Of a stretch of DNA of 64,000 nt, positions 1-64,000 are shown piece by piece. The notes beneath the pieces were generated by a model that saw nothing but the letters and a program-made list of their open reading frames with translations, ran no database searches and was not told the DNA's origin. This DNA is from Microglena sp. YARC (Eukaryota > Chlorophyta > Chlorophyceae > Chlamydomonadales > Chlamydomonadaceae). A program made the translations under genes and the position numbers. Numbering within the stretch: position 1 is the stretch's first letter; each line of letters begins with the position of its first letter. The stretch is taken from contig CM039463.1 in assembly GCA_022414725.1 (NCBI GenBank), positions 85,274,738 through 85,338,737 on the forward strand, written 5' to 3'.

Positions 1-6
1 CAATTT

Positions 7-97
7 AGCAGCTTCTCAGGCACAACACATCATCCAAAGTGTCCACTCTGGATCAGAGTGGACACTTTGGATGATGTGTCATGCCTGAGAAGCTGCT
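7..97. repeat. Long near-perfect palindrome
   Basis: Two arms of 43 nt (7-49 and 55-97) are reverse complements with about two mismatches, around a 5-nt centre (GGATC). The arms contain CATCATCCAAAGTGTCC and its complement. It could be a small fold-back element or an inversion junction; no gene is associated with it. Confidence 0.85.
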
Positions 98-299
98 TGT
101 ACACAACGTGGCATGGGTTGAGTGGTTTGTGTGTAGTGGTGTGTGTGGGATGGCTTGGAGTGGGTGGGATAGCGTGTAGTGATTGGGATGGCGTGGAGTG
201 GGTGGGGTGTCCACTCAGTTTCAGAGAGGACACTTTAGCTGATATATGGAACCACGACCTACTTTCCGATACCCACACACCGACCCTGCCGGACTTCAT

Positions 300-690
300 A
301 TGGCATGAGCCGTCCTCCTGCAAAAAAGCATGCAATTGAATGCAACATGGCAAATACCGTGCAAATGTACGAAAAACGTGGCTAACACCGTGCAAATGTA
401 AGAAAACATAGCAAATCTGCCATTTCGCATGAAGACAAAATACAGCAAATAGCATGCAAATGAAGGCACACCATGGCAAATACCGTGCAAGTGTATAAAA
501 CATGGGTAACACCGTGCAAATGTAAGAAAACATAGCAAATATGCCATTTCGCATACAGACAAAATATAGCAAATAGCTTGCAAATGAAGGCACACCATGG
601 CAAATACCGTGCAAGTGTACGCCATACATGGGTAACACCGTGCAAATGTAAGAAAACATAGCTAATATGCCATTTCGCACAGAAAAAATA
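300..690. repeat. GCAAATGTA-type satellite, block 1
   Basis: About three units of roughly 120 bp built from TGCAAATGTAAGAAAACATAG and GCCATTTCGCAT-like segments. It is a diverged relative of the 93-bp array at 1,226-2,080. A shorter repeat of the type TTGTCCTCAAACTATAAAAA follows at about 745-850. The stretch 850-1,225 shows only a G-rich tract and no gene. Confidence 0.8.
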
Positions 691-1225
691 TAGCAAATAG
701 CGAGGGGGGGGAAAGAAAAAAGCTGCCCTACCGCATCTTCGCTTTGGTTAGAGCTTGTCCTCAAACTATAGAAAAAAATTGTCCTCAAACTATAAAAATA
801 AATTGTCCTCAAACTAAAAAAATAAATTGTCCTCAAACTATAAAAATAAATTGAGCCAAAAATAAAGTTTAACTGAAGTTACAGGGGTCCAAAGTTTGTT
901 TCACCCAAAGCGGCCCAAATCTCAACTTCGCGATAAATCACGTCTGAGCAACCTTTTGAAAGATGCAAGAGCATAACTGGAATGGGCGCGAAAAGATTTT
1001 TCGAATGACCCCCATTTTGGTGTGTGGGGGGTGGGGGGGGGTAGGGTGAGGTAATCCGGTTTTAGAAGGGGGGGGGTAGGTGTAAAAACTTTTTCAAAAC
1101 TTTATTCCCCCCCTCTTTTGTATGAAACTTCCACAATTCCACCTCTCATCTGAATTGGACACCATATTGAACATGCGGTCCAAAATCTGTCTTTCTGCCC
1201 CCTCCCTGGCAAACAGCATGTTAAA

Positions 1226-2080
1226 TTGCCAATGGAGGTAAAACATGGCAAGTACCGAGCAAATGTAGACTAAACATAGCAAATATGCCATTTTGCTCGC
1301 AGACAAAATACAGCAAATCGCATGCAAATGTAGGTAAAACATAGAAACCGTGCAAATGTAGACTAAACACAGCCAACATGCCATTTTGCTCGCAGACAAA
1401 ATATAGCAAATCGCATGCAAATGTAGGTAAAACATAGAAACCGTGCAAATGTAGACTAAACACAGCCAACATGCCATTTTGCTCGCAGACAAAATATAGC
1501 AAATCGCATGCAAATGTAGGTAAAACATAGAAACCGTGCAAATGTAGACTAAACACAGCCAACATGCCATTTTGCTCGCAGACAAAATATAGCAAATCGC
1601 ATGCAAATGTAGGTAAAACATAGAAACCGTGCAAATGTAGACTAAACACAGCCAACATGCCATTTTACTCGCAGACAAAATATAGCAAATCGCATGCAAA
1701 TGTAGGTAAAACATAGAAACCGTGCAAATGTAGACTAAACACAGCCAACATGCCATTTTGCTCGCAGACAAAATATAGCAAATCGCATGCAAATGTAGGT
1801 AGAACATAGAAACCGTGCAAATGTAGACTAAACACAGCCAACATGCCATTTTGCTCGCAGACAAAATATAGCAAATCGCATGCAAATGTAGGTAAAACAT
1901 AGAAACCGTGCAAATGTAGACTAAACACAGCCAACATGCCATTTTGCTCGCAGACAAAATATAGCAAATCGCATGCAAATGTAGGTAAAACATAGCAAAA
2001 AACGTGCAAATGTAGACTGAACATAGCAAACATGCCATTTTGCTCACAGACAAAATATAGCAAATCGCATGCAAATGTTG
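1226..2080. repeat. 93-bp tandem satellite
   Basis: About nine units with a 93-bp period (GCAAATGTAGGTAAAACATA ... GCCATTTTGCTCGCAGAC). Because 93 is divisible by three, the minus strand stays open through the array and gives a misleading 442-codon frame. It lies just downstream of the last visible desaturase exon, so it is probably intronic. Confidence 0.9.
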
Positions 2081-2147
2081 GCCAATCATAGCTGCTAAGC
2101 AATCTTGCACTTGGGCAAAATATAGCAAAAATAAGCATGGAACCAAC

Positions 2148-2258
2148 CTGAGAGAAGAGGTGATGGAGGACATGGGTCTCAATGTTGTGGTGGATCTTGT
2201 TGAAGATTCCGAAGTCCCTGTCAATGCTGGACAGGCCACCTCGGAAATATGACCAGGC
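2148..2258 (-). CDS. FAD7: Desaturase exon 8 (histidine box 3)
   Basis: Acceptor AACCTCAG, donor GTTGGT; 37 codons. [16 protein letters not shown] is followed by [17 protein letters not shown] with the third box HVLHH. The family usually has HDIGTH here; this copy has HNIETH. Confidence 0.93.
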
Positions 2259-5200
2259 CTGAGGTTGTGGGTGTGTGAGTGTGAGTGTGTAAGTGTGTGA
2301 GTGTTTGAAAGCATGGTGGGGTTGGGAAGGAGTCGGGAGGAGAGACTGCACCAGACTGTGCCCCCTCCCCCCCCCCCCCCCCCAACAACAACAACAACAA
2401 CAGTGCCCCACCCCCACCCCAAACAACATCAGTGAACCACCACCACCACCTGTACCAGACCCAGCTCAACTCTACCCTCTTCAGCGGCATCTTCTCATTC
2501 TCCTCGCAGGGGCCATGATGGTGGATCCAAATGGAATGGTCCTGGTACTAATGTTAACTGGGCACTTATATTAGGCAGGTTAGAAGACAGAATGGCGAAG
2601 CGTTACAAAAACAATAAGTGATGATCAATGCAAAATCAAAATCACTCCTACAGTCATACTAAGCTCACCTCTCCCCTGTACCCTTTACCATGGCGTCTGC
2701 ACCCCTTACAATGGCATTTGTACCCCTACCTATGTACCATGGCTTCACCTCTCCCCTGTACCAAGGCATCTGTACCCCTACCCCTGTACCCCTGTGCACC
2801 TACCCTTGTACTGTGGCATCTGTACCCCTACCCCTGTACACCTGACCCTGTACCATGGCATCTGTACCCTTACCCCTGTACCATGGCATCAGTACCCCTA
2901 CCCCTGTACCCCTGTGCACCTACCCTTGTACTGTGGCATCTGTACCCCTACCCCTGTACACCTGCCCCTGTACCATGGCATCTGTTCCCTTACCCCTGTA
3001 CCATGGCATCTGTACCACTAACCCTGTACATGTGTCCCTGCCCCATGGCCTCACCTCTCCCCTGTACCCCCACCCCTGTACCATGGCATCTGTACCCCTA
3101 CCCCTGTACCTTGGCCTCACCTCTCCCCTGTACCCCCACCCCTGTACCATGGCATCTGTACCCCTACCCCTGTACCTTGGCCTCACCTCTCCCCTGTACC
3201 CCCACCCCTGTACCATGGCATCTGTACCCCTACCCCTGTACCTTGGCCTCACCTCTCCCCTGTACCAAGGCATCTGCTCCTTCTCGTCGCTAGGGCCGTG
3301 ATGGTGGAGGTAGGTGACAATGTCTAGCCACATCACGCCAATAATGTAAGGAGCAAAGTAGAGGTTCAACATAGCTGGGAGACCCAAGAAGTATGTCAAT
3401 CCCGCCAAAACACCGAGCATGCCGACCATGAAAGCATTCGAAGTCAGAATCTGCAAAGCCAGAAATCCAGGTTAATGGTTAGTGCTGATTGTGGAAGCAT
3501 TTGAGGTCTGAATCTGCACAGCCAGAAATTCGGGGTAAGGTTTACGCCGACCATGATAGCATTCGAAGTCAAAATCTGCAAAGCCAGAAATTTGGGGGTT
3601 GGGGTTTATGCCGAGCTTGAAAGCATTCAAAGTCAAAATCTGCGAAGCCAGAATTTCAGGTTGATGGTTAGTGCTGATCATGGAAGCATTTGAGGCCCGA
3701 ATCCGCACAGCTAGAAATTCGGGGTAAGGTTTATGCCGACCATGATAGCAATCGAAGTCAAAATCTGCGAAGCCAGAAATTCAGGGTTAAGGGTTTATGC
3801 CAACCAAGGAAGCATTTGAGGTCAAAATCTGCCAAGCCAGGAATCCAGGGTTAAGGGTTTATGCCGATCATGGAAGCATTTGAGGTCAAAATCTTCACAG
3901 CCAGAAATTCAGATTCATTGCAGTGAGGAGCATGGACATTGCTTGGTTTGGAATAGGGGAAAAGTGAAACGAGAAGGTAAGGCAGGGTTGCTTTGGTTTG
4001 AAATAGAGGATAAGTGTAACGAAATGGCAGGGCAGGGTTAACAAATGAAGAAGGAACAGCAGGATTTCCGGGGATACACAGGGCATTTCCAGAGCAAGTG
4101 TAGAGGGAATGTCGACAAAACTGACCTTAACTGTAATCACTATCGAGCACGATTATCACACAGTATGTATGTATGTTACAGTCCAATTGTAGGCCAAATG
4201 GGCTTAAGGGACTGGCCCAATCGTAGTGGGAAGGGCTTAAAAGAAAAAGCACTGATGAACTGAACCCCAAACAATAGTTTTACCGACGGGGGCCCTGAGT
4301 TCGTGCGTCAGTGATCATCTAATTCTACACAGATAGACCAGAAATCAAGTGCTGAAAGGAGATACGTGGATATCCATATTTAGGTTGCATTCACGATTAG
4401 GTCGCATTCAAGTTTAGGTAGCATTCAAGTTTAAAGGTTGCATTCACGATTAGGTCGCATTCAAGTTTAGGTTGCATTCAAATTTAGGTTGCTTTCACGT
4501 TTAGGTCGCTTTCACGGTTAGGTTGCATTCTAGTTTAAAGGTTGCATTCACGATTAGGTCGCATTCAAGTTTAGGTTGCATTCAAGTTTAGGGTGCATTC
4601 ACATTTAGGTTGCTTTCACGTTTAGGTCGCATTCACGGTTAGGTTGCATTCAAGTTTAAAGGTTGCATTCACGATTAGGTCACATTCAAGTTTAGGTTGC
4701 ATTCACATATAGGTTGCATTCACGTTTAGGTTGCATTGAAGTTTAGGTTGCATTCAAGTTTAGGGTTGAATTCACAATTAGGTCGCATTCAAGTTTAGGT
4801 AGCATTCACATTTAGGTTGCTTTCACGTTTAGGTCGCATTGAAGTTTAGGTAGCATTCAAGTTTAAAGGTTGCATTCACGATTAGGTCGCATTCAAGTTT
4901 AGGTTGCATTCACATTTAGGTTGCTTTCACGTTTAGGTCGCATTGAAGTTTAGGTTGCATTCAAGTAAAAGGTTGCATTCACGATTAGGTCGCATTCAAG
5001 TTTAGGTTGCATTCACATTTAGGTTGCTTTCACGTTTAGGTCGCATTCACGGTTAGGTAGCATTCAAGTTTAAAGGTTGCATTCACGATTAGGTCGCATT
5101 CAAGTTTACGTTGCATTCACATTTAGGTTGCTTTCACGTTTAGGTCGCATTCAAGTTTAGGTAGCATTCAAGTTAAGGTTGCATTCACGATTAGGTCGCA

Positions 5201-8200
5201 TTCAAGTTTAGGTTGCATTCACATTTAGGTTGCTTTCACGTTTAGGTCGCATTCACGGTTAGGTTGCATTCAAGTTTAAAGGTTGCAATCACGGTTAGGT
5301 CGCATTCAAGTTTAGGTTGCTTTCACGTTTAGGTCGCATTCAAGTTTAGGTTGCATTCAAGTTTAAAGGTTGCATTCACGATTAGGTCGCATTCAAGTTT
5401 AGGTTGCATTCACATTTAGGTTGCTTTCACGTTTAGGTAGCATTCACGGTTAGGTTGCATTCAAGTTAAGGTTGCATTCACGATTAGGTCGCATTCAAGT
5501 TTAGGTTGCATTCACATTTAGGTTGCTTTCACGTTTAGGTCGCATTGAAGTTTAGGTTGCATTCAAGTTTAAAGGTTGCATTCACGATTAGGTCGCATTC
5601 AAATTTAGGTTACATTCACATTTAGGTTGCTTTCACGTTTAGGTCGCATTGAAGTTTAGGTTGCATTCAAGTTTAAAGGTTGCATTCACGATTAGGTCGC
5701 ATTCAAGTTTAGGTTGCATTCACATTTAGGTTGCTTTCACGTTTAGGTCGCATTGAAGTTTAGGTTGCATTCAAGTTTAAAGGTTGCATTCACGATTAGG
5801 TCGCATTCAAGTTTAGGTTGCATTCACATTTAGGTTGCTTTCACGTTTAGGTCGCATTGAAGTTTAGGTAGCATTCAAGTTAAGGTTGCATTCACGATTA
5901 GGTCGCATTCAAGTTTAGGTTGCACTCACATTTAGGTTGCTTTCACGTTTAGGTCGCATTGAAGTTTAGGTTGCATTCAAGTTTAAAGGTTGCATTCATG
6001 ATTAGGTCGCATTCAAGTTTAGGTTGCATTCACATTTAGGTTGCTTTCACGTTTAGGTCGCATTGTAGTTTAGGTTGCATTCAAGTTTAAAGGTTGCATT
6101 CACGATTAGGTCGCATTCAAGTTTAGGTTGCATTCACATTTAGGTTGCTTTCACGTTTAGGTCGCATTGAAGTTTAGGTAGCATTCAAGTTAAGGTTGCA
6201 TTCACGATTAGGTCGCATTCAAGTTTAGGTTGCACTCACATTTAGGTTGCTTTAACGTTTAGGTCGCATTCACGGTTAGGTTGCATTCAAGTTTATAGGT
6301 TGCATTCACGATTAGGTCGCATTCAAGTTTAGGTTGCATTCACATTTAGGTTGCTTTCACGTTTAGGTCGCATTCACGGTTAGGTAGCATTCAAGTTTAA
6401 AGGTTGCATTCACGATTAGGTCGCATTCAAGTTTACGTTGCATTCACATTTAGGTTGCTTTCACGTTTAGGTCGCATTCACGGTTAGGTTGCATTCAAGT
6501 TTAAAGGTTGCATTCACGATTAGGTCGCATTCAAGTTTAGGTAGCATTCACATTTAGGTTGCTTTAACGTTCAGGTCGCATTCACGGTTAGGTTGCATTC
6601 AAGTTTGAAGGTTGCATTCACGATTAGGTCGCATTCAAGTTTAGGTTGCATTCACATTTAGGTTGCTTTCACGTTTAGGTCGCATTCACGGTTAGGTTGC
6701 ATTCAAGTTTAAAGGTTGCATTCACGATTAGGTCGCATTTGAGTTTAGGTTGCATTCACATTTAGGTTGCTTTCACGTTTAGGTCGCATTCAAGTTTAGG
6801 TAGCATTCAAGTTTAAAGGTTGCATTCACGATTAGGTCGCATTAAGTTTAGGTTGCATTCACATTTAGGTTGCTTTCACGTTTAGGTCGCATTGAAGTTA
6901 AGGTAGCATTCAAGTTAAGGTTGCATTCACGATTAGGTCGCATTCAAGTTTAGGTTGCATTCACATTTAGTTTGCTTTAACGTTTAGGTCGCATTCACGG
7001 TTAGGTTGCATTCAAGTTTATAGGTTGCATTCACGATTAGGTCGCATTCAAGTTTAGGTTGCATTCACATTTAGGTTGCTTTCACGTTTAGGTCGCATTC
7101 ACGGTTAGGTAGCATTCAAGTTTAAAGGTTGCATTCACGATTAGGTCGCATTCAAGTTTAGGTTGCATTCACATTTAGGTTGCTTTCACGTTTAGGTTGC
7201 ATTGAAGTTTAGGTTGCATTCAAGTTTAAAGGTTGCATTCACGATTAGGTCGCATTCAAGTTTAGGTAGCATTCACATTTAGGTTGCTTTAACGTTCAGG
7301 TCGCATTCACGGTTAGGTTGCATTCAAGTTTAAAGGTTGCATTCACGATTAGGTCGCATTCAAGTTTAGGTTGCATTCACATTTAGGTTTCTTTCACGTT
7401 TAGGGCGCATTCACGGTTAGGTTGCATTCAAGTTTAAAGGTTGCATTCACGATTAGGTCGCATTTCAGTTTAGGTTGCATTCACATTTAGGTTGCTTTCA
7501 AATTTAGGTTGCATTCACGTTTTGGTCGCATTCACGTTTAGGTCACATTCACGTTTAGGTCGCATTCAAGTTAAGGTTGCATTCACGTTTAGGTCACATT
7601 CACGTTCAAGTATTCAAGTTTACGTCACATTCAAGGCTGCTGGAGATGTCCCCTGCCAGTAAAAATCTGGTAAGAATTTGAAAACTTAAATTTACAAAGT
7701 AAAGTGCAGCAGATATTAGTGTATACTTGCTCAATTGAAGTGCCTAAGCAACCATCTCTCCGTGCTCCTCATCCCCACCACCCCTCCACCAGAACTGACC
7801 ATGTTCTTCACCCCAGATGCTTACAGATCGCCCCAACCACCCCTAAATCACAACTCACCATGTTCTTCTCCCCATGTGCATACAGGTCGCCCCACAACCC
7901 CCTCCACCACAACCAGCACTCACCATGTCCTTCTTGTTGGGTGCATACAGGTTGCAGCTAGGGTCATAGTGCGATCCCACTTTGCCAGGGGAGCGCTTCC
8001 ACAGGTACACAGGGAAGGCCACCAGGGACATGTGAATGGTCAACTTGAACACTAGATCCAAGAAACCAGCACTCACCATGTTCTTCTCATTGGGTGCATA
8101 TAGGTTGCAGCTAGGGTCATAGTTTGACCCCTCCTTGCCCGGGGTGCACCTCCACAGGTAGACAGGGAAGGCCATCAGGGTCATGTGTATGGTCAACTTA

Positions 8201-11200
8201 AGCACATCACCCAAGCAACCAACACTCACCATGTTCTTCTCCCCATGTGCATACAGGTCACCCCCAACACCCCTCCACCACAACCAGCACTCACCATGTT
8301 CTTCTCGCTGGGTGCATACAGGTTGCAGCTAGGGTCATAGTGCGATCCCTCCTTGCCCGGGGAGCGCTTCCACAGGTACGCAGGGAATGCCAGAAGGGCC
8401 CCGGGGATTGTCAAGCGTGCAAAGCTCAGCAGTGGGTCCTGATTGTGTGGGTGGGTGGGGTGGGGTGAGAGGGTGGGGTGGAGTGGGGTGAGAGAGTGGG
8501 TGTGGGGAGGGTGGGTGGGTGGATCGGTGGGTGGGGTGAGGTGTGAGTGGGTCAGTAGTGGGTCCTGATTATGTAAATGTTAGACAAGACAAAACAAGAC
8601 AAGATATACAAGAATACAGACAAGGCAAGACAAGACAGGACATGCTGACTAGACTAGACTGGACAAGACAAGACAAGACAGAAAAAACATGCAAGACAAG
8701 ACAAGACAGAACATACACGGCAAGACAAGACATACATACAAGACAAGACAGAACATATAGACAAGACAAGACGAGGACATACAGACAACACAAGAGAAGA
8801 CAAGACAGACATACAGACAAAACAAGGACATGCAAGCCAAAGCAAGGACATACCAGGGTGTCAAGCTCGGCCTTCTTCACTGGGTACCAAGATTCGTCAT
8901 TCTCACAGTGGCCATGGTTAGCATGGTGGGTGCGGTGGCTGATGCGCCAGCCGTGGTAGGGTACCAAGATAGATGCATGTGTGATGTTGCCCACTAAGTC
9001 GTTCAAAGCGCGGTTGTTGGAAAAGCTCTGGTGCCCACTGCAAGGGTGCATGAGAGAGCATGCCATTAGTGGCATGGTGGGTGCGGTGGCTGATGCGCCA
9101 GCTGTGGGAAGGTACCAAGATAAATGTATGTGTGATTTTGCCCACGGAGTTGCTCAGAGCGCGGTTGTTGGAAAAGCTCTGGTGCCCACTCCAAGGGTAC
9201 ATGAGAGAGCATGTGCTTAGCAGAGGCTATGGTGTGCGTATTTGGGGGGCAGGGAGGGTGGGGTGGGAAGAGGAGGGGATTGCAGTCGTGTAGCTACAGC
9301 TGGTGCCCACTGCAAGGGTTCAGGCAATGGTGTGTATAATTGGGGGGGCAGGGGGGATGGGGTGGGAGGGGGGGGGATTGCAGTCGTGTAACTACAGCTG
9401 GTGCCCACTGCAAGGGTTCAGGCAATGGTGTGTATAATTGGGGGGGCAGGGGGGATGGGGTGGGGAGGGGGGGGGGGGTTGCAGTTGTGTAACTACAGCT
9501 GGTGCCCACTGCAAGGGTTTAGGCAATGGAGTGTATATTTTGGGGGGCAGGGAGGGTGGGGTGGGAAGGGGAGGGGATTGCAGTCATGTAACTACAGCTG
9601 GTGCCCACTGCAAGGGTTTAGGCAATGGTGTGCATGTTTTGGGGGGTAGGGGGGATGGGGTGGGGAGGGGGAGGGGTCATGTAACTACAGCCTTTACACC
9701 TGTAATACACACATACAAGTAAAATTGCACAACTCAGTGCTGACCAAATAGACCCAATGATGATCAGGTAAATCAAGCACACTCGGTGCTGACTGCATGA
9801 TGCACTACGCGCTCATATTTCTCACCAATAATGATATTCCTCACCACTTCTAATATCTCTCGCCACTTCTGATATTCCTCACCACTTATAATATTTCATA
9901 CCACTTCTGATATTCCTCACCACCTCTAATATTTCATACCACTTCTAATATTCCTCACAATTTCCAATATTTCATACCCCTTCTGATATTCCTCACCACT
10001 TCTACTATTTCATACCACATCTGATATTTTCACCACTTCTGATGGCTATTATAGCATTTCTTTTCAACTACGAGCAGCAGCTTTTAAGCAGCTTCCCAGG
10101 CTTTCTCTGCATCTAAACCTTAAGCAAACTAGTGCACCTGGAAGCTACTATCGTCAGCCTTCCAGCTCTCCTAGAATCTTGGGGTTGGCCCAGTGGCAGT
10201 CTCAGAGAGCTGCCTAGGATCTGATGCTTGTAGCCGAAAAGAATAGCAGTGATGGTTATGCCTGCCAAACTTCATGATGAAGCACAGTTGTGTGTGGTAT
10301 CACTAAACTACATTAGGAACCAGAGTTCTGTTTCCTTTTAGAAAGGGGGTCTTCTGGCAGGGATCAGGGATTTGGTATCTTTCAAGGTTGGACTCCCGGT
10401 AGCGATTTGGTAGGGTGACCCACAGGGCTAGCCCGAGGGGTTCAGGGGGTGGGGCAGAGATTCGAGTCTCATGGTAACCGAAACAGTGTCCCAGGTAGCG
10501 ATCGCTACTGGTAGAGGAAAAAGGCTATGGCAAGAGCACCTGACAAAACGACTTACCAGTCATGGCCAACAACAAACAGGCTCCAGAACATGGTACCTTG
10601 CGCGAACCAGTAAATAGGCCAAGCCCACCTACAAGAGACAAAGTGGGAATTCATCAGATTAGAAAACGTTTCAAGGTCATAAGCCATCATGAGCCTGAAC
10701 AATATTTTTGTATTATCTCAAATGGCAGAGAGCTCATGTGCAGGTTTGTGTGCAGGGTACTACATTTTGTCAAATTGGTGAGCGTTTTTTTAATTGGAAA
10801 AAGCGCAAAAAACTGTGTGCTGCGCCCACAGGGGTTTGATAAAACTGCGCGAAACGCGCAGAGGGGCTCAAAAAGTGTGCGCAGAATCGCGCTGCCGCAC
10901 GCACTTTGTAGTACCCTGGTTGTGTGTGCTTGTCTTGGTCTTGGCTGTCCAGCCCACAATAGATAAATGACTGCATGCCTGGCAATAACATAGGAATCAG
11001 CGTCTAAAATCTTGAAGTGTTGAAAGTTGGGCCATACCAGAAACTTGATATTTTCACCCCATTCTTGGGTGTATAGAGGGTACTTGAACATGCAACATAG
11101 AATTTGGACCATCTTCAAACTCTCAATTACAAAAATATTGCAAGGTCAGCTCATAATCAGGGCTAGGAAAGTGGGTTTACTTTATCCAATTTCACATGTA

Positions 11201-13334
11201 AGACCACAAATGGATGGCACTTGTTGAGAGGATCACTATGACCCCCTAATTATAATTGGTGGAGGAGATATGGGCCTCTCAAGCTTGGTGGGTGGGTGGG
11301 TGGGTGGGTGGGTGGGGGGGGAGGGGGCAAATACAAAAAAACAGAGTGTAGGGTGAAGAAAATACTCATAAGACCCCCCTTGCCGCAGACCCACCCAATT
11401 TGCATTGAAACTCGATTACCTACCAAGCATTAATGGCAACAGCTGCCGCCGCAAGTCCAGCCGCAATAGAAACATCCTTAACGAGGTGGAAAACGGACCT
11501 GGGTAAGCAGATGGGTATGACACAGCGATGAGTTTGAGAGGTAAGCATGAAACAACCTTGGTTGTATGGAACAGCAATGAGTATGAGTGGTAAGCATGAA
11601 ACAACCTAGGTCGTATGAAACAGCGATGGGAATGAAACAGCCTGCGTCATATGAAACAGCCTGGGTGGTAAGCTTGAAACAGGGATGGTTATGAAACAGC
11701 ATGGGGTGGTAAGAAACAGCCTGGGTGGTATGAAACAGCCTGGGTGGCATGAAACAGCCTGGGCTGGTAAGTATGAAACAGCGATGGGTATGTAAAAGCC
11801 TGCGTTGTATGAAACAGCCTGGGCTGGTAAGCATGAAACAGCGATGGGAATGAAACAGCCTGCGTCCTATGAATTGCCTGCGTCATATACTCATATGGAA
11901 CAGCTTGAATGGTAAGTAGGGGGCCCACTCAGTGATTCACTTTTTAAGCTACGTGCGGCAGCTTATCGGCAGCTCCGCTGGGCTCTCCATGCAGCCAAAT
12001 CTACCGCAGTCTAGTGCACCTGGACGCTGAGCTCAGCAGTATTCCAAGCCTGCAGAAATCCTGGTGCACATACCAAAGGATGAGCCAAGGAGCTGCGAAG
12101 CTGCTGCTCATGGCTGAAATGAAAAGCATGGCCCAACTGTAGAAGTACTTGCTGCAGATTGCAGTAACCCAACTGGGCCTCCATGCAAGCACTGGGTTAC
12201 AGAACGTAGAAATTGAATTAATTGCTGCAGATCAGTCATGTACTGCCAGAGTGGAGAACACAGCAAGCGCAGGTTCGCCAAGAACAACCCTTGTGGGCCT
12301 GCCTCCGACCCCATGTACTGCCAGAGTGGAGGACACAGCTGACTTGGGTGCACAAACCAAGAACAACCCTAGTAGGCCTGCTCCCAACCTCCTGGCATGA
12401 GAGTTGGGCATCTGGCAACTAGGAGATGACTTGACGTGGCGCGTTGGGAGGGACAACGACGAGTGGCGTGGGATGCAGGCTTCCGTTCAGTCTGAACCTC
12501 CCAGTGTGAACCTCCATGTCGCGCGTGTAACCGACAGTACGGCCGCGGTACAAAGGTTGCCCATGCAACAAACAATCAAACAATCAGGGGCGGTAACAAC
12601 CATGCATTAATGCGTTCGCCTTCCTATTCCATTGGTAACGACTCACTTCAGGGTGCCCTTCTTCCAGCATTGCTCGGGGATAGCACTGCGGATGTCTTGG
12701 AGGGTGAATGGGGGAGGTGCGGACAGGTCGTACGTGCCGTCCTGTGCCACAAAATATAAGGCATTAGCATGCGTATCGGATAAGTAATATATTTCAGCTT
12801 CAGCTTCGAGATGCACTCTTCCGATGCCGATGAGCAGCAGACATAACATCGTATCCAGATCATGGGCCGAATGCAAGCCCTCCGTACACGCACATCAAGC
12901 ACACCATTATGTTGAGTGTCAGGCTACACCCTGTTGGCTCATCTAGTGGTTCGTGAACTACAATCGACAATAGACAATGGATGATGAGGATGAGGATGAG
13001 GAGGATGAGGATGAGGATGAGGATGATGACGACATTTTCCCTGGTGGGCAGAGGGCGCTGTCGACAGGTATCTACCGCTAGTACCGTACCGCGCGCAGCC
13101 AGAGCCCTACTAATATATCAATTATAGTCCCCGTACTCGCTATCTCACCTCCTTCAGCGCAAAACCACGCTCATCGGTCCTACTAGATGTGCTAGTCTCG
13201 ACAGCGGCCGCAGCCAAGGGGTGGGGCTTTGAGCGGACTCCCGAGATCAGACCACCTCCGACCACATTGGGCACCCTGGTGCAGGGAGTCTTCAGCACAG
13301 AAGATCGGCTAGCGATTGAGCGGGAAGTCAACAT
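2148..13334 (-). CDS. FAD7: Plastid omega-3 fatty acid desaturase (FAD7/FAD8-like), 3' end missing
   Basis: Introduces the omega-3 double bond into plastid membrane acyl chains, a di-iron reaction in the chloroplast envelope or thylakoid. Eight exons join in phase: 13334-13149, 12741-12647, 11498-11424, 10628-10557, 9037-8854, 8438-8295, 3450-3253, 2258-2148, giving about 355 residues. All inner borders are GT-AG. Family marks in order are a Ser/Arg/Ala-rich transit-like N-terminus, [37 protein letters not shown], box 1 HDCGH, box 2 HRTHH inside [64 protein letters not shown] and box 3 HVLHH. APPPF and SPGK.GSHY favour the plastid omega-3 branch over Delta-12 FAD2. No frameshift is seen. The following 30-60 residues expected after LFSQ are not in the window. 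Introns are filled with satellites and copied exon edges. Confidence 0.9.
2466..2530 (-). pseudogene. Diverged copy of the exon 7 3' end
   Basis: Reads [13 protein letters not shown] then WYR before GTGG, resembling [17 protein letters not shown] of exon 7, with about nine extra residues between MP and WYR. It sits in the exon 7-8 intron. Either a relic of an older exon duplication or an alternative exon. Confidence 0.6.
2690..3290. repeat. Minisatellite made from the exon 7 donor edge
   Basis: About a dozen degenerate units contain the complement of CCTTGGTACAGGGG, the codons for PWYRG. The four nearest exon 7 (3,040-3,270, period about 67 bp) also keep the donor GAG/GTGAGG. The minus frame of exon 7 stays open through the array to about 2,920. 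Confidence 0.9.
3253..3450 (-). CDS. FAD7: Desaturase exon 7
   Basis: Acceptor CTTTGCAG, donor GTGAGG; 66 codons from [10 protein letters not shown] through [14 protein letters not shown] to PWYRGE. It contains a hydrophobic membrane segment. Both of its borders are embedded in tandem copies of themselves. Confidence 0.93.
3428..3910. repeat. Tandem copies of the exon 7 acceptor edge
   Basis: About eight units of roughly 60 bp, each with the complement of TTTGCAG followed by the first 25-30 bases of exon 7 (ATTCTGACTTCGAATGC and variants). Only the copy at 3,450 continues into the full exon. Confidence 0.9.
4163..4308 (-). mobile_element. LINE 3'-tail copy
   Basis: Reverse-strand copy of the tail behind the reverse-transcriptase remnant (39,842-39,997): AACTCAGGGCCCCCGTCGG ... 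GGCCTAC ... GGACTGTAACATAC, ending in a short CATA run. 5'-truncated. Confidence 0.8.
4385..7640. repeat. 3.3-kb TTTAGGTTGCATTCAC satellite
   Basis: A long array of 15-17-bp units (AGGTTGCATTCACGTTT and variants TCGCATTCAAG, TTGCTTTCACG) arranged in higher-order units of about 105-125 bp. It fills most of the intron between desaturase exons 6 and 7. No coding content. Confidence 0.97.
7797..8297 (-). repeat. Copies of desaturase exon 6 and its donor edge
   Basis: Downstream of exon 6 are two longer copies (about 8,080-8,200 and 7,925-8,045) encoding AFPVYLW..(S/T)PGK.GS.YDP and YAPN.K.M, each with donor GTGAGT, and three short copies of only the last 25-35 bases (near 8,232, 7,858 and 7,800). 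The longer copies have no AG where exon 6 has its acceptor. They are decoys or decayed exons. Confidence 0.9.
8295..8438 (-). CDS. FAD7: Desaturase exon 6
   Basis: Acceptor CAATCAG, donor GTGAGT; 48 codons. Contains [19 protein letters not shown] and ends YAPSEKNM. Its 3' edge and donor are copied repeatedly downstream. Confidence 0.92.
8575..8850. repeat. ACAAG-type simple array
   Basis: Degenerate run of ACAAGACAAGACAGA units in the intron after exon 5. G-rich GGGTGG repeats occupy about 8,445-8,560. No gene content. Confidence 0.9.
8854..9037 (-). CDS. FAD7: Desaturase exon 5 (histidine boxes 1-2)
   Basis: Acceptor CCTTGCAG, donor GTATGT; one base plus 61 codons. Contains [33 protein letters not shown] and ENDESW, all diagnostic of the family. 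Confidence 0.93.
9068..9199 (-). pseudogene. Truncated duplicate of desaturase exon 5
   Basis: Carries an AG acceptor and about 45 codons similar to exon 5 ([26 protein letters not shown]), but YHGW is changed to SHSW and the copy stops before the 3' half and donor. It is a decayed acceptor-side duplicate. Confidence 0.88.
9285..9690. repeat. Array of the exon 5 acceptor junction
   Basis: Four units of about 100 bp. Each holds the complement of CCCTTGCAG/TGGGCACCAG, the exact exon 5 acceptor with the first ten exon bases, plus a G-rich spacer. Confidence 0.88.
9820..10050. repeat. CTCACCACTTCTGATATTC tandem repeat
   Basis: About ten units of 19-21 bp in the intron between exons 4 and 5. The sequence 9,690-9,820 shows nothing recognisable. 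Confidence 0.9.
10052..10247. mobile_element. Fold-back MITE, copy A
   Basis: Terminal inverted repeats of about 40 bp: TTTCAACTACGAGCAGCAGC on the left and GCTTGTAGCCGAAAAGAA on the right are imperfect reverse complements. The same ends recur at 11,938, 34,218 and 62,391. No transposase. Neighbouring intron sequence (10,250-10,556 and 10,629-11,423) holds nothing else recognisable except a GGGT run at 11,290-11,325. Confidence 0.8.
10557..10628 (-). CDS. FAD7: Desaturase exon 4
   Basis: Acceptor TTGTAG, donor GTAAGT. Encodes [20 protein letters not shown]; the next Cys codon is split TG/T across the intron, completing histidine box 1 (HDCGH) with exon 5. Confidence 0.92.
11424..11498 (-). 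CDS. FAD7: Desaturase exon 3
   Basis: Acceptor TTACCCAG, donor GTAGGT. Encodes [19 protein letters not shown], which matches the family's first membrane segment. Both ends are split codons that fit their neighbours (AA/G = Lys, TG/G = Trp). Confidence 0.85.
11505..11935. repeat. Array related to the exon 3 acceptor
   Basis: About ten units of roughly 20-45 bp with GAAACAGCCTGGGTGGTAAGC. The complement, GCTTACCACCCAG, matches the exon 3 acceptor GCTTACCCAG, so the array seems seeded by that splice site. Confidence 0.75.
11938..12128. mobile_element. Fold-back MITE, copy B
   Basis: Ends TTTTTAAGCTACGTGCGGCAG and GCTGCTGCTCATGGCTGAAAT pair as terminal inverted repeats, and the inner AGTCTAGTGCACCTGGA is shared with copy A. 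About 190 bp. A two-copy repeat (CATGTACTGCCAGAGTGGAG) follows at 12,237-12,390. Confidence 0.8.
12647..12741 (-). CDS. FAD7: Desaturase exon 2
   Basis: Acceptor GCACAG, donor GTGAGT; 31 codons plus two bases. Encodes [20 protein letters not shown], the conserved segment before the first transmembrane part of plastid omega-3 desaturases. Confidence 0.9.
12978..13030. repeat. GAGGAT microsatellite
   Basis: Run of GATGAGGATGAGGA units in desaturase intron 1. Confidence 0.9.
13149..13334 (-). CDS. FAD7: Desaturase exon 1 (transit-peptide-like start)
   Basis: 62 codons from an ATG at 13,334 to KE before donor GTGAGA. The N-terminus [17 protein letters not shown] is rich in Ser, Arg and Ala with few acids, as in algal plastid transit peptides. 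An in-frame stop lies upstream, so this is the first available Met. Phase 0 to exon 2. Confidence 0.75.
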
Positions 13335-13684
13335 AGTGGGCAGAGATATGGCCGGACGTGCTCTGCGGCGCTTAGGAAGCTTTAGTTCATTAGTATCTAG
13401 GGCTCGGGGGGTTCATGTTGTAAACGACAGCTAGGTCCACGACATAGGTGGATGGCAGTGCGCGCGCGCTCCACAAGTTGAGACCAGAGTTGAGACCAGA
13501 GTTGAGACTGAGTTGAGACGCCCCCGATGGGCCACGTGAGCGCAGCGTGGCGTGGCTTGGCGCGGCGTAGAAGTTCAGGGGGGCGGTGAGGGGGGGCGCG
13601 GTGGGGGGCGCGACGCGAAGGACATCTGTTGGCAAGTCCTAAGCGCGTGTCGCAAGCGACACGGAAAACGCATCAGCAGTCACA
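13335..13684 (-). other. Sequence upstream of the desaturase start
   Basis: Expected 5' UTR and promoter area. It contains three GTTGAGACCAGA-type repeats (13,475-13,520) and a GC-rich stretch. No TATA box or other element can be supported. Confidence 0.4.
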
Positions 13685-13743
13685 GGGTTTAGGGTTTAGG
13701 GTTTAGGGTTTAGGGTTTAGGGTTTAGGGTTTAGGGTTTTTTT
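13685..13743 (+). repeat. Interstitial telomeric repeat (TTTAGGG), array 1
   Basis: About eight perfect TTTAGGG units, the plant and green-algal telomere motif, directly joined to copy 1 of the 3.0-kb duplicated segment. Confidence 0.97.
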
Positions 13744-13807
13744 GGGCCTCAGGAGGGTCCAGAGGGGGCTAAAGCGAAAACCTGGCGCTTGTGTTTGAAA
13801 CGCGCTC

Positions 13808-13812
<5 letters not shown>

Positions 13813-13893
<81 letters not shown>
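13813..13893. repeat. (GA)n microsatellite
   Basis: About 40 GA units in copy 1; copy 2 (17,041-17,098) has about 29. Confidence 0.98.
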
Positions 13894-13894
<1 letters not shown>

Positions 13895-13951
13895 AACCGC
13901 CGCAACTACCGTAACGTGGACAGGGATCGTAGGGGACTCAATTCACGCTAT

Positions 13952-13985
<34 letters not shown>

Positions 13986-14240
13986 TGGTGAGCAGCCTGA
14001 ATGCTGGTACCGCATTACCGGTATTCATTCATTATTAATAATAGTATTGAATGCTAGCAGAATGCTAGTACCCAATTATGTAGGTATGTACCGTAATAGT
14101 ACAAAACATGCACTGTAACAGTACAAAACACGCACACAACAAGTTTTCCCTTCGTTCTCTGTTATTTAGGTGACTCTCGCGTCAGGACATGGGGCAATGC
14201 CTGTCTGGGACTCAACTGCCAAGGAGACATAAGCACAATT

Positions 14241-14452
14241 GTATGTATGTATGTATGTATGTATGTATGTATGTATGTATGTATGTATGTATGTATGTAT
14301 GTATGTATGTATGTATGTATGTATGTATGTATGTATGTATGTATGTATGTATGTATGTATGTATGTATGTATGTATGTATGTATGTATGTATGTATGTTA
14401 CAGTCCAGGGGTAGGCCAAATAGGCTAAAGGGTCTTTCCCTGGACTGTAACA
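14241..14452 (-). mobile_element. Expanded CATA tail and 3' end of a LINE copy
   Basis: About 39 ATGT units (14,241-14,397) are followed by TTACAGTCCAGGGGTAGGCC, the reverse strand of the LINE 3' end. The array is therefore best read as an expanded LINE poly-CATA tail. A second, opposite tail (CCCTGGACTGTAACATAC) follows at once and makes an inverted repeat with 15-nt arms. Copied at 17,447-17,648. Confidence 0.8.
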
Positions 14453-15257
14453 TACATACAATTACATAACTAGAAACCTACCAAGAGGGGCCGAAAGTAG
14501 TCGGCATATGCTAGCTCTATATTGCTTGATTTACCTTCCATTCCATTGTATACTGGTGTGTAACTATGTATGTACCGTGTGTATGTTACAGTCGAGGTAG
14601 GTTTTTTGGGGGGGGGGCAAGGAGGGTTTTCTTTCAAAGGGTGGGTCTCCCTGCGTTGCTGACAAGCCCTAAACTCATAAGTAGACAAATAGGCGTAAAG
14701 TACATGCTGCAAGGGAAACTTCCCATCCGGTGTGTGATTGTTGGGCCTGGATAAGACTTTAAACTACGTCACCCGCTTAGTTGGGAGTTTGGTTTGTTTG
14801 TCCTCGACACCCCCCTGATGTAATGTTTTTTTTTTGCTTTGTGGGTGCTTTTTCTTTTTGTTTAAAGCACAGAGTCTCATGCACCCGGTGTCAAGTAGAC
14901 TTTAACATGAAATGTAATGAAATGTAAAGTTATCTCCCTGTTTTCCGTGGGTATTGCGCAGGGGGAATTGGAATTGGAAGACAGGGAGCAGCCGATAGTT
15001 GGCTGAACAACTATGTACCAATCCAATTCAACCCTGGCTGCTTTTGTGTGTAGCAAGGTTGTTCAAGGATGCTTCAAAATCTACGTTTTTAGACGAGCCG
15101 TTTTCAAAATCTACGTGCTGTGCAGGGTTCCGTGAGTCACAGCTACGTTTCATGAGCTAAAATGTATGTGTCATGAATCATGATCTGCGTTTGCACCGTA
15201 ACATACCCTCCCAAATCTGTGTTACAGACGCAACCTTTTAAACAACCCTTGTGTGTA

Positions 15258-15320
15258 GCTGAGGCGTGAGGTTGAGGGGGGAAGCCCGTTTGCTTGCACA
15301 GGGGCCCAACCGCCATTGGA
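15258..15320 (+). repeat. Dispersed GAGGCGTGAGGTTGAGG element
   Basis: Shares GCGTGAGGTTGAGGG ... CGTTTGCTTGCAC .. GGGGCC.AACC with 18,455-18,515, 29,706-29,768 and, reversed, 44,272-44,332. A short interspersed repeat of unknown class. Confidence 0.7.
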
Positions 15321-16778
15321 AGCACATATTTACAATGCACATGATCTGCTCTCACTTGTCAGACTGCATCATTGGAAGTTGTTATCCCCCCCCACACACA
15401 CACACTCACACATACTTTTTTTGAGGCCTCATACCCGGACACCCAGGTAGTAATACGTGGTGAAAGGGGGGTTGAACCAACCATGAAACAAAAATATAAA
15501 AAAATCATTGGCGTGGTAAGCGTGCCCCCGGCTGTTCGGGGCCAAAGCTCTTGGGACCTCTGGGTAATATTGGTAGAATACGTCCCAGCATCCAACCTTC
15601 ATAATTTCAGATTGTTTCCATGTTTCCAAGAGGGGCGAATTGAAAGAGAGACTCGAGGAACAGTTCATTACACTTGGTGATTCATCATATCTAGGGTTGT
15701 CAAGCACAATATCGTACGATATAGTATGATCACGCAAACAGTCTCCGTACGATGTTTCGCATTGTCGTGTAAGAGAGAGAGGATTCGTTACATAAAGATA
15801 TGCACACAAGTTCAAGTTAAATGATTCGTTTCACAAACACAGCAAATAACTGCCGAGCCAGGACAGCAGCACAGCCTGCCGACCATCCAACTTTATAACT
15901 GGAAGCACGAGGGTTTTTAAGGGACACACACACAACCTGAAAAACAAACTAGGCCAGCCCCAAAAAGGACACAAACTAGAGGCAAAAAGGGGGGCGGAAA
16001 GGGGAGCGGAAAGGGGAGGGATGCCGAGGCAAACAATCCAGAGCACCAAGTCAAAAAACACAAGAGAGGAGGGCTGAACCAAACAGAACTAAAAACTCCC
16101 AAGGGCGTGCGCTATGAGCACCTTAATATGCAGCGATAATGTCCTGAAGAAAAAAGAACAAGTCAACCCAACACAACCTTCTGGTACAAAAGGACCTGAG
16201 TGCCGAGGAGAGCTAACATAGGCAACCCAAGAAGTAAAGGGGGAGTCCAGACGAAATACAGAGAGTTCAGAAACCAATCCTACCAAGACTCAGCAAGCAG
16301 GCACACATGACAGGGGCGAGAGAATCCGCCACATAGGGCAGACCTGTTTACTATACGCATCTGATATATTATATTATCATGAATATAGTACAATATATTG
16401 TGCTGTGTAGCAAAATGATATAGTACTGATATCGTACTCAGGCATGGTCGTGTAGTTTAGAGGCCGGGGTTTCGAATCTAGTCATAAGTAGCTCAAGGGA
16501 ATGGATGCCTAGGTACCGGCCCTCTTGGCAGTACTCCAGGTACCGGCCCTCTGGGCGGTACCCGCAAGTCTTAGGCACCTACTTGCCAACCCGCTGCTAA
16601 CATCCTTTTGGGATTAGCAAGTACCGGCCAATTCCTTTGGATGTACTATTCCTGATCCAGGTCCTGCGCCTGGCTTTGGGCACATTGCACTTAACTCGTT
16701 TGCCCAGTCTGGAGGGCGGTATGGTCCAGACACCGTTGGTAAAGCTCACGCCAACGGGAGTTCGAACCCCACTGTCGG

Positions 16779-16972
16779 GGTTTAGGGTTCGAACCCCACT
16801 GTCGGGGTTTAGGGTTTAGGGTTTAGGGTTTAGGGTTTAGGGTTTAGGGTTAGGGTTTAGGGTTTAGGGTTTAGGGTTTAGGGTTTAGGGTTTAGGGTTT
16901 AGGGTTTAGGGTTTAGGGTTTAGGGTTTAGGGTTTAGGGTTAAGGTTTAGGGTTTAGGGTTATGGTTTTTTT
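16779..16972 (+). repeat. Interstitial telomeric repeat (TTTAGGG), array 2
   Basis: About 24 TTTAGGG units with three degenerate ones. It begins after CCCACTGTCGG, and a second copy of TTCGAACCCCACTGTCGG is embedded after the first unit. It separates the two 3.0-kb copies. Confidence 0.97.
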
Positions 16973-17036
16973 GGGCCTCAGGAGGGTCCAGAGGGGGCTA
17001 AAGCGAAAACCTGGCGCTTGTGTTTGAAACGCGCTC

Positions 17037-17099
<63 letters not shown>

Positions 17100-17156
17100 A
17101 ACCGCCGCAACTACCGTAACGTGGACAGGGATCGTAGGGGACTCAATTCACGCTAT

Positions 17157-17193
<37 letters not shown>

Positions 17194-19970
17194 TGGTGAG
17201 CAGCCTGAATGCTGGTACCGCATTACCGGTATTCATTCATTATTAATAATAGTATTGAATGCTAGCAGAATGCTAGTACCCAATTATGTAGGTATGTACC
17301 GTAATAGTACAAAACATGCACTGTAACAGTACAAAACACGCACACAACAAGTTTTCCCTTCGTTCTCTGTTATTTAGGTGACTCTCGCGTCAGGACATGG
17401 GGCAATGCCTGTCTGGGACTCAACTGCCAAGGAGACATAAGCACAATTGTATGTATGTATGTATGTATGTATGTATGTATGTATGTATGTATGTATGTAT
17501 GTATGTATGTATGTATGTATGTATGTATGTATGTATGTATGTATGTATGTATGTATGTATGTATGTATGTATGTATGTATGTATGTATGTATGTTACAGT
17601 CCAGGGGTAGGCCAAATAGGCTAAAGGGTCTTTCCCTGGACTGTAACATACATACAATTACATAACTAGAAACCTACCAAGAGGGGCCGAAAGTAGTCGG
17701 CATATGCTAGCTCTATATTGCTTGATTTACCTTCCATTCCATTGTATACTGGTGTGTAACTATGTATGTACCGTGTGTATGTTACAGTCGAGGTAGGTTT
17801 TTTGGGGGGGGGGCAAGGAGGGTTTTCTTTCAAAGGGTGGGTCTCCCTGCGTTGCTGACAAGCCCTAAACTCATAAGTAGACAAATAGGCGTAAAGTACA
17901 TGCTGCAAGGGAAACTTCCCATCCGGTGTGTGATTGTTGGGCCTGGATAAGACTTTAAACTACGTCACCCGCTTAGTTGGGAGTTTGGTTTGTTTGTCCT
18001 CGACACCCCCTGATGTAATGTTTTTTTTTTGCTTTGTGGGTGCTTTTTCTTTTTGTTTAAAGCACAGAGTCTCATGCACCCGGTGTCAAGTAGACTTTAA
18101 CATGAAATGTAATGAAATGTAAAGTTATCTCCCTGTTTTCCGTGGGTATTGCGCAGGGGAATTGGAATTGGAAGACAGGGAGCAGCCGATAGTTGGCTGA
18201 ACAACTATGTACCAATCCAATTCAACCCTGGCTGCTTTTGTGTGTAGCAAGGTTGTTCAAGGATGCTTCAAAATCTACGTTTTTAGACGAGCCGTTTTCA
18301 AAATCTACGTGCTGTGCAGGGTTCCGTGAGTCACAGCTACGTTTCATGAGCTAAAATGTATGTGTCATGAATCATGATCTGCGTTTGCACCGTAACATAC
18401 CCTCCCAAATCTGTGTTACAGACGCAACCTTTTAAACAACCCTTGTGTGTAGCTGAGGCGTGAGGTTGAGGGGGAAGCCCGTTTGCTTGCACAGGGGCCC
18501 AACCGCCATTGGAAGCACATATTTACAATGCACATGATCTGCTCTCACTTGTCAGACTGCATCATTGGAAGTTGTTATCCCCCCCCACACACACACACTC
18601 ACACATACTTTTGAGGCCTCATACCCGGACACCCAGGTAGTAATACGTGGTGAAAGGGGGGTTGAACCAACCATGAAACAAAAATATAAAAAAATCATTG
18701 GCGTGGTAAGCGTGCCCCCGGCTGTTCGGGGCCAAAGCTCTTGGGACCTCTGGGTAATATTGGTAGAATACGTCCCAGCATCCAACCTTCATAATTTCAG
18801 ATTGTTTCCATGTTTCCAAGAGGGGCGAATTGAAAGAGAGACTCGAGGAACAGTTCATTACACTTGGTGATTCATCATATCTAGGGTTGTCAAGCACAAT
18901 ATCGTACGATATAGTATGATCACGGAAACAGTCTCCGTACGATGTTTCGCATTGTCGTGTAAGAGAGAGAGGATTCGTTACATAAAGATATGCACACAAG
19001 TTCAAGTTAAATGATTCGTTTCACAAACACAGCAAATAACTGCCGAGCCAGGACAGCAGCACAGCCTGCCGACCATCCAACTTTATAACTGGAAGCACGA
19101 GGGTTTTTAAGGGACACACACACACCTGAAAAACAAACTAGGCCAGCCCCAAAAAGGACACAAACTAGAGGCAAAAAAGGGGGGCGGAAAGGGGAGCGGA
19201 AAGGGGAGGGATGCCGAGGCAAACAATCCAGAGCACCAAGTCCAAAAAACACAAGAGAGGAGGGCTGAACCAAACAGAACTAAAAACTCCCAAGGGCGTG
19301 CGCTATGAGCACCTTAATATGCAGCGATAATGTCCTGAAGAAAAAAGAACAAGTCAACCCAACACAACCTTCTGGTACAAAAAGGACCTGAGTGCCGAGG
19401 AGAGCTAACATAGGCAACCCAAGAAGTAAAGGGGGAGTCCAGACGAAATACAGAGAGTTCAGAAACCAATACCTACCAAGACTCAGCAAGCAGGCACACA
19501 TGACAGGGGCGAGAGAATCCGCCACATAGGGCAGACCTGTTTACTATACGCATCTGATATATTATATTATCATGAATATAGTACAATATATTGTGCTGTG
19601 TAGCAAAATGATATAGTACTGATATCGTACTCAGGCATGGTCGTGTAGTTTAGAGGCCGGGTTTCGAATCTAGTCATAAGTGTAGCTCAAGGGAATGGAT
19701 GCCTAGTACCGCCCTCTTGGCAGTACTCCAGGTACCGCCCTCTGGGGCGGTACCCGCAAGTCTTAGGCACCTACTTGCCACACCGCTGCTAACATCCTTT
19801 TGGGATTAGCAAGTACCGGCCAATTCCTTTGGATGTACTATTCCTGATCCAGGTCCTGCGCCTGGCTTTGGGCACATTGCACTTAACTCGTTTGCCCAGT
19901 CTGGAGGGCGGTATGGTCCAGACACCGTTGGTAAAGCTCACGCCAACGGGAGTTCGAACCCCACTGTCGG
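16973..19970 (+). repeat. 3.0-kb tandem segment, copy 2
   Basis: Second copy of 13,744-16,778. At its end CCCACTGTC runs on into GG AA GACAGTGGG, a 9-bp inverted repeat, whereas in copy 1 the sequence switches to TTTAGGG at that very hairpin. Confidence 0.95.
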
Positions 19971-20689
19971 AAGACAGTGGGTGTCTGGAGTCCGTTCTTT
20001 CGAGGGCGGTGGTGTTTCCACTGCCAGGGCAAGTGGCCATTGTAATCTTTCTTTCTTCTACTCGTATGATATGTAGCCATATATAGCGATATATCGTACG
20101 ATGAGCAAGATACTATCGTATTTTTTATCTTCTTCAAGATTGGTTCATTTGACTCGAATTCTTCTGTATCGATATTGTGATGCTGTTACCCGTAATATCC
20201 TCTTGGTCTCATACTGATTTCCAAAGAAAAGTGGTACTCGATATTGAAATCACACGATTTATCGTATGACATCGAAAGATACATCCGAACAAAACAGTAC
20301 AATATTGAAAAACAAAATCCTAATCATCTCCGCTTAGTATGCTCCCTTGTTTCCGTGGGTATCGCACGGGGGGACTTGGAACTGGAAGACGCACGGTCAG
20401 CAGCCCAGAGTTGGCTGAGAAACCATGCAACAATCTAATCTTGATTACTAGCAGACCTGGACATGTCTTTCGTCCTTCTAAGCCTATGCGATTGCATTAT
20501 GTCCACAAGAAGGTGTACTCATGTTTACTCTGCCTGCAGATGGTGAGCAACCTGAAGGCTGATAGAGCATGCAATCAAAGCATTTTTTTTTTTTTTTTAG
20601 TAAAAAATAATAATAAAAATACTACCAATGGTTACCACGACAGCAAACAGTGAGCAGCCTGAAGGCTGGTTGACCATGTGCTGGTATTC

Positions 20690-20990
20690 AAACCAATAAG
20701 CCAAGCCAAACCAAACCAAACCAAGCCAAGCCAAGCCAAGCCAAGCCAATACCAGCTGGTTGATCATGTGCTGGTATTCAAACCAATAAGCCAAGCCAAA
20801 CCAAACCAATCTAAGCCAAGCCAATACCAGCTGCTTGACCATGTCCTGGTATTCAAACTTATAAGCCAAACCAAACCAATCCAAGCCAATACCAGCTGGT
20901 TGACCATGTGCTGGTATTCAAACTAATAAGCCAAGCTAAGCTAAGCCAAGCCAAGCCAAGCCAATACCAGCTGGTATACCATGTGCTTGT
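20690..20990. repeat. CCAAG/CCAAA array
   Basis: Four units of about 80 bp combining CCAAGCCAAACC runs with ACCAGCTGGTTGACCATGTG. The stretch 19,971-20,650 has an AGCAGCCCAGAGTTGGCTGA dispersed repeat (also at 14,985, 49,165 and 49,672) and no gene. Confidence 0.9.
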
Positions 20991-21059
20991 ATTCAAACCG
21001 AATCCAGTTCAAGTTCTTCTGCTGTGACATTACAATAAAATGGAATCGCTGCAATGAAA

Positions 21060-21520
21060 TTGCTGTTGTATCGTAGCTGCATGGTCATGAAAAGCTGTGG
21101 AGGTAGTTGATATTGTACTGCTGTGACATGGCAATATCACACCCCACTGACTGGCAGCGTACTTGATATTGCTGTTGTGGAGATAGTTGATATTTTACTG
21201 CGGTGACATGGCCACATCACACCTCACTGACTGGCAGCGTACTTGATATTGCTGTTGTTGAGGTAGTTGATATTGTACTGCTGTGACATGGCCACATCAT
21301 GCCTCACTGACTGGCAGCGTACTTGATATTGCTGTTGTATCGTAGCTGCATGGTCATAAATAGCTGTTGAGGTAGTTGATATTGTACTGCTGTGACATGG
21401 CCACATCATGCCTCACTGACTGGCAGCGTACTTCATATTGCTGTTGTATCGTAGCTGCATGGTCATAAATAGCTGTCGAGGTAGTTGATATTGTACTGCT
21501 GTGACATGACATTGCACCTC
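21060..21520. repeat. ~120-bp tandem repeat
   Basis: About four to five units containing GGTAGTTGATATTGTACTGC and CTCACTGACTGGCAGCGTAC. Confidence 0.9.
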
Positions 21521-21847
21521 ACTCTTCATGACCAACAAAGGATGTAATGTTCGCTACAAGGTCATGAATGATGAATAGATGTGGAGGTTGGAGTCATTAT
21601 CCAGGTTCTCTTCACAAGGCCCAGAGCTTCAATACATCTGGTCCCCAATTAATTGGCCAGCCTGCTGCCTGTGGGTTTTAAATTCGAAGACTCTGCAATT
21701 TGGCTCGTGCTGCTAGGTCTATCTCCATGACCAACACCAGATCCAGCATTGGCTTCATGGTCAAGAATGATGAATTTATGTGGAGGTTGTAGTCATTATC
21801 CAGGTCTTTGCCACAAAGCCCAGAGCTACAGTACTTCCAGTCCCCAA

Positions 21848-22113
21848 TTAATTGGCCAGCCTGCTGCCTGTGAGTTTTAAATCCAGAGACTTCCTAATTT
21901 GGCTCATGCTGCTAGGTCTATCTCCATGACCAACACCAGATCCAGCATTGGCTGCACGTTCATGAATAGCGCTGAGGGCATCGTCATCATACAAGAAGTC
22001 TACAGAATTGTCGGGTATTTGGCTTGAGCTTGAGGTTTTAAGGCCAAGCTGTGCGGAGGATCGCGAGGTTGTGGCTCCCGCGTAGGTGCTGCGTTCTTGA
22101 AAGGAGGCACGGC
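21848..22113 (-). CDS. Terminal exon, acidic C-terminus
   Basis: Acceptor CATCCACAG, two bases plus 87 codons and TAA. Acidic and Ser-rich, with no known domain recognised. Its first 35-40 bases with the acceptor recur in three tandem copies upstream (about 22,170-22,400). The last codons and 3' UTR have a second copy at 21,600-21,760. Confidence 0.65.
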
Positions 22114-25100
22114 CTGTGGATGTGAGTGTGAGTGAGTGAGTGTGTGGGTGTGGGTGTGAGAGGTTGTGGCTCCCGCTTAGGTGCTGCGTTCCAAAAAGAA
22201 GGCATGGCCTGTGGATGTGAGTGTGTGTGTGAGTGTGTGTGAGTGGTTGAGGCTCCCACATAGGTGCTGCGTTCCCGAAAGGAGGCACGATCTGTGGATG
22301 TGAGTGTGTGGGTGAGTGAGGGTGTGGGTGTGAGGGTGTGCATGAGTGGTTGGGGCTCCCGCATTTGTGTTGCGTTCCCAAAAGGATGCACAGCCTATGG
22401 ATGTGAGTGTGTGAGTGAGTGAGAGTGTGTGAGTGCGAGTATGCGTGTGAGAGTGTGAGTGTGGGTGTGAGTGAGTGAGAGTGAGTGAGTGAGTGACTGA
22501 GTGTGGGAGTGAGTGTGTGTGTGTGTGTGGATGAGTATGTGTGAGTGTGGGTGTGAGTGTGTGTGAGAGTGTGTGTGGGTGTGTGGGTGTGAGTGTGTGA
22601 GTGTGTGTGTGTGTATGTGTGTGTGGGTGGGTGTGAGTGTGGGTGTGGGTGTGAGTGTGTGGGTGTGAGTGTGGGCGTGGGTGTGTGAGAGTGTGTGTGA
22701 GAGTGTAGGTGTGTGTGAGTGTCGTGTGGGTGTGGATGTTGGTGTGTGAGCGTGTGTATGTGAGTGTGAGTGTGTGAGACATGGGTGTGAGTGTGTGTGT
22801 GAGATTGTGTGTTTGTGAGTGTGTGTGAATGTGGGTGTGTGAGAGTTTGTGTGTGTGAGTGTGTGGGTGTGGGTGTGTGAGTATGTGTGAGTGTGTGGGT
22901 GTGAGTTTGTGTGTGTGTGAGTGTGTGGGTGAGTGTGGGTGTGAATGTGGGTTTGTGAGCGTGTGTGTGTGAGTGTAAGTGTGTGGGTGTGAGTTTGTGG
23001 GTGTGTGAGTGCCCCAGTACTGTATCCTAGGGGGGCTCTACTTGTACCTGCGATATTGCCTCTATCTAAGGCAGCCTATCACCTATTACCTCTTTTGTCC
23101 TAAGGCTCCCAACAAGAAGAGCTTTAAGGAATCTGGGTATTGTAGCTCAGACACTACCAAGATGCTCATGAGGCACCTTTGAACCCTAGCCAATTACATG
23201 GCGAGTCAGTCTGCGTGTGGGTGTTGTGTTGTGGGGGCCTGGGTGGGGAGACGTGAGGTAGTTTGGGGTGTGTGTGGGGGGGGGCCTGGGTGGTGAGACG
23301 GTGAGGCAGTTTGGTGTAGGTGTGTGTGTGGGCCTGGGTGGTGAGACAGTGAGCAGTTAGGTTGTGTGTGTTGTGGGCCTGGGTGGTGAGACAGTGGAGG
23401 CAGTTTGGTGTAGGTGTGTGTGGGGGTCCTGGGTGGTGAGACCAGGGAGGCAGTTTGGTGTAGGTGTGTGTGTGGGCCTGGGTGGTGAGACAGTGAGGCA
23501 GTTTGGTGTAGGTGTGTGTGTGGGCCTGGGTGGTGAGACAGTGAGACAGTCTGGCGTGTGGGTGTGAGTGAAGGGTATCGGTGTGTGTGTGCGAGTGTGT
23601 GCGTGCGAGTGTGTGTATGAGTGAGGGTGTATGTGTGAGCGTGCATGTGTGCGAATGTGCACGTGAACGTATGAATTTGTGAGAGTGTATGTGTGTGTCC
23701 GCGTGTGTGTGAGTGGTCCATCACTATTTCCCCAATGCGAAATACCGACCTCTGAAATACCGACTGGGTTTCTTCTACCCTGGGGCTCCCGCATAGGTGT
23801 TGCGTTTCCTAAAGGATGCACACTGCAGGGTGCGGCTAGGCAGCATAGGACGCCAAGCAGCAGCTATGCAGGGCCACATCTGAACGCCAAGGTGCTAGCC
23901 ACCAGCTTTGGCTGAGTCAGGATCACCCAATACACGTGAGAATTGGGTGTGGGTGTGAGTGTGGCCAAGCTCCGACTGGACGGGCTGGAGGATCTTGAGT
24001 GTTTTGGGGCTCCCGGAGGTTGGTGCGTTCCCGAAAGGAATGCAACAGCAGAGTACAATTTGCTATGCGCAGCATGGATGCCAAGCAGCAGCTTTGCAGG
24101 GCCACATCTGAACGCCAAGGGTGCTAGCCACCAGCTTTGCTGGCATGGATCACCCCAACAATACACGTTGAGTTATTATGTGGTGTGCCGGTGTGGAGTG
24201 TGGCCAAGCTGCTTTGTGGTGAGCGATCGAGTGGTTGAGGGCTCCCGCGTAGGTGGTTTTAAGCGTTCCAAAAGGATGCACACAGCAAGTACGGCTAGCA
24301 GCATTGCGGAACGCCAAGCGGCAGTTATGCAGGGCTACATCTGAACGCCAAGGGTGCTTAGCCCACCAAGCTTTGCTGGCAGGATCACCCAATACACGTG
24401 AGAATGTGGGTGTGGGTGTGAGTGTGGCCAAGCTGCGTGGAGGATCGAGTGGTTGCGAAGGGGCTCCCGCGTGGGTGTTGCAGTTCCCGAAAGGATGCAC
24501 ACAGCAGAGTACGGAAGATAGAGCGCATGGACGCCAAGCGCAGTTTATGCAGGGCTACATCTGTAACGCCAAGGGTGCTAGCCACCAGTTTTTTGCTGGC
24601 AAGGATCCACAATACACCACGTGAGAATGTGGGTGTGCGGTGTGGATTGTGGCCAAGCTGAACTCTCGTGAGGGAATCGAGTGGTTGGGGCTCCCGCGTG
24701 GGTGTTGCGTTCCCGAAAGGATGCACACAGCAGAGTACGGCTAGGCAGCATGGATGCCAAGCAGCAGCTTTGCAGGGCCACATCTGAACGCCAAGGGTGC
24801 TAGCCACCAGCTTTGCTGGCAGGATCAATACCGGTACGTGGAGAATGTGGGTGTGGGTGTGATGTGTGGCCAAGCTGCGTGGAGGATCGAGTGGTTTGGG
24901 GGCTCCCGCGTGGGTGTTGCCGTTCTCCGAAAGGATGCACCACAGCAGAGTACGGCTAGGCAGCATGGATGCCAAGCAGCAGCTTTGCAGGGCCACATCT
25001 GAACGCCAAGGGTGCTAGCCACCAGCTTTGCTGGCAGGATCACCCAACACATGTTATAGTATAGAAAACAAAATCGAATAAAAGAACAATACATAAAATA

Positions 25101-28100
25101 CCTAAAAAAAAAATACACCTGTTTGTTGGAGAGAACGCCGACGCCTTGTTGCGGCCGTCGCATTGCACCAGGTTTGTCACTCTAGCTTTGCTGTGCAGGA
25201 TTGCCCCAATATATGTTGTAGTATAGGAAAGAAAAAGAAAAGAAAAAATACACCTGTTGTTGAAGAGAGCAACGGACCGCCTTGTTGCGCCGTCGCATTG
25301 CACCAGGTTTGTCACTAGCTTTGCTTGCAGGATCGCCCAATACATGTTGTAGTATAGAAAATAAAATAAAAGAACAATACATAAAAAAATTGTGGTTGGA
25401 GAGAACACCGACCGCCCTTGTTGCGCCTTCGCCTTGCATTAGGTTTGCCACCAGCTCCTCTTGCAGGACCGCCCAATAATATGGTTGTGAGTATATAAAT
25501 AAATAAAATAAAATAAAATGGTACAAAATACCTGTGGTTGAGAGAGAACACGAGCGCCTTGTTGCGCCTTCACCTTGGCATTAGGTTTGCCACAGCTCCT
25601 CTTGCAAGGACGCCCAATACATGTTGTAGTATATAAAATAAATAAAATAAAATAAAATGTACAAAATAGTGTGGTTGGAGAGAACACCGACCGCCCTTAT
25701 TGCGCCTTCACCTTGCATTAGGGTTGCCACCAGCTTCGCTTGCAGGACCGCCCAATACATGTTGTAGTATATAAAATAAATAAAATAAAATAAAATGTAC
25801 AAAATACCTGTGGTTGGAGAGAACACCGACCGCCCTTTGTTGCGGCCTTCACGCTTGGCATTAGGGTTGCACCAGCTTCGCTTGCAGGAACCGCCCAATA
25901 CATGTTGTAGTATATAAAATAAATAAAATAAAATAAAATGTACAAAATACCTGTGCTTGGAGAGAACACCGACCGCCCTTGTTGCGCCTTCACCTTGCAT
26001 TAGGGTTGCCACCAGCTTCGCTTGCAGGATTGCTCAATACATGCTGTAGTTAAAAAAATAAAATAAAACAAAAGAACAATATATCCAGATACATCAAATA
26101 CCTTTGTTGTCCGAGAGAACACCAACCGCTCCTTGTTTGAATGACATCGAAAATCTTGTATAATAACAACGGAACTTTTACTGGCAAAACTGGTAAAACT
26201 GGTATAAAGTGGCCAAAACGGGTAAAACTGGAACACAATACACAGAATAATCTAGTCAAATAACAACGGAAGTTTTACCAGTGGGTGCGTCTTGGGTGAA
26301 AGCAGGTGCAGCCCACTGAGATGAGGTTCTGTTGCTTGGGCAGTGTGGCTAGGAGGTGACAATGCTTCGTATCTCTGCTGGATCTGGGCTGGACCTAGCT
26401 GGAAGGGTCAAATTGGGGACCCATGGCGACCCTTGCCACAGGCCTTACTGAGGGGGATGACTTAGACTCAAGGGCACCCCCCCTTGGACGTTATTGAGGG
26501 CCATTTTCACTCTGGAAGGTTGGAGGGTGGGTGATTTCAGGCATTGGAGTGGACTTAAAAGGTGAGTGAGTGAAGGTGGGCTGTGCTGCTTCATGTACTA
26601 TGAGTGTAAGAAGGGGACCCATACCACCCCAGGGCCTACACTGAGGGGGATGGCTGGGGTCAAGGCCCCCCACCTTCGATGTCCTCGATGTCCTTGGGAC
26701 GCTCCATCTGGGAGGGTTGGAGGGTGGGTGGGTAGGTTTGGTGGTGGTCGTCTGAATGAGAGGAAAGGAGGGAGACAGGGTGGGTGGGTGGAAGGGTGGG
26801 TCGCTTTCATAAGCATTGGAGTGGACTTAAAAGTGTGGTGAGTGAAGGTGTGCTGCTTCATGTACTATAATGTTACAGAATGGGGATCCATACCCGCTAT
26901 AGGCCTACACTGAGGGGGATAGCCCCCGGGGCTCAAGCCCCCCCCCCCCCTTCAATGTTCTAGGGAGCCGTTTCACCTGGGAAGGTTGGAGGGTGGGTGG
27001 AGAGAAGGTGGGTTGTGTGTTGTGTTTGTCAGAGTGGGAGGAAAGGAGGGAGATAGGGTGGGTGGGTGGAAAGGTGGGTGCTTTCAGGCATTGGAGTGCA
27101 GCTAAAGGGTGGTGAGTGTAGGTGTGGCTGCTTCATTTTTACTATGAGTGTAGAATGGGGACCATGCCCCAGGCCTACACTGAGGGGAATGGCCTGGACT
27201 CCAACCAGGCCCGCCTCCCCCCCCCCCTGAACGTTCTTGGGGGCCGTTTCACCTCTGGAAGGGTTGGAGGGTGGGCTTGCAGGCATTTGGAGTGCTGTTA
27301 AGGGTGGTGAGTGTAGGTTGCTGCTTCATGTACTGTAAGTGTTAGAAGGCGACCCAAGAAACCAGCCTCAACTGAGGGGGATGGCGGGGCTCAAGGGCAA
27401 CCCCCCTAGGACGTGTTCTTGGGGCTTTCACTGGGAGGGTTGGAGGGTGGGTGGAGAGGTACAGGCCACTCCACCAGTAGGGTAAGGCATATCATATGAT
27501 GTTGACCAAAGGCAGGTATGATATCACACAAATTGCATCATATGATATTGTATATAACTGATAACTTTAGCCTTGCCAGACTGATATCATACGATATCAT
27601 ATTGCAGTCCTCTATGCACCAGTTATGAGGCGCTTGAAGGAGTTGTTGTGTGTGGGAGGGTGAGGGTGTGCGTGTGAGTGCGAGTGAAGTGAGGGTGTGA
27701 GTGTGGGTGGGTGCAGAGTTGGAGGTGGAGGAAGAGGCAGGGCCACTCACCAGTCATGAGGCTGCTTGAAGGAGTTGTTGTGGGTGGGTGGGTGGGTGAG
27801 GATTGGTGTGTGAGGGGTGCAATGGCGATGTCGATGCAGGTCGGGTAGAGCCACTCACCCGTAGGGGTCGGCTGTGTTATTAATGTTAGTGATAAATAAT
27901 ATTATATAATAGTAGTCGGACGAGCTGTCTTCACTAGTGACAGAATTTCGAATTTATTTTGAAAAACTAATATTATTGTGGCACTGTAATGATAAACGCC
28001 TGGAGGCGGCCGGGCGTGGTGTTAAGGGAGCCCGTCGTAAGCGGGTGGGGAGCGGTCTCCTACCTCAACTGGACAAGCTACCATCGCGGCAGACGACGAC

Positions 28101-28828
28101 CTGCAACGCCAAGAGCGACCAAAGGGGGATTCGAAACCCCGACTCTTCATTCTTTAGCGATCTGGTCTACCACTAGACCATTGTATAATCATGAAAGAGC
28201 TGTTGACACTGTAATAATATCATTCATTAATAGTTTTTCAAACACTAAATATAGTGCCGTCCCCTACTCACCAGTTATGAGGCGCTTGAAAAAAGAATTT
28301 CTGCTCGGGCCTTCATACTCAGTCTGGAAAATACTCCTTGCACGAGGCTCCACGTTGGGCGCCTCAGGTGCTACGGGGTGGTTCCCAAAGGGACTCTCGA
28401 GCTAGACTCTTGGGGAGATCTTGGGGAGGAGGTGGTGGTGTGATCTGGTGGCGGCGCGTTGGGTGGGACAGCGGAAGTTAGGCTGCCGCGTGAAAGCATG
28501 GGTGGGATAGTGGCTAGCGGGTTGAGGTTAGTGGGTGACTGCAGGCTCGCTGTGGGGGTGGCACATAGGCTGTACGCGCTGGAGTGGCTGGTCTGGCTTA
28601 GGGCGTCCCATTTCTCAACCTCCGGATCTGAGTCCGAGTCGCCGACAAAAAGCGCACTTCTTGGTGGTCGGTGGGGGCAGCAGCAGCAATGGTAGCAGCA
28701 GCAGCAGCAGGTGCGCTGGCTCCATTGGCTCTGGAGCCATCGCCACTGTGGGAAGCGGTGGTCTTGCTGTGACCGTCGTCTGACTGACTCCAGATCTTCT
28801 CCTTGGCAGCTATGGATCCGTCTTTCTT
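21848..28828 (-). CDS. Possible downstream exons of the LRR gene (26,509-26,279; 22,113-21,848) or of a paralogue
   Basis: 22,113-21,848 is a convincing terminal exon: acceptor ATCCACAG, 87 codons with DNSVDFLYDDDALSAIHERA and SQIRKSLDLKLTGS, then TAA. 26,509-26,279 lies between AG and GTAAAA and reads VKMALNNVQGG, then QIQQRYEALSPPSHTAQ in another frame, so at least two indels would be needed. Between them, arrays at 23.8-26.1 kb encode GDPASKA and RRRNKGGRCSLQ, resembling LRR-gene exon M. Whether all this belongs to the LRR gene or to a second gene cannot be decided here; phase between these exons is not settled. Confidence 0.4.
22114..23010. repeat. GTGTGAG-rich intron with acceptor copies
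   Basis: The first 280 bp hold three copies of the terminal-exon acceptor (CCACAG/GCCATGCCT and variants). The rest is (GTGTGA)n simple sequence, which explains the His/Thr-rich open frames. Confidence 0.9.
23215..23565. repeat. ~60-bp tandem repeat
   Basis: Six units of GGGCCTGGGTGGTGAGACAG with a CAGTTTGGTGTAGGTGTG spacer. Confidence 0.92.
23820..25035. repeat. ~220-bp tandem repeat of exon-like units
   Basis: Five to six units. Each minus-strand unit has GTGATCCTGCCAGCAAAGC (GDPASKA), CGTTCAGATGTGGCCCTGC and a copy resembling the start of the terminal exon (CGGGAGCCCCAACCACTCG). Many single-base indels between units break any common frame. Confidence 0.9.
25036..26085. repeat. ~150-bp array related to LRR exon M
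   Basis: About eight units. The minus strand reads GCAAGGCGAAGGCGCAACAA ... GGTCGGTGTTCTCTCC, then CAG/GTATTT. It encodes NARRRRNKGGRCSLQ in intact units and is clearly similar to exon M (35,207-35,362: [17 protein letters not shown] before GTATTG). The unit at 26.0 kb has both an AG and a GT border but an in-frame TGA. Confidence 0.85.
26500..27460. repeat. ~250-bp tandem repeat with an acceptor-like edge
   Basis: About four diverged units with the complement of CCAACC(T/C)TCC(C)AG then (A)GTGAAA.(C/T)GGC, and a common CTACACTGAGGGGGATGGC. The AG-bearing edge resembles the putative exon at 26,509. Confidence 0.8.
27486..27606 (+). mobile_element. ATCATATGAT palindromic element, copy 1
   Basis: About 120 bp with several self-complementary motifs (ATATCATATGAT, GATATCATACGATATCAT) around TTGACCAAAGGCAGG. 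A reverse copy lies at 58,530-58,663. MITE-like; no ORF. Confidence 0.75.
27615..27790. repeat. Two copies of the exon P donor edge
   Basis: Complement of AACTCCTTCAAGCGCCTCAT + AACTG, then GTGCAT or GTGAGT, at about 27,620 and 27,745, matching the true exon edge at 28,272-28,300. Confidence 0.85.
27987..28183 (-). mobile_element. tRNA-derived SINE, copy 1 (full length)
   Basis: The tRNA-like head has an A box (TGGTCTAGTGG) and B box (GGTTTCGAATCCC). The body has GCGATGGTAGCTTGTCC and TTACGACGGGCTCCCTTAA, and the end is CCAGGCGTTTATCATTA. Partial or full copies lie at 51,713, 56,424 and 59,212. Not a functional tRNA, as the arms do not fold into a cloverleaf. Confidence 0.8.
28272..28828 (-). 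CDS. LRR gene cytoplasmic exon P
   Basis: Acceptor CCCCACAG, donor [25 protein letters not shown] continues the basic tail in phase. Two frame breaks follow: at a C5 run near 28,665 (into [20 protein letters not shown]) and near 28,395 (into [20 protein letters not shown], ending FFKRLITG). Two missing bases make the total length fit, so sequence error is more likely than decay. Confidence 0.6.
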
Positions 28829-31800
28829 CTGTGGGGCAGCACATCCGTGTAATTAAATAAATAAATAAATAAATAATTAATTAATTAAATAAACAAATGA
28901 AAATAGACACATATCTCACGTGAGATAAATAGACACATGAGATAAATAAATAAATAAATAAATAAATAAAAAATTAAATAAACAAATGAAAATAGACACA
29001 TATCTCACATGAGAAAATGACAAATGAGATAATAATAAAAACAAATCAAATAATATACATTCATAAATAAATAAATATCTTATACATGAGATGAATGAAT
29101 AAAGAAATAAATAAACAAATAAATACATTCAAAAATGAATAAATATCTTATACATGAGATGAATGAATAAATATCTTATACACGAGATGAATGAATAAAT
29201 AAAGAAAGAAACAAATAAATACATTCATAAATAAATATCTTATACATGAGATGAATGAATAAATAAATAAAGAATAAATAAATACATTCATCAAATAATA
29301 ATATAAAATAATCTTATACATGAGATTGAATGAATTAAATAAATAAATAAACAAATTAAATACATTCATAAATAAATAAATATCTTATACATCAGATGAA
29401 TGAATAAATAAATAAAGAAACAGATAAATAAATACATTCATAAATAAATAAATATCTTATACATGAGATGAAGAAAAATAAATAAAAAACAGAAATAAAT
29501 ACATTCATAAATAAATAAATATCTTATACATGAGATGAATGAATAAATATATAAAGAAACAAATAAATACATTCATAAATAAGTAAATATCTTATACATG
29601 AGATGAATGAATAAATAAATAAAGAAACAAATAAATACATTCATAAATAAATAAATATTTTATACATGAGATGAATGAATAAATAAATAAATAGTATGCC
29701 TTATTACGAGGTGTAAGGTTGAGGGGGCCAGTCCGTTTGCTTGCATTGGGGCCAACCACCAAATCAATCCATGTACTCAATGGCTGACCATGTTTTAGAA
29801 AGTTGAGGTCTGGTGTTCAAATCCCCCCAGCTCCACTTTCAACAAAATCGGAAGCAAATTGAAAAAGCTTCTCTCTTTAGAACCTCAAGATCATCCCCCT
29901 GTAAGCGTGTAGCGTACACAGCGTTATGCAAGAGGGTGTTTGTGACTCATGGCGCCCATAAATGTTAATCGACCGATGCCCCAGTGTATAACCCGTAATA
30001 CACCCCTGTTACCCGTAATACACCACCCAGGACGAACACTAAAAATTAAACAAGCACTCATCTGTTCCCAGCAAAATCATATGGAATGCTAATTAAAATG
30101 TGCGCCCTAGGCACTTCTCCTTGCGTCCACCGACACCCTTCTTATTGTGGTTGGGGGTTGGTGGGTGGTTGGGGGTGAGGGGTGGGGGAGTGTGAGTGTG
30201 AGTGTGAGTGTGAGTGTGAGTGTGCAAAGTTAGGGGGTCTTTGGCTGGTCTCTGGCACCCTTTCTGCACCCTATGGCACCCCTCTCACCTATAATGCACC
30301 CTTCAGCAGCAAATAAAAATGGTGCCGAAGGCGTAGTACACCCCCACTCACAGTACATACCACACCCACACCCACACCCACCTTACAACCACATCCACAG
30401 TAACCACAACCACATCTCCACAGTACACCCACACCACACCCACAAAACACCACACCACACACCCACCATAACGCCGCACCCGACACCCACACCCACAGTA
30501 CAAACAACACCCGAAAACCCAACAGAAACACCACAACCACACACCACAATTAACACCACACCCACACCCACATAACGCCAGCACCCCACACCCACACCCA
30601 CAGTACACCACACCCAAACCCACAGAACAACCACACCACACCCACAGTAAACCAACACCCCACAACCACAGAACACCACTCCCCCACCCACAGTACACCA
30701 CACCCACAGTACATCACACCACAACCACAACCACAACCACCAGCAGCAACAATAAATTCAAATTCAAAATTCTTTAGCATGCAAACCACCAGGCAGCATA
30801 AATTAAAATTAAAATTAAAATTAAAAAAAGGCATAGAGCCACACCCATTTGCTCGTCGTCCTTCTTCTTTCTGCGGCGGAACAGGCAAAATGCAAACCAC
30901 CAGCAGCAGCAGGAATTCAAATTCAGATTCAAATTCAAATAAAAGGCGTGGAGCCACACCCACCTGCTCATCCCTCTTCTTCTTTCGGCGGCGGAACAGG
31001 CCACATGCAAACCACCAGCAGCAGCAGGAATTCAAATTCAAATTCAAATAAAAGGCTTAGAGCCACACCCACTTGCTCATCATCCTTCTTCTTTCGGCGG
31101 CGGAACAGGCCACATGCAAACCACCAGCAGCAGCAGGAATTCAAATTCAAATTCAAATAAAAGGCTTAGAGCCACACCCACTTGCTCATTGTCCTTCTTC
31201 TTTCGGCGGCGGAACAGGCCACATGCAAACCACCAGCAGCAGCAGAAATTCAAATTCAAATTCAAATAAAAGGCTTAGAGCCACACCCACTTGCTCATCG
31301 TCCTTCTTCTTTCTGCGGCGGAACAGGCCACATGCAAACCACCAGCAGCAGCAGAAATTCAAATTCAAATTCAAATAAAAGGCTTAGAGCCACACCCACT
31401 TGCTCATCGTCCTTCTTCTTTCTGCGGCGGAACAGGCCACATGCAAACCACCAGCAGCAGCAGAAATTCAAATTCAAATTCAAATAAAAGGCTTAGAGCC
31501 ACACCCACTTGCTCATCCCTCTTCTTCTTTCGGCGGCGGAACAGGCCACATGCAAACCACCAGCAGCAGCAGAAATTCAAATTCAAATTCAAATAAAAGG
31601 CTTAGAGCCACACCCACTTGCTCATCGTCCTTCTTCTTTCGGCGGCGGAACAGGCCACATGCAAACCACCAGCAGCAGCAGCAAGTCAGTGCAAGTAGAG
31701 CGAAGAAGCCCCCAACAGCTACACCGACGATCAACCCAATGTTGGCCTCGTCACCACCACCCTCCATTTTGGCAGGCGCCACCTCAGGCAGGATGGGGGA

Positions 31801-34800
31801 AGGTGTGGGTAGCACAGGGGGCGCAGGAGGGGGGATCATGCATTCGCTGATCAAGACCTAGGATGGAGATAGTGTTGGTGGTTAGTGGGTGGGTGGTGGT
31901 TAGTTGGTTGGTGGTGGTGGTGGTGGTGGTGGTGGTGGGGGGGGGGCATGGGCGTGCAGGAGGGGGGATCATGCATTCGCTGATCGAGACCTAGGGGTGG
32001 ATAGTGGTGGTGGTAGTGGTGGTGGTTAATGGTGGTGGTGCGTGGTGGTGGTGCGTGGTGCGTTGTGGAGGTGGTGCGTGGTGGTGGTGGTGGTGCGTGG
32101 TGGTGGTGGCAGCAGTAATGGGAAGAATCAAGAGGCTATGTCTAACCTACTAGGCTTGTTCAAAAGTATTAGTCATCTTTTAAAATTTGCCACATGTCAA
32201 CCACCCTCCTAAACTACTTGGGTAACATTTATGGATATAACACAAATGATGGCTTATATTATGCATGTGTCATCATGTGTTGTGAAGCAATGACTAGGGA
32301 GCTGTAAACCAGTTCCTCCATTTTCCCCCTTTGGATTGTCAAATTAACACGGGTGTTGGGGCATGTCAGAAGTACCCTATATTACACAAGGCACACCAGC
32401 CCCAAATGTATTGTTGCCTCCATAGGTGTACTTGGGGGGTCAGACTCGTAAGCATGTTGTGCTACTCTGATGCTGGTGTGTGTCGTGGGCACACACATTA
32501 ACCTAAATGGGTATGGGTCCCAGCATGTAGGCCCCTATATGAGCACTTGACCCATTGCATGGAGCTCCATCCTCAATAGTCAGTTCAAATTTGAATGGGT
32601 GCCACATGTGCATGCAAGATGAGTCTAGTATACCCACCATGTGAGAAACATCTGAATCCCTCCATGCCCAAACACGCTGCGGAGGTCCGGAAAGCGCTAA
32701 AGTGTGAAAATAGGTTTGGAGCCTCGCAATAGATCACCCGGGAAAACGTCACCACTGGACTTTGCTCGGTTATTAGAGAAAGGTTTTACCTAGCGCTGTA
32801 AGTTTGGACCCCGAACTCCCAGAATGGCACAGTGTGGGTGACGAAATATGTAGACAGGCTCCATAGGTTACTTTATTTCGGAAGCGACTGATACTTTTGA
32901 ACACACCTATACCTTCACCCACTGGGATGGACTCATTGCTTACAGAGGAGGTGAGAGTGGTGTTGATGGTGTTGGTGGTGTTGGTGTTGGTGTTGATGTT
33001 GATGTTGGTGTTGTTGGTGTTGATGTTGATGGTGGTGTAAGTGGTGGTGTCAGTGTGGGTGGTGATGCACTTGTACGTGCTGAATCTACCTTGTCACTGG
33101 TCAAGGCGGAAGCTTCCACAGACCACATTGAGCAGTCCACTGGGATGGGCTCATTGCTTTCAGTGGTGGCCAGGATGATGGTGTTAGTGTATATGGTGTT
33201 GGTGGAGTTAGTAGTGGTGTTAGTGTTGATGGTGATGTACTACGACATGCTGCATCCACATGGTCACTTGTCACGGCGGAAGCTTCCGCAGACCACATCG
33301 AGCAGTCCACTGGGATGGACTCTTTGCTTTCCGTGGAGGTGAGGATGGTGTTGATGGTGTTGGTGTTAGAAGTGGTGTCAAAGTGGGTGGTGATGGCCTA
33401 CTACATGCTGCATCTACCTGGTCACTGGTCAAGGCGGAAGCTTCCACAGGGATGGGCTCATTGCTTTCCGTGGAGGTGAGTATGGTGGTGCTGGTGTTGG
33501 TGTTGGTGTTGGTGTTGGTGGTGTTCGTGGTGGTGTCAGTGTGGGTGGTGATGCCCTACTACGTGCTGCATCTACCTGGTCACTGGTCAAGGCAGAAGCT
33601 TCCACATACCACATCGAGCAGTCCACTGAGATGGGCTCATTGCTTTCAGTGGTGGCGAGGATGGTGTTGGTTTTGTTGGTGGTGTTGGTTTTGTTGTTGA
33701 CGATGTTGGTGGTGTTCGTAGTGGTGTCAGTGTGGGTGGTGATGCCCTACTACGTGCTGCATCTACCTGGTCACTGGTCAAGGCGGAAGCTTCCACAGAC
33801 CACATCGAGCAGTCCACTGGGATGGCCCCTTTGCTTTCAGTGGTGGCGAGGATGGTGGTGGAGTCGTAGAAGACGATATCTTGAGTGGGACATGCGGGGA
33901 CGACGATTGCCTTGATATATTTTTGGAGTTCACTCTTCACTTCCACCACGGACCTATCCGGGTCCAAGGTAAAGTCCAGGCTGTAGCTGGAAGCGAGGAT
34001 GCAAGCAGCGTTGGCCTGGGAACAGGGAAGGCAAAAAGGGGGGCAGGGGGGTGGATTGGGAGGGGTTGACACGGGAGCAGGCAAAGGGGTCATGGGAGGA
34101 CCTCTCCGGGTCCAAGGTTAAGTCCAGGCTGTAGCTGGAAGCGAGGATGCAAGCGACGTTGGCCTGGGAACAGAGCATGCGATAAGGGTAGATCAGGGCA
34201 GGGTCTGGGCAGGGCAGTGCTTTTCTTATCCGCTTGTCTTAGCAGCTGCTAGGCAGCTCCATGAGCCAGCCACTAGGCTACACCAAATTATTTCAGCAGT
34301 TCTGGGCAGCTGGTTGTGTCGGCTTCAAGGTGTACTAGGCTGCACCAGGTTCGGCTGAATAGCCATTCAGGGGAGCTGCCTAGAAGCTGCTGCTTGTAGC
34401 GTAAAATGAAAGCGCTGGGTCAGAGGGGTGGATTGGGAGGAGTTGACAGGGGAGTAGGAAAAGGGGGTCATGGGTAGAACTCGCTGGGTCCACTGTTAAG
34501 TCCAGGTTGTACCTGGAAGCGATGATGCAAGCATTGTTGACCTGGGCACAGTGCAGGCAAGAAGGGGGGCAGGCCCTGAAAAAGGGGATCAGGGGGTTGG
34601 ATGGGAAGGGCTTGGTAGGGGAGTAGTGAAAGGGGGTCATGGGAAGAACTCTCCGGGTCCACTGTAAAGTCCAGGTTGTAGCTGGAAGCGATGTTATAGG
34701 CATCCTTGACCTGGGCACAGTGCAGGCAAGAAGGGGGGCAGGCCCTGAAAAGGGGGATCAGGGGGTTGGATGGGAAGGGCTTGGCAGGGGAGCAGGCAAA

Positions 34801-37800
34801 GGGGGTCATGGGAAGAACTCTCCGGGTCCACTGTAAAGTCCAGGTTGTAGCTGGAAGCGATGATGCAAGCGACGTTGACCTGGGCATGGAGGAGTCTCAG
34901 GCAAAGGGGTCAGGCAGGGGGGTTGCCACCGGAGCCATGCCAAGCCAAGCCAAGCCAAGCCAAGCCAAGCCAAGCCAAGCCAAGCCAAGCCAAGCCAAGC
35001 CAAGCCAAGCCAAGCAAAACAAAGCTTAGCTAAGCCAAATAAAGCCAGGCCAAGCCAAGCCAAGCCTTGCAGCAGGTTAATTAGCAGGATCGCCTAATAA
35101 ATGTTGCAGTATGCAACATCAAATCAAATCAAATAATAATATATATACATATATAATATATATAAAACATAATAAATGTATATATATGTACAAAAAAACT
35201 CAATACCTCTTGTAGTAGAGAACGCCGACCACCATCGTTGAGTCTTCGCCTTGCTGCAGGCTCGTTAGCAGGATCACCAGCAGGATTACAATCCACACTT
35301 ATGTTGGGTACGGGTAAGCCAAGCAGCGCTACCAGATTCAGCACCTCATTGATAAGTGTTTCCTGCAGTTACCGAGGGGCACTGTTTTTAGTGCTGACAT
35401 CAGCTGTCTGTTTTTTGCGGAGCCCCCCCCTTCTGGGGAGCGGGAGCCCTCAGCCCAGGGTAGGGCCCAGGGCAAGGTCACCCCGTTGTCCGATGTCCGT
35501 CCGTCCGACCGACCGGCGACCGACCCTAGACGAAGCCTGACACGGCAGCCGACTGTCTCGTAACTAACTGGCTTCAGTCCGCTCGATTCCCTCACCTGGC
35601 CAACATTGTCCGCCAATTTTCCGCGTCGCTTGCAACGCCGATTAGGATTTGTTACTCTGGAGCTGGAGCGTGGAACTCTAAGCGATACCTGGACGTGATG
35701 CGTAGAAGTTGGGTACTCGTACTCGACTTGAGTAATCATAAGGTGGAGTCGTTTTAGAACAACACTCACATATTTGCAGTCAGCAGCCCGGCTGGAGCGG
35801 GGAACGCTAAACGATGCCTAGTCATTTCTATAAGAGATTGAGAACAAAAAACGATTAATAACCAGGCAGCTTCATAACAACACTCACATCTTTGCAGTTA
35901 GCAGCCCGGCTGGAGCGGGGAACAGTAAACGATGTCTGGACATTTCTAGTAGATATTGAGTACACAACTCCGGGCACAACGGGTAACTCATCCACGCTTT
36001 CGAGGAACCTGAGGGGGTTGAAGTGTGGAAACGTTTTCTGGTGGTGGTAGTGGTTGTGGTGTGTGTGTGTGCAGTGTGTGGTGGTGTGTGTGGTAGTGCG
36101 TGCGGATCTTGGTTGCATGGCCCCAGCCTTTAAGGCTGCTCACCTGTTAATAGAAGCTGTGAACAATGTCATGAGGGGGTTGAAGTGTGGAAACGTTTTC
36201 TGGTGGTGTGTGTGGTGGTGTGTGTGGCAGTGCGTGCAGATCGTGGTTGCATGGCCCCAGCCTTTAAGGCTGCTCACCTGTTAATAGAAGCTGTGAACAA
36301 TGTCATGAGGGGGTTGAAGTGTGGAAACGTTTTCTGGTGGTGTGTGTGGTGGTGTGTGTGGCAGTGCGTGCAGATCGTGGCTGCATGGCCCCAGCCTTTA
36401 AGGCTGCTCACCTGTTAACGCAAGCAGTGAACAGCAGCATGACGGGGTTGAAGTGTGGAAACGTTTTCTGGTGGTGGTGGTGGTGTGGTGGTGTGGTGGT
36501 GGTGTGTGTGTGTGTGTGTGTGTGTGTGGTGGTGGTGTGTGTGTAGTGCGTGCGGATCTTGGTTACATGGTCCCATACTGTAGGGTAGCTCACCTGTTAG
36601 CCGAAGCTGTGAACAATGGTGCTGGGGGGTGAAGAGTGGAAACGTTTTCTGGTGGTGGTGGTGGTGTGTGTGTGTGGTGTGTATGCGTGCAGTGTGTGTG
36701 GTGGTGTGTGTGGTAGTGCGTGCGGATCTTGGTTACATGGCCCCAGCCATGAATGCTGCTCACCTGTTTACTGAAGCTGTGAACAATGGCACTGGGGCCA
36801 ACCCGAGGGGTGTGGTGGGAGGGGGAGGGGCATCACCTAGAGGAGCCACACAGGGCGTGCCTAGCGTGGTGCCATCAGACACTACGGTGGCTCCAGTGGT
36901 GGGGAGGTCACCACAGAGTTCGGTGTTGAAGGCGAGGGTGAGGAATTGAAGGGCGGCCATGCCAGCAGGGGCCGTGGCGGTCCATGAGGGGGGGAGGGAG
37001 GAGGTCAAGCGATTGCTAGCCAGGTTCAGGTCAGTCAGGTGACTGAGGGAGCTCCAGGCATCTGGGAGTGACCCTGCGGGAAAAAGTGTAGAAATAGTTA
37101 TAGCGAGAAACGATATGAGAAGGTAAAGAAAGAAACTTGAGGCAGTACTTGGCAGTACAGCAAAAAGCCAAAATGAGCCGTGAGCATAAGGACAGCCCAG
37201 GTGGATCGCAGTGGAGATTAAGACCAGTAACTTGAGGCAGTACTAGGCAGTACAGCAAAAAGTCCAGGTGGATCGCAGTGGGATTTAAGACCAGTAACTT
37301 GAGGCAGTACTAGGCAGTACAGCAAAACATCCAGGTGGATCGCAGTGGGATTTAAGACCAGTTACTTGAGGCAGTACTAGGCAGTACAGCAAAAAGTCCA
37401 GGTGGATCGCAGTGGGATTTAAGACCAGTAACTTGAGGCATTACTAGGCAGTACAGCAAAAAGTCCAGGTGGATCGCAGTGGGAATTAAGACCAGTAACT
37501 TGAGACAGTACTAGGCAGTACAGCAAAAAGTCCAGGTGGATCGCAGTGGAGATTAAGACCAGTAACTTGAGGCAGTACTAGGCAGTACAGGAGAAATCCC
37601 AGGTGGATTGCAGTGGGAATTAAGACCACTAACTGCGTGACTTCTAAAAGAAAGAGGTTCCTAAGATCTGGGAGAGATCCTGTGGGAATCAGGAATGGAT
37701 GATGTACTTTTCTTCCGCATGGTGAAGGTGATGGTGGTTTAGGGTTCAGGGTTTAACAACACAAAGCTGTTGGAGTAGATGGTATACCTGCTGAGTTCTA

Positions 37801-40800
37801 TACTCCTAAAAGACCAAATAGTAAAGGGAGATTCCCCTTCTTTCCCCCAACTCAAAACATATTAGTCCCTATAATCACGAAACTGTAAAATCACATCCTG
37901 AGTGATGACTATCCTAGTCAATGTGCAGATAGTGCCATTACCCCTATTCCTAAATCCAAAGGATCCCTCACTGAGTATGATAACAGGAATTGCGGTTGGA
38001 TCAGTCCTACCTAAAATTTTCTCTATGGTTTTGAATACGAGGGGGACCAATTGGGCCGAAACCAATGACAAACGTGCTGTCGGCCAATTTGGTTTTAGAC
38101 CAAATAGGAGCACTGTAGATGCAGCTTTTATACGGTGGAGCTTTACCATTAAAAAAAAAACGGTATTTTGTGCTTTCATTGACTTCAGAAAGGCTTATGA
38201 CAGTGTCCACAGAAACATCCTTTGGAGCTGCCTTGAACAGATGGGTATTCACGGCAAATACCTAAATAAACTGAGAAACATGTACAAACAAGTCTGTATG
38301 AGAGTACGTGTAGGCAATCATATTAGCTCTGCCTTCTTAGCTGAGGCAGGCGTTAAACAAGGAGATTATCTTTCCCCGCTTTTATTTGGTCTCTTTATTA
38401 ACCAACTGGAGAAGTTCTTTACCAATAAATGTGGTGAAGTGGAAGGTATCAGAATTGCTGATAACATTTGCAGAGTAATCTTGTATGCCGATGATCTAGC
38501 TATCATGAGCGAGTCACAGTCAGGCTTACAGATTATGCTCAATTGTTTGAAAGAATTCTGTCAAGCTTACAAGATGGAAGTAAACATATCTAAATCTGAA
38601 GTTGCTGTTTTTAATAGCGACCTTATAAATGGAAGAATAACATATAAATGGCAGTTTAAAGGCCAAGACCTTCCCATTAAGGAGGAGTTTGCGTATTAAG
38701 GGATTCTCTTTAAGGGGAAACACGGCAGGAATGGTGGCACACACGATGCCGGTGAGACACAACGTGTTGCCGCCAACAGGGCTACTCATGCACTCTGGAA
38801 ACGGTGCAACGAGATGGATCTCGCAAATGCCAATATCCTGAGTTACCTTTATGGCACACTTATACAACCTATCTTTAATGACGGGTGTGAAGTGTGGGCT
38901 CCAGACCGTCTTGGTAATATTAATACTTCTTTCGGTCTCGAAAACAAATGTGAAACTATTCAGAATAAGTTTATGAAAAGGGCTCTTGGCGTTAGAGTGA
39001 ACACCTCTACCGACTTGGTCCTCAATGAACTGGATATGTCACCTACATGGGCTCAATGGTTGAGACAATGTATTGGCTTTTGGAATAAAATCGTTGACCG
39101 TAAGGACGATGATATTGTGAAAAGAGCCTTGCTAGAGAATGTTATAATGGCAACCAGAGATAGCAATAAACAATGCTGGTCCCATGGATAACTACTATGC
39201 ATTCAGAGATTAGGTATTATAGAACATTTCTCTGATATTATTCAAGCTAATCAGACGTCACTGAGCAAGATTGACTTAGGGAAAATTGATGAAGGCATCT
39301 CTAAAATAACAGACATTGACTGGCAATCCCTGAGTACATTGAACCCCAGGAATCTTGGTGATAACCAAGGAAGCGGTATTAAAACTATTACATATGCGAA
39401 TTGGATGATGTCGGAGGATAGAAACCATAGTTCAACGTACACTAACTTATTAAACACTAGGGATGATATTATTAAATGCACAGCAAGACTACATCTTCGA
39501 GCCCACAACTTAAATGTCGAATCAGAAAGGGGTACCTCTCGTTCTGGTAGAATTTGCAGGTGCTGCGATATGGTGGTTGACGGTACAAGAGTAGTTGAAT
39601 ATGAAATGCATTTCATATTAGAATGTCCGTTATACGCTGAGGATAGAAAAATTATTTTTGAGAAAATGAACATTGAACCTGACTTGATGGATAAAAACTC
39701 CAGTATGAAGCTGGTCATGAATCCTGATTCCTTTGAAAAATGGAAATACTTAATTCAATTTATAAAAAATGCGATAATAATCGCACAATTAAATTATCAT
39801 CCCAGCTGAGATGATGATTTAGTAATATTGTAGATTTAAATTTTCAATGTAGCACTAACTCAGGGCCCCCGTCGGTTAAACGATTGTTTGGGGTTAAGTT
39901 CATCAGTGCTTGTTTTTTTTAATCCCTTCCTGTACGGTTGGGCAAGTCCCTTTAGCCTATTTGGCCTACGCCTGGACTGTAACATACATACATACAACAC
40001 ACTATACACACAAAATGGGGATGGGGTCGGTGGTTCAGGGTTTAAGGATCAGGGTTTAACAACACGCTCACAAGGAGAACGGACACTCCATGTTACCTAC
40101 ATTGCATTACATTACATTACATGTTCAAGTCTACTTGACACCGCGAGGGTGTATGAGACTCTGTGCTTTAAACAAAAAGAAAAAACACCCACAAAGCAAA
40201 AAATCCCATTACATCAGGGGTGTGTCAAGGACAAACAAACCAAACTCCCAAACACCGTTTTGGCGCACACGAGGAGAATGGACACTCCATGTTACCTGAG
40301 ATATCATTGTCTGACAGGTCCAGGGTAACCAACCCTTGCAGAGTCCTCCAAGACTGAGAGAGAGCGTTGGTGATGGAGTTGCCCGCCACCTTGAGGTAAG
40401 AGAGCTGGGTGAGAGAGCTCCATTGGGAGGGGAGCTTGCCCAGTGCTCCAGTGCCAACCACCTCCAGATGCTGAAGGCCAGTTAGGGCACTCCATTGGCC
40501 AGGAAGGTTGCCTAGCATGAGGGATGAGTCTGTAAGCTTGATGCTGGTGAGGCTGGTAATATTGGCCAGAGAGGGGGGGACTAGTCCAGGGGTAGGGGAA
40601 GAGGAAGCGACTGCAAGGGAGACAGGCGGAGGGGGTGGGGGAGGGATGATGCATAGCATGAGGGATGAGTCTGAAAGCTTGAGGCTGATGAGGCTGGTGA
40701 TGTTGGCCAGAGCGGGGGGAACCAGGAAAAACCCTTAAGCAGAGCCCTTAAGGGTTTTTATACCCCATTTTGCCCCCCTCTTAGAGGTTGGAGAAGAGGA

Positions 40801-43800
40801 TGCTTCTGGGATGGGATGGGATGGGATGGGATGGGATGGGATGGGATGGGATGGGATGGGATGGAGTGGGTTGGGATGGGATGGGATGGGATGGGATGGG
40901 ATGGGATGGGATGGGATGGGATGGGATGGGTGTGGGTGTGGGTGTGGTGTGTGGTGGGGTGGGTGGGGTGGGTGGGTGGGTGGGTGGGTGGGTGAGAGAA
41001 GAAATGCATTGTACTGTATGTACTCTTTGTACTGTGTGTACTCGCCATTGGGGATTCCACTCAGCTGAAGCCCAGTAATGGTGCCTCCGGTGCAAGTCAC
41101 CCCCGGCCATGCATACACACAGGGTCCTCCCCTGTCACCCATTCAGACAACTCAGGTGGATTTCCGAGTTCAGCTTTCACAACCAGCAGGAGGACAGCTT
41201 CAGCCTGGTTGGCGCAAGCCATGCCGATTGACGTCGCATCAGCATTGACCACGCTCATAAGGCTGGGTGGCATGGGGCTGCAGATAGCAGTGTTGGATGA
41301 GAGATCTATGGATGTGATGCGGATCATGCCACCAGACTGTCCTGGCCCCTCCCAGTCAGTCGGAATGCTTCCTGAAAGACTGTTGCCAGCTAGGTCCAAC
41401 GCACCCAGGTTTGACAGGCTGGACCACGCAGGGGGGAGGCTGCTTGTTAGACTGTTGCCAGCTAGGTCCAACACGCTCAGGTTTGACAGGCTGGACCACG
41501 CAGGGGGGAGGCTGCTTGTCAGACTGTTGCCAGCTAGGTCCAACACGCTCAGGTTTGACAGGCTGGACCACGCAGGGGGGAGGCTGCTTGTCAGACTGTT
41601 GCCAGCTAGGTCCAACACGCCCAGGTTTGACAGGCTGGACCACGCACGGGGGAGGCTGCTTGTCAGACTGTTGCCAGCTAGGTCCAACACGCCCAGGTTT
41701 GACAGGCTGGACCACGCAGGGGGGAGGCTGCTCGTCAGACTGTTGTTCGACATATCTATAGACCTGAGGCCAGTTAGCATGGACAACGAGGATGGCAGTG
41801 GGCCGGACAGTGAGGGGTTCCTGGTAATGGGGTAAGGGGAAGCTGGTCAGCACTTAGCTGGTCATGGGGTAGGGGGAAGCTGGTCAGCACTTGGACATGA
41901 CCAAGGCTTAGGTGGTTTAGTGTTTAGGTTGTGTAGGGTTTAGAGCTTAGTTGGTTTAAGGTTTAGGGTTCAGGCGGTTCAGGGTTTAGATAATTGAAGG
42001 TTAGGTGGTTTAGGGTTTGGGGCTAAGGTGGCTTGGGTGGTTTTGGTGGTTTAGGAAGTTTATGGCCAAGTGCTGACCAGCTTCCCCCAATCCCCCTACC
42101 TGGTCAGGGTGAAGCTCCTGATGGCAGTCAGACTGCTCCATGCTGTGGGGATGGCACCCGACACGTAGCTGTCCGACACGTTCAGCTCGAGAAGGTCTGT
42201 AAGAGAAGCCCACTCTGGAGGCAGCACGCCTGTCAGGAGGACGCTGTTACCCAGGGTGAGGGAGGTGAGGGTGGTGAGCTCGCCGAGGACGGGAGGGATG
42301 GGGGTGGAAGCGCCGGTGGAGGGCAAGCCGGTCAGGTTGAGGGCGGTGACAACTCCAGCGGTGCAAGTGACAGACAGCCAGGAGCAGGGGTTGGTGCTGT
42401 TAATCCAGGAAGAGAGCTCGGGAGGGTTGCCGAGGGCTACCTTGGTCTGATACAGGGCGGAGGTGATGGCAGATGGGACTTGCGCTGTTGGTGGTTATGG
42501 CGGTGGAGGAGAGGGGGAGAGGGGAAAGGGAGGGGGAGGGGGGGAGGGAGGAGGAGGGGGAGGGGGCAAGGGGGAAGGAGGGGAAGGGGGAGGGGGGAGG
42601 AGGGGGAGAGGCAGCAATGACAGCAGTGGGAGAGGGAGGGGGGGGAGGGGGGAGGGGGGGGGAGGAGGAGGGGGGGGGAGGGGAGGGAGGGGAAGGAGGG
42701 GGGGGAGGAGGGGGAGAGGCAGCAATGACAGCAGTGGGAGAGGGCTGGGGGGGAGGGAGGGAGGGAGGGGGGGAGGAGGAGGGGGGGAGGGATGGGGGGG
42801 AGGGAAGGAGGGGGGGAGGAGGGGAAGGGGGAGGGGGAGGAGGGGAGAGGCAGTAATGAAAGCAGTGGGAGAGGGCTGGGGGAGGAGAGGGAGGGAGGGG
42901 GAGGGGGGGAGGGAGGGGGGGGAGGGAGGAGGGGGGGAGGGAGGGGGGGAAGGAAGGGGAGGGGGGGGAGGGAGGGGGGAGGAGGAGGGGAGAGGGGGGG
43001 AAGGAAGGAGGGAGGGGGGGGGCAAGGAGGGGAAGGGGGAGGAGGGGAGAGGCAGAAATGACAGCAGTGGAGAGGGAGAGGGGGAGGGAGGGAGGGGGGG
43101 AGGGAGGGGGGGGAGGAGGAGGGGAGAGGGAGGGGGGGGGGAGGGAGGGGCGGGGAGGAGGGGAAGGGGGAGGGGGGAAGAGCAGAAATGACAGCAGTGG
43201 AGAGGAGGGGGGGGAGGGGGGGAGGGCGGGGAGGAGGAGGGGGGGAGGGAAGAGATGAGGCAGAGCCGTAAATATTAATGTCGTCGCATATCTTGAAGTT
43301 AGTAGAGGAGCCAGCCTGAGGAAGAAGGAACATAGGAGTAAGTTGAAGTTAGTTGGAGTTAGTTGAAGTTAGTTGAGGAGCCAGCCTGAGGAAGAAGGAA
43401 CATAGGAGCATAATTTAGATGAGAAGCAGTTCTTTTTACTTCAGATTTCTGTAGGCCACTTGGGCCACTCCAGCCTGATTTCAGGATGCTTGCTTAGCCA
43501 GCGCATGGCAGTGCAGAGCACAGGGGTCGGGGGCAGTGCTCACTGATATTTAGGGGGTCCAAGAGGATTTTGTTCTAGGGGTCCTTAAGAAAACATGCAT
43601 TGTGCACATGAATGCAGAGGTTCATGGTTTGTGAGGTTAGTTGGTGGTTGGCTGTTGGTTGGTGGTTGGTGTTGCACAAGAATGAGGATATTGGTGGTTG
43701 GTGAGGTTGGTTGGTGGTTGTTGGTGGTTGGTGTTGCATATGAATGCGGAGATTGGTGGTCGGTGAGGTTGGTTGGCTGGTGGTTGGTGGTTGGTGGTTG

Positions 43801-46800
43801 GTGTTGCACGAGGATGAGGATATTGGTGGTTGGTGAGGTTGGTTGGTGGTTGGTTGGTGGTTGGTGTTGCATATGAATGCGGAGATTGGTGGTTGGTGAG
43901 GTTGGTTGGCTGGTGGTTGGTGGTTGGTTTTGCACGAGGATGAGGATATTGGTGGTTGGTGAGGTTGGTTGGTGGTTGGTTGGTGGTTGGTGTTGCATAT
44001 GAATGCAGAGATTAGTGGTTGGTGAGGTTGGTTGGTGGTTGGTTGGTGGTTGGTGTTGCACATGAATGAGGATATTTGTGGTTGGTGAGGTTGGTTGGTG
44101 GTTGGTGTTGCACACAAATGAGGATATTTATGGTTGGTGAGGTTGGTTGGTGGTTAGTGTTGCACATGAATGCGGAGATTGGTGGTTGGAGAGGTTGTTT
44201 GGTGGTTGTTTGGTGGTTGGTGGTGGGTAAGGTTGGTTGGTGGTTACTGTTGCACATGAAAAATGAGATTGGTGGTTGGCCCCAGCGCAAGCAAACGGCT
44301 GGCCCCCTCAACCTCACGCCTCATCACAAGGTGAAACATAAATACCCAAATTAGTGGTCCTATGATAGCCCATTTATAACATCAACTCCCTTCCCAGACG
44401 ATTACTACGTTTTTGTATGCTCTTCTTTTCTCCACCCTGATTTGGGGCTCACCGTGAGACAGACACTTCCCTCAAATGAGGAACTAAAGGCATCTGCAGA
44501 GACACACTCACAAAAGCAAATGCATACACATGCACACTAACATCAACTCCCTTCCCAGTCGATTGCGACATGTTTTCTTATTTTCTCCATCCTGATTTGG
44601 GGCTCACCGTAAGACAGACACTTCCTACAAATGAGGAACAAAAGGAATCTGCAGACACACACACACACAAAAGCAAATGCAACCACAAGCGCACACAAGC
44701 ACACTAACATCAACTCCCTTCCCAGTCGATTGCGACATGTTTTCTTATTTTCTCCATCCTGATTTGGGGCTCACCGTAAGACAGACACTTTCTACAAATA
44801 AGGAACAAAAGGAATCTGCAGACACACACACATACAAAAGCAAATGCAACCACAAGCGCACACAAGCACACTAACATCAACTCCCTTCCCAGCCGATTGT
44901 TACATGTTTTCTTATTTTATCCAACCTGATTTGGGGCTCACCATGAGACAGAAACTTCCCACACATATTAGGAACAACTAGCATCTGCAGACACACACGC
45001 ACACACAAAAGCAAATGCAAACACAAGCGCACACAAGCACACTAACATCAACTCCCTTCCCAGCCGATTGTTACATGTTTTCTTATTTTATCCAACCTGA
45101 TTTGGGGCTCACCATGAGGCAGTCACTTCCCACATATATGAGGAACAACTGGCATCTGCAGACACATACACACAAAAGCAAATACAAACACAGGCACACA
45201 CATGCACAATAACATCAACTCCCTTCCCAGCCAATTATTGCGTTTTTTTGATCCTCTCATTTCTCCACCCTGCTTTGGGGCTCACCATGAGACAGACACT
45301 TCCCACAAATGAGGAACAGCTGGCATCTGCAGACACACACACAATAGCAAATACCATCACAAGGACACACAGTAACATCAACTCCTATCCCAGCCGATTA
45401 TAATGTGTTTTCTTATTTTCTCCACCCTGATTTGGGACTTACCGTGAGACAGACACTTCCCACAAATGAGGAACAGCTAGCTTCTGCTGAGTAGATGTAT
45501 CCTGCGAGATGTAATGGGATAGGCTTGGGTTGGGTTGGGTTGGCTTGGCTTGGCTTGGCTTGGCTTGGCTTGGCTTGGCTTGGCTTGGTATTGATTTGGT
45601 TTGGTTGGGTTGAGTTGGGTTGGATGTTGGGCATTGGGTATTGGGTAGGGGATGGGGGATACCCGTGCCCATGCCATTTCTCGTCCCATACCCATAATTG
45701 TGCCCATGCCGGTGCCTGGCCCGTTCCCATCCTCATACCCTTTCCCGTCCCGTACTCATGCTCATGCCCCTTCCATACCCATGCCTGTGGCCATGTCTTC
45801 TCCCGCCCCATGCCCATACTTGTTCCCATACCCTTTCCCATCCCGCACCTATGCTCATGCCGTTTCCCGTCCCATACCCACCTAAACACTTTTGGAAGCA
45901 GCTAGAGTCAAAGTTGTAGCAAGCAAAGTCTGAACAGGGAGGCAGCCATTCCATAAACTGTATGATGAACCCAAGTTGCTGGATTCACAGCCCGACCTGT
46001 GCATGTGTTTGTTCTTGTGCGTGTGCCCATGCCTGTGCCAAGGCTCATGTCCTTTCCGACCCGCTCATATGTCTCTGCCCGTGCCAAGTTCCACACACCT
46101 AAACACTTCTGGGAGCAGCTAGAGTCAAAGGTGTTGCAGGGATAGTCTGAAAAGGGAGGGCAGCCATTCCATGGCATGAACTCTGTGATGAACCCAAGCC
46201 TCTAGCTCCATAGTTGGACGTGGGGCAAACGCTGTCGGTTGGCAAAAGCCTCCCTAATCATCCCCCCTCCCCTCCTCCTTCCCCTCCCTCCCCTCCTCCT
46301 CCTCCTCCTGTCTCTGGCTCTTCCCCTCCTTCCCCTCCTTCCCCTCCCTCCCCTCTCCTCCTCCTCCTCCTCCTGTCTCTGGCTCTTCCCCTCCTTCCCC
46401 TCCTTCCCCTCCCTCCCCTCCTCCTTCTCCCCCTCCCCCTCCTCATTCCCTCCCTCCCCTCCTCCTCCTTCTCCTCCTCCTTCTCTGGCTCTTCCCTCCT
46501 TCCCCTCCCATCCCCTTCCTTCCCCCTCTGTGCCTCCTCCCCCTCTCCCCTGCCCCCTGTGCACCTCCCCACCCCACCCCCACCCCTCCTTCCCCCTGTC
46601 CCCCTCCTTCCCCCCCCACCCCCACCCCCCCAGTTCCACACACCTAAAACACTTTTGGGAGCAGCTAGTGTTGAACTGGTAGCAGGCGTAGTCTGAACAA
46701 GAAGGGCAGCCATTCCCTGGGCATGAACTCTCCGATGAACCCAGGCCACTAGCTCCGCAGCTGGATGTGGGGCAAACACCGTTGGTGCAGTCTCCCAGAT

Positions 46801-47887
46801 CTTCGATGTTTGGTGGGAAAGGGGGTATGTTCTGGTTGGGAGGTGGGGGGGGACAGTGCCACCAGAGTCGGCCGCTGCTTCCACTTTGCTGACGCTGATG
46901 AGCGCAAAGGAAAGGTAGAGTAGAATACATAGCTTGCTGGAGCGAAAGCTGTGTGCGAGAGGGGTGGTGGTTATGGGAGAGTGAGTGAGATGTTTTGTGC
47001 TGAAGAGATGTTTCCGATTGTTTATGTTTGGCCCCTGCTAGTTTGCTGGCGCTGATGAGCGCGAAGGAAAGGTAGAGTATAATACATTGCTTGCTGGGGA
47101 GAAAGCTGTGTGCGAGAGGGGGGGTGGTTATGGGATAGTGAGTGAGATGTTTTGGATTAAAGAGATGTTTACGATTGTTTCTGTCTGGCCCCTGCTAGTT
47201 TGCTGGCGCTGATGAGCGCGAAGGAAAGGTAGAGAATAATACATTGCTTGCTGGGGCGAAAGCTGAGTGCGAGAGATGCGGTGGTTATGGGAGAGTGAGA
47301 GATGTTTTGTGTTGAATAGATGTCTATGATTTTTTCTGTTTGGCCCCTGCTAGTTTGCTGGCCCTGATGAGCGCGAGGGAGAGGTGGAGCACTGTACATA
47401 GCTTGCTGGGGCGAAAGGGTGGTGGTTATGGGAGAGTGAGTGAGATGTTTTGTGTTGAATAGATGTCTATGATTGTTTATGTCTGGCTCCTGCTAGTTTG
47501 ATGACGCTAATGAGCGCTGCGTGGTAGACTGGTGGAGTAAAATCCGTATCTTGATGGCGTGTGATAAGGGTGGTTGTGGGTGAGTGCGATCTTTTGTGTT
47601 CCGATCGAACCCGGACCTCGGAAACCGAGGAGGAAACCATGGAACAGCATTGATTTTTTCCTGAGTCTGTAACGATAGCCTCCCTCTCTCTCTCTCTCAA
47701 ACGAGGAGGACCGAGAGGAAACCTCGGAAACCAACCTAAGAGGGTCAAAGAGGGTCGAGTTTCGCTTCTTCTATTAACAGCAGGATGCCATCCAACGGTA
47801 AAGCGTGATAAGCAGGAAAACGTCGCGGGAGGCAAGGCACTCATATACAGGATGTCAAACGCTATGCACCACTCACATTAGGGGCAT
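28272..47887 (-). CDS. Leucine-rich-repeat single-pass membrane protein
   Basis: A putative surface receptor or adhesion protein; no kinase domain is seen. Exons, high to low: 47887-47877, 46948-46644, 45501-45443, 43315-42100 (structure uncertain), 41820-41046, 40580-40296, 37073-36764, 36008-35888, 35362-35207, 34015-33767, 31857-31618, 28828-28272. Apart from the uncertain 43315-42100 segment, phases agree at the joins if single-base gaps in C-runs are allowed. Order: signal peptide; Cys-rich module; Pro-rich stalk; LRR N-cap; 24-residue plant-type LRRs ([20 protein letters not shown]); a second N-cap (NPPELSEW); more LRRs; two membrane-proximal exons with [15 protein letters not shown]; transmembrane helix [30 protein letters not shown] tail. 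It differs from plant LRR-RLKs in lacking a kinase and having two N-caps. The introns carry a LINE, a mariner-like element and exon-edge arrays. Confidence 0.8.
28850..29700. repeat. AT-rich ~85-bp tandem repeat
   Basis: About ten units of (AATA)n with ACATTCATAAATAAATAAAT and ATCTTATACATGAGATGAAT. Intron-like; no gene. Confidence 0.95.
29706..29830 (+). mobile_element. SINE-like element with GAGGTTGAGG head
   Basis: Copy of the dispersed family at 15,258, followed by AATGGCTGACC and a B-box-like GTGTTCAAATCC. The sequence 29,830-30,340 shows only a (GTGAGT)n run near 30,190. Confidence 0.5.
30350..30740. repeat. CCACACCCACA array
   Basis: Degenerate CACACCCACACC repeats, strongly strand-biased for C and A. 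Confidence 0.95.
30776..31690. repeat. 109-bp array of the transmembrane-exon donor edge
   Basis: About eight units. Each minus-strand unit holds TGGTTTGCATGTGGCCTGTT, CCGCCGAAAGAAGAAG, GATGAGCA and GTGGGTGTGG, that is [16 protein letters not shown] plus the donor. The unit nearest exon O (31,618-31,690) is the exon's own end. The period is 3n+1, so the frame changes in each unit. Confidence 0.95.
31618..31857 (-). CDS. LRR gene transmembrane exon O
   Basis: Acceptor ATCCTAG, donor GTGGGT; 80 codons. Pro-rich [20 protein letters not shown], helix [19 protein letters not shown] with CCCCWW, then a positive-inside [11 protein letters not shown]. Orientation fits an extracellular LRR part. Confidence 0.82.
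31880..32120. repeat. GGT repeats with a copy of the exon O acceptor
   Basis: GTGGTGGTGG runs. Within them, 31,940-31,993 is the reverse complement of CCTAG/GTCTCGATCAGCGAATG, a second copy of the exon O acceptor and first 35 bases. Confidence 0.9.
32153..32907. mobile_element. Non-autonomous Tc1/mariner-like element
   Basis: 755 bp bounded by inverted repeats GGCTTGTTCAAAAGTATTAG and CTGATACTTTTGAACACACC (2-3 mismatches), flanked by TA on both sides (32,151-32,152 and 32,908-32,909). The inside is unique, non-repetitive sequence with no transposase frame, so it is a deleted or MITE-like derivative. It lies in the intron between LRR exons N and O. Confidence 0.8.
32940..33766. repeat. Array of the exon N donor edge
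   Basis: Four units of about 150-180 bp below the true exon end. Each has the complement of GACTGCTC(G/A)ATGTGGT and/or GGAAGCTTCCGCCTTGACC before GTAGAT or a decayed donor, separated by GGTGTT runs. Confidence 0.93.
33767..34015 (-). CDS. LRR gene membrane-proximal exon N
   Basis: Acceptor GTTCCCAG, donor GTAGAT; 83 codons. [55 protein letters not shown]. Its 5' edge is copied upstream (34.1-34.9 kb) and its 3' edge downstream (33.1-33.6 kb). Confidence 0.8.
34080..34930. repeat. Array of the exon N acceptor edge
   Basis: Four units near 34,165, 34,540, 34,710 and 34,880 contain an AG followed by GTCAACGTCGCTTGCATCAT-type sequence ([19 protein letters not shown]), matching the first 60-70 bases of exon N. 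Confidence 0.93.
34218..34414. mobile_element. Fold-back MITE, copy C
   Basis: Ends TTAGCAGCTGCTAGGCAGCTCC and GGAGCTGCCTAGAAGCTGC are inverted repeats, continuing outward as GCTTTTC and GAAAGC. It interrupts the exon N acceptor array. Confidence 0.85.
34935..35065. repeat. CCAAG pentanucleotide array
   Basis: About 25 CCAAG units. The same pentamer is found at 20,700-20,990 and, as CTTGG, at 45,530-45,600. Confidence 0.97.
35207..35362 (-). CDS. LRR gene membrane-proximal exon M
   Basis: Acceptor AACTGCAG, donor GTATTG; 52 codons. [20 protein letters not shown], then the basic [17 protein letters not shown]. The 3' half is homologous to the 25-26 kb array. Confidence 0.75.
35640..35850. 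repeat. Copies of the exon K donor edge
   Basis: Minus strand near 35,765-35,815 reads CGTTCCCCGCTCCAGCC ... GCAAATAT/GTGAGTGTTG. A more diverged copy at 35,640-35,700 encodes VPRSSS. Both match the end of exon K. Confidence 0.8.
35888..36008 (-). CDS. LRR gene membrane-proximal exon K
   Basis: Acceptor ACCCCCTCAG, donor [26 protein letters not shown] to SSRAANCKD. Split Arg codon AG/G with the previous exon. No domain recognised. Confidence 0.75.
36010..36763. repeat. Intron multiplied with the exon end
   Basis: Four to five units of about 134-180 bp. Each minus-strand unit has the end of exon 37073-36764 (TTGTTCACAGCTTC..TTAACAG/GTGAGCAGCC), the intron, and the 3' intron end ACGTTTCCACACTTCAACCC. 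Only the last unit has the real acceptor (CCCCCTCAG) leading to exon K. Confidence 0.93.
36764..37073 (-). CDS. LRR gene exon, last LRR and linker
   Basis: Acceptor TTCCCGCAG, donor [26 protein letters not shown], then [15 protein letters not shown] (LRR C-cap-like), a Pro-rich linker and LFTASVNR. Exactly in phase with exon 40580-40296, although a LINE sits in the intron between. Confidence 0.82.
37190..37630. repeat. ~59-bp tandem repeat
   Basis: Seven to eight units of TCCAGGTGGATCGCAGTGGG and AGTAACTTGAGGCAGTACTA in the intron carrying the LINE. Confidence 0.95.
37763..39997 (+). pseudogene. 5'-truncated LINE with reverse transcriptase, inactive
   Basis: Non-LTR retrotransposon remnant lying antisense in an LRR-gene intron. 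It starts at the first RT block ([13 protein letters not shown], 37,763), shifts frame near 37,980, then reads one frame to 39,809: block [12 protein letters not shown], block [16 protein letters not shown], catalytic LYADDLAIM, thumb, and a C-terminal Cys/His motif ([11 protein letters not shown].. and C..). Two in-frame TAA codons (38,697 and 39,189) and the N-terminal shift disable it. The endonuclease and 5' part are absent. The 3' tail (39,842-39,997) ends in CATA repeats. The direct repeat CAGGGTTTAACAACAC is at 37,747-37,762 and 40,050-40,065. Confidence 0.9.
39842..39997 (+). mobile_element. LINE 3' UTR and CATA tail
   Basis: CTCAGGGCCCCCGTCGG, GGGGTTAAGTTCATCAG, GGGCAAGTCCCTTTAGCC, GGACTGTAACATACATAC. 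This is the reference for solitary tail copies at 4,163, 14,241, 17,447, 48,973, 49,910, 51,412 and 52,362. Confidence 0.85.
40110..40265 (-). repeat. Dispersed repeat also in the 3.0-kb segment
   Basis: Reverse complement of 14,775-14,935 (GTTTGGTTTGTTTGTCC, GCTTTGTGGGTGC, AAAGCACAGAGTCTCATGC). It separates two copies of the LRR-exon donor edge (GTAACATGGAGTGTCC at 40,070-40,096 and 40,280-40,296). Confidence 0.8.
40296..40580 (-). CDS. LRR gene exon, further LRRs
   Basis: Acceptor CTAG, donor [79 protein letters not shown] partial copy of its start ([19 protein letters not shown]) lies at 40,655-40,735 without an AG. Confidence 0.82.
40808..40990. repeat. GGGAT/GGGTG array
   Basis: About 24 GGGAT units then GGGTG units in the intron after the GC donor. 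Confidence 0.97.
41046..41820 (-). CDS. LRR gene main LRR block and second N-cap
   Basis: Acceptor [27 protein letters not shown] leads into about five nearly identical 24-residue LRRs (72-bp units, 41,370-41,740), an end cap ([16 protein letters not shown]), then a second N-cap ([18 protein letters not shown] ... [11 protein letters not shown]). One base is missing at GACCC near 41,125 (expected DPCVYAW). With it restored, the length fits both splice phases. The donor appears to be GC (AATG/GCGAGT), giving Val with the next exon. Confidence 0.75.
41910..42060 (+). repeat. Degenerate TTTAGGG-like repeats
   Basis: GGTTTAGTGTTTAGG, GGTTTAAGGTTTAGGG and GGTTCAGGGTTTAG variants fill the short intron between the two LRR exons. 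Confidence 0.8.
42100..43315 (-). CDS. LRR gene Pro-rich stalk and first LRR N-cap
   Basis: Acceptor TTCCTCAG at 43,315 in phase with exon 3: [18 protein letters not shown], then a Pro/Ser tract over a 770-bp C-rich strand. The N-cap ([22 protein letters not shown]) begins in another frame at about 42,490 and runs through [15 protein letters not shown] to TLTR at donor GTAGGG (42,100). Either one indel lies between 42,437 and 42,495, or a short intron with acceptor AACAG/CGC at 42,484 separates them. No plausible GT donor is seen in the C-rich tract, so read-through with an indel is preferred. Confidence 0.6.
42490..43260. repeat. 770-bp polypurine tract
   Basis: Almost uninterrupted (GGGGGA)n on the plus strand, with five AATGACAGCAGTGG-type islands. 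On the minus strand it encodes Pro/Ser/Leu. The islands (complement CTGTCATT.CTGC) resemble the bases just before the LRR N-cap. Confidence 0.95.
43620..44275. repeat. GGTTGGTGTTGCA tandem repeat
   Basis: About ten units of 60-75 bp with GGTGAGGTTGGTTGGTGG and GTTGCACATGAATG. Includes a second copy of the Pro-rich ex on's acceptor edge just outside, at 43,375-43,395. Confidence 0.93.
44272..44332 (-). repeat. Dispersed GAGGTTGAGG element, reverse copy
   Basis: Reverse complement of the element at 15,258 and 29,706. Confidence 0.75.
44380..45440. repeat. ~170-bp array of the LRR exon 3 donor edge
   Basis: About six units. The minus strand of each has GGAAGTGTCTGTCTCACG/GTGAGCCCC or a variant, preceded by a TCTGCAG that could act as acceptor. 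Each unit is therefore a potential micro-exon. Confidence 0.93.
45443..45501 (-). CDS. LRR gene exon 3 (Cys-rich end)
   Basis: Acceptor TCTCGCAG, donor [25 protein letters not shown]. The last 25-30 bases with the donor are repeated six or more times downstream. Confidence 0.7.
45525..45640. repeat. GGCTT pentanucleotide array
   Basis: GGTTGGGTTGGCTTGGCTTGG run next to LRR exon 3; 45,650-45,880 is a CCCATACCC-type degenerate repeat. Confidence 0.95.
45881..46175 (-). repeat. Two copies of the Cys-rich exon end
   Basis: 46,098-46,175 reads [20 protein letters not shown] then KCLG/GTGTGT; 45,881-45,955 reads [18 protein letters not shown] then QKCLG/GTGGGT. Both duplicate the last 75 bases of LRR exon 2 with a donor and no acceptor. 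Confidence 0.92.
46255..46630. repeat. CTCCTCC-rich tract
   Basis: Polypyrimidine plus strand with three CTCCTGTCTCTGGCTCTTCC-type units. No gene. Confidence 0.95.
46644..46948 (-). CDS. LRR gene exon 2 (signal peptide, Cys-rich module)
   Basis: Acceptor CGCACACAG, donor GTGTGT. It begins in the signal-peptide frame ([20 protein letters not shown]). The frame then shifts at a C8 run near 46,850, consistent with one missing C, into [26 protein letters not shown] and CSQKCF. Another T-run near the donor has one base more than its two duplicates (46,098 and 45,881), which end KCLG in the phase that fits exon 3. Confidence 0.7.
46985..47530. repeat. Array of the LRR exon 2 acceptor edge
   Basis: About four units of 130-170 bp with the complement of GCTTTCGC(C/T)CCAGCAAGC..TGTAT and CGCTCATCAGCG(C/T)CAGCAAA, the signal-peptide coding start ([11 protein letters not shown]). 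Confidence 0.92.
47877..47887 (-). CDS. LRR gene exon 1 (start codon)
   Basis: Eleven coding bases, ATG CCC CTA AT, before donor GTGAGT. Joined to exon 2 the frame reads MPLIFRSSKLC, then [12 protein letters not shown], a good signal peptide. The frame is open upstream, so a longer N-terminus is possible. Confidence 0.55.
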
Positions 47888-48487
47888 GTGGCTACCACTT
47901 CCACACTTCAGTTGCGCGCTGGTGCGCAAATATACGTGTATCTCCTGCAGTCCAGACTTGTATCTCCTGCATCCAGAAGAATCCAGAGCAGGGCTAGGAG
48001 GAGAGGGCATTTTGGGAAGGCTCGATGACGCTGCAAAAGGAAAGGTGGCTGGTAGGACGTTGAAACTTCGCAGAAACGCACAAAGCAGCTCCCAGACAGA
48101 AAGCGAGGTAAGAAAGCAGTGTGTCAAGTTGGCGAGAACAGAGCAGGTCTGGGAGTTCAATAGCAGGAGATAACCGATTGGAGTAAGAAGCCGTCGTGAA
48201 GAGATGAATTGGTTTGGCAATGAATTGGGAAAGCGCCTAGCTAGCCCCTGCGTCAAGTAGATGCTCGAATGTTACACCATGATTCGCGCATGCAGCGCAG
48301 TACAATCAGATCTGTTAGATTCGAGTAGTAGTTGGTAGTTAGTAGTTAACGATTCGTAATTGGTAGTTAGTTGGTCGGCCCGGGCCGCGGCCCCCACACT
48401 GGAACTCGAGTACTGAAGCTGTACTGTACAGGGGGTTTCACCTGAAATAAGTACAGGGGGTTTCACCTGAAATAGGCGTTACCGGAA

Positions 48488-48571
48488 GGGCACCGCTATA
48501 CTTCGCCTATTTACGCCCCCCAGCCTTGCTGACGTCAACGATACCGTTTAAGGCGTAGTATAGCGGTGCCC
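48488..48571. promoter_or_regulatory. Hairpin with TGACGTCA in the loop
   Basis: GGGCACCGCTATACTTCGCC (48,488-48,507) and GGCGTAGTATAGCGGTGCCC (48,552-48,571) are 20-nt inverted repeats with one mismatch. The spacer holds the palindrome TGACGTCA (48,530-48,537), a bZIP/CRE-type core. It lies about 600 bp upstream of the LRR gene start. Regulatory role is inferred only; it may also be a tiny MITE. Confidence 0.4.
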
Positions 48572-48972
48572 CAAAAGGGCACCATCCTTGTCAAAACATT
48601 ACCATCCTGCACCCTATTTGTCGCCCTCAGTTTTCGGGAAGCTGGCCCAAGTGTCATGGACTCATGGGACTTTCCTATATTATCCATCTCATAATCAGTT
48701 AGGGACCCCTGTAGTTGGACATGCAAAGGAAACTTCCACGCAAGGTGCCACGAGGAAGTTTTTTACATACCCTACCTGGACTCTACGCCAGGAAGTTTTT
48801 GTATTTTGCCCTCGACCCCCCCACCCACCCACTCCCCAAGTGCACACACACCACCACCACCATATAACAGAATGACAGCGACACAAACCACTACCACGAG
48901 CCCCCCCACCACACACACCCCACACACAAGGTCGACATTACCACTGTTTCATATATATATTGTAGAATTAAA

Positions 48973-49105
48973 TGATAACTGTAGCACGAACTCAGGGCCC
49001 CCGTTGGTAAAACGATTGATTGGGGTTCAGTTCATCAGCGCTTTTTCTTTTTTAGTCCTGCCCGCACGGATAAGCACTTGGGCAAATCCCTTAAGCCTAC
49101 GTACG
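48973..49105 (+). mobile_element. LINE 3'-tail copy
   Basis: GCACGAACTCAGGGCCCCCG ... GGGGTTCAGTTCATCAG ... GGGCAAATCCCTTAAGCC, solitary and 5'-truncated. Confidence 0.8.
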
Positions 49106-49234
49106 GCAGCAACAGCAACAGCAACAACAAGACAAATCGCACAGGGGACTTAGGATTGGGAGACGGTGAGCAGCCCAGAGTTACATGAGAAACCGCGTTA
49201 CAATCCAATCTGATCCAGTATTCCGATCGAATTG

Positions 49235-49306
49235 TCAACTTAACTCTAACTTGATGTCAAACTTCACTTTGGCTTCCGCTGTCAACCAGCGGGTCGTGAA
49301 ATCGCC
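49235..49306 (-). CDS. Isomerase-like gene, terminal exon
   Basis: Acceptor ACCATGCAG, 23 codons and TGA: GDFTTRWLTAEAKVKFDIKL + ELS. Phase 0 from exon 53025-52894. Four further acceptor-side copies lie upstream (49,370, 50,095-50,150, 50,340, 50,570). Confidence 0.65.
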   Translation of the reverse strand, partial: GDFTTRWLTAEAKVKFDIKLELS

Positions 49307-50513
49307 CTGCATGGTGAGTGAGATGGATGTGGAGTTGATTTGTTCAAGTACAAGTCAAGCAGCGGGTCTTGTAATAGCTCTGCATGGTGAATGGGATGGA
49401 TGTGGCGATGATTTGTTTGTTTTTTGGGGAGCAGCCAAATTGCTGGCTGAAGCCACGTAACCAAGCTCAAGTTCAAGTTGATTTGTTTTATTGTGAGAAC
49501 AGCTATGTCTCATACCGGCATCTGTTGAGTAATAATGGTTTTAATGTAGAAGACGGCGAGCAGCCCAACTGCTGGTTGGCCCATGATACCAAGTTCAAGT
49601 TGATTAAATACATTTTCAATTCTACACTGTGGCAAAGCCTGGAACACATAACCAACCAATGCAAACCTTTGAGCAGCCCAGAGTTGGCTGAAACACCATG
49701 TAACAATTCAAAGTCAATCCTTTGAGTACGAGAGAACAGTTGAAAGACCCCCCAGGAAGATGTGGTGCGGGCCTGTCTTGGGTCAACACTGGCCTGCCTA
49801 CGACAATGTAACAATGATGCATTACATTATCATCGACAGGCCATATACCGGTACTTATCGCCATGTCTTTTGTGCACATAATTTATAGTCAGTTTTGATT
49901 ATTCGAGGTTGGGAAAGCCCCTTTAGCCTTATCAGCTACCCTGGACTGTAACAACATGTATGTATGTTACTGTCCAGGGGGTATCCAATTAGGCTAAAGG
50001 GACTTGCCCTGACGGACTGCATGTAAAATATACATGCGTAGTCAGAACTTGAGGGCTGAGGATGGAAGACGAACTTGGTCACTCTAACGAGATATCAAAC
50101 TTCACTTTAGCTTCCGGTGTCAGCCAGCGATATGTGAAATGGTCCTGCAGAGGATTGGGGATGGATGGGGCGTTCTTTTTGTGTTTAGGATTTTTGGCTC
50201 CTCCACATGTCAGAATCAGCTAAAAAAACTTACCGCTTTGCTTGAGTGCTTGAGGTGAAACAGCGCAAATCCCTTATACCTATCCATGATGACCCCCACC
50301 CCCACCCCCACCCCCACCCCCACACACAAACACACAGCGTGTCAACCAGCGGTATGTGAACTGGCCCTGGGGGGTATCTGGGATGGATGGGGGCGTTGTT
50401 TTTGTGTGTTAAAGATTTTTTTGGCCCCTCCTCATTTCAGAACCAGCTAAAAAAACGCACTGCTATAGTGCTTGAGGTGAAACAGCGCAAATCCCTTATA
50501 CCCATCCATGATG

Positions 50514-50552
<39 letters not shown>

Positions 50553-53500
50553 TTCCTCCCCCCCACACACAGCGTTTCAACCAGCGTGATGTGAACTGGC
50601 CCTGCAGGGTCTAGGGGATGGATGGGGCGTTGTTTGTTTGTGTTTAGGATTTTTGGCGGAGCTCTCCAATATGAAGTGCGAGAGCCCCCAGATTCAACCT
50701 GTTGTCCGACAACCGACAGACCAAAGACAGAGACAAAGCCTGACACGTTAGCCAACTGTCTCATAACTAACTAGCTTTGGTCAGCTCCATTCAGTTGCCA
50801 CCTGTCGTTCAGTTGCCAACACTCTCAGCCAATTTTCCGCGACGCTTGTGACGCTGCATATGACTTGTCACCCCGGAAGGAAGTGGGACCCCGTGCACAA
50901 AACAGCGCCCACTAAGGAGTCAGAAATAAAGGCGGAGCAAGACCCACAGACGTACGAACTTCATGTCTCATGGATTTGCTTGATTAAGGATACGATAGGC
51001 AACGTCTAATGTAATGGATGAGTATTTCCCCATGCTGACCTTACATGAACAGTGACTAATGACAAGATTGTGAACAGATGTTGACAATGCTAAATATAAG
51101 TAGATGATCAGATGTTTCCTGAACTTTAGCGCAGGTGGCGCAGGCCGAAGGCCTTCGGTCGACATCGAACCCTCAAGTATCGTGGCTCCACAACCAGTGT
51201 TACCAGTGTAACATTGGAGGAAACGCCACTGTTTTGGAAATTGAGTTTATATTACGAGACGGTTGTACGGATGCTGATGCCATATGACGTTTTTGAACAT
51301 TGTTAGAATATGCTAAATGCCGAAGAGTTGGTATGATGAAGATACCTGAAATATTCATCAATATATTTATAATAGTAACGATTTGTGTCTTTTAAATTTA
51401 AGTTAAATCACATGCAGAGCACGAACTCCAGGCCCCCGAAGTTTAACATGTGTTGGGGGGTCAGTTCACCACTGCTTGTTTTGTATACAGCCCTATCAAA
51501 TATTGAGGTTGGGCAAGTCAATTTAGCCTATGCGTACACGCCTTTACCTGCTAGATGATTACAATTTTCCTGGTGCCCTACTGGACTCCAAATGTGCCCT
51601 TGGCTTGACAGGCACCCAGATACTCAGGCATGCACCCATGAGCAGAGCCGCATGCTTTTTGCATGCACCGATATAATGTTTTGTTGACACATAGCACGAA
51701 GCACACCCTGAGCATTGCAGGTCGTTGTCAACCGCGATGGTAGCTTGTCCAGTTGAGGTAGAAGACCGCTCTCTACCCGCGTACGACGGGTTCCCTTAAT
51801 ACCACGCCTCACCAGGCGTTATCATTACCTCATCAAGCACTTGTCTTTCTTTGAAGGGGGGCATAATACAAATCGGACGGGTCCTGGGGCGTCTGAAAAA
51901 AACACACATGCTAGATAGTCAATATACTTTTGTCTGCAACACGTCGCCATTCCGTTGCTGCATGGCAACGCATGGATCCAGCTAAACTAGTCAGATATGC
52001 CCCTCAAACACCCCGGGCTCCAGGGTAGGCAGGATTTGGGGGCAGCGCGTCGCACTGGGGTCACAACGAGTCGCTCAATTTGCGATGCGTCGCACGAAAC
52101 AAAATTTGATCGATGTGCTTGTCAACCCAGCTGTTCCCGACAGTCTATAATTGTCTTGATCAGTTACATGGGATGGGTCAGTCCATACTGATTAATTGGC
52201 TACCCCTGGACTGTAACCTGCAGGGATAGCCAATTAAACCTATACCCTAAAAACCCTAAACCCTAATTGGCTACCCCTGCACTGCATACATCTAAATAGG
52301 CAGGACAATACACTGTGAGCAGTGCATCGTGATCCTAACAAAGATGACTGGCTCCTAAGATGCTCCTGGATTGTTTGAGGTCGGGCATTTCCCTTCAGCC
52401 TGTTTGGCTACCCCTGGACTGTACCATACACACATGGTAACCCCCAGCCCCCCACCCCCACCCCACCCCACCCACCCACCCATCTCAGCCCTCAGCGCGC
52501 ACCCCATCCCATCCCACCCCATTGAGTCCCACCCCATCTCAGCTCATCCCATCCCATTGCACCCTACCCATCCCATCTTATCCCATCCTAGCCACTCCCG
52601 CAACTGATCACCAGCTTGCGCTGAGCATTGCCCCCCCCCCCCCCCCCCCTCCCTCCCTCGGCCTCAAGCCCCCAGCCTAGCCCAGCCCAGCCACACTCTC
52701 AACGGATCACCAGCTCGCTCTCAAGAATGCATCCCCCCCACCCCCACCCTTCGTCTCCCCCCCCCTCCGCCCCCATCCCCATCTTGACCTCAGTGAAGGT
52801 CTCTTCAGGCACACTCATACTTATTGTCATTATTGCCTCACCCCATCCCATCCCATTGCATCCCAACTTCCACCCACCCGCCCTCATCCCCACCTTCATC
52901 TCAGAGAAGGGCTCTTCCGGCACACTCATAATTGTCTTCCATGAAGCAGCGTCCTCCTCCTCCACATGACCAAAAACGGTGAAGGATCCTGTCCACTCTT
53001 CATGAACTCCTTTAGCTATAAAGAACTGGCAAGGTGGGAAGGTTAAGGGTTTAGGGTTTAGGGTGGAGAAGCCTGCCCACTCCTCATGGCCTCCTTTAGC
53101 TATGAAGAACTGTCCAGGTGGGAGGGTTTAGGGTTTAGGGTTTAGGGTTTAGGGTGGAGGAGCCTGTCGACTCCTCATGACCTCCTTTCTATATATAAAG
53201 AACTGGCCAGATGTGAGGGAGAGAGAGAGAGGAAGAGGGAGACACTTAGTAAATTCACATCGTGCAATTATCACAATACATCATACGATATACTAAGCGA
53301 TATACCATTATGTCATTAGGGTTGGGCCGACATGTAAACGTATAATATACGTCTACACGTTAATACGTATAATATACGTCTACACGTTAATACGAATAAA
53401 TACGACTACACGTTTATACGTATAAAATACGTCTACACGTTAATACGTATAAATACGTCTACACGTTTATACGTATAAAATACGTCTACACGTTAATACG

Positions 53501-56500
53501 TATAAATATGTCTACACGTTTATACGTATAAAATACGTCTACACGTTAATACGTATAAATACGTCTACACGTTTATACGTATAAAATACGTCTACACGTT
53601 AATACGTATAAATACGCCGTATATTTGTTCTCGAATCGAAATTGAAATTGAAATTGAAATTGTTACATCCGAGTAATGCGCCACTCTCAGGACGTATTTA
53701 TATAAATACGCCGTACATTTGTTCTCGAATCGACCTTATATACGCTGTATACAAACGTATATTCTGTACTTCAAGAAGTACAGCACACGTCCCGGCTCTT
53801 AAATTTCTTGGTTTCATTCTATTTTTGATTTAGATAGCTCATTGGAAATCTATTGACCACCTCTATTACAATATGCAATATAATTCACCATTCACATGCA
53901 CCATTTCAGATACATTTGGCATAAAGATTGATCTAGATAGCCAGGATAGCCAGGATAGCCAGGATAGCCAGGCACATATCAGAGCGCCACCTAGCCTTCA
54001 CTTCCACAAGCTGGTCCTCCTACTTGGGCTTGAAGGATTGGTGGTGTAAGCGTAGTGTGAACATGTACAATATTGCAATATAGTTATGTACTTATATTAG
54101 TATACACTTATGCATTTATATAATATTTTACACTTATGCATTTATATAATATTTTACTTATAGTATACACTTATGCATTTATATAATAGTATACACTTAT
54201 GCATTTATATAATAGTATACACTTATGCATTTATATAATAGTATACACTTATGCATTTATATAATAGTATACACTTATGCATTTATATAATAGTATACAC
54301 TTATGCATTTATATAATAGTATACACTTATGCATTTATATAATAGTATACACTTATGCATTTATATAATAGTATACACTTATGCATTTATATAATAGTAT
54401 ACACTTATGCATTTATATAATAGTATACACTTATGCATTTATATAATAGTAATAGTAATAGTATACACTTATGATATAATAGTATACACTTATGCAGATA
54501 GTAATAGTAATAGTATACACTTATGCATTTATATAATAGTATACACTTATGCATTTATATAATAGTATACACTTATGCATTTATAGTAATAGTATACACT
54601 TATGCATTTATAGTAATAGTAATAGTAATAGTATACACTTATGCATTTATATAATAGTATACACTTATGCATTTATAGTAATAGTAATAGGAATAGTATA
54701 CACTTATGCATTTATATAATAGTATACACTTATGCATTTATATAATAGTATACACTTATGCATTTATAGTAATAGTATACACTTATGCATTTATAGTAAT
54801 AGTAATAGTAATAGTATACACTTATGCATTTATATAATAGTATGCACTTATGCATTTATATAATAGTATACACTTATGCATTTATAGTAATAGTAATAGT
54901 AATAGTATACACTTATGCATTTATATAATAGTATACACTTATGCATTTATAGTAATAGTAATAGTGATAGTATACACTTATGCATTTATAGTAATAGTAA
55001 TAGTAATAGTATACACTTATGCATTTATATAATAGTATACACTTATGCATTTATATAATAGTATACACTTATGCATTTATAGTAATAGTATACACTTATG
55101 CATTTATAGTAATAGTAATAGTAATAGTATACACTTATGCATTTATATAATAGTATACACTTATGCATTTATAGTAATAGTAATAGTAATAGTATTCACT
55201 TATGCATTTATATAATAGTATACACTTATGCATTTATAGTAATAGTATACACTTATGCATTTATAGTAATAGTAATAGTAATAGTATACACTTATGCATT
55301 TATATAATAGTATACACTTATGCATTTATAGTAATAGTAATAGTAATAGTATACACTTATGCATTTATATAATAGTATACACTTATGCATTTATATAATA
55401 GTATACACTTATGCATTTATAGTAATAGTATACACTTATGCATTTATAGTAATAGTAATAGTAATAGTATACACATATGCATTTATATAATAGTATACAC
55501 TTATGCATTTATAGTTATAGTAATAGTAATAGTAATAGTATACACTTATGCATTTATATAATAGTATACACTTATGCATTTATAGTAATAGTAATAGTAA
55601 TAGTATACACTTATGCATTTATAGTAATAGTAATAGTAATAGTATACACTTATGCATTTATATAATAGTATACACTTATGCATTTATATAATAGTATACA
55701 CTTATGCATTTATAGTAATAGTATACACTTATGCATTTATAGTAATAGTAATAGTAATAGTATACACTTATGCATTTATATAATAGTATACACTTATGCA
55801 TTTATAGTAATAGTAATAGTAATAGTATACACTTATGCATTTATATAATAGTATACACTTATGCATTTATAGTAATAGTAATAGTAATAGTATACACTTA
55901 TGCATTTATAGTAATAGTAATAGTAATAGTATACACTTATGCATTTATATAATAGACCAACTGGCATTTAATGGCTCCCTTAGATTGGGACTGCGCTCCT
56001 TGGTCAACGCGCTTTCTGGTCGTGATTTCATTTCCTGAGACTTGGACAACCTTAACTTGCCAGATATTTTTTCTGGGATTTGATGTGTGATGCCACTGAA
56101 ATTAGCAACGCAGCAATACCTTTAAACCCATGTAAAAGTATTTCCTCCAGTAGTTAAAAAATATTACATGCGTTTATATGCATGTAATATTCCAGGTGGG
56201 AGGGAGAGAGGGTTTAGGGTTAAGAGATTAGGGTTTAGGGTTGAGGAGCCTGTCCACTCCTCATGCGGGTGTTCTCTACCGCCGTAAGACTCCCTTTTAG
56301 CTCTCATGTGTTCACCGTGTAAGTCCGTGGTTCGATTCCTGGTATGCTCTACTTTTGCGTCTGCCTCAGAACTACTGACAGTCCTGTACCCCAAGGCTTG
56401 GCACTACATGTATTTATGACTAGGTGTCATTTGGCTAGACTGGAGAAGGTGCTGAGTTCGAATCCCTACAGGTGCGCTTTAGTGTTCGCAGTCGTTGTCA

Positions 56501-59500
56501 ACCACCATGGTAGCTTTGTCCAGGTAAAGTAACAGCCTGTTCCCTTCCGCCGGAAGACGGGGCTCCCTTAATACCACGCCTCACCAGGCGTTATCATAAC
56601 AGTATACCACGACTTGGCACTACATGTATTTATGACAAGGTATCAGCACTACAGCGAGGTGGTCACCTAGTGCAGTTCTACTAATCAGTACGGTAGTACT
56701 GCCTGTACCGTACAGTACAGTGCACTGCTGCAGATTGCAGCACAGTACAGTCTGTGAGGTGTAAGTGGGGCACTAGTTTAATCTGTACCTCACTGAATCT
56801 CACAATATCATTGTCAAAAAAAGATGGAAAAAAAATGCTCACTATTGTTTTTCCGTGCCACCCGTCGAAACTTTAGTGACTCAGTGCGACCCCAGTGTGA
56901 CGCGCTGCCCCCCGAACCCCGCGGAGCCCAGGGGGGGGTCCGGGGGGGCATTTCTGACTAGTTAAGCCGGACCCATGCGTCGCCATGCAGCAACGGAATG
57001 GTGTCGCATCGGACACAAAAATAAAACATAAAACATATCTCCATAGGTGCCTAAGTCTTGGTCAGCTTGAATCGCATGGTTTTAGCCTATAGCCTCCAGT
57101 CCAAAGACACACATTTTTTGGCATAATGTTGCCCAACCACATCATTTCAATACATAAATACTACAAATGGTTTTTTTTCAATTGGTGGGAACCAGGTCAA
57201 GTGAAACATGCTGATTTCTTAACTATGGGCTTCCCTAAGTTGAATCACCTTTTTTAAAGGGAATGAATCATAGTCTATCGCGCTCAAAACAAATTCCATT
57301 GAAAAAAAGTAGGTAGACCTATAGCTCACACCTTCCTTTACAAATCATGGTGATGGCAGGTTATGGGAGGCAGCGTACAGGCAGTACGGCAGTACACAAA
57401 GCCAAAAAACACTGATAATTTGCATTTCGTGGGTGTCCTAACTCATGTACATAGCTGCGAAGACTCAGTTGCATCATTCCGTGTTACAGTTTTCGCTTGA
57501 TAGCATGTATAACAACTAAAAAAGAAAAAGAAGTTTTTCAAATTTCAAATTTCGTATCACACTAACTGAAGCGCAGCCTCCGGCAGTGTGGTAGGGGTTC
57601 GATACGCCTTTCATCCCGCAGAAACTTCATTCACGGTATAATGTAATGTAACGGTAGCTCCACGATCCCATTCCGCGATCTTGCTGAAGTTGATTCAAGC
57701 TTTTTTGTACATCTCGTGTACTGCCATCGGCCTCCCAAGCTGGGCTGCTCGCGGCCAGACGCAAATGTGAACAGAAATTAGCTGCGCGCCTAGCTGACGC
57801 ATTCGCGGACAATATGATCGACTCAGAATTCAATTCCGAGCAGTTAGGGTCATGTAGGACCTTGAATCATAATAGCGATTCAACTTAGGGCGTTTAAGGA
57901 CTTATGGAGATACAAAATAAAATATAAAAATAAAACAGAAACAGAAAAAGAATAAAAAGCATACAACATACAAAATAAACCACACAAATAAAATATAAAA
58001 CATACAAAATAAAACACACAAATAAAATATAAAACATACAAATAAAACACAAAATATAAAAAAATAAAATGAAAAATAAAAACACAAATATAAAAAATAA
58101 AATGAAAAATAAAACACAAAATATAAAAAATAAAATGAAAAATAAAACACAAAATATAAAAAATAAAATGAAAAATAAAACACAAAACATAAAAAATAAA
58201 ATGAAAAATAAAACACAAAATTTAAAAAATAAATTGAAAAATAAAACACAAAATATAAAAAATAAAATGAAAAATAGTAGTGATGCTCACCTCTTTACTG
58301 CCAGTGATATGACAGAGATCTCCCTTCCTGAAAAATGCAAGGCCCAAGGTTATGGGTGGGGAACAGCAATACGATAGGTGGGTAGGTGGGGTACTGGGGT
58401 GAGTGGGTGGGTAGGCGAGTTGGTTGGTTGGTTGGTTGGTTGGTTGGTTGGTTGGTTGGGTGGCCGTGAGGGTGAGATTGACAGGTGATGAGGTGTATAC
58501 ATAAAGGGAACAGCAATATGATCTCATGTCGTCGTATGGTATCATATGATGCCGGCAGACTGACCAGGCTTAAGTTACCATTTATATACGATATCATATG
58601 ATGCAATTCGTATGATATCATATGATATTATCCTCGCCTTTGGTCAGCATCATATGATACGCCGGTCCTTAGTTATGGGTAGGTGAAACCAGGGTAGCAT
58701 GGTACGGCCCAGTGATATGACACAGATCTCCCTTCCTGCAAAATGCATTTTCCCTACCCCCAAACCCACACACACACATCGCCCCCCACACAACCACCCC
58801 ACCACCAGCCACGCACACACACACACACTCTCCCTACCCCCAAACCCACACACTTTAAACTGAAGGTGTGCACTTACTGACAGCCATGACAATTTAAAAT
58901 GAAGGTGTGCACTTACTGACTGCCATGGCACTTTAAACTGAAGGTGTGCACAAGGCTTTGGGTAGGTGAAATAGTAGGGTGCCCTGGTAGGTCCCCTGGA
59001 GGTCGGCCCGCGGGCTCCTGTGTCGTTGTTGACTTGTGTAAAAAACATACATTATGAAGAATGTGGCCTTGAGCGAACAATCTGCCGCCTATAGTTTTCG
59101 CCAAATCCCAGCGATTTCGGCCATCTGTATTGTGGTGTCAAAGCACAAGCATAGACCTGGCTGCCTACGAGCCGACCAACCAGGGTTGCGTAGTTTGAGC
59201 ACCCGTTTTGACGATTGGCTCAATGGCTGAGCTCGTTGAAATCAGGCAGAGGGTGCGGGGCTCGAATCCCTACGGGTGCGCTCTAGTGTCCGCGGTCGCT
59301 GTCAACCGCCATGGTAGCTTTGTCCAGGTAAAGTAGCAGCCCGTTCCTACCGCCGTAAGACGGGGCTCCCTTAATCCCACCAGGCATTATCATTACCATT
59401 GGCGTAGTACAGCCCCAATGCACCTAAAATCCGTACCGGACTCGTTTTCCTGAAAATAAAGCACGCCTACGGTCCGTACTCACGACACTCTTGTACAGTC

Positions 59501-62500
59501 AGTTGCACGATACAAAGTGGCATAACGTTTTGCTGCCCTTCAAATTTGACATGATCAGTATACTACTGAAAATCACGGAATGCCCTCTACATGTTTCCAA
59601 CTGAAACCGAGGCCAAATTAGCAAAAAAGAAAGTTGCCAGGTCAGGGAATGTGTGTGAAACTAAAAAACGGAACATACTCAAACCGTACTCACTTCTAAA
59701 ACCTGCACCATATCCGCACCCGTACCGTATCTGTACCATATCCGTGCTGTATCCGTACCGTATCTGTACCCGGATCAGTACTACACAACCCTGGGTGAAA
59801 CGTGGGTAGGTGCAGGTGATGAGGTGAAGGTGATGAGGTGAAGGTATTCGGTAGTCAAGCCTACTTCACCCCTATCACCCACCCACCCACTCCATCCACC
59901 TCCCACTCACTCCACCCACCTACCTACACACTCCACCCATCCACCCATCCACCCACCCACGCACTCCGCCCACCCACCTACTCACTCCGACCACCCACCC
60001 ACCCATCCACCCACCCACTCCACCTACTCACTCACTCAGTCACCCCACCCACGCACCCCACCTGCCCACTACTCACTCCGACCACCACCCACCCACCCAC
60101 CCACTCACTCCACCCACCCACCTACGCACTCCGACCACCCACTCAATCTACCCTACCACCCACTCACTCCACCCTACCACCCACGCACACCCCCATCCAC
60201 CTCACTCACCCCACCTGCGCACCCACCCACTCACTCAGTCACCCCCACCCGCCCTCCTATCCCCCCACGCAACCCCCCCATCCACTCACTCACCCCACCT
60301 GCCCAGCCACCCACTCACTCTGTCACCCCACCCGCCCTCCTATCCGCCCCCCCCCCCCCACACACACCCACTCACTCACCCCACCTGCCCACCCACCCAC
60401 TCAATCAGTCACCCCACCCTCCCTCCTATCTACCCACCCACCCACCCACCCCACCTGCCCACCCACCCTGCAACCAACTCACCCACCCACTCACTCAGTC
60501 ACCCCACCCGCCGCCTATCCACCCACCCAACCCACCCACCCGCTCACTCACCCCACCTACCCACCCACCCTGCAACCAACTCACCCAACCAACCACTTAC
60601 TCAGTCACCCCACCCGCCCACCTATTCACCCACCCAACCCACCCACACACTCACTCACCCCACCTGCCCACCCACTTACTCACTCACCCCACCTACCCAC
60701 CCATACACTCACTCACCCCACACCCACACACAAAAGCGGACCACCAACCACCGATACGCGACTTAGGCACTTACTTGATAACAGGCTTGCCCTCAGGCTC
60801 AGGAGTGCTTCCTGCAATATCCATTAATGAGCCCTGTAGGAGCGCTGCAGACAGATAACGTAGTTGTTAGTCATGGTGATGGTGTGAGTCACGGTGATGG
60901 TGACAGTCACGGTGATGGTGTTAGTCATGGTGATGGTGTTAGTCATGGTGATGGTGTTAGTCATGGTGATGGTGTTAGTCATGGTGATGGTGTGAGTCAC
61001 GGTGATGGTGTTAGTCACGGTGATGGTGTTAGTCATGGTGATGGTGTTAGTCATGGTGATGGTGTTAGTCATGGTGATGGTGTTAGTCCCGGTGATGGTG
61101 TTAGTCATGGTGATGGTGTTAGTCCCGGTGATGGTGTTAGTCATGGTGATGGTGTTAGTCATGGTGATGGTGTTAGTCATGGTGATGGTGTTAGTCATGG
61201 TGATGGTGTTAGTCCCGGTGATGGTGTTAGTCATGGTGATGGTGTTAGTCATGGTGATGGTGTTAGTCATGGTGATGGTGTTAGTCATGGTGGCGAGCAC
61301 TGCAGACAGATAACTTAGTTGTTAGTCACGGTGATGGTGTTAGTCACGGTGATGGTGTTAGTCATGGTGATGGTGTTAGTCATGGTGATGGTGTTAGTCA
61401 TGGTGATGGTGTTAGTCATGGTGATGGTGTTAGTCATGGTGATTGGAGTAAAGAAATATCACAGTCTTATTATCCAGCAATTGTCCTGCAACTCCACCAA
61501 AATCTATACTACCATTTATAATACCATTTATAGTACAATGTATACTACAATGTATATTGTATTTTATACTACAGTGTATACTACCATTTATAGTACCATG
61601 TATACTACAATGTATATTGTATTTTATACTACAGTGTATACTACCATTTATAGTACAATGTATACTACAATGTATACTACAATGTGTACTTCAATTTGTA
61701 ATACAGTGTATACTATAAATCCACCTCAATTTATACTATTATGTATACTAAAATTTATACTACAATGTATACTACAATTTACATTACAATGTATACTACA
61801 ATGTATACTAAAATTCATACTAAAACTTATATTACAAGTTATACAACAATGTTTACTACAATTTATACTACAACACATACTATAATTGATACCAAATCGT
61901 ATACTACAATGTATACAACAATGTATACAACAATTTATACTAAAATGTACACTAAAATTGATACTACAACTAATAGTGCACTGTCTACTACCAATCTACC
62001 AAGCAACTAAAATAGTTAGAGGCAGGCAGCGCACCGTAAGGGGGTCCATAGAAGCCCTTCTGCCCCCAGCCCTGCAGGAGATGAGGTTGGTGGACACCTT
62101 AGGATATGAGGTTGGTGGCAGGGATTTTTCCCCCGCTATGTATAGCGATCGCTAGTTTTGACCCAGTTTTAGCGAAATTATTGCTAAAAAAAGTAAATAA
62201 AAAGTTGTTTTTGTTTTTGTCTTAAATGGCCCTAAAAAGATTGAACAGGCTATAAAAGCTATAATGAGCACCAAAACGCTGTCCCTTGGAGGCCTTAAAC
62301 CAAAAAGCTAGAAAAAACCCACTTGCAGGTTTGGAAATAAAAACTGGTTGGTGGATACCTTAGGAGATGAGGCTGGTGGACACCTTAGTATAGCTTTTAT
62401 TTCCAGCTACAAGCAACAGCTTCTAGGCAGCTCCCCTGGCTGGACCAAATTTAAATTATTAAATTTAAATTATTAAATTTTAAGTACCAAATTTGAATGA

Positions 62501-63217
62501 GTTTATTGCTGCTTTGAAGCCATGCTTCATAGCCATTCAGCGGATCCCAAGGCGATTGATTTTTTGAAACAGGTCGCATTTCCCAGGTCCCTCAGATTTG
62601 TCCTGAAAATCCGAGAATTCTGAGAATTCTGGGAGAATGGCCAAAATTACCTGAAAAAGTCGAGGTACAAAGCACAATCAATTACGAGATGCTTTAGTAC
62701 AACCTGTAGATATTGATTCTCTAAAGGTCCACTGGATGCCTACAATGTGATGCTTCGATATAAAGCCAACAAACCTTTCAAAGATGATGTTGAATGGATC
62801 CAGGGCAAAAGCAGGACAACCACTAAGTACGCGAGGTGATTCGAATGGGTCTCGCAGAAGGAGCATCAAAACCTCATGATAGTGAAATGATGGTCAGGGG
62901 AATTCTCGCATCAGGGATAGGGTCATTCATGTAGAAAGTACATGTATGGAAACTGCATGGCATACATAGAAAACACATGCATGCATGTACAGAGCAAATC
63001 CAGGGCAAAAGCAGGACAACCACCAAGGACGCCAGGTCACTTGAATGGGCCACACAGAAGACTCACCAAAACCTCATTATAGTGAAATGATTGTTATATT
63101 CTGTTCATTTTTCTTTTACTTTTTGTTGTTAATTTTATTTCCATTTTTATTTTTATTTTCAGGGGAATGCTCACCTCAGGGGCTGGTTCATTTCTGTAGA
63201 AAATACATTCGAGACGC
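49235..63217 (-). CDS. Cyclophilin-like peptidyl-prolyl isomerase domain protein, 5' end outside window
   Basis: Probable prolyl cis-trans isomerase-fold protein of the plant/algal branch with the PPYALLQG motif. Exons, high to low: 63217?-63176, 62071-62035, 60844-60775, 58327-58291, 53025-52894, 49306-49235. All joins agree in phase: FYRNEPAPE, GWGQKGFYGPPY, split Ala, LLQGSLMDIAGSTPEPEGKP, split Lys, KGDLCHITGSKE, FFIAKGVHEEW, FTVFGHVEEEDAASW, SVPEEPFSEMK, GDFTTRWLTAEAKVKFDI, ELS stop. Family features are FFI(A/S), H.EW, TVFG.V and the PPYALLQG lead. The usual cyclophilin catalytic Arg/Phe-rich core (FHR) is not visible, so catalysis is doubtful. Copies of exon edges and TTTAGGG repeats fill the introns. 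Confidence 0.72.
49340..50680. repeat. Copies of the isomerase terminal-exon acceptor edge
   Basis: Units near 49,340-49,390, 50,095-50,150, 50,340-50,375 and 50,565-50,610 read on the minus strand CAG then (G/A)(G/A)CCA.TTCACAT..CGCTGG. The last three lie in ~230-bp units with CTCATTTCAGAACCAGC and a CCCCACC spacer; 50,517-50,552 is an unusual run of about 35 C. Confidence 0.85.
49910..50015. mobile_element. Two LINE tails tail-to-tail
   Basis: AAAGCCCCTTTAGCC ... CCCTGGACTGTAACA on the plus strand is followed by TGTTACTGTCCAGGG ... GGCTAAAGGGAC in reverse, forming an inverted repeat around ACATGTATGTA. Confidence 0.75.
51412..51540 (+). mobile_element. LINE 3'-tail copy, diverged
   Basis: GCACGAACTCCAGGCCCCCG ... 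GGGGGGTCAGTTCACCACTGC ... GGTTGGGCAAGTCAATTTAGCC. The stretch 50,690-51,410 shows no gene. Confidence 0.75.
51713..51828 (+). mobile_element. tRNA-derived SINE, copy 2 (headless)
   Basis: Only the body and end are present (GCAGGTCGTTGTCAACCGCG ... CCAGGCGTTATCATTACC); the tRNA-like head is missing, as expected for 5' truncation. Confidence 0.8.
51930..52100 (-). repeat. Dispersed GGACCCATGCGTCGCCATG element, reverse copy
   Basis: Complement of GGGGCAT.TCTGACTAG..., CATGCGT.GCCATGCAGCAACG and CGCGCTGCC. It matches 56,880-57,010, and part of it forms the tandem unit at 63.2-64.0 kb. Confidence 0.75.
52362..52435 (+). mobile_element. LINE 3'-end fragment
   Basis: GGCATTTCCCTTCAGCCTG ... CCCCTGGACTGTACCATAC. 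Two shorter pieces with TTGGCTACCCCTG lie at 52,190-52,270, beside CCCTAAACCCTAA. Confidence 0.65.
52780..52850 (-). repeat. Copy of an isomerase exon donor edge
   Basis: Reads MSVPEETFTEVK then ATGGGG, copying the end of exon 53025-52894 (SVPEEPFSEMK then GTGGGG) with a decayed donor. A short frame SELVIR stop (52,719-52,699) follows and has a second copy near 52,600; it is an alternative terminal exon at best. Confidence 0.85.
52894..53025 (-). CDS. Isomerase-like gene exon with TVFG core
   Basis: Acceptor CTTGCCAG, donor GTGGGG; 44 codons, FFIAKGVHEEWTGSFTVFGH onward. The most diagnostic part of the domain. Confidence 0.8.
53040..53215. repeat. Acceptor-edge copies separated by TTTAGGG repeats
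   Basis: Two copies of the start of exon 53025-52894 (minus: ACAGTTCTTCATAGCTAAAG and GCCAGTTCTTTATATATAG, each with CATGAGGAGT.G) alternate with TTTAGGG runs at 53,044-53,062 and 53,127-53,156. Confidence 0.9.
53335..53605. repeat. ACGTATAAATACGT array
   Basis: About five units of 52 bp with TACACGTTAATACGTATAAA and TACACGTTTATACGTATAAA. Highly self-complementary. Two partial units continue to 53,760. Confidence 0.93.
54060..55960. repeat. 1.9-kb TAGTATACACTTATGCATTT satellite
   Basis: About 70 units of 26 bp (ATAGTATACACTTATGCATT + TATATA), many with extra TAGTAA triplet expansions. No gene. Confidence 0.98.
56185..56285 (-). repeat. Further isomerase acceptor-edge copy with TTTAGGG
   Basis: Minus strand: CATGAGGAGTGGACAGGC (HEEWTG) next to CCCTAAACCCTAA, 3.2 kb from the exon it copies. 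Confidence 0.8.
56424..56600 (+). mobile_element. tRNA-derived SINE, copy 3
   Basis: B box GAGTTCGAATCCC, body CACCATGGTAGCTTTGTCC, GACGGGGCTCCCTTAA, end CCAGGCGTTATCATAA. Confidence 0.8.
56880..57010 (+). repeat. Dispersed GGACCCATGCGTCGCCATG element
   Basis: CGACCCCAGTGTGACGCGC ... GCATTTCTGACTAGTTAAGC, CGGACCCATGCGTCGCCATG. The following 57,010-57,890 shows no gene. Confidence 0.75.
57915..58275. repeat. ~31-bp AT-rich tandem repeat
   Basis: Units of ATAAAAAATAAAATGAAAAA + TAAAACACAAA next to the small isomerase exon. Confidence 0.97.
58291..58327 (-). CDS. Isomerase-like gene, 37-nt exon
   Basis: Acceptor ATTTTTCAG, donor GTGAGC: one base plus KGDLCHITGSKE. Completes a split Lys with exon 60844-60775 and joins FFIAK in phase. 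An acceptor-side copy (minus GCAG/GAAGGGAGATCTGTGTC) lies at 58,690-58,740. Confidence 0.75.
58530..58663 (-). mobile_element. ATCATATGAT palindromic element, copy 2
   Basis: Reverse-strand copy of 27,486-27,606 (GACCAAAGGCGAGG, GCATCATATGAT, ATATCGTATATAAATGG). Confidence 0.75.
58860..58985 (-). repeat. Three copies of a donor-like edge
   Basis: GTGCACACCTTCAGTTTAAA + GTGCCATGGCAGTCA/GTAAGT and two variants. The first could end an exon (YYFTYPKPCAHLQFKVPWQS), but the flanking isomerase exons already join in phase without it. Confidence 0.6.
59212..59398 (+). mobile_element. tRNA-derived SINE, copy 4
   Basis: A box TTGGCTCAATGG, B box GGGCTCGAATCCC, body GCCATGGTAGCTTTGTCC, end CCAGGCATTATCATTACC. 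Confidence 0.85.
59870..60730. repeat. CCACCCACTCAC array
   Basis: Degenerate C-rich repeats of CACCCACCCACTCACTC; the long Pro/Thr/His frame across it is not a gene. Confidence 0.95.
60775..60844 (-). CDS. Isomerase-like gene, LLQGSL exon
   Basis: Acceptor GTCTGCAG, donor GTAAGT. LLQGSLMDIAGSTPEPEGKP + VI with split codons at both ends. With the upstream exon gives PPYALLQG. Confidence 0.8.
60865..61445. repeat. 18-bp GTTAGTCATGGTGATGGT satellite
   Basis: About 31 units. Copies of the acceptor edge GTTATCTGTCTGCAG flank it at 60,845 and interrupt it at about 61,300. Open in several frames because 18 is divisible by three. Confidence 0.97.
61500..61990. repeat. TATACTACAATGTATAC degenerate array
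   Basis: 12-15-bp units in the intron upstream of the LLQGSL exon. Confidence 0.95.
62035..62071 (-). CDS. Isomerase-like gene, GPPY exon
   Basis: Acceptor TCCTGCAG, donor GTGCGC: GWGQKGFYGPPY plus one base. Phase 0 from FYRNEPAPE and split Ala to LLQG. Two decayed copies of its upstream edge (GGTGGACACCTTAGGA.ATGAGG) follow to 62,390. Confidence 0.75.
62391..62560. mobile_element. Fold-back MITE, copy D (one end)
   Basis: Left end GCTTTTATTTCCAGCTACAAGC + AACAGCTTCTAGGCAGCTCC matches the copy C right end. The other inverted repeat is not recognisable. Confidence 0.65.
62810..63090. repeat. Two copies of a coding-like segment
   Basis: The minus strand at 62,810-62,890 reads DPFESPRVLSGCPAFALDPF; 62,998-63,085 is a second copy with a stop. 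They sit in the isomerase intron and could be an exon of another frame; no splice phase fits. Confidence 0.6.
63176..63217 (-). CDS. Isomerase-like gene, FYRNEPAPE edge
   Basis: RLECIFYRNEPAPE before an intact GTGAGC donor. Fits the C.FYR.EP.PE segment that precedes PPYALLQG in this family. No acceptor is seen, so it may itself be one more donor-edge copy of an exon beyond 64,000. Confidence 0.45.
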
Positions 63218-64000
63218 GCGGAGCCCGGGGGGGTTGCGGGGGCATTTCTGACTAGATTAGTCGGACCCATGCGTCGCCATGACTGGTCGCACAAAACAAA
63301 GATGGTCAGGGGCATTCTCATCTCAGGGACTGGCTCATTCCTGTAGAAAATAAACTATAGAAGGGAGGAGCCCGGGGGGGTTGCGAGGGCATTTGTGACT
63401 AGATTAGTCGGACCCATGCGTCGCCATGACTGGTCGCACAAGACAAAGATGGTCAGGGGCATTCTCATCTCAGGGACTGGCTCATTCCTGTAGAAAATAA
63501 ACTATAGAAGGGCGGAGCCCGGGGGGTTGCGGGGCATTTCTGACTAGATTAGTCGGACCCATGCGTCGCCATGACTGGTCGCACAAAACAAAGATGGTCA
63601 GGGGCATTCTCATCTCAGGGACTGGCTCATTCCTGTAGAAAATAAACTATAGAAGGGCGGAGCCCGGGGGGGTTGCGGGGGCATTTCTGACTAGATTAGT
63701 CGGACCCATGCGTCGCCATGACTGGTCGCACAAAACAAAGATGGTCAGGGGCATTCTCATCTCAGGGACTGGCTCATTCCTGCAGAAAATAAACTATAGA
63801 AGGGAGGAGCCCGGGGGGGTTGCGGGGGCATTTCTGACTAGATTAGTCGGACCCATGCGTCGCCATGACTGGTCGCACAAAACAAAGATGGTCAGGGGCA
63901 TTCTCATCTCAGGGACTGGCTCATTCCTGTAGAAAATAAACTATAGAAGGGCGGAGCCCGGGGGGGTTGCGGGGGCATTTCTGACTAGATTAGTCGGACC
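63176..64000. repeat. ~148-bp array of the FYRNEP donor edge
   Basis: Six units to the window end. Each has the complement of TTTCTACAGGAATGAGCCAG + TCCCTGAG, where the donor GT has become AT, plus GGACCCATGCGTCGCCATG from the dispersed element. A more diverged copy lies at 62,890-62,935. Confidence 0.93.

Follow-up and report, generated by a model that had tools for sequence, protein, structure and literature searches.

Introns of Microglena sp. YARC carry, beside half of the splice junctions sampled, tandem copies of their own working exon borders, and these copies lie within the intron, decay in a nearly neutral way, form arrays that overlap junctions more often than random placement predicts, and tend to be youngest next to the border in use. 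We propose, with a probability of about 0.5, that introns in this genome are fed from their borders by serial tandem duplication at the working border, the copies being displaced inward.

Results

Genome, window and gene sample

The assembly comprises 568 Mb in 2390 contigs, and the window (the whole stretch of DNA that was analysed, 64,000 nucleotides) is 47.7% tandem repeat as called by Tandem Repeats Finder at a score of at least 50. With so much of the window under repeats, some exon borders would be overlapped by chance alone, which calls for a null model. The gene sample consisted of the desaturase gene of the window, chosen because of the finding, and of PRP8 and BRR2, two conserved genes located elsewhere in the same genome and picked without regard to repeats. 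Together these three genes have 40 introns and 80 junctions, which is a small sample; the array tests used 39 of the 40 introns (78 junctions), one intron of less than 250 bases having been dropped.

PRP8 was found through family PF10596, and 200 kb around its locus were analysed. Splice-aware protein alignment gave 20 exons and 19 introns, 19/19 of them GT-AG, with no frameshift or inserted codon, by an aligner that accepts only GT or GC donors and AG acceptors and that left the start of the protein uncovered. The lack of frameshifts and inserted codons indicates, on protein homology as the sole basis, that the copies sit within single introns. The second half of PRP8 was best matched by an 8xi2 chain, which we take to be from Chlamydomonas reinhardtii; for the first half, a 9r8v chain ranked top by summed score, with one part matched twice, and 8xi2 scored higher in two long stretches. 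These matches point to a probable chlamydomonadalean green alga. Upstream of PRP8, a gene that appears kinesin-like by eye (∼72-89 kb of the joined stretch, L011-L030) has apparent repeated exon starts (VDIVTAEK and VNIVTAEK).

BRR2 was found through PF02889 and analysed over 50 kb. Its alignment gave 24 introns, of which eight doubtful ones were omitted and two were merged into one, leaving 15 introns up to about residue 1338; a further 16 kb examined held no match to the second half of the protein. Sec63 matches lie on the other strand ∼0.17 Mb off the first half of BRR2 (G000:C1, 155.604-155.67 Mb and 155.799-155.806 Mb), for which a scaffold inversion, a paralogue and a very long intron are candidate explanations.

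Junction copies within and beyond the window

Pseudo-junction copies that passed an exon-side check were present in the adjoining intron at 40 of the 80 junctions in the three genes. Arrays of the kind named in the original prediction are real and occur outside the window as well. In PRP8, 17 of 38 junction windows (6 donors, 11 acceptors) had, within 3 kb, a copy at 80% identity or better; among windows in the intron interior the share was 31.7% (n = 4468) and among exon windows 6.9% (n = 727), so that junction-centred 30-base windows exceed the PRP8 intron interior only modestly.

The desaturase exons, all on the minus strand, were mapped by splice-aware alignment against a FAD3 protein sequence. 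Exon 1 lies at 12647..12744, and its ORF matches PF11960, presumably a desaturase domain; the following exons are exon 2 (11424..11498), exon 3 (10557..10628), exon 4 (8854..9037), exon 5 (8295..8438) and exon 6 (3253..3450). Introns 1-6 have 12 junctions, and in the 30-base copy test clear arrays lay at four of them, namely (i) at the acceptor of exon 4 (9038..9676, pseudo-junctions 9188, 9309, 9407, 9508 and 9607), (ii) at the donor of exon 5 (7773..8294, pseudo-junctions 8229, 8076, 7923, 7858 and 7799), (iii) at the acceptor of exon 6 (3451..3910, unit of ∼63 bases) and (iv) at the donor of exon 6 (2676..3252), where the 66-base units adjoining the exon are identical in the compared intron part. 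A fifth junction, the acceptor of exon 5, has one 80% copy in this test, which detected no junction copies in introns 1 and 2. The stricter array test described below spans 3 of the 12 junctions, the donor of exon 6 not among them. About two thirds of intron 5 is filled by a 3.2 kb array of a TTTAGGTTGCATTCACG unit (window 4378-7606).

The LRR gene of the window, which has LRRNT_2 and LRR domain matches, has copies at four functional junctions (donors 31617, 36763 and 33766 and acceptor 34015), all placed from reading frame and splice signals and not by a homologue. On the minus strand, the end of the transmembrane exon, its donor (first intron base 31617) and the start of the intron form 8 copies with a period of 109 at 30778..31688. 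A donor array at 33089..33861 contains the functional donor 33766 with copies at 33575, 33417, 33259 and 33089; an acceptor array at 34015..34886 contains the functional acceptor 34015 (first exon base) with copies at 34163, 34541 and 34879; and another donor array, at 36074..36797, contains the functional donor 36763 with copies at 36593, 36411, 36277 and 36143. Within the same region, a 72-base unit is repeated five times at 97% identity (41377-41745); 72 bases equal 24 codons, about one leucine-rich repeat, and this is possibly an in-frame duplication inside an exon. Three adjoining ORFs on the plus strand, opposite to the LRR gene (37902-38699, 38700-39191 and 39192-39809), also lie in this region; the first has a reverse-transcriptase-like YADD stretch and resembles a non-LTR element by eye, and a Pfam search of 38700-39188 gave no match at E 0.01.

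The third gene of the window has a cyclophilin-type PF00160 match at 52702-53127 with E = 0.022, below the family cut-off, and its assignment as at best cyclophilin-like is weakly supported. It contains repeats at 52988..53207 on the minus strand, a Tandem Repeats Finder interval. Of the more than 20 exon borders in three genes that had been predicted, eight (4 desaturase, 4 LRR) were checked singly and have copies. Elsewhere in the window, near-identical direct copies ∼3.2 kb apart, with common ORFs and microsatellites, occupy ∼13.7-16.1 kb and 16.8-19.3 kb, and a tandem-repeat stretch at 54093-55955 lies in a region of only 22% G+C.

Arrays span junctions in excess of random placement

Arrays were defined through self-comparison at an offset of 30-600 bases and an identity of at least 75%, and in the null model each array was placed randomly with its own length and unit. 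Indeed, 31 of 47 arrays span a junction versus 13.0 expected, with 0 of 20,000 random draws as high, which bears out for the three genes the predicted excess of junction overlap over random placement. At 82% identity 18 of 29 arrays are spanning (7.6 expected), and at 90% 4 of 8 (1.3 expected, p 0.02). Counted by junction, 32 of 78 are spanned, and 16 purely intronic arrays occupy the remaining 44.4 kb of intron (0.36 per kb). The spanned junctions number 12/38 in PRP8, 17/28 in BRR2 and 3/12 in the desaturase gene, against a naive expectation from intronic array density of 1.4, 1.8 and 0.8, respectively. Array units of similar length also occur away from junctions, in introns as well as in other DNA; the density was 0.33-0.59 arrays per kb in stretches of other DNA, in the PRP8 gene region and in the window, and 0.86 per kb in the BRR2 gene region. 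Recognisable border arrays account for 17.7 of the 62.2 kb in the 39 introns.

Short windows were also compared after matching for complexity. Copies of at least 93% identity were found for the first 30 exon bases at 44% of 32 acceptors and for the last 30 exon bases at 32% of 28 donors; at a looser threshold of 87%, which allows for two evolving copies, the figures were 20% of 2122 windows for intron interior free of exon-derived stretches and 23% of 7165 for other DNA. Windows lying wholly in the intron beside donors had copies no more commonly than deep intron, and those beside acceptors exceeded deep intron at 80% identity and not at 87% or 93%; this test covered PRP8 and the desaturase gene and, being ungapped, is weakened by the many gaps that intron-derived sequence contains. 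Easier detection of spanning arrays through their conserved exon parts was rejected as the main cause of the excess: of 24 such arrays whose units have 45 or more intronic bases, 20 are detectable from the intron part alone. Two coding ends (the PRP8 stop and the BRR2 start) were not spanned, which are too few to tell.

Unit phase and decay of the copies

The arrays had been predicted to sit exactly on borders, and this did not survive measurement: between 8 and 141 bases of a unit are exon sequence, with a roughly random phase relative to the junction. Across 44 junctions with a spanning repeat, phase is spread as for random placement (KS p 0.12); a second alignment scoring, with 39 junctions, gave p 0.011 and a skew to small exon parts. 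Unit phase is thus not perfectly uniform, yet it has no anchor at the splice site. Our own impression from array extents of a fixed junction anchor in mid-unit was dropped after exon share had been measured on the 44 junctions.

In aligned examples, the copies match their own exon edge. The splice dinucleotide (GT or AG) is retained in 96 of 102 pseudo-copies of the three mapped genes, and in 68/71 and 106/111 aligned pairs; the prediction that one copy is kept while the others decay therefore applies to the surrounding bases and not to the splice dinucleotide itself. In the exon-derived part, working and pseudo-copies differ by 0.079 substitutions per site (71 pairs) and pseudo-copies among themselves by 0.125 (111 pairs), from which the working copy appears to change at about a quarter of the pseudo-copy rate. 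The corresponding values for the intron-derived part are 0.140 and 0.152. Gaps per 100 columns amount to 1.0 (working-pseudo) and 3.9 (pseudo-pseudo) in the exon-derived part and to 10.9 and 12.8 in the intron-derived part. This divergence pattern agrees with a working copy under purifying selection and other copies that decay almost neutrally.

An age gradient toward the working border

Among 18 arrays of at least three copies, compared over the intron part of the unit, 13 have their highest similarity in the pair to which the working junction belongs, where 6.4 would be expected (permutation p 0.0001). A stricter version, from which the outermost pair was dropped and, at acceptors, the last 40 intron bases were excluded, left 13 arrays, 9 of which had the working pair on top, with one tie, against 4.5 expected (p 0.001); taken separately, donors gave p 0.017 and acceptors p 0.027. 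Donors and acceptors agree even though the working copy occupies opposite ends of the array. In BRR2, for example, similarities run 0.99, 0.91, 0.90, 0.77 and 0.77 at an acceptor and 0.93, 0.86 and 0.70 at a donor. In 15 arrays taken together, the nearest copy is less distant from the working copy (0.193) than from the later ones (0.302).

Constraint on the working copy appears insufficient to produce this gradient, since relative rates in the intron part of 15 arrays are 0.087 for the working copy and 0.106 for the nearest copy (p 0.03); the slightly slower working copy adds a little to it. Ascertainment bias was simulated and rejected as the source: under uniform birth and the same filters, the mean difference was 0.003-0.013, at most 0.013, versus 0.098 observed. 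Bias at array edges was controlled through use of the unit's intron part and removal of the outermost pair, and was likewise set aside.

When 30-base windows on the junction are compared instead, only 9 of 24 arrays have the nearest copy strictly as the closest match, and at donors 1 of 9 does. The window's own arrays are of mixed polarity: of the 7 with at least three copies, one of which is also among the 18 above, 1 has a working pair that is strictly the youngest, 3 have a tie and 3 have another pair as the youngest. The array at 33766-33089 has a clear gradient (0.98, 0.84, 0.79, 0.77), and the array at 36763 has none. Taken over the three genes, enrichment and gradient support a bias toward working borders.

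Alternative explanations

The account that competes most directly, which we consider rather unlikely, holds that tandem duplication strikes everywhere without bias and that purifying selection does the rest: exon-internal duplications are lost, intronic or single-border ones survive, and border arrays persist since the constrained copy cannot be deleted. The similar-length units in introns and other DNA, at the densities given above, and the unanchored phase are both as this account would have them. We simulated it with random tandem duplications, rejection of exon changes, intron decay, deletion and slippage, and the same detection pipeline; the intron-length list of the two later runs and of the repeat-exchange simulations omitted the one intron over 6 kb. 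The simulations yield more spanning arrays than random placement, with pooled observed/expected ratios of 1.4-2.1 (0.96-2.04 in the first run) versus 2.38 in the real data, a value reached by 1 of 48 and 3 of 112 replicates; by this measure, the excess at junctions is real but not overwhelming. The fraction of arrays that span a junction is farther from the data, being 0.24-0.33 pooled in one run and 0.26-0.38 in another, with a highest single replicate of ∼0.51, versus 0.66 observed (6/29, 15/56, 24/62 and up to 33/78 in the first run of 40 loci per setting). Further, where the simulated intronic density is 0.28 per kb, the share of junctions spanned is only 0.09; the real genes have 0.41 at 0.36 per kb. 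A variant in which repeat-mediated contraction and selection together trap arrays at borders was rejected, because spanning and interior arrays came near the observed 32:16 in none of the eight settings evaluated (32:69 without exchange and 31:42 at low exchange; 2:24, 14:22, 2:8, 18:61, 8:22 and 3:4 in other settings); with repeat-mediated exchange, spanning relative to intronic arrays reached ∼3:4 at best, the largest set of this kind giving 31:42. Unbiased duplication also predicts no age gradient toward the working copy. We infer that the excess reflects a bias in the birth of copies and not survival alone.

Such a bias could arise if breaks or copies were made at working borders by something linked to splicing or transcription (R-loops, polymerase pausing or RNA-templated repair). 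In favour of this, the pseudo-copies are similar in sequence to the working copy and mostly have an intact GT or AG, yet they serve less often as a source, so that sequence alone does not seem to set the source; the unit ends, however, have no fixed relation to the splice site, and since the copies hold contiguous exon and intron, spliced RNA was not the template. We judge it improbable. That copies are kept by selection, e.g., as spare or decoy splice sites, might be read from the retention of GT or AG reported above, but the windows by which copies were found include these dinucleotides, neighbouring exon-derived bases are kept nearly as well (0.91-0.92), and pseudo-pseudo divergence is close in exon- and intron-derived parts (0.125 and 0.152); selection on pseudo-copies is not needed to explain the data, and we regard it as very improbable. 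An assembly artefact comes to mind with 2390 contigs, dense repeats and some window copies identical over the compared part. Most copies in the mapped genes, however, diverge from one another by between several and tens of per cent and match the edge of their own exon, a pattern that mis-joining of reads would not produce, and we attach hardly any weight to this explanation.

Discussion

Serial duplication at the working border would proceed as follows. A segment of ∼60 to 300 bases straddling a working exon-intron border would be duplicated in tandem; at a donor the first copy, and at an acceptor the last, would stay in use, leaving the protein unchanged and making the new copy part of the intron. 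Duplication would recur preferentially at the working border and push older copies inward, where, free of constraint, they would lose similarity and dissolve into ordinary intron. As a guess, the molecular step may be misaligned copying in break or replication repair, with the break or stall, or one end of the event, on the exon side. Exon definition is a principle that would let splicing tolerate intact decoys, and it may be through it that the spliceosome ignores the copies.

Because working and pseudo-copies share sequence and the working copy is preferred, context is implicated, be it chromatin, transcription, splicing or mere adjacency to the exon. The original prediction of a process that begins at splice sites is thus partly supported: the enrichment and the gradient of the intron part favour a bias to working borders, but a start at the splice site itself does not follow from them, given that unit ends are unanchored and similar arrays occur elsewhere. 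A broader proposition, namely that a genome-wide duplication process recognises working borders by status rather than by sequence and provides, from these borders inward, a large part of the intron DNA, is one that we put forward tentatively and hold to be somewhat doubtful.

Transposons and random insertion are the usual explanation of why introns lengthen. Should the borders themselves supply the material, each copy would date a step of intron growth, and it would become testable what marks a working border for duplication. The genome would also offer a natural experiment in the choice of splice sites, since single introns would hold several donors or acceptors that are near-perfect, and the annotation of such genomes is at risk, as pseudo-exon edges resemble coding sequence.

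No published account of systematic junction arrays was recognised in the literature searched, which is weak evidence as that coverage was partial. Several known systems resemble the arrays in part. Introner elements are intron sequences that have spread genome-wide and are common to many introns. The genome-wide spread of intron sequence is a likeness; unlike introners, which share sequence between introns, the units described here match their own exon edge, with copies having been sought within a few kb of the junction. Among minisatellites, MS32 has a strong one-ended polarity. The arrays are minisatellite-like in their head-to-tail units of tens to hundreds of bases and in an age gradient to one end, and differ in that the favoured end is a working exon border, at either end of the intron and at many loci at once. 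For MS32 and CEB1, repeat gain is described under a model of SDSA repair (PMC2599865). Intron sliding and tandem splice sites (PMC2891723) likewise place several usable-looking splice sites close together, whereas the spacing here is mostly 60-300 bases and the copies of the exon edge are long. Further parallels come from duplication as a source of introns: a tandem genomic duplication in a potato RdRp gene repeats the upstream intron-exon structure (PMC4974935), and novel intron positions in Drosophila have tandem duplication as a source (PMC2891723). As in these cases, a tandem copy carries exon sequence together with splice signals; those, however, are individual cases, each giving rise to a new intron or intron position, whereas in the alga the mapped gene retains its intron, the extra copies are intronic and about half of the tested junctions are affected.
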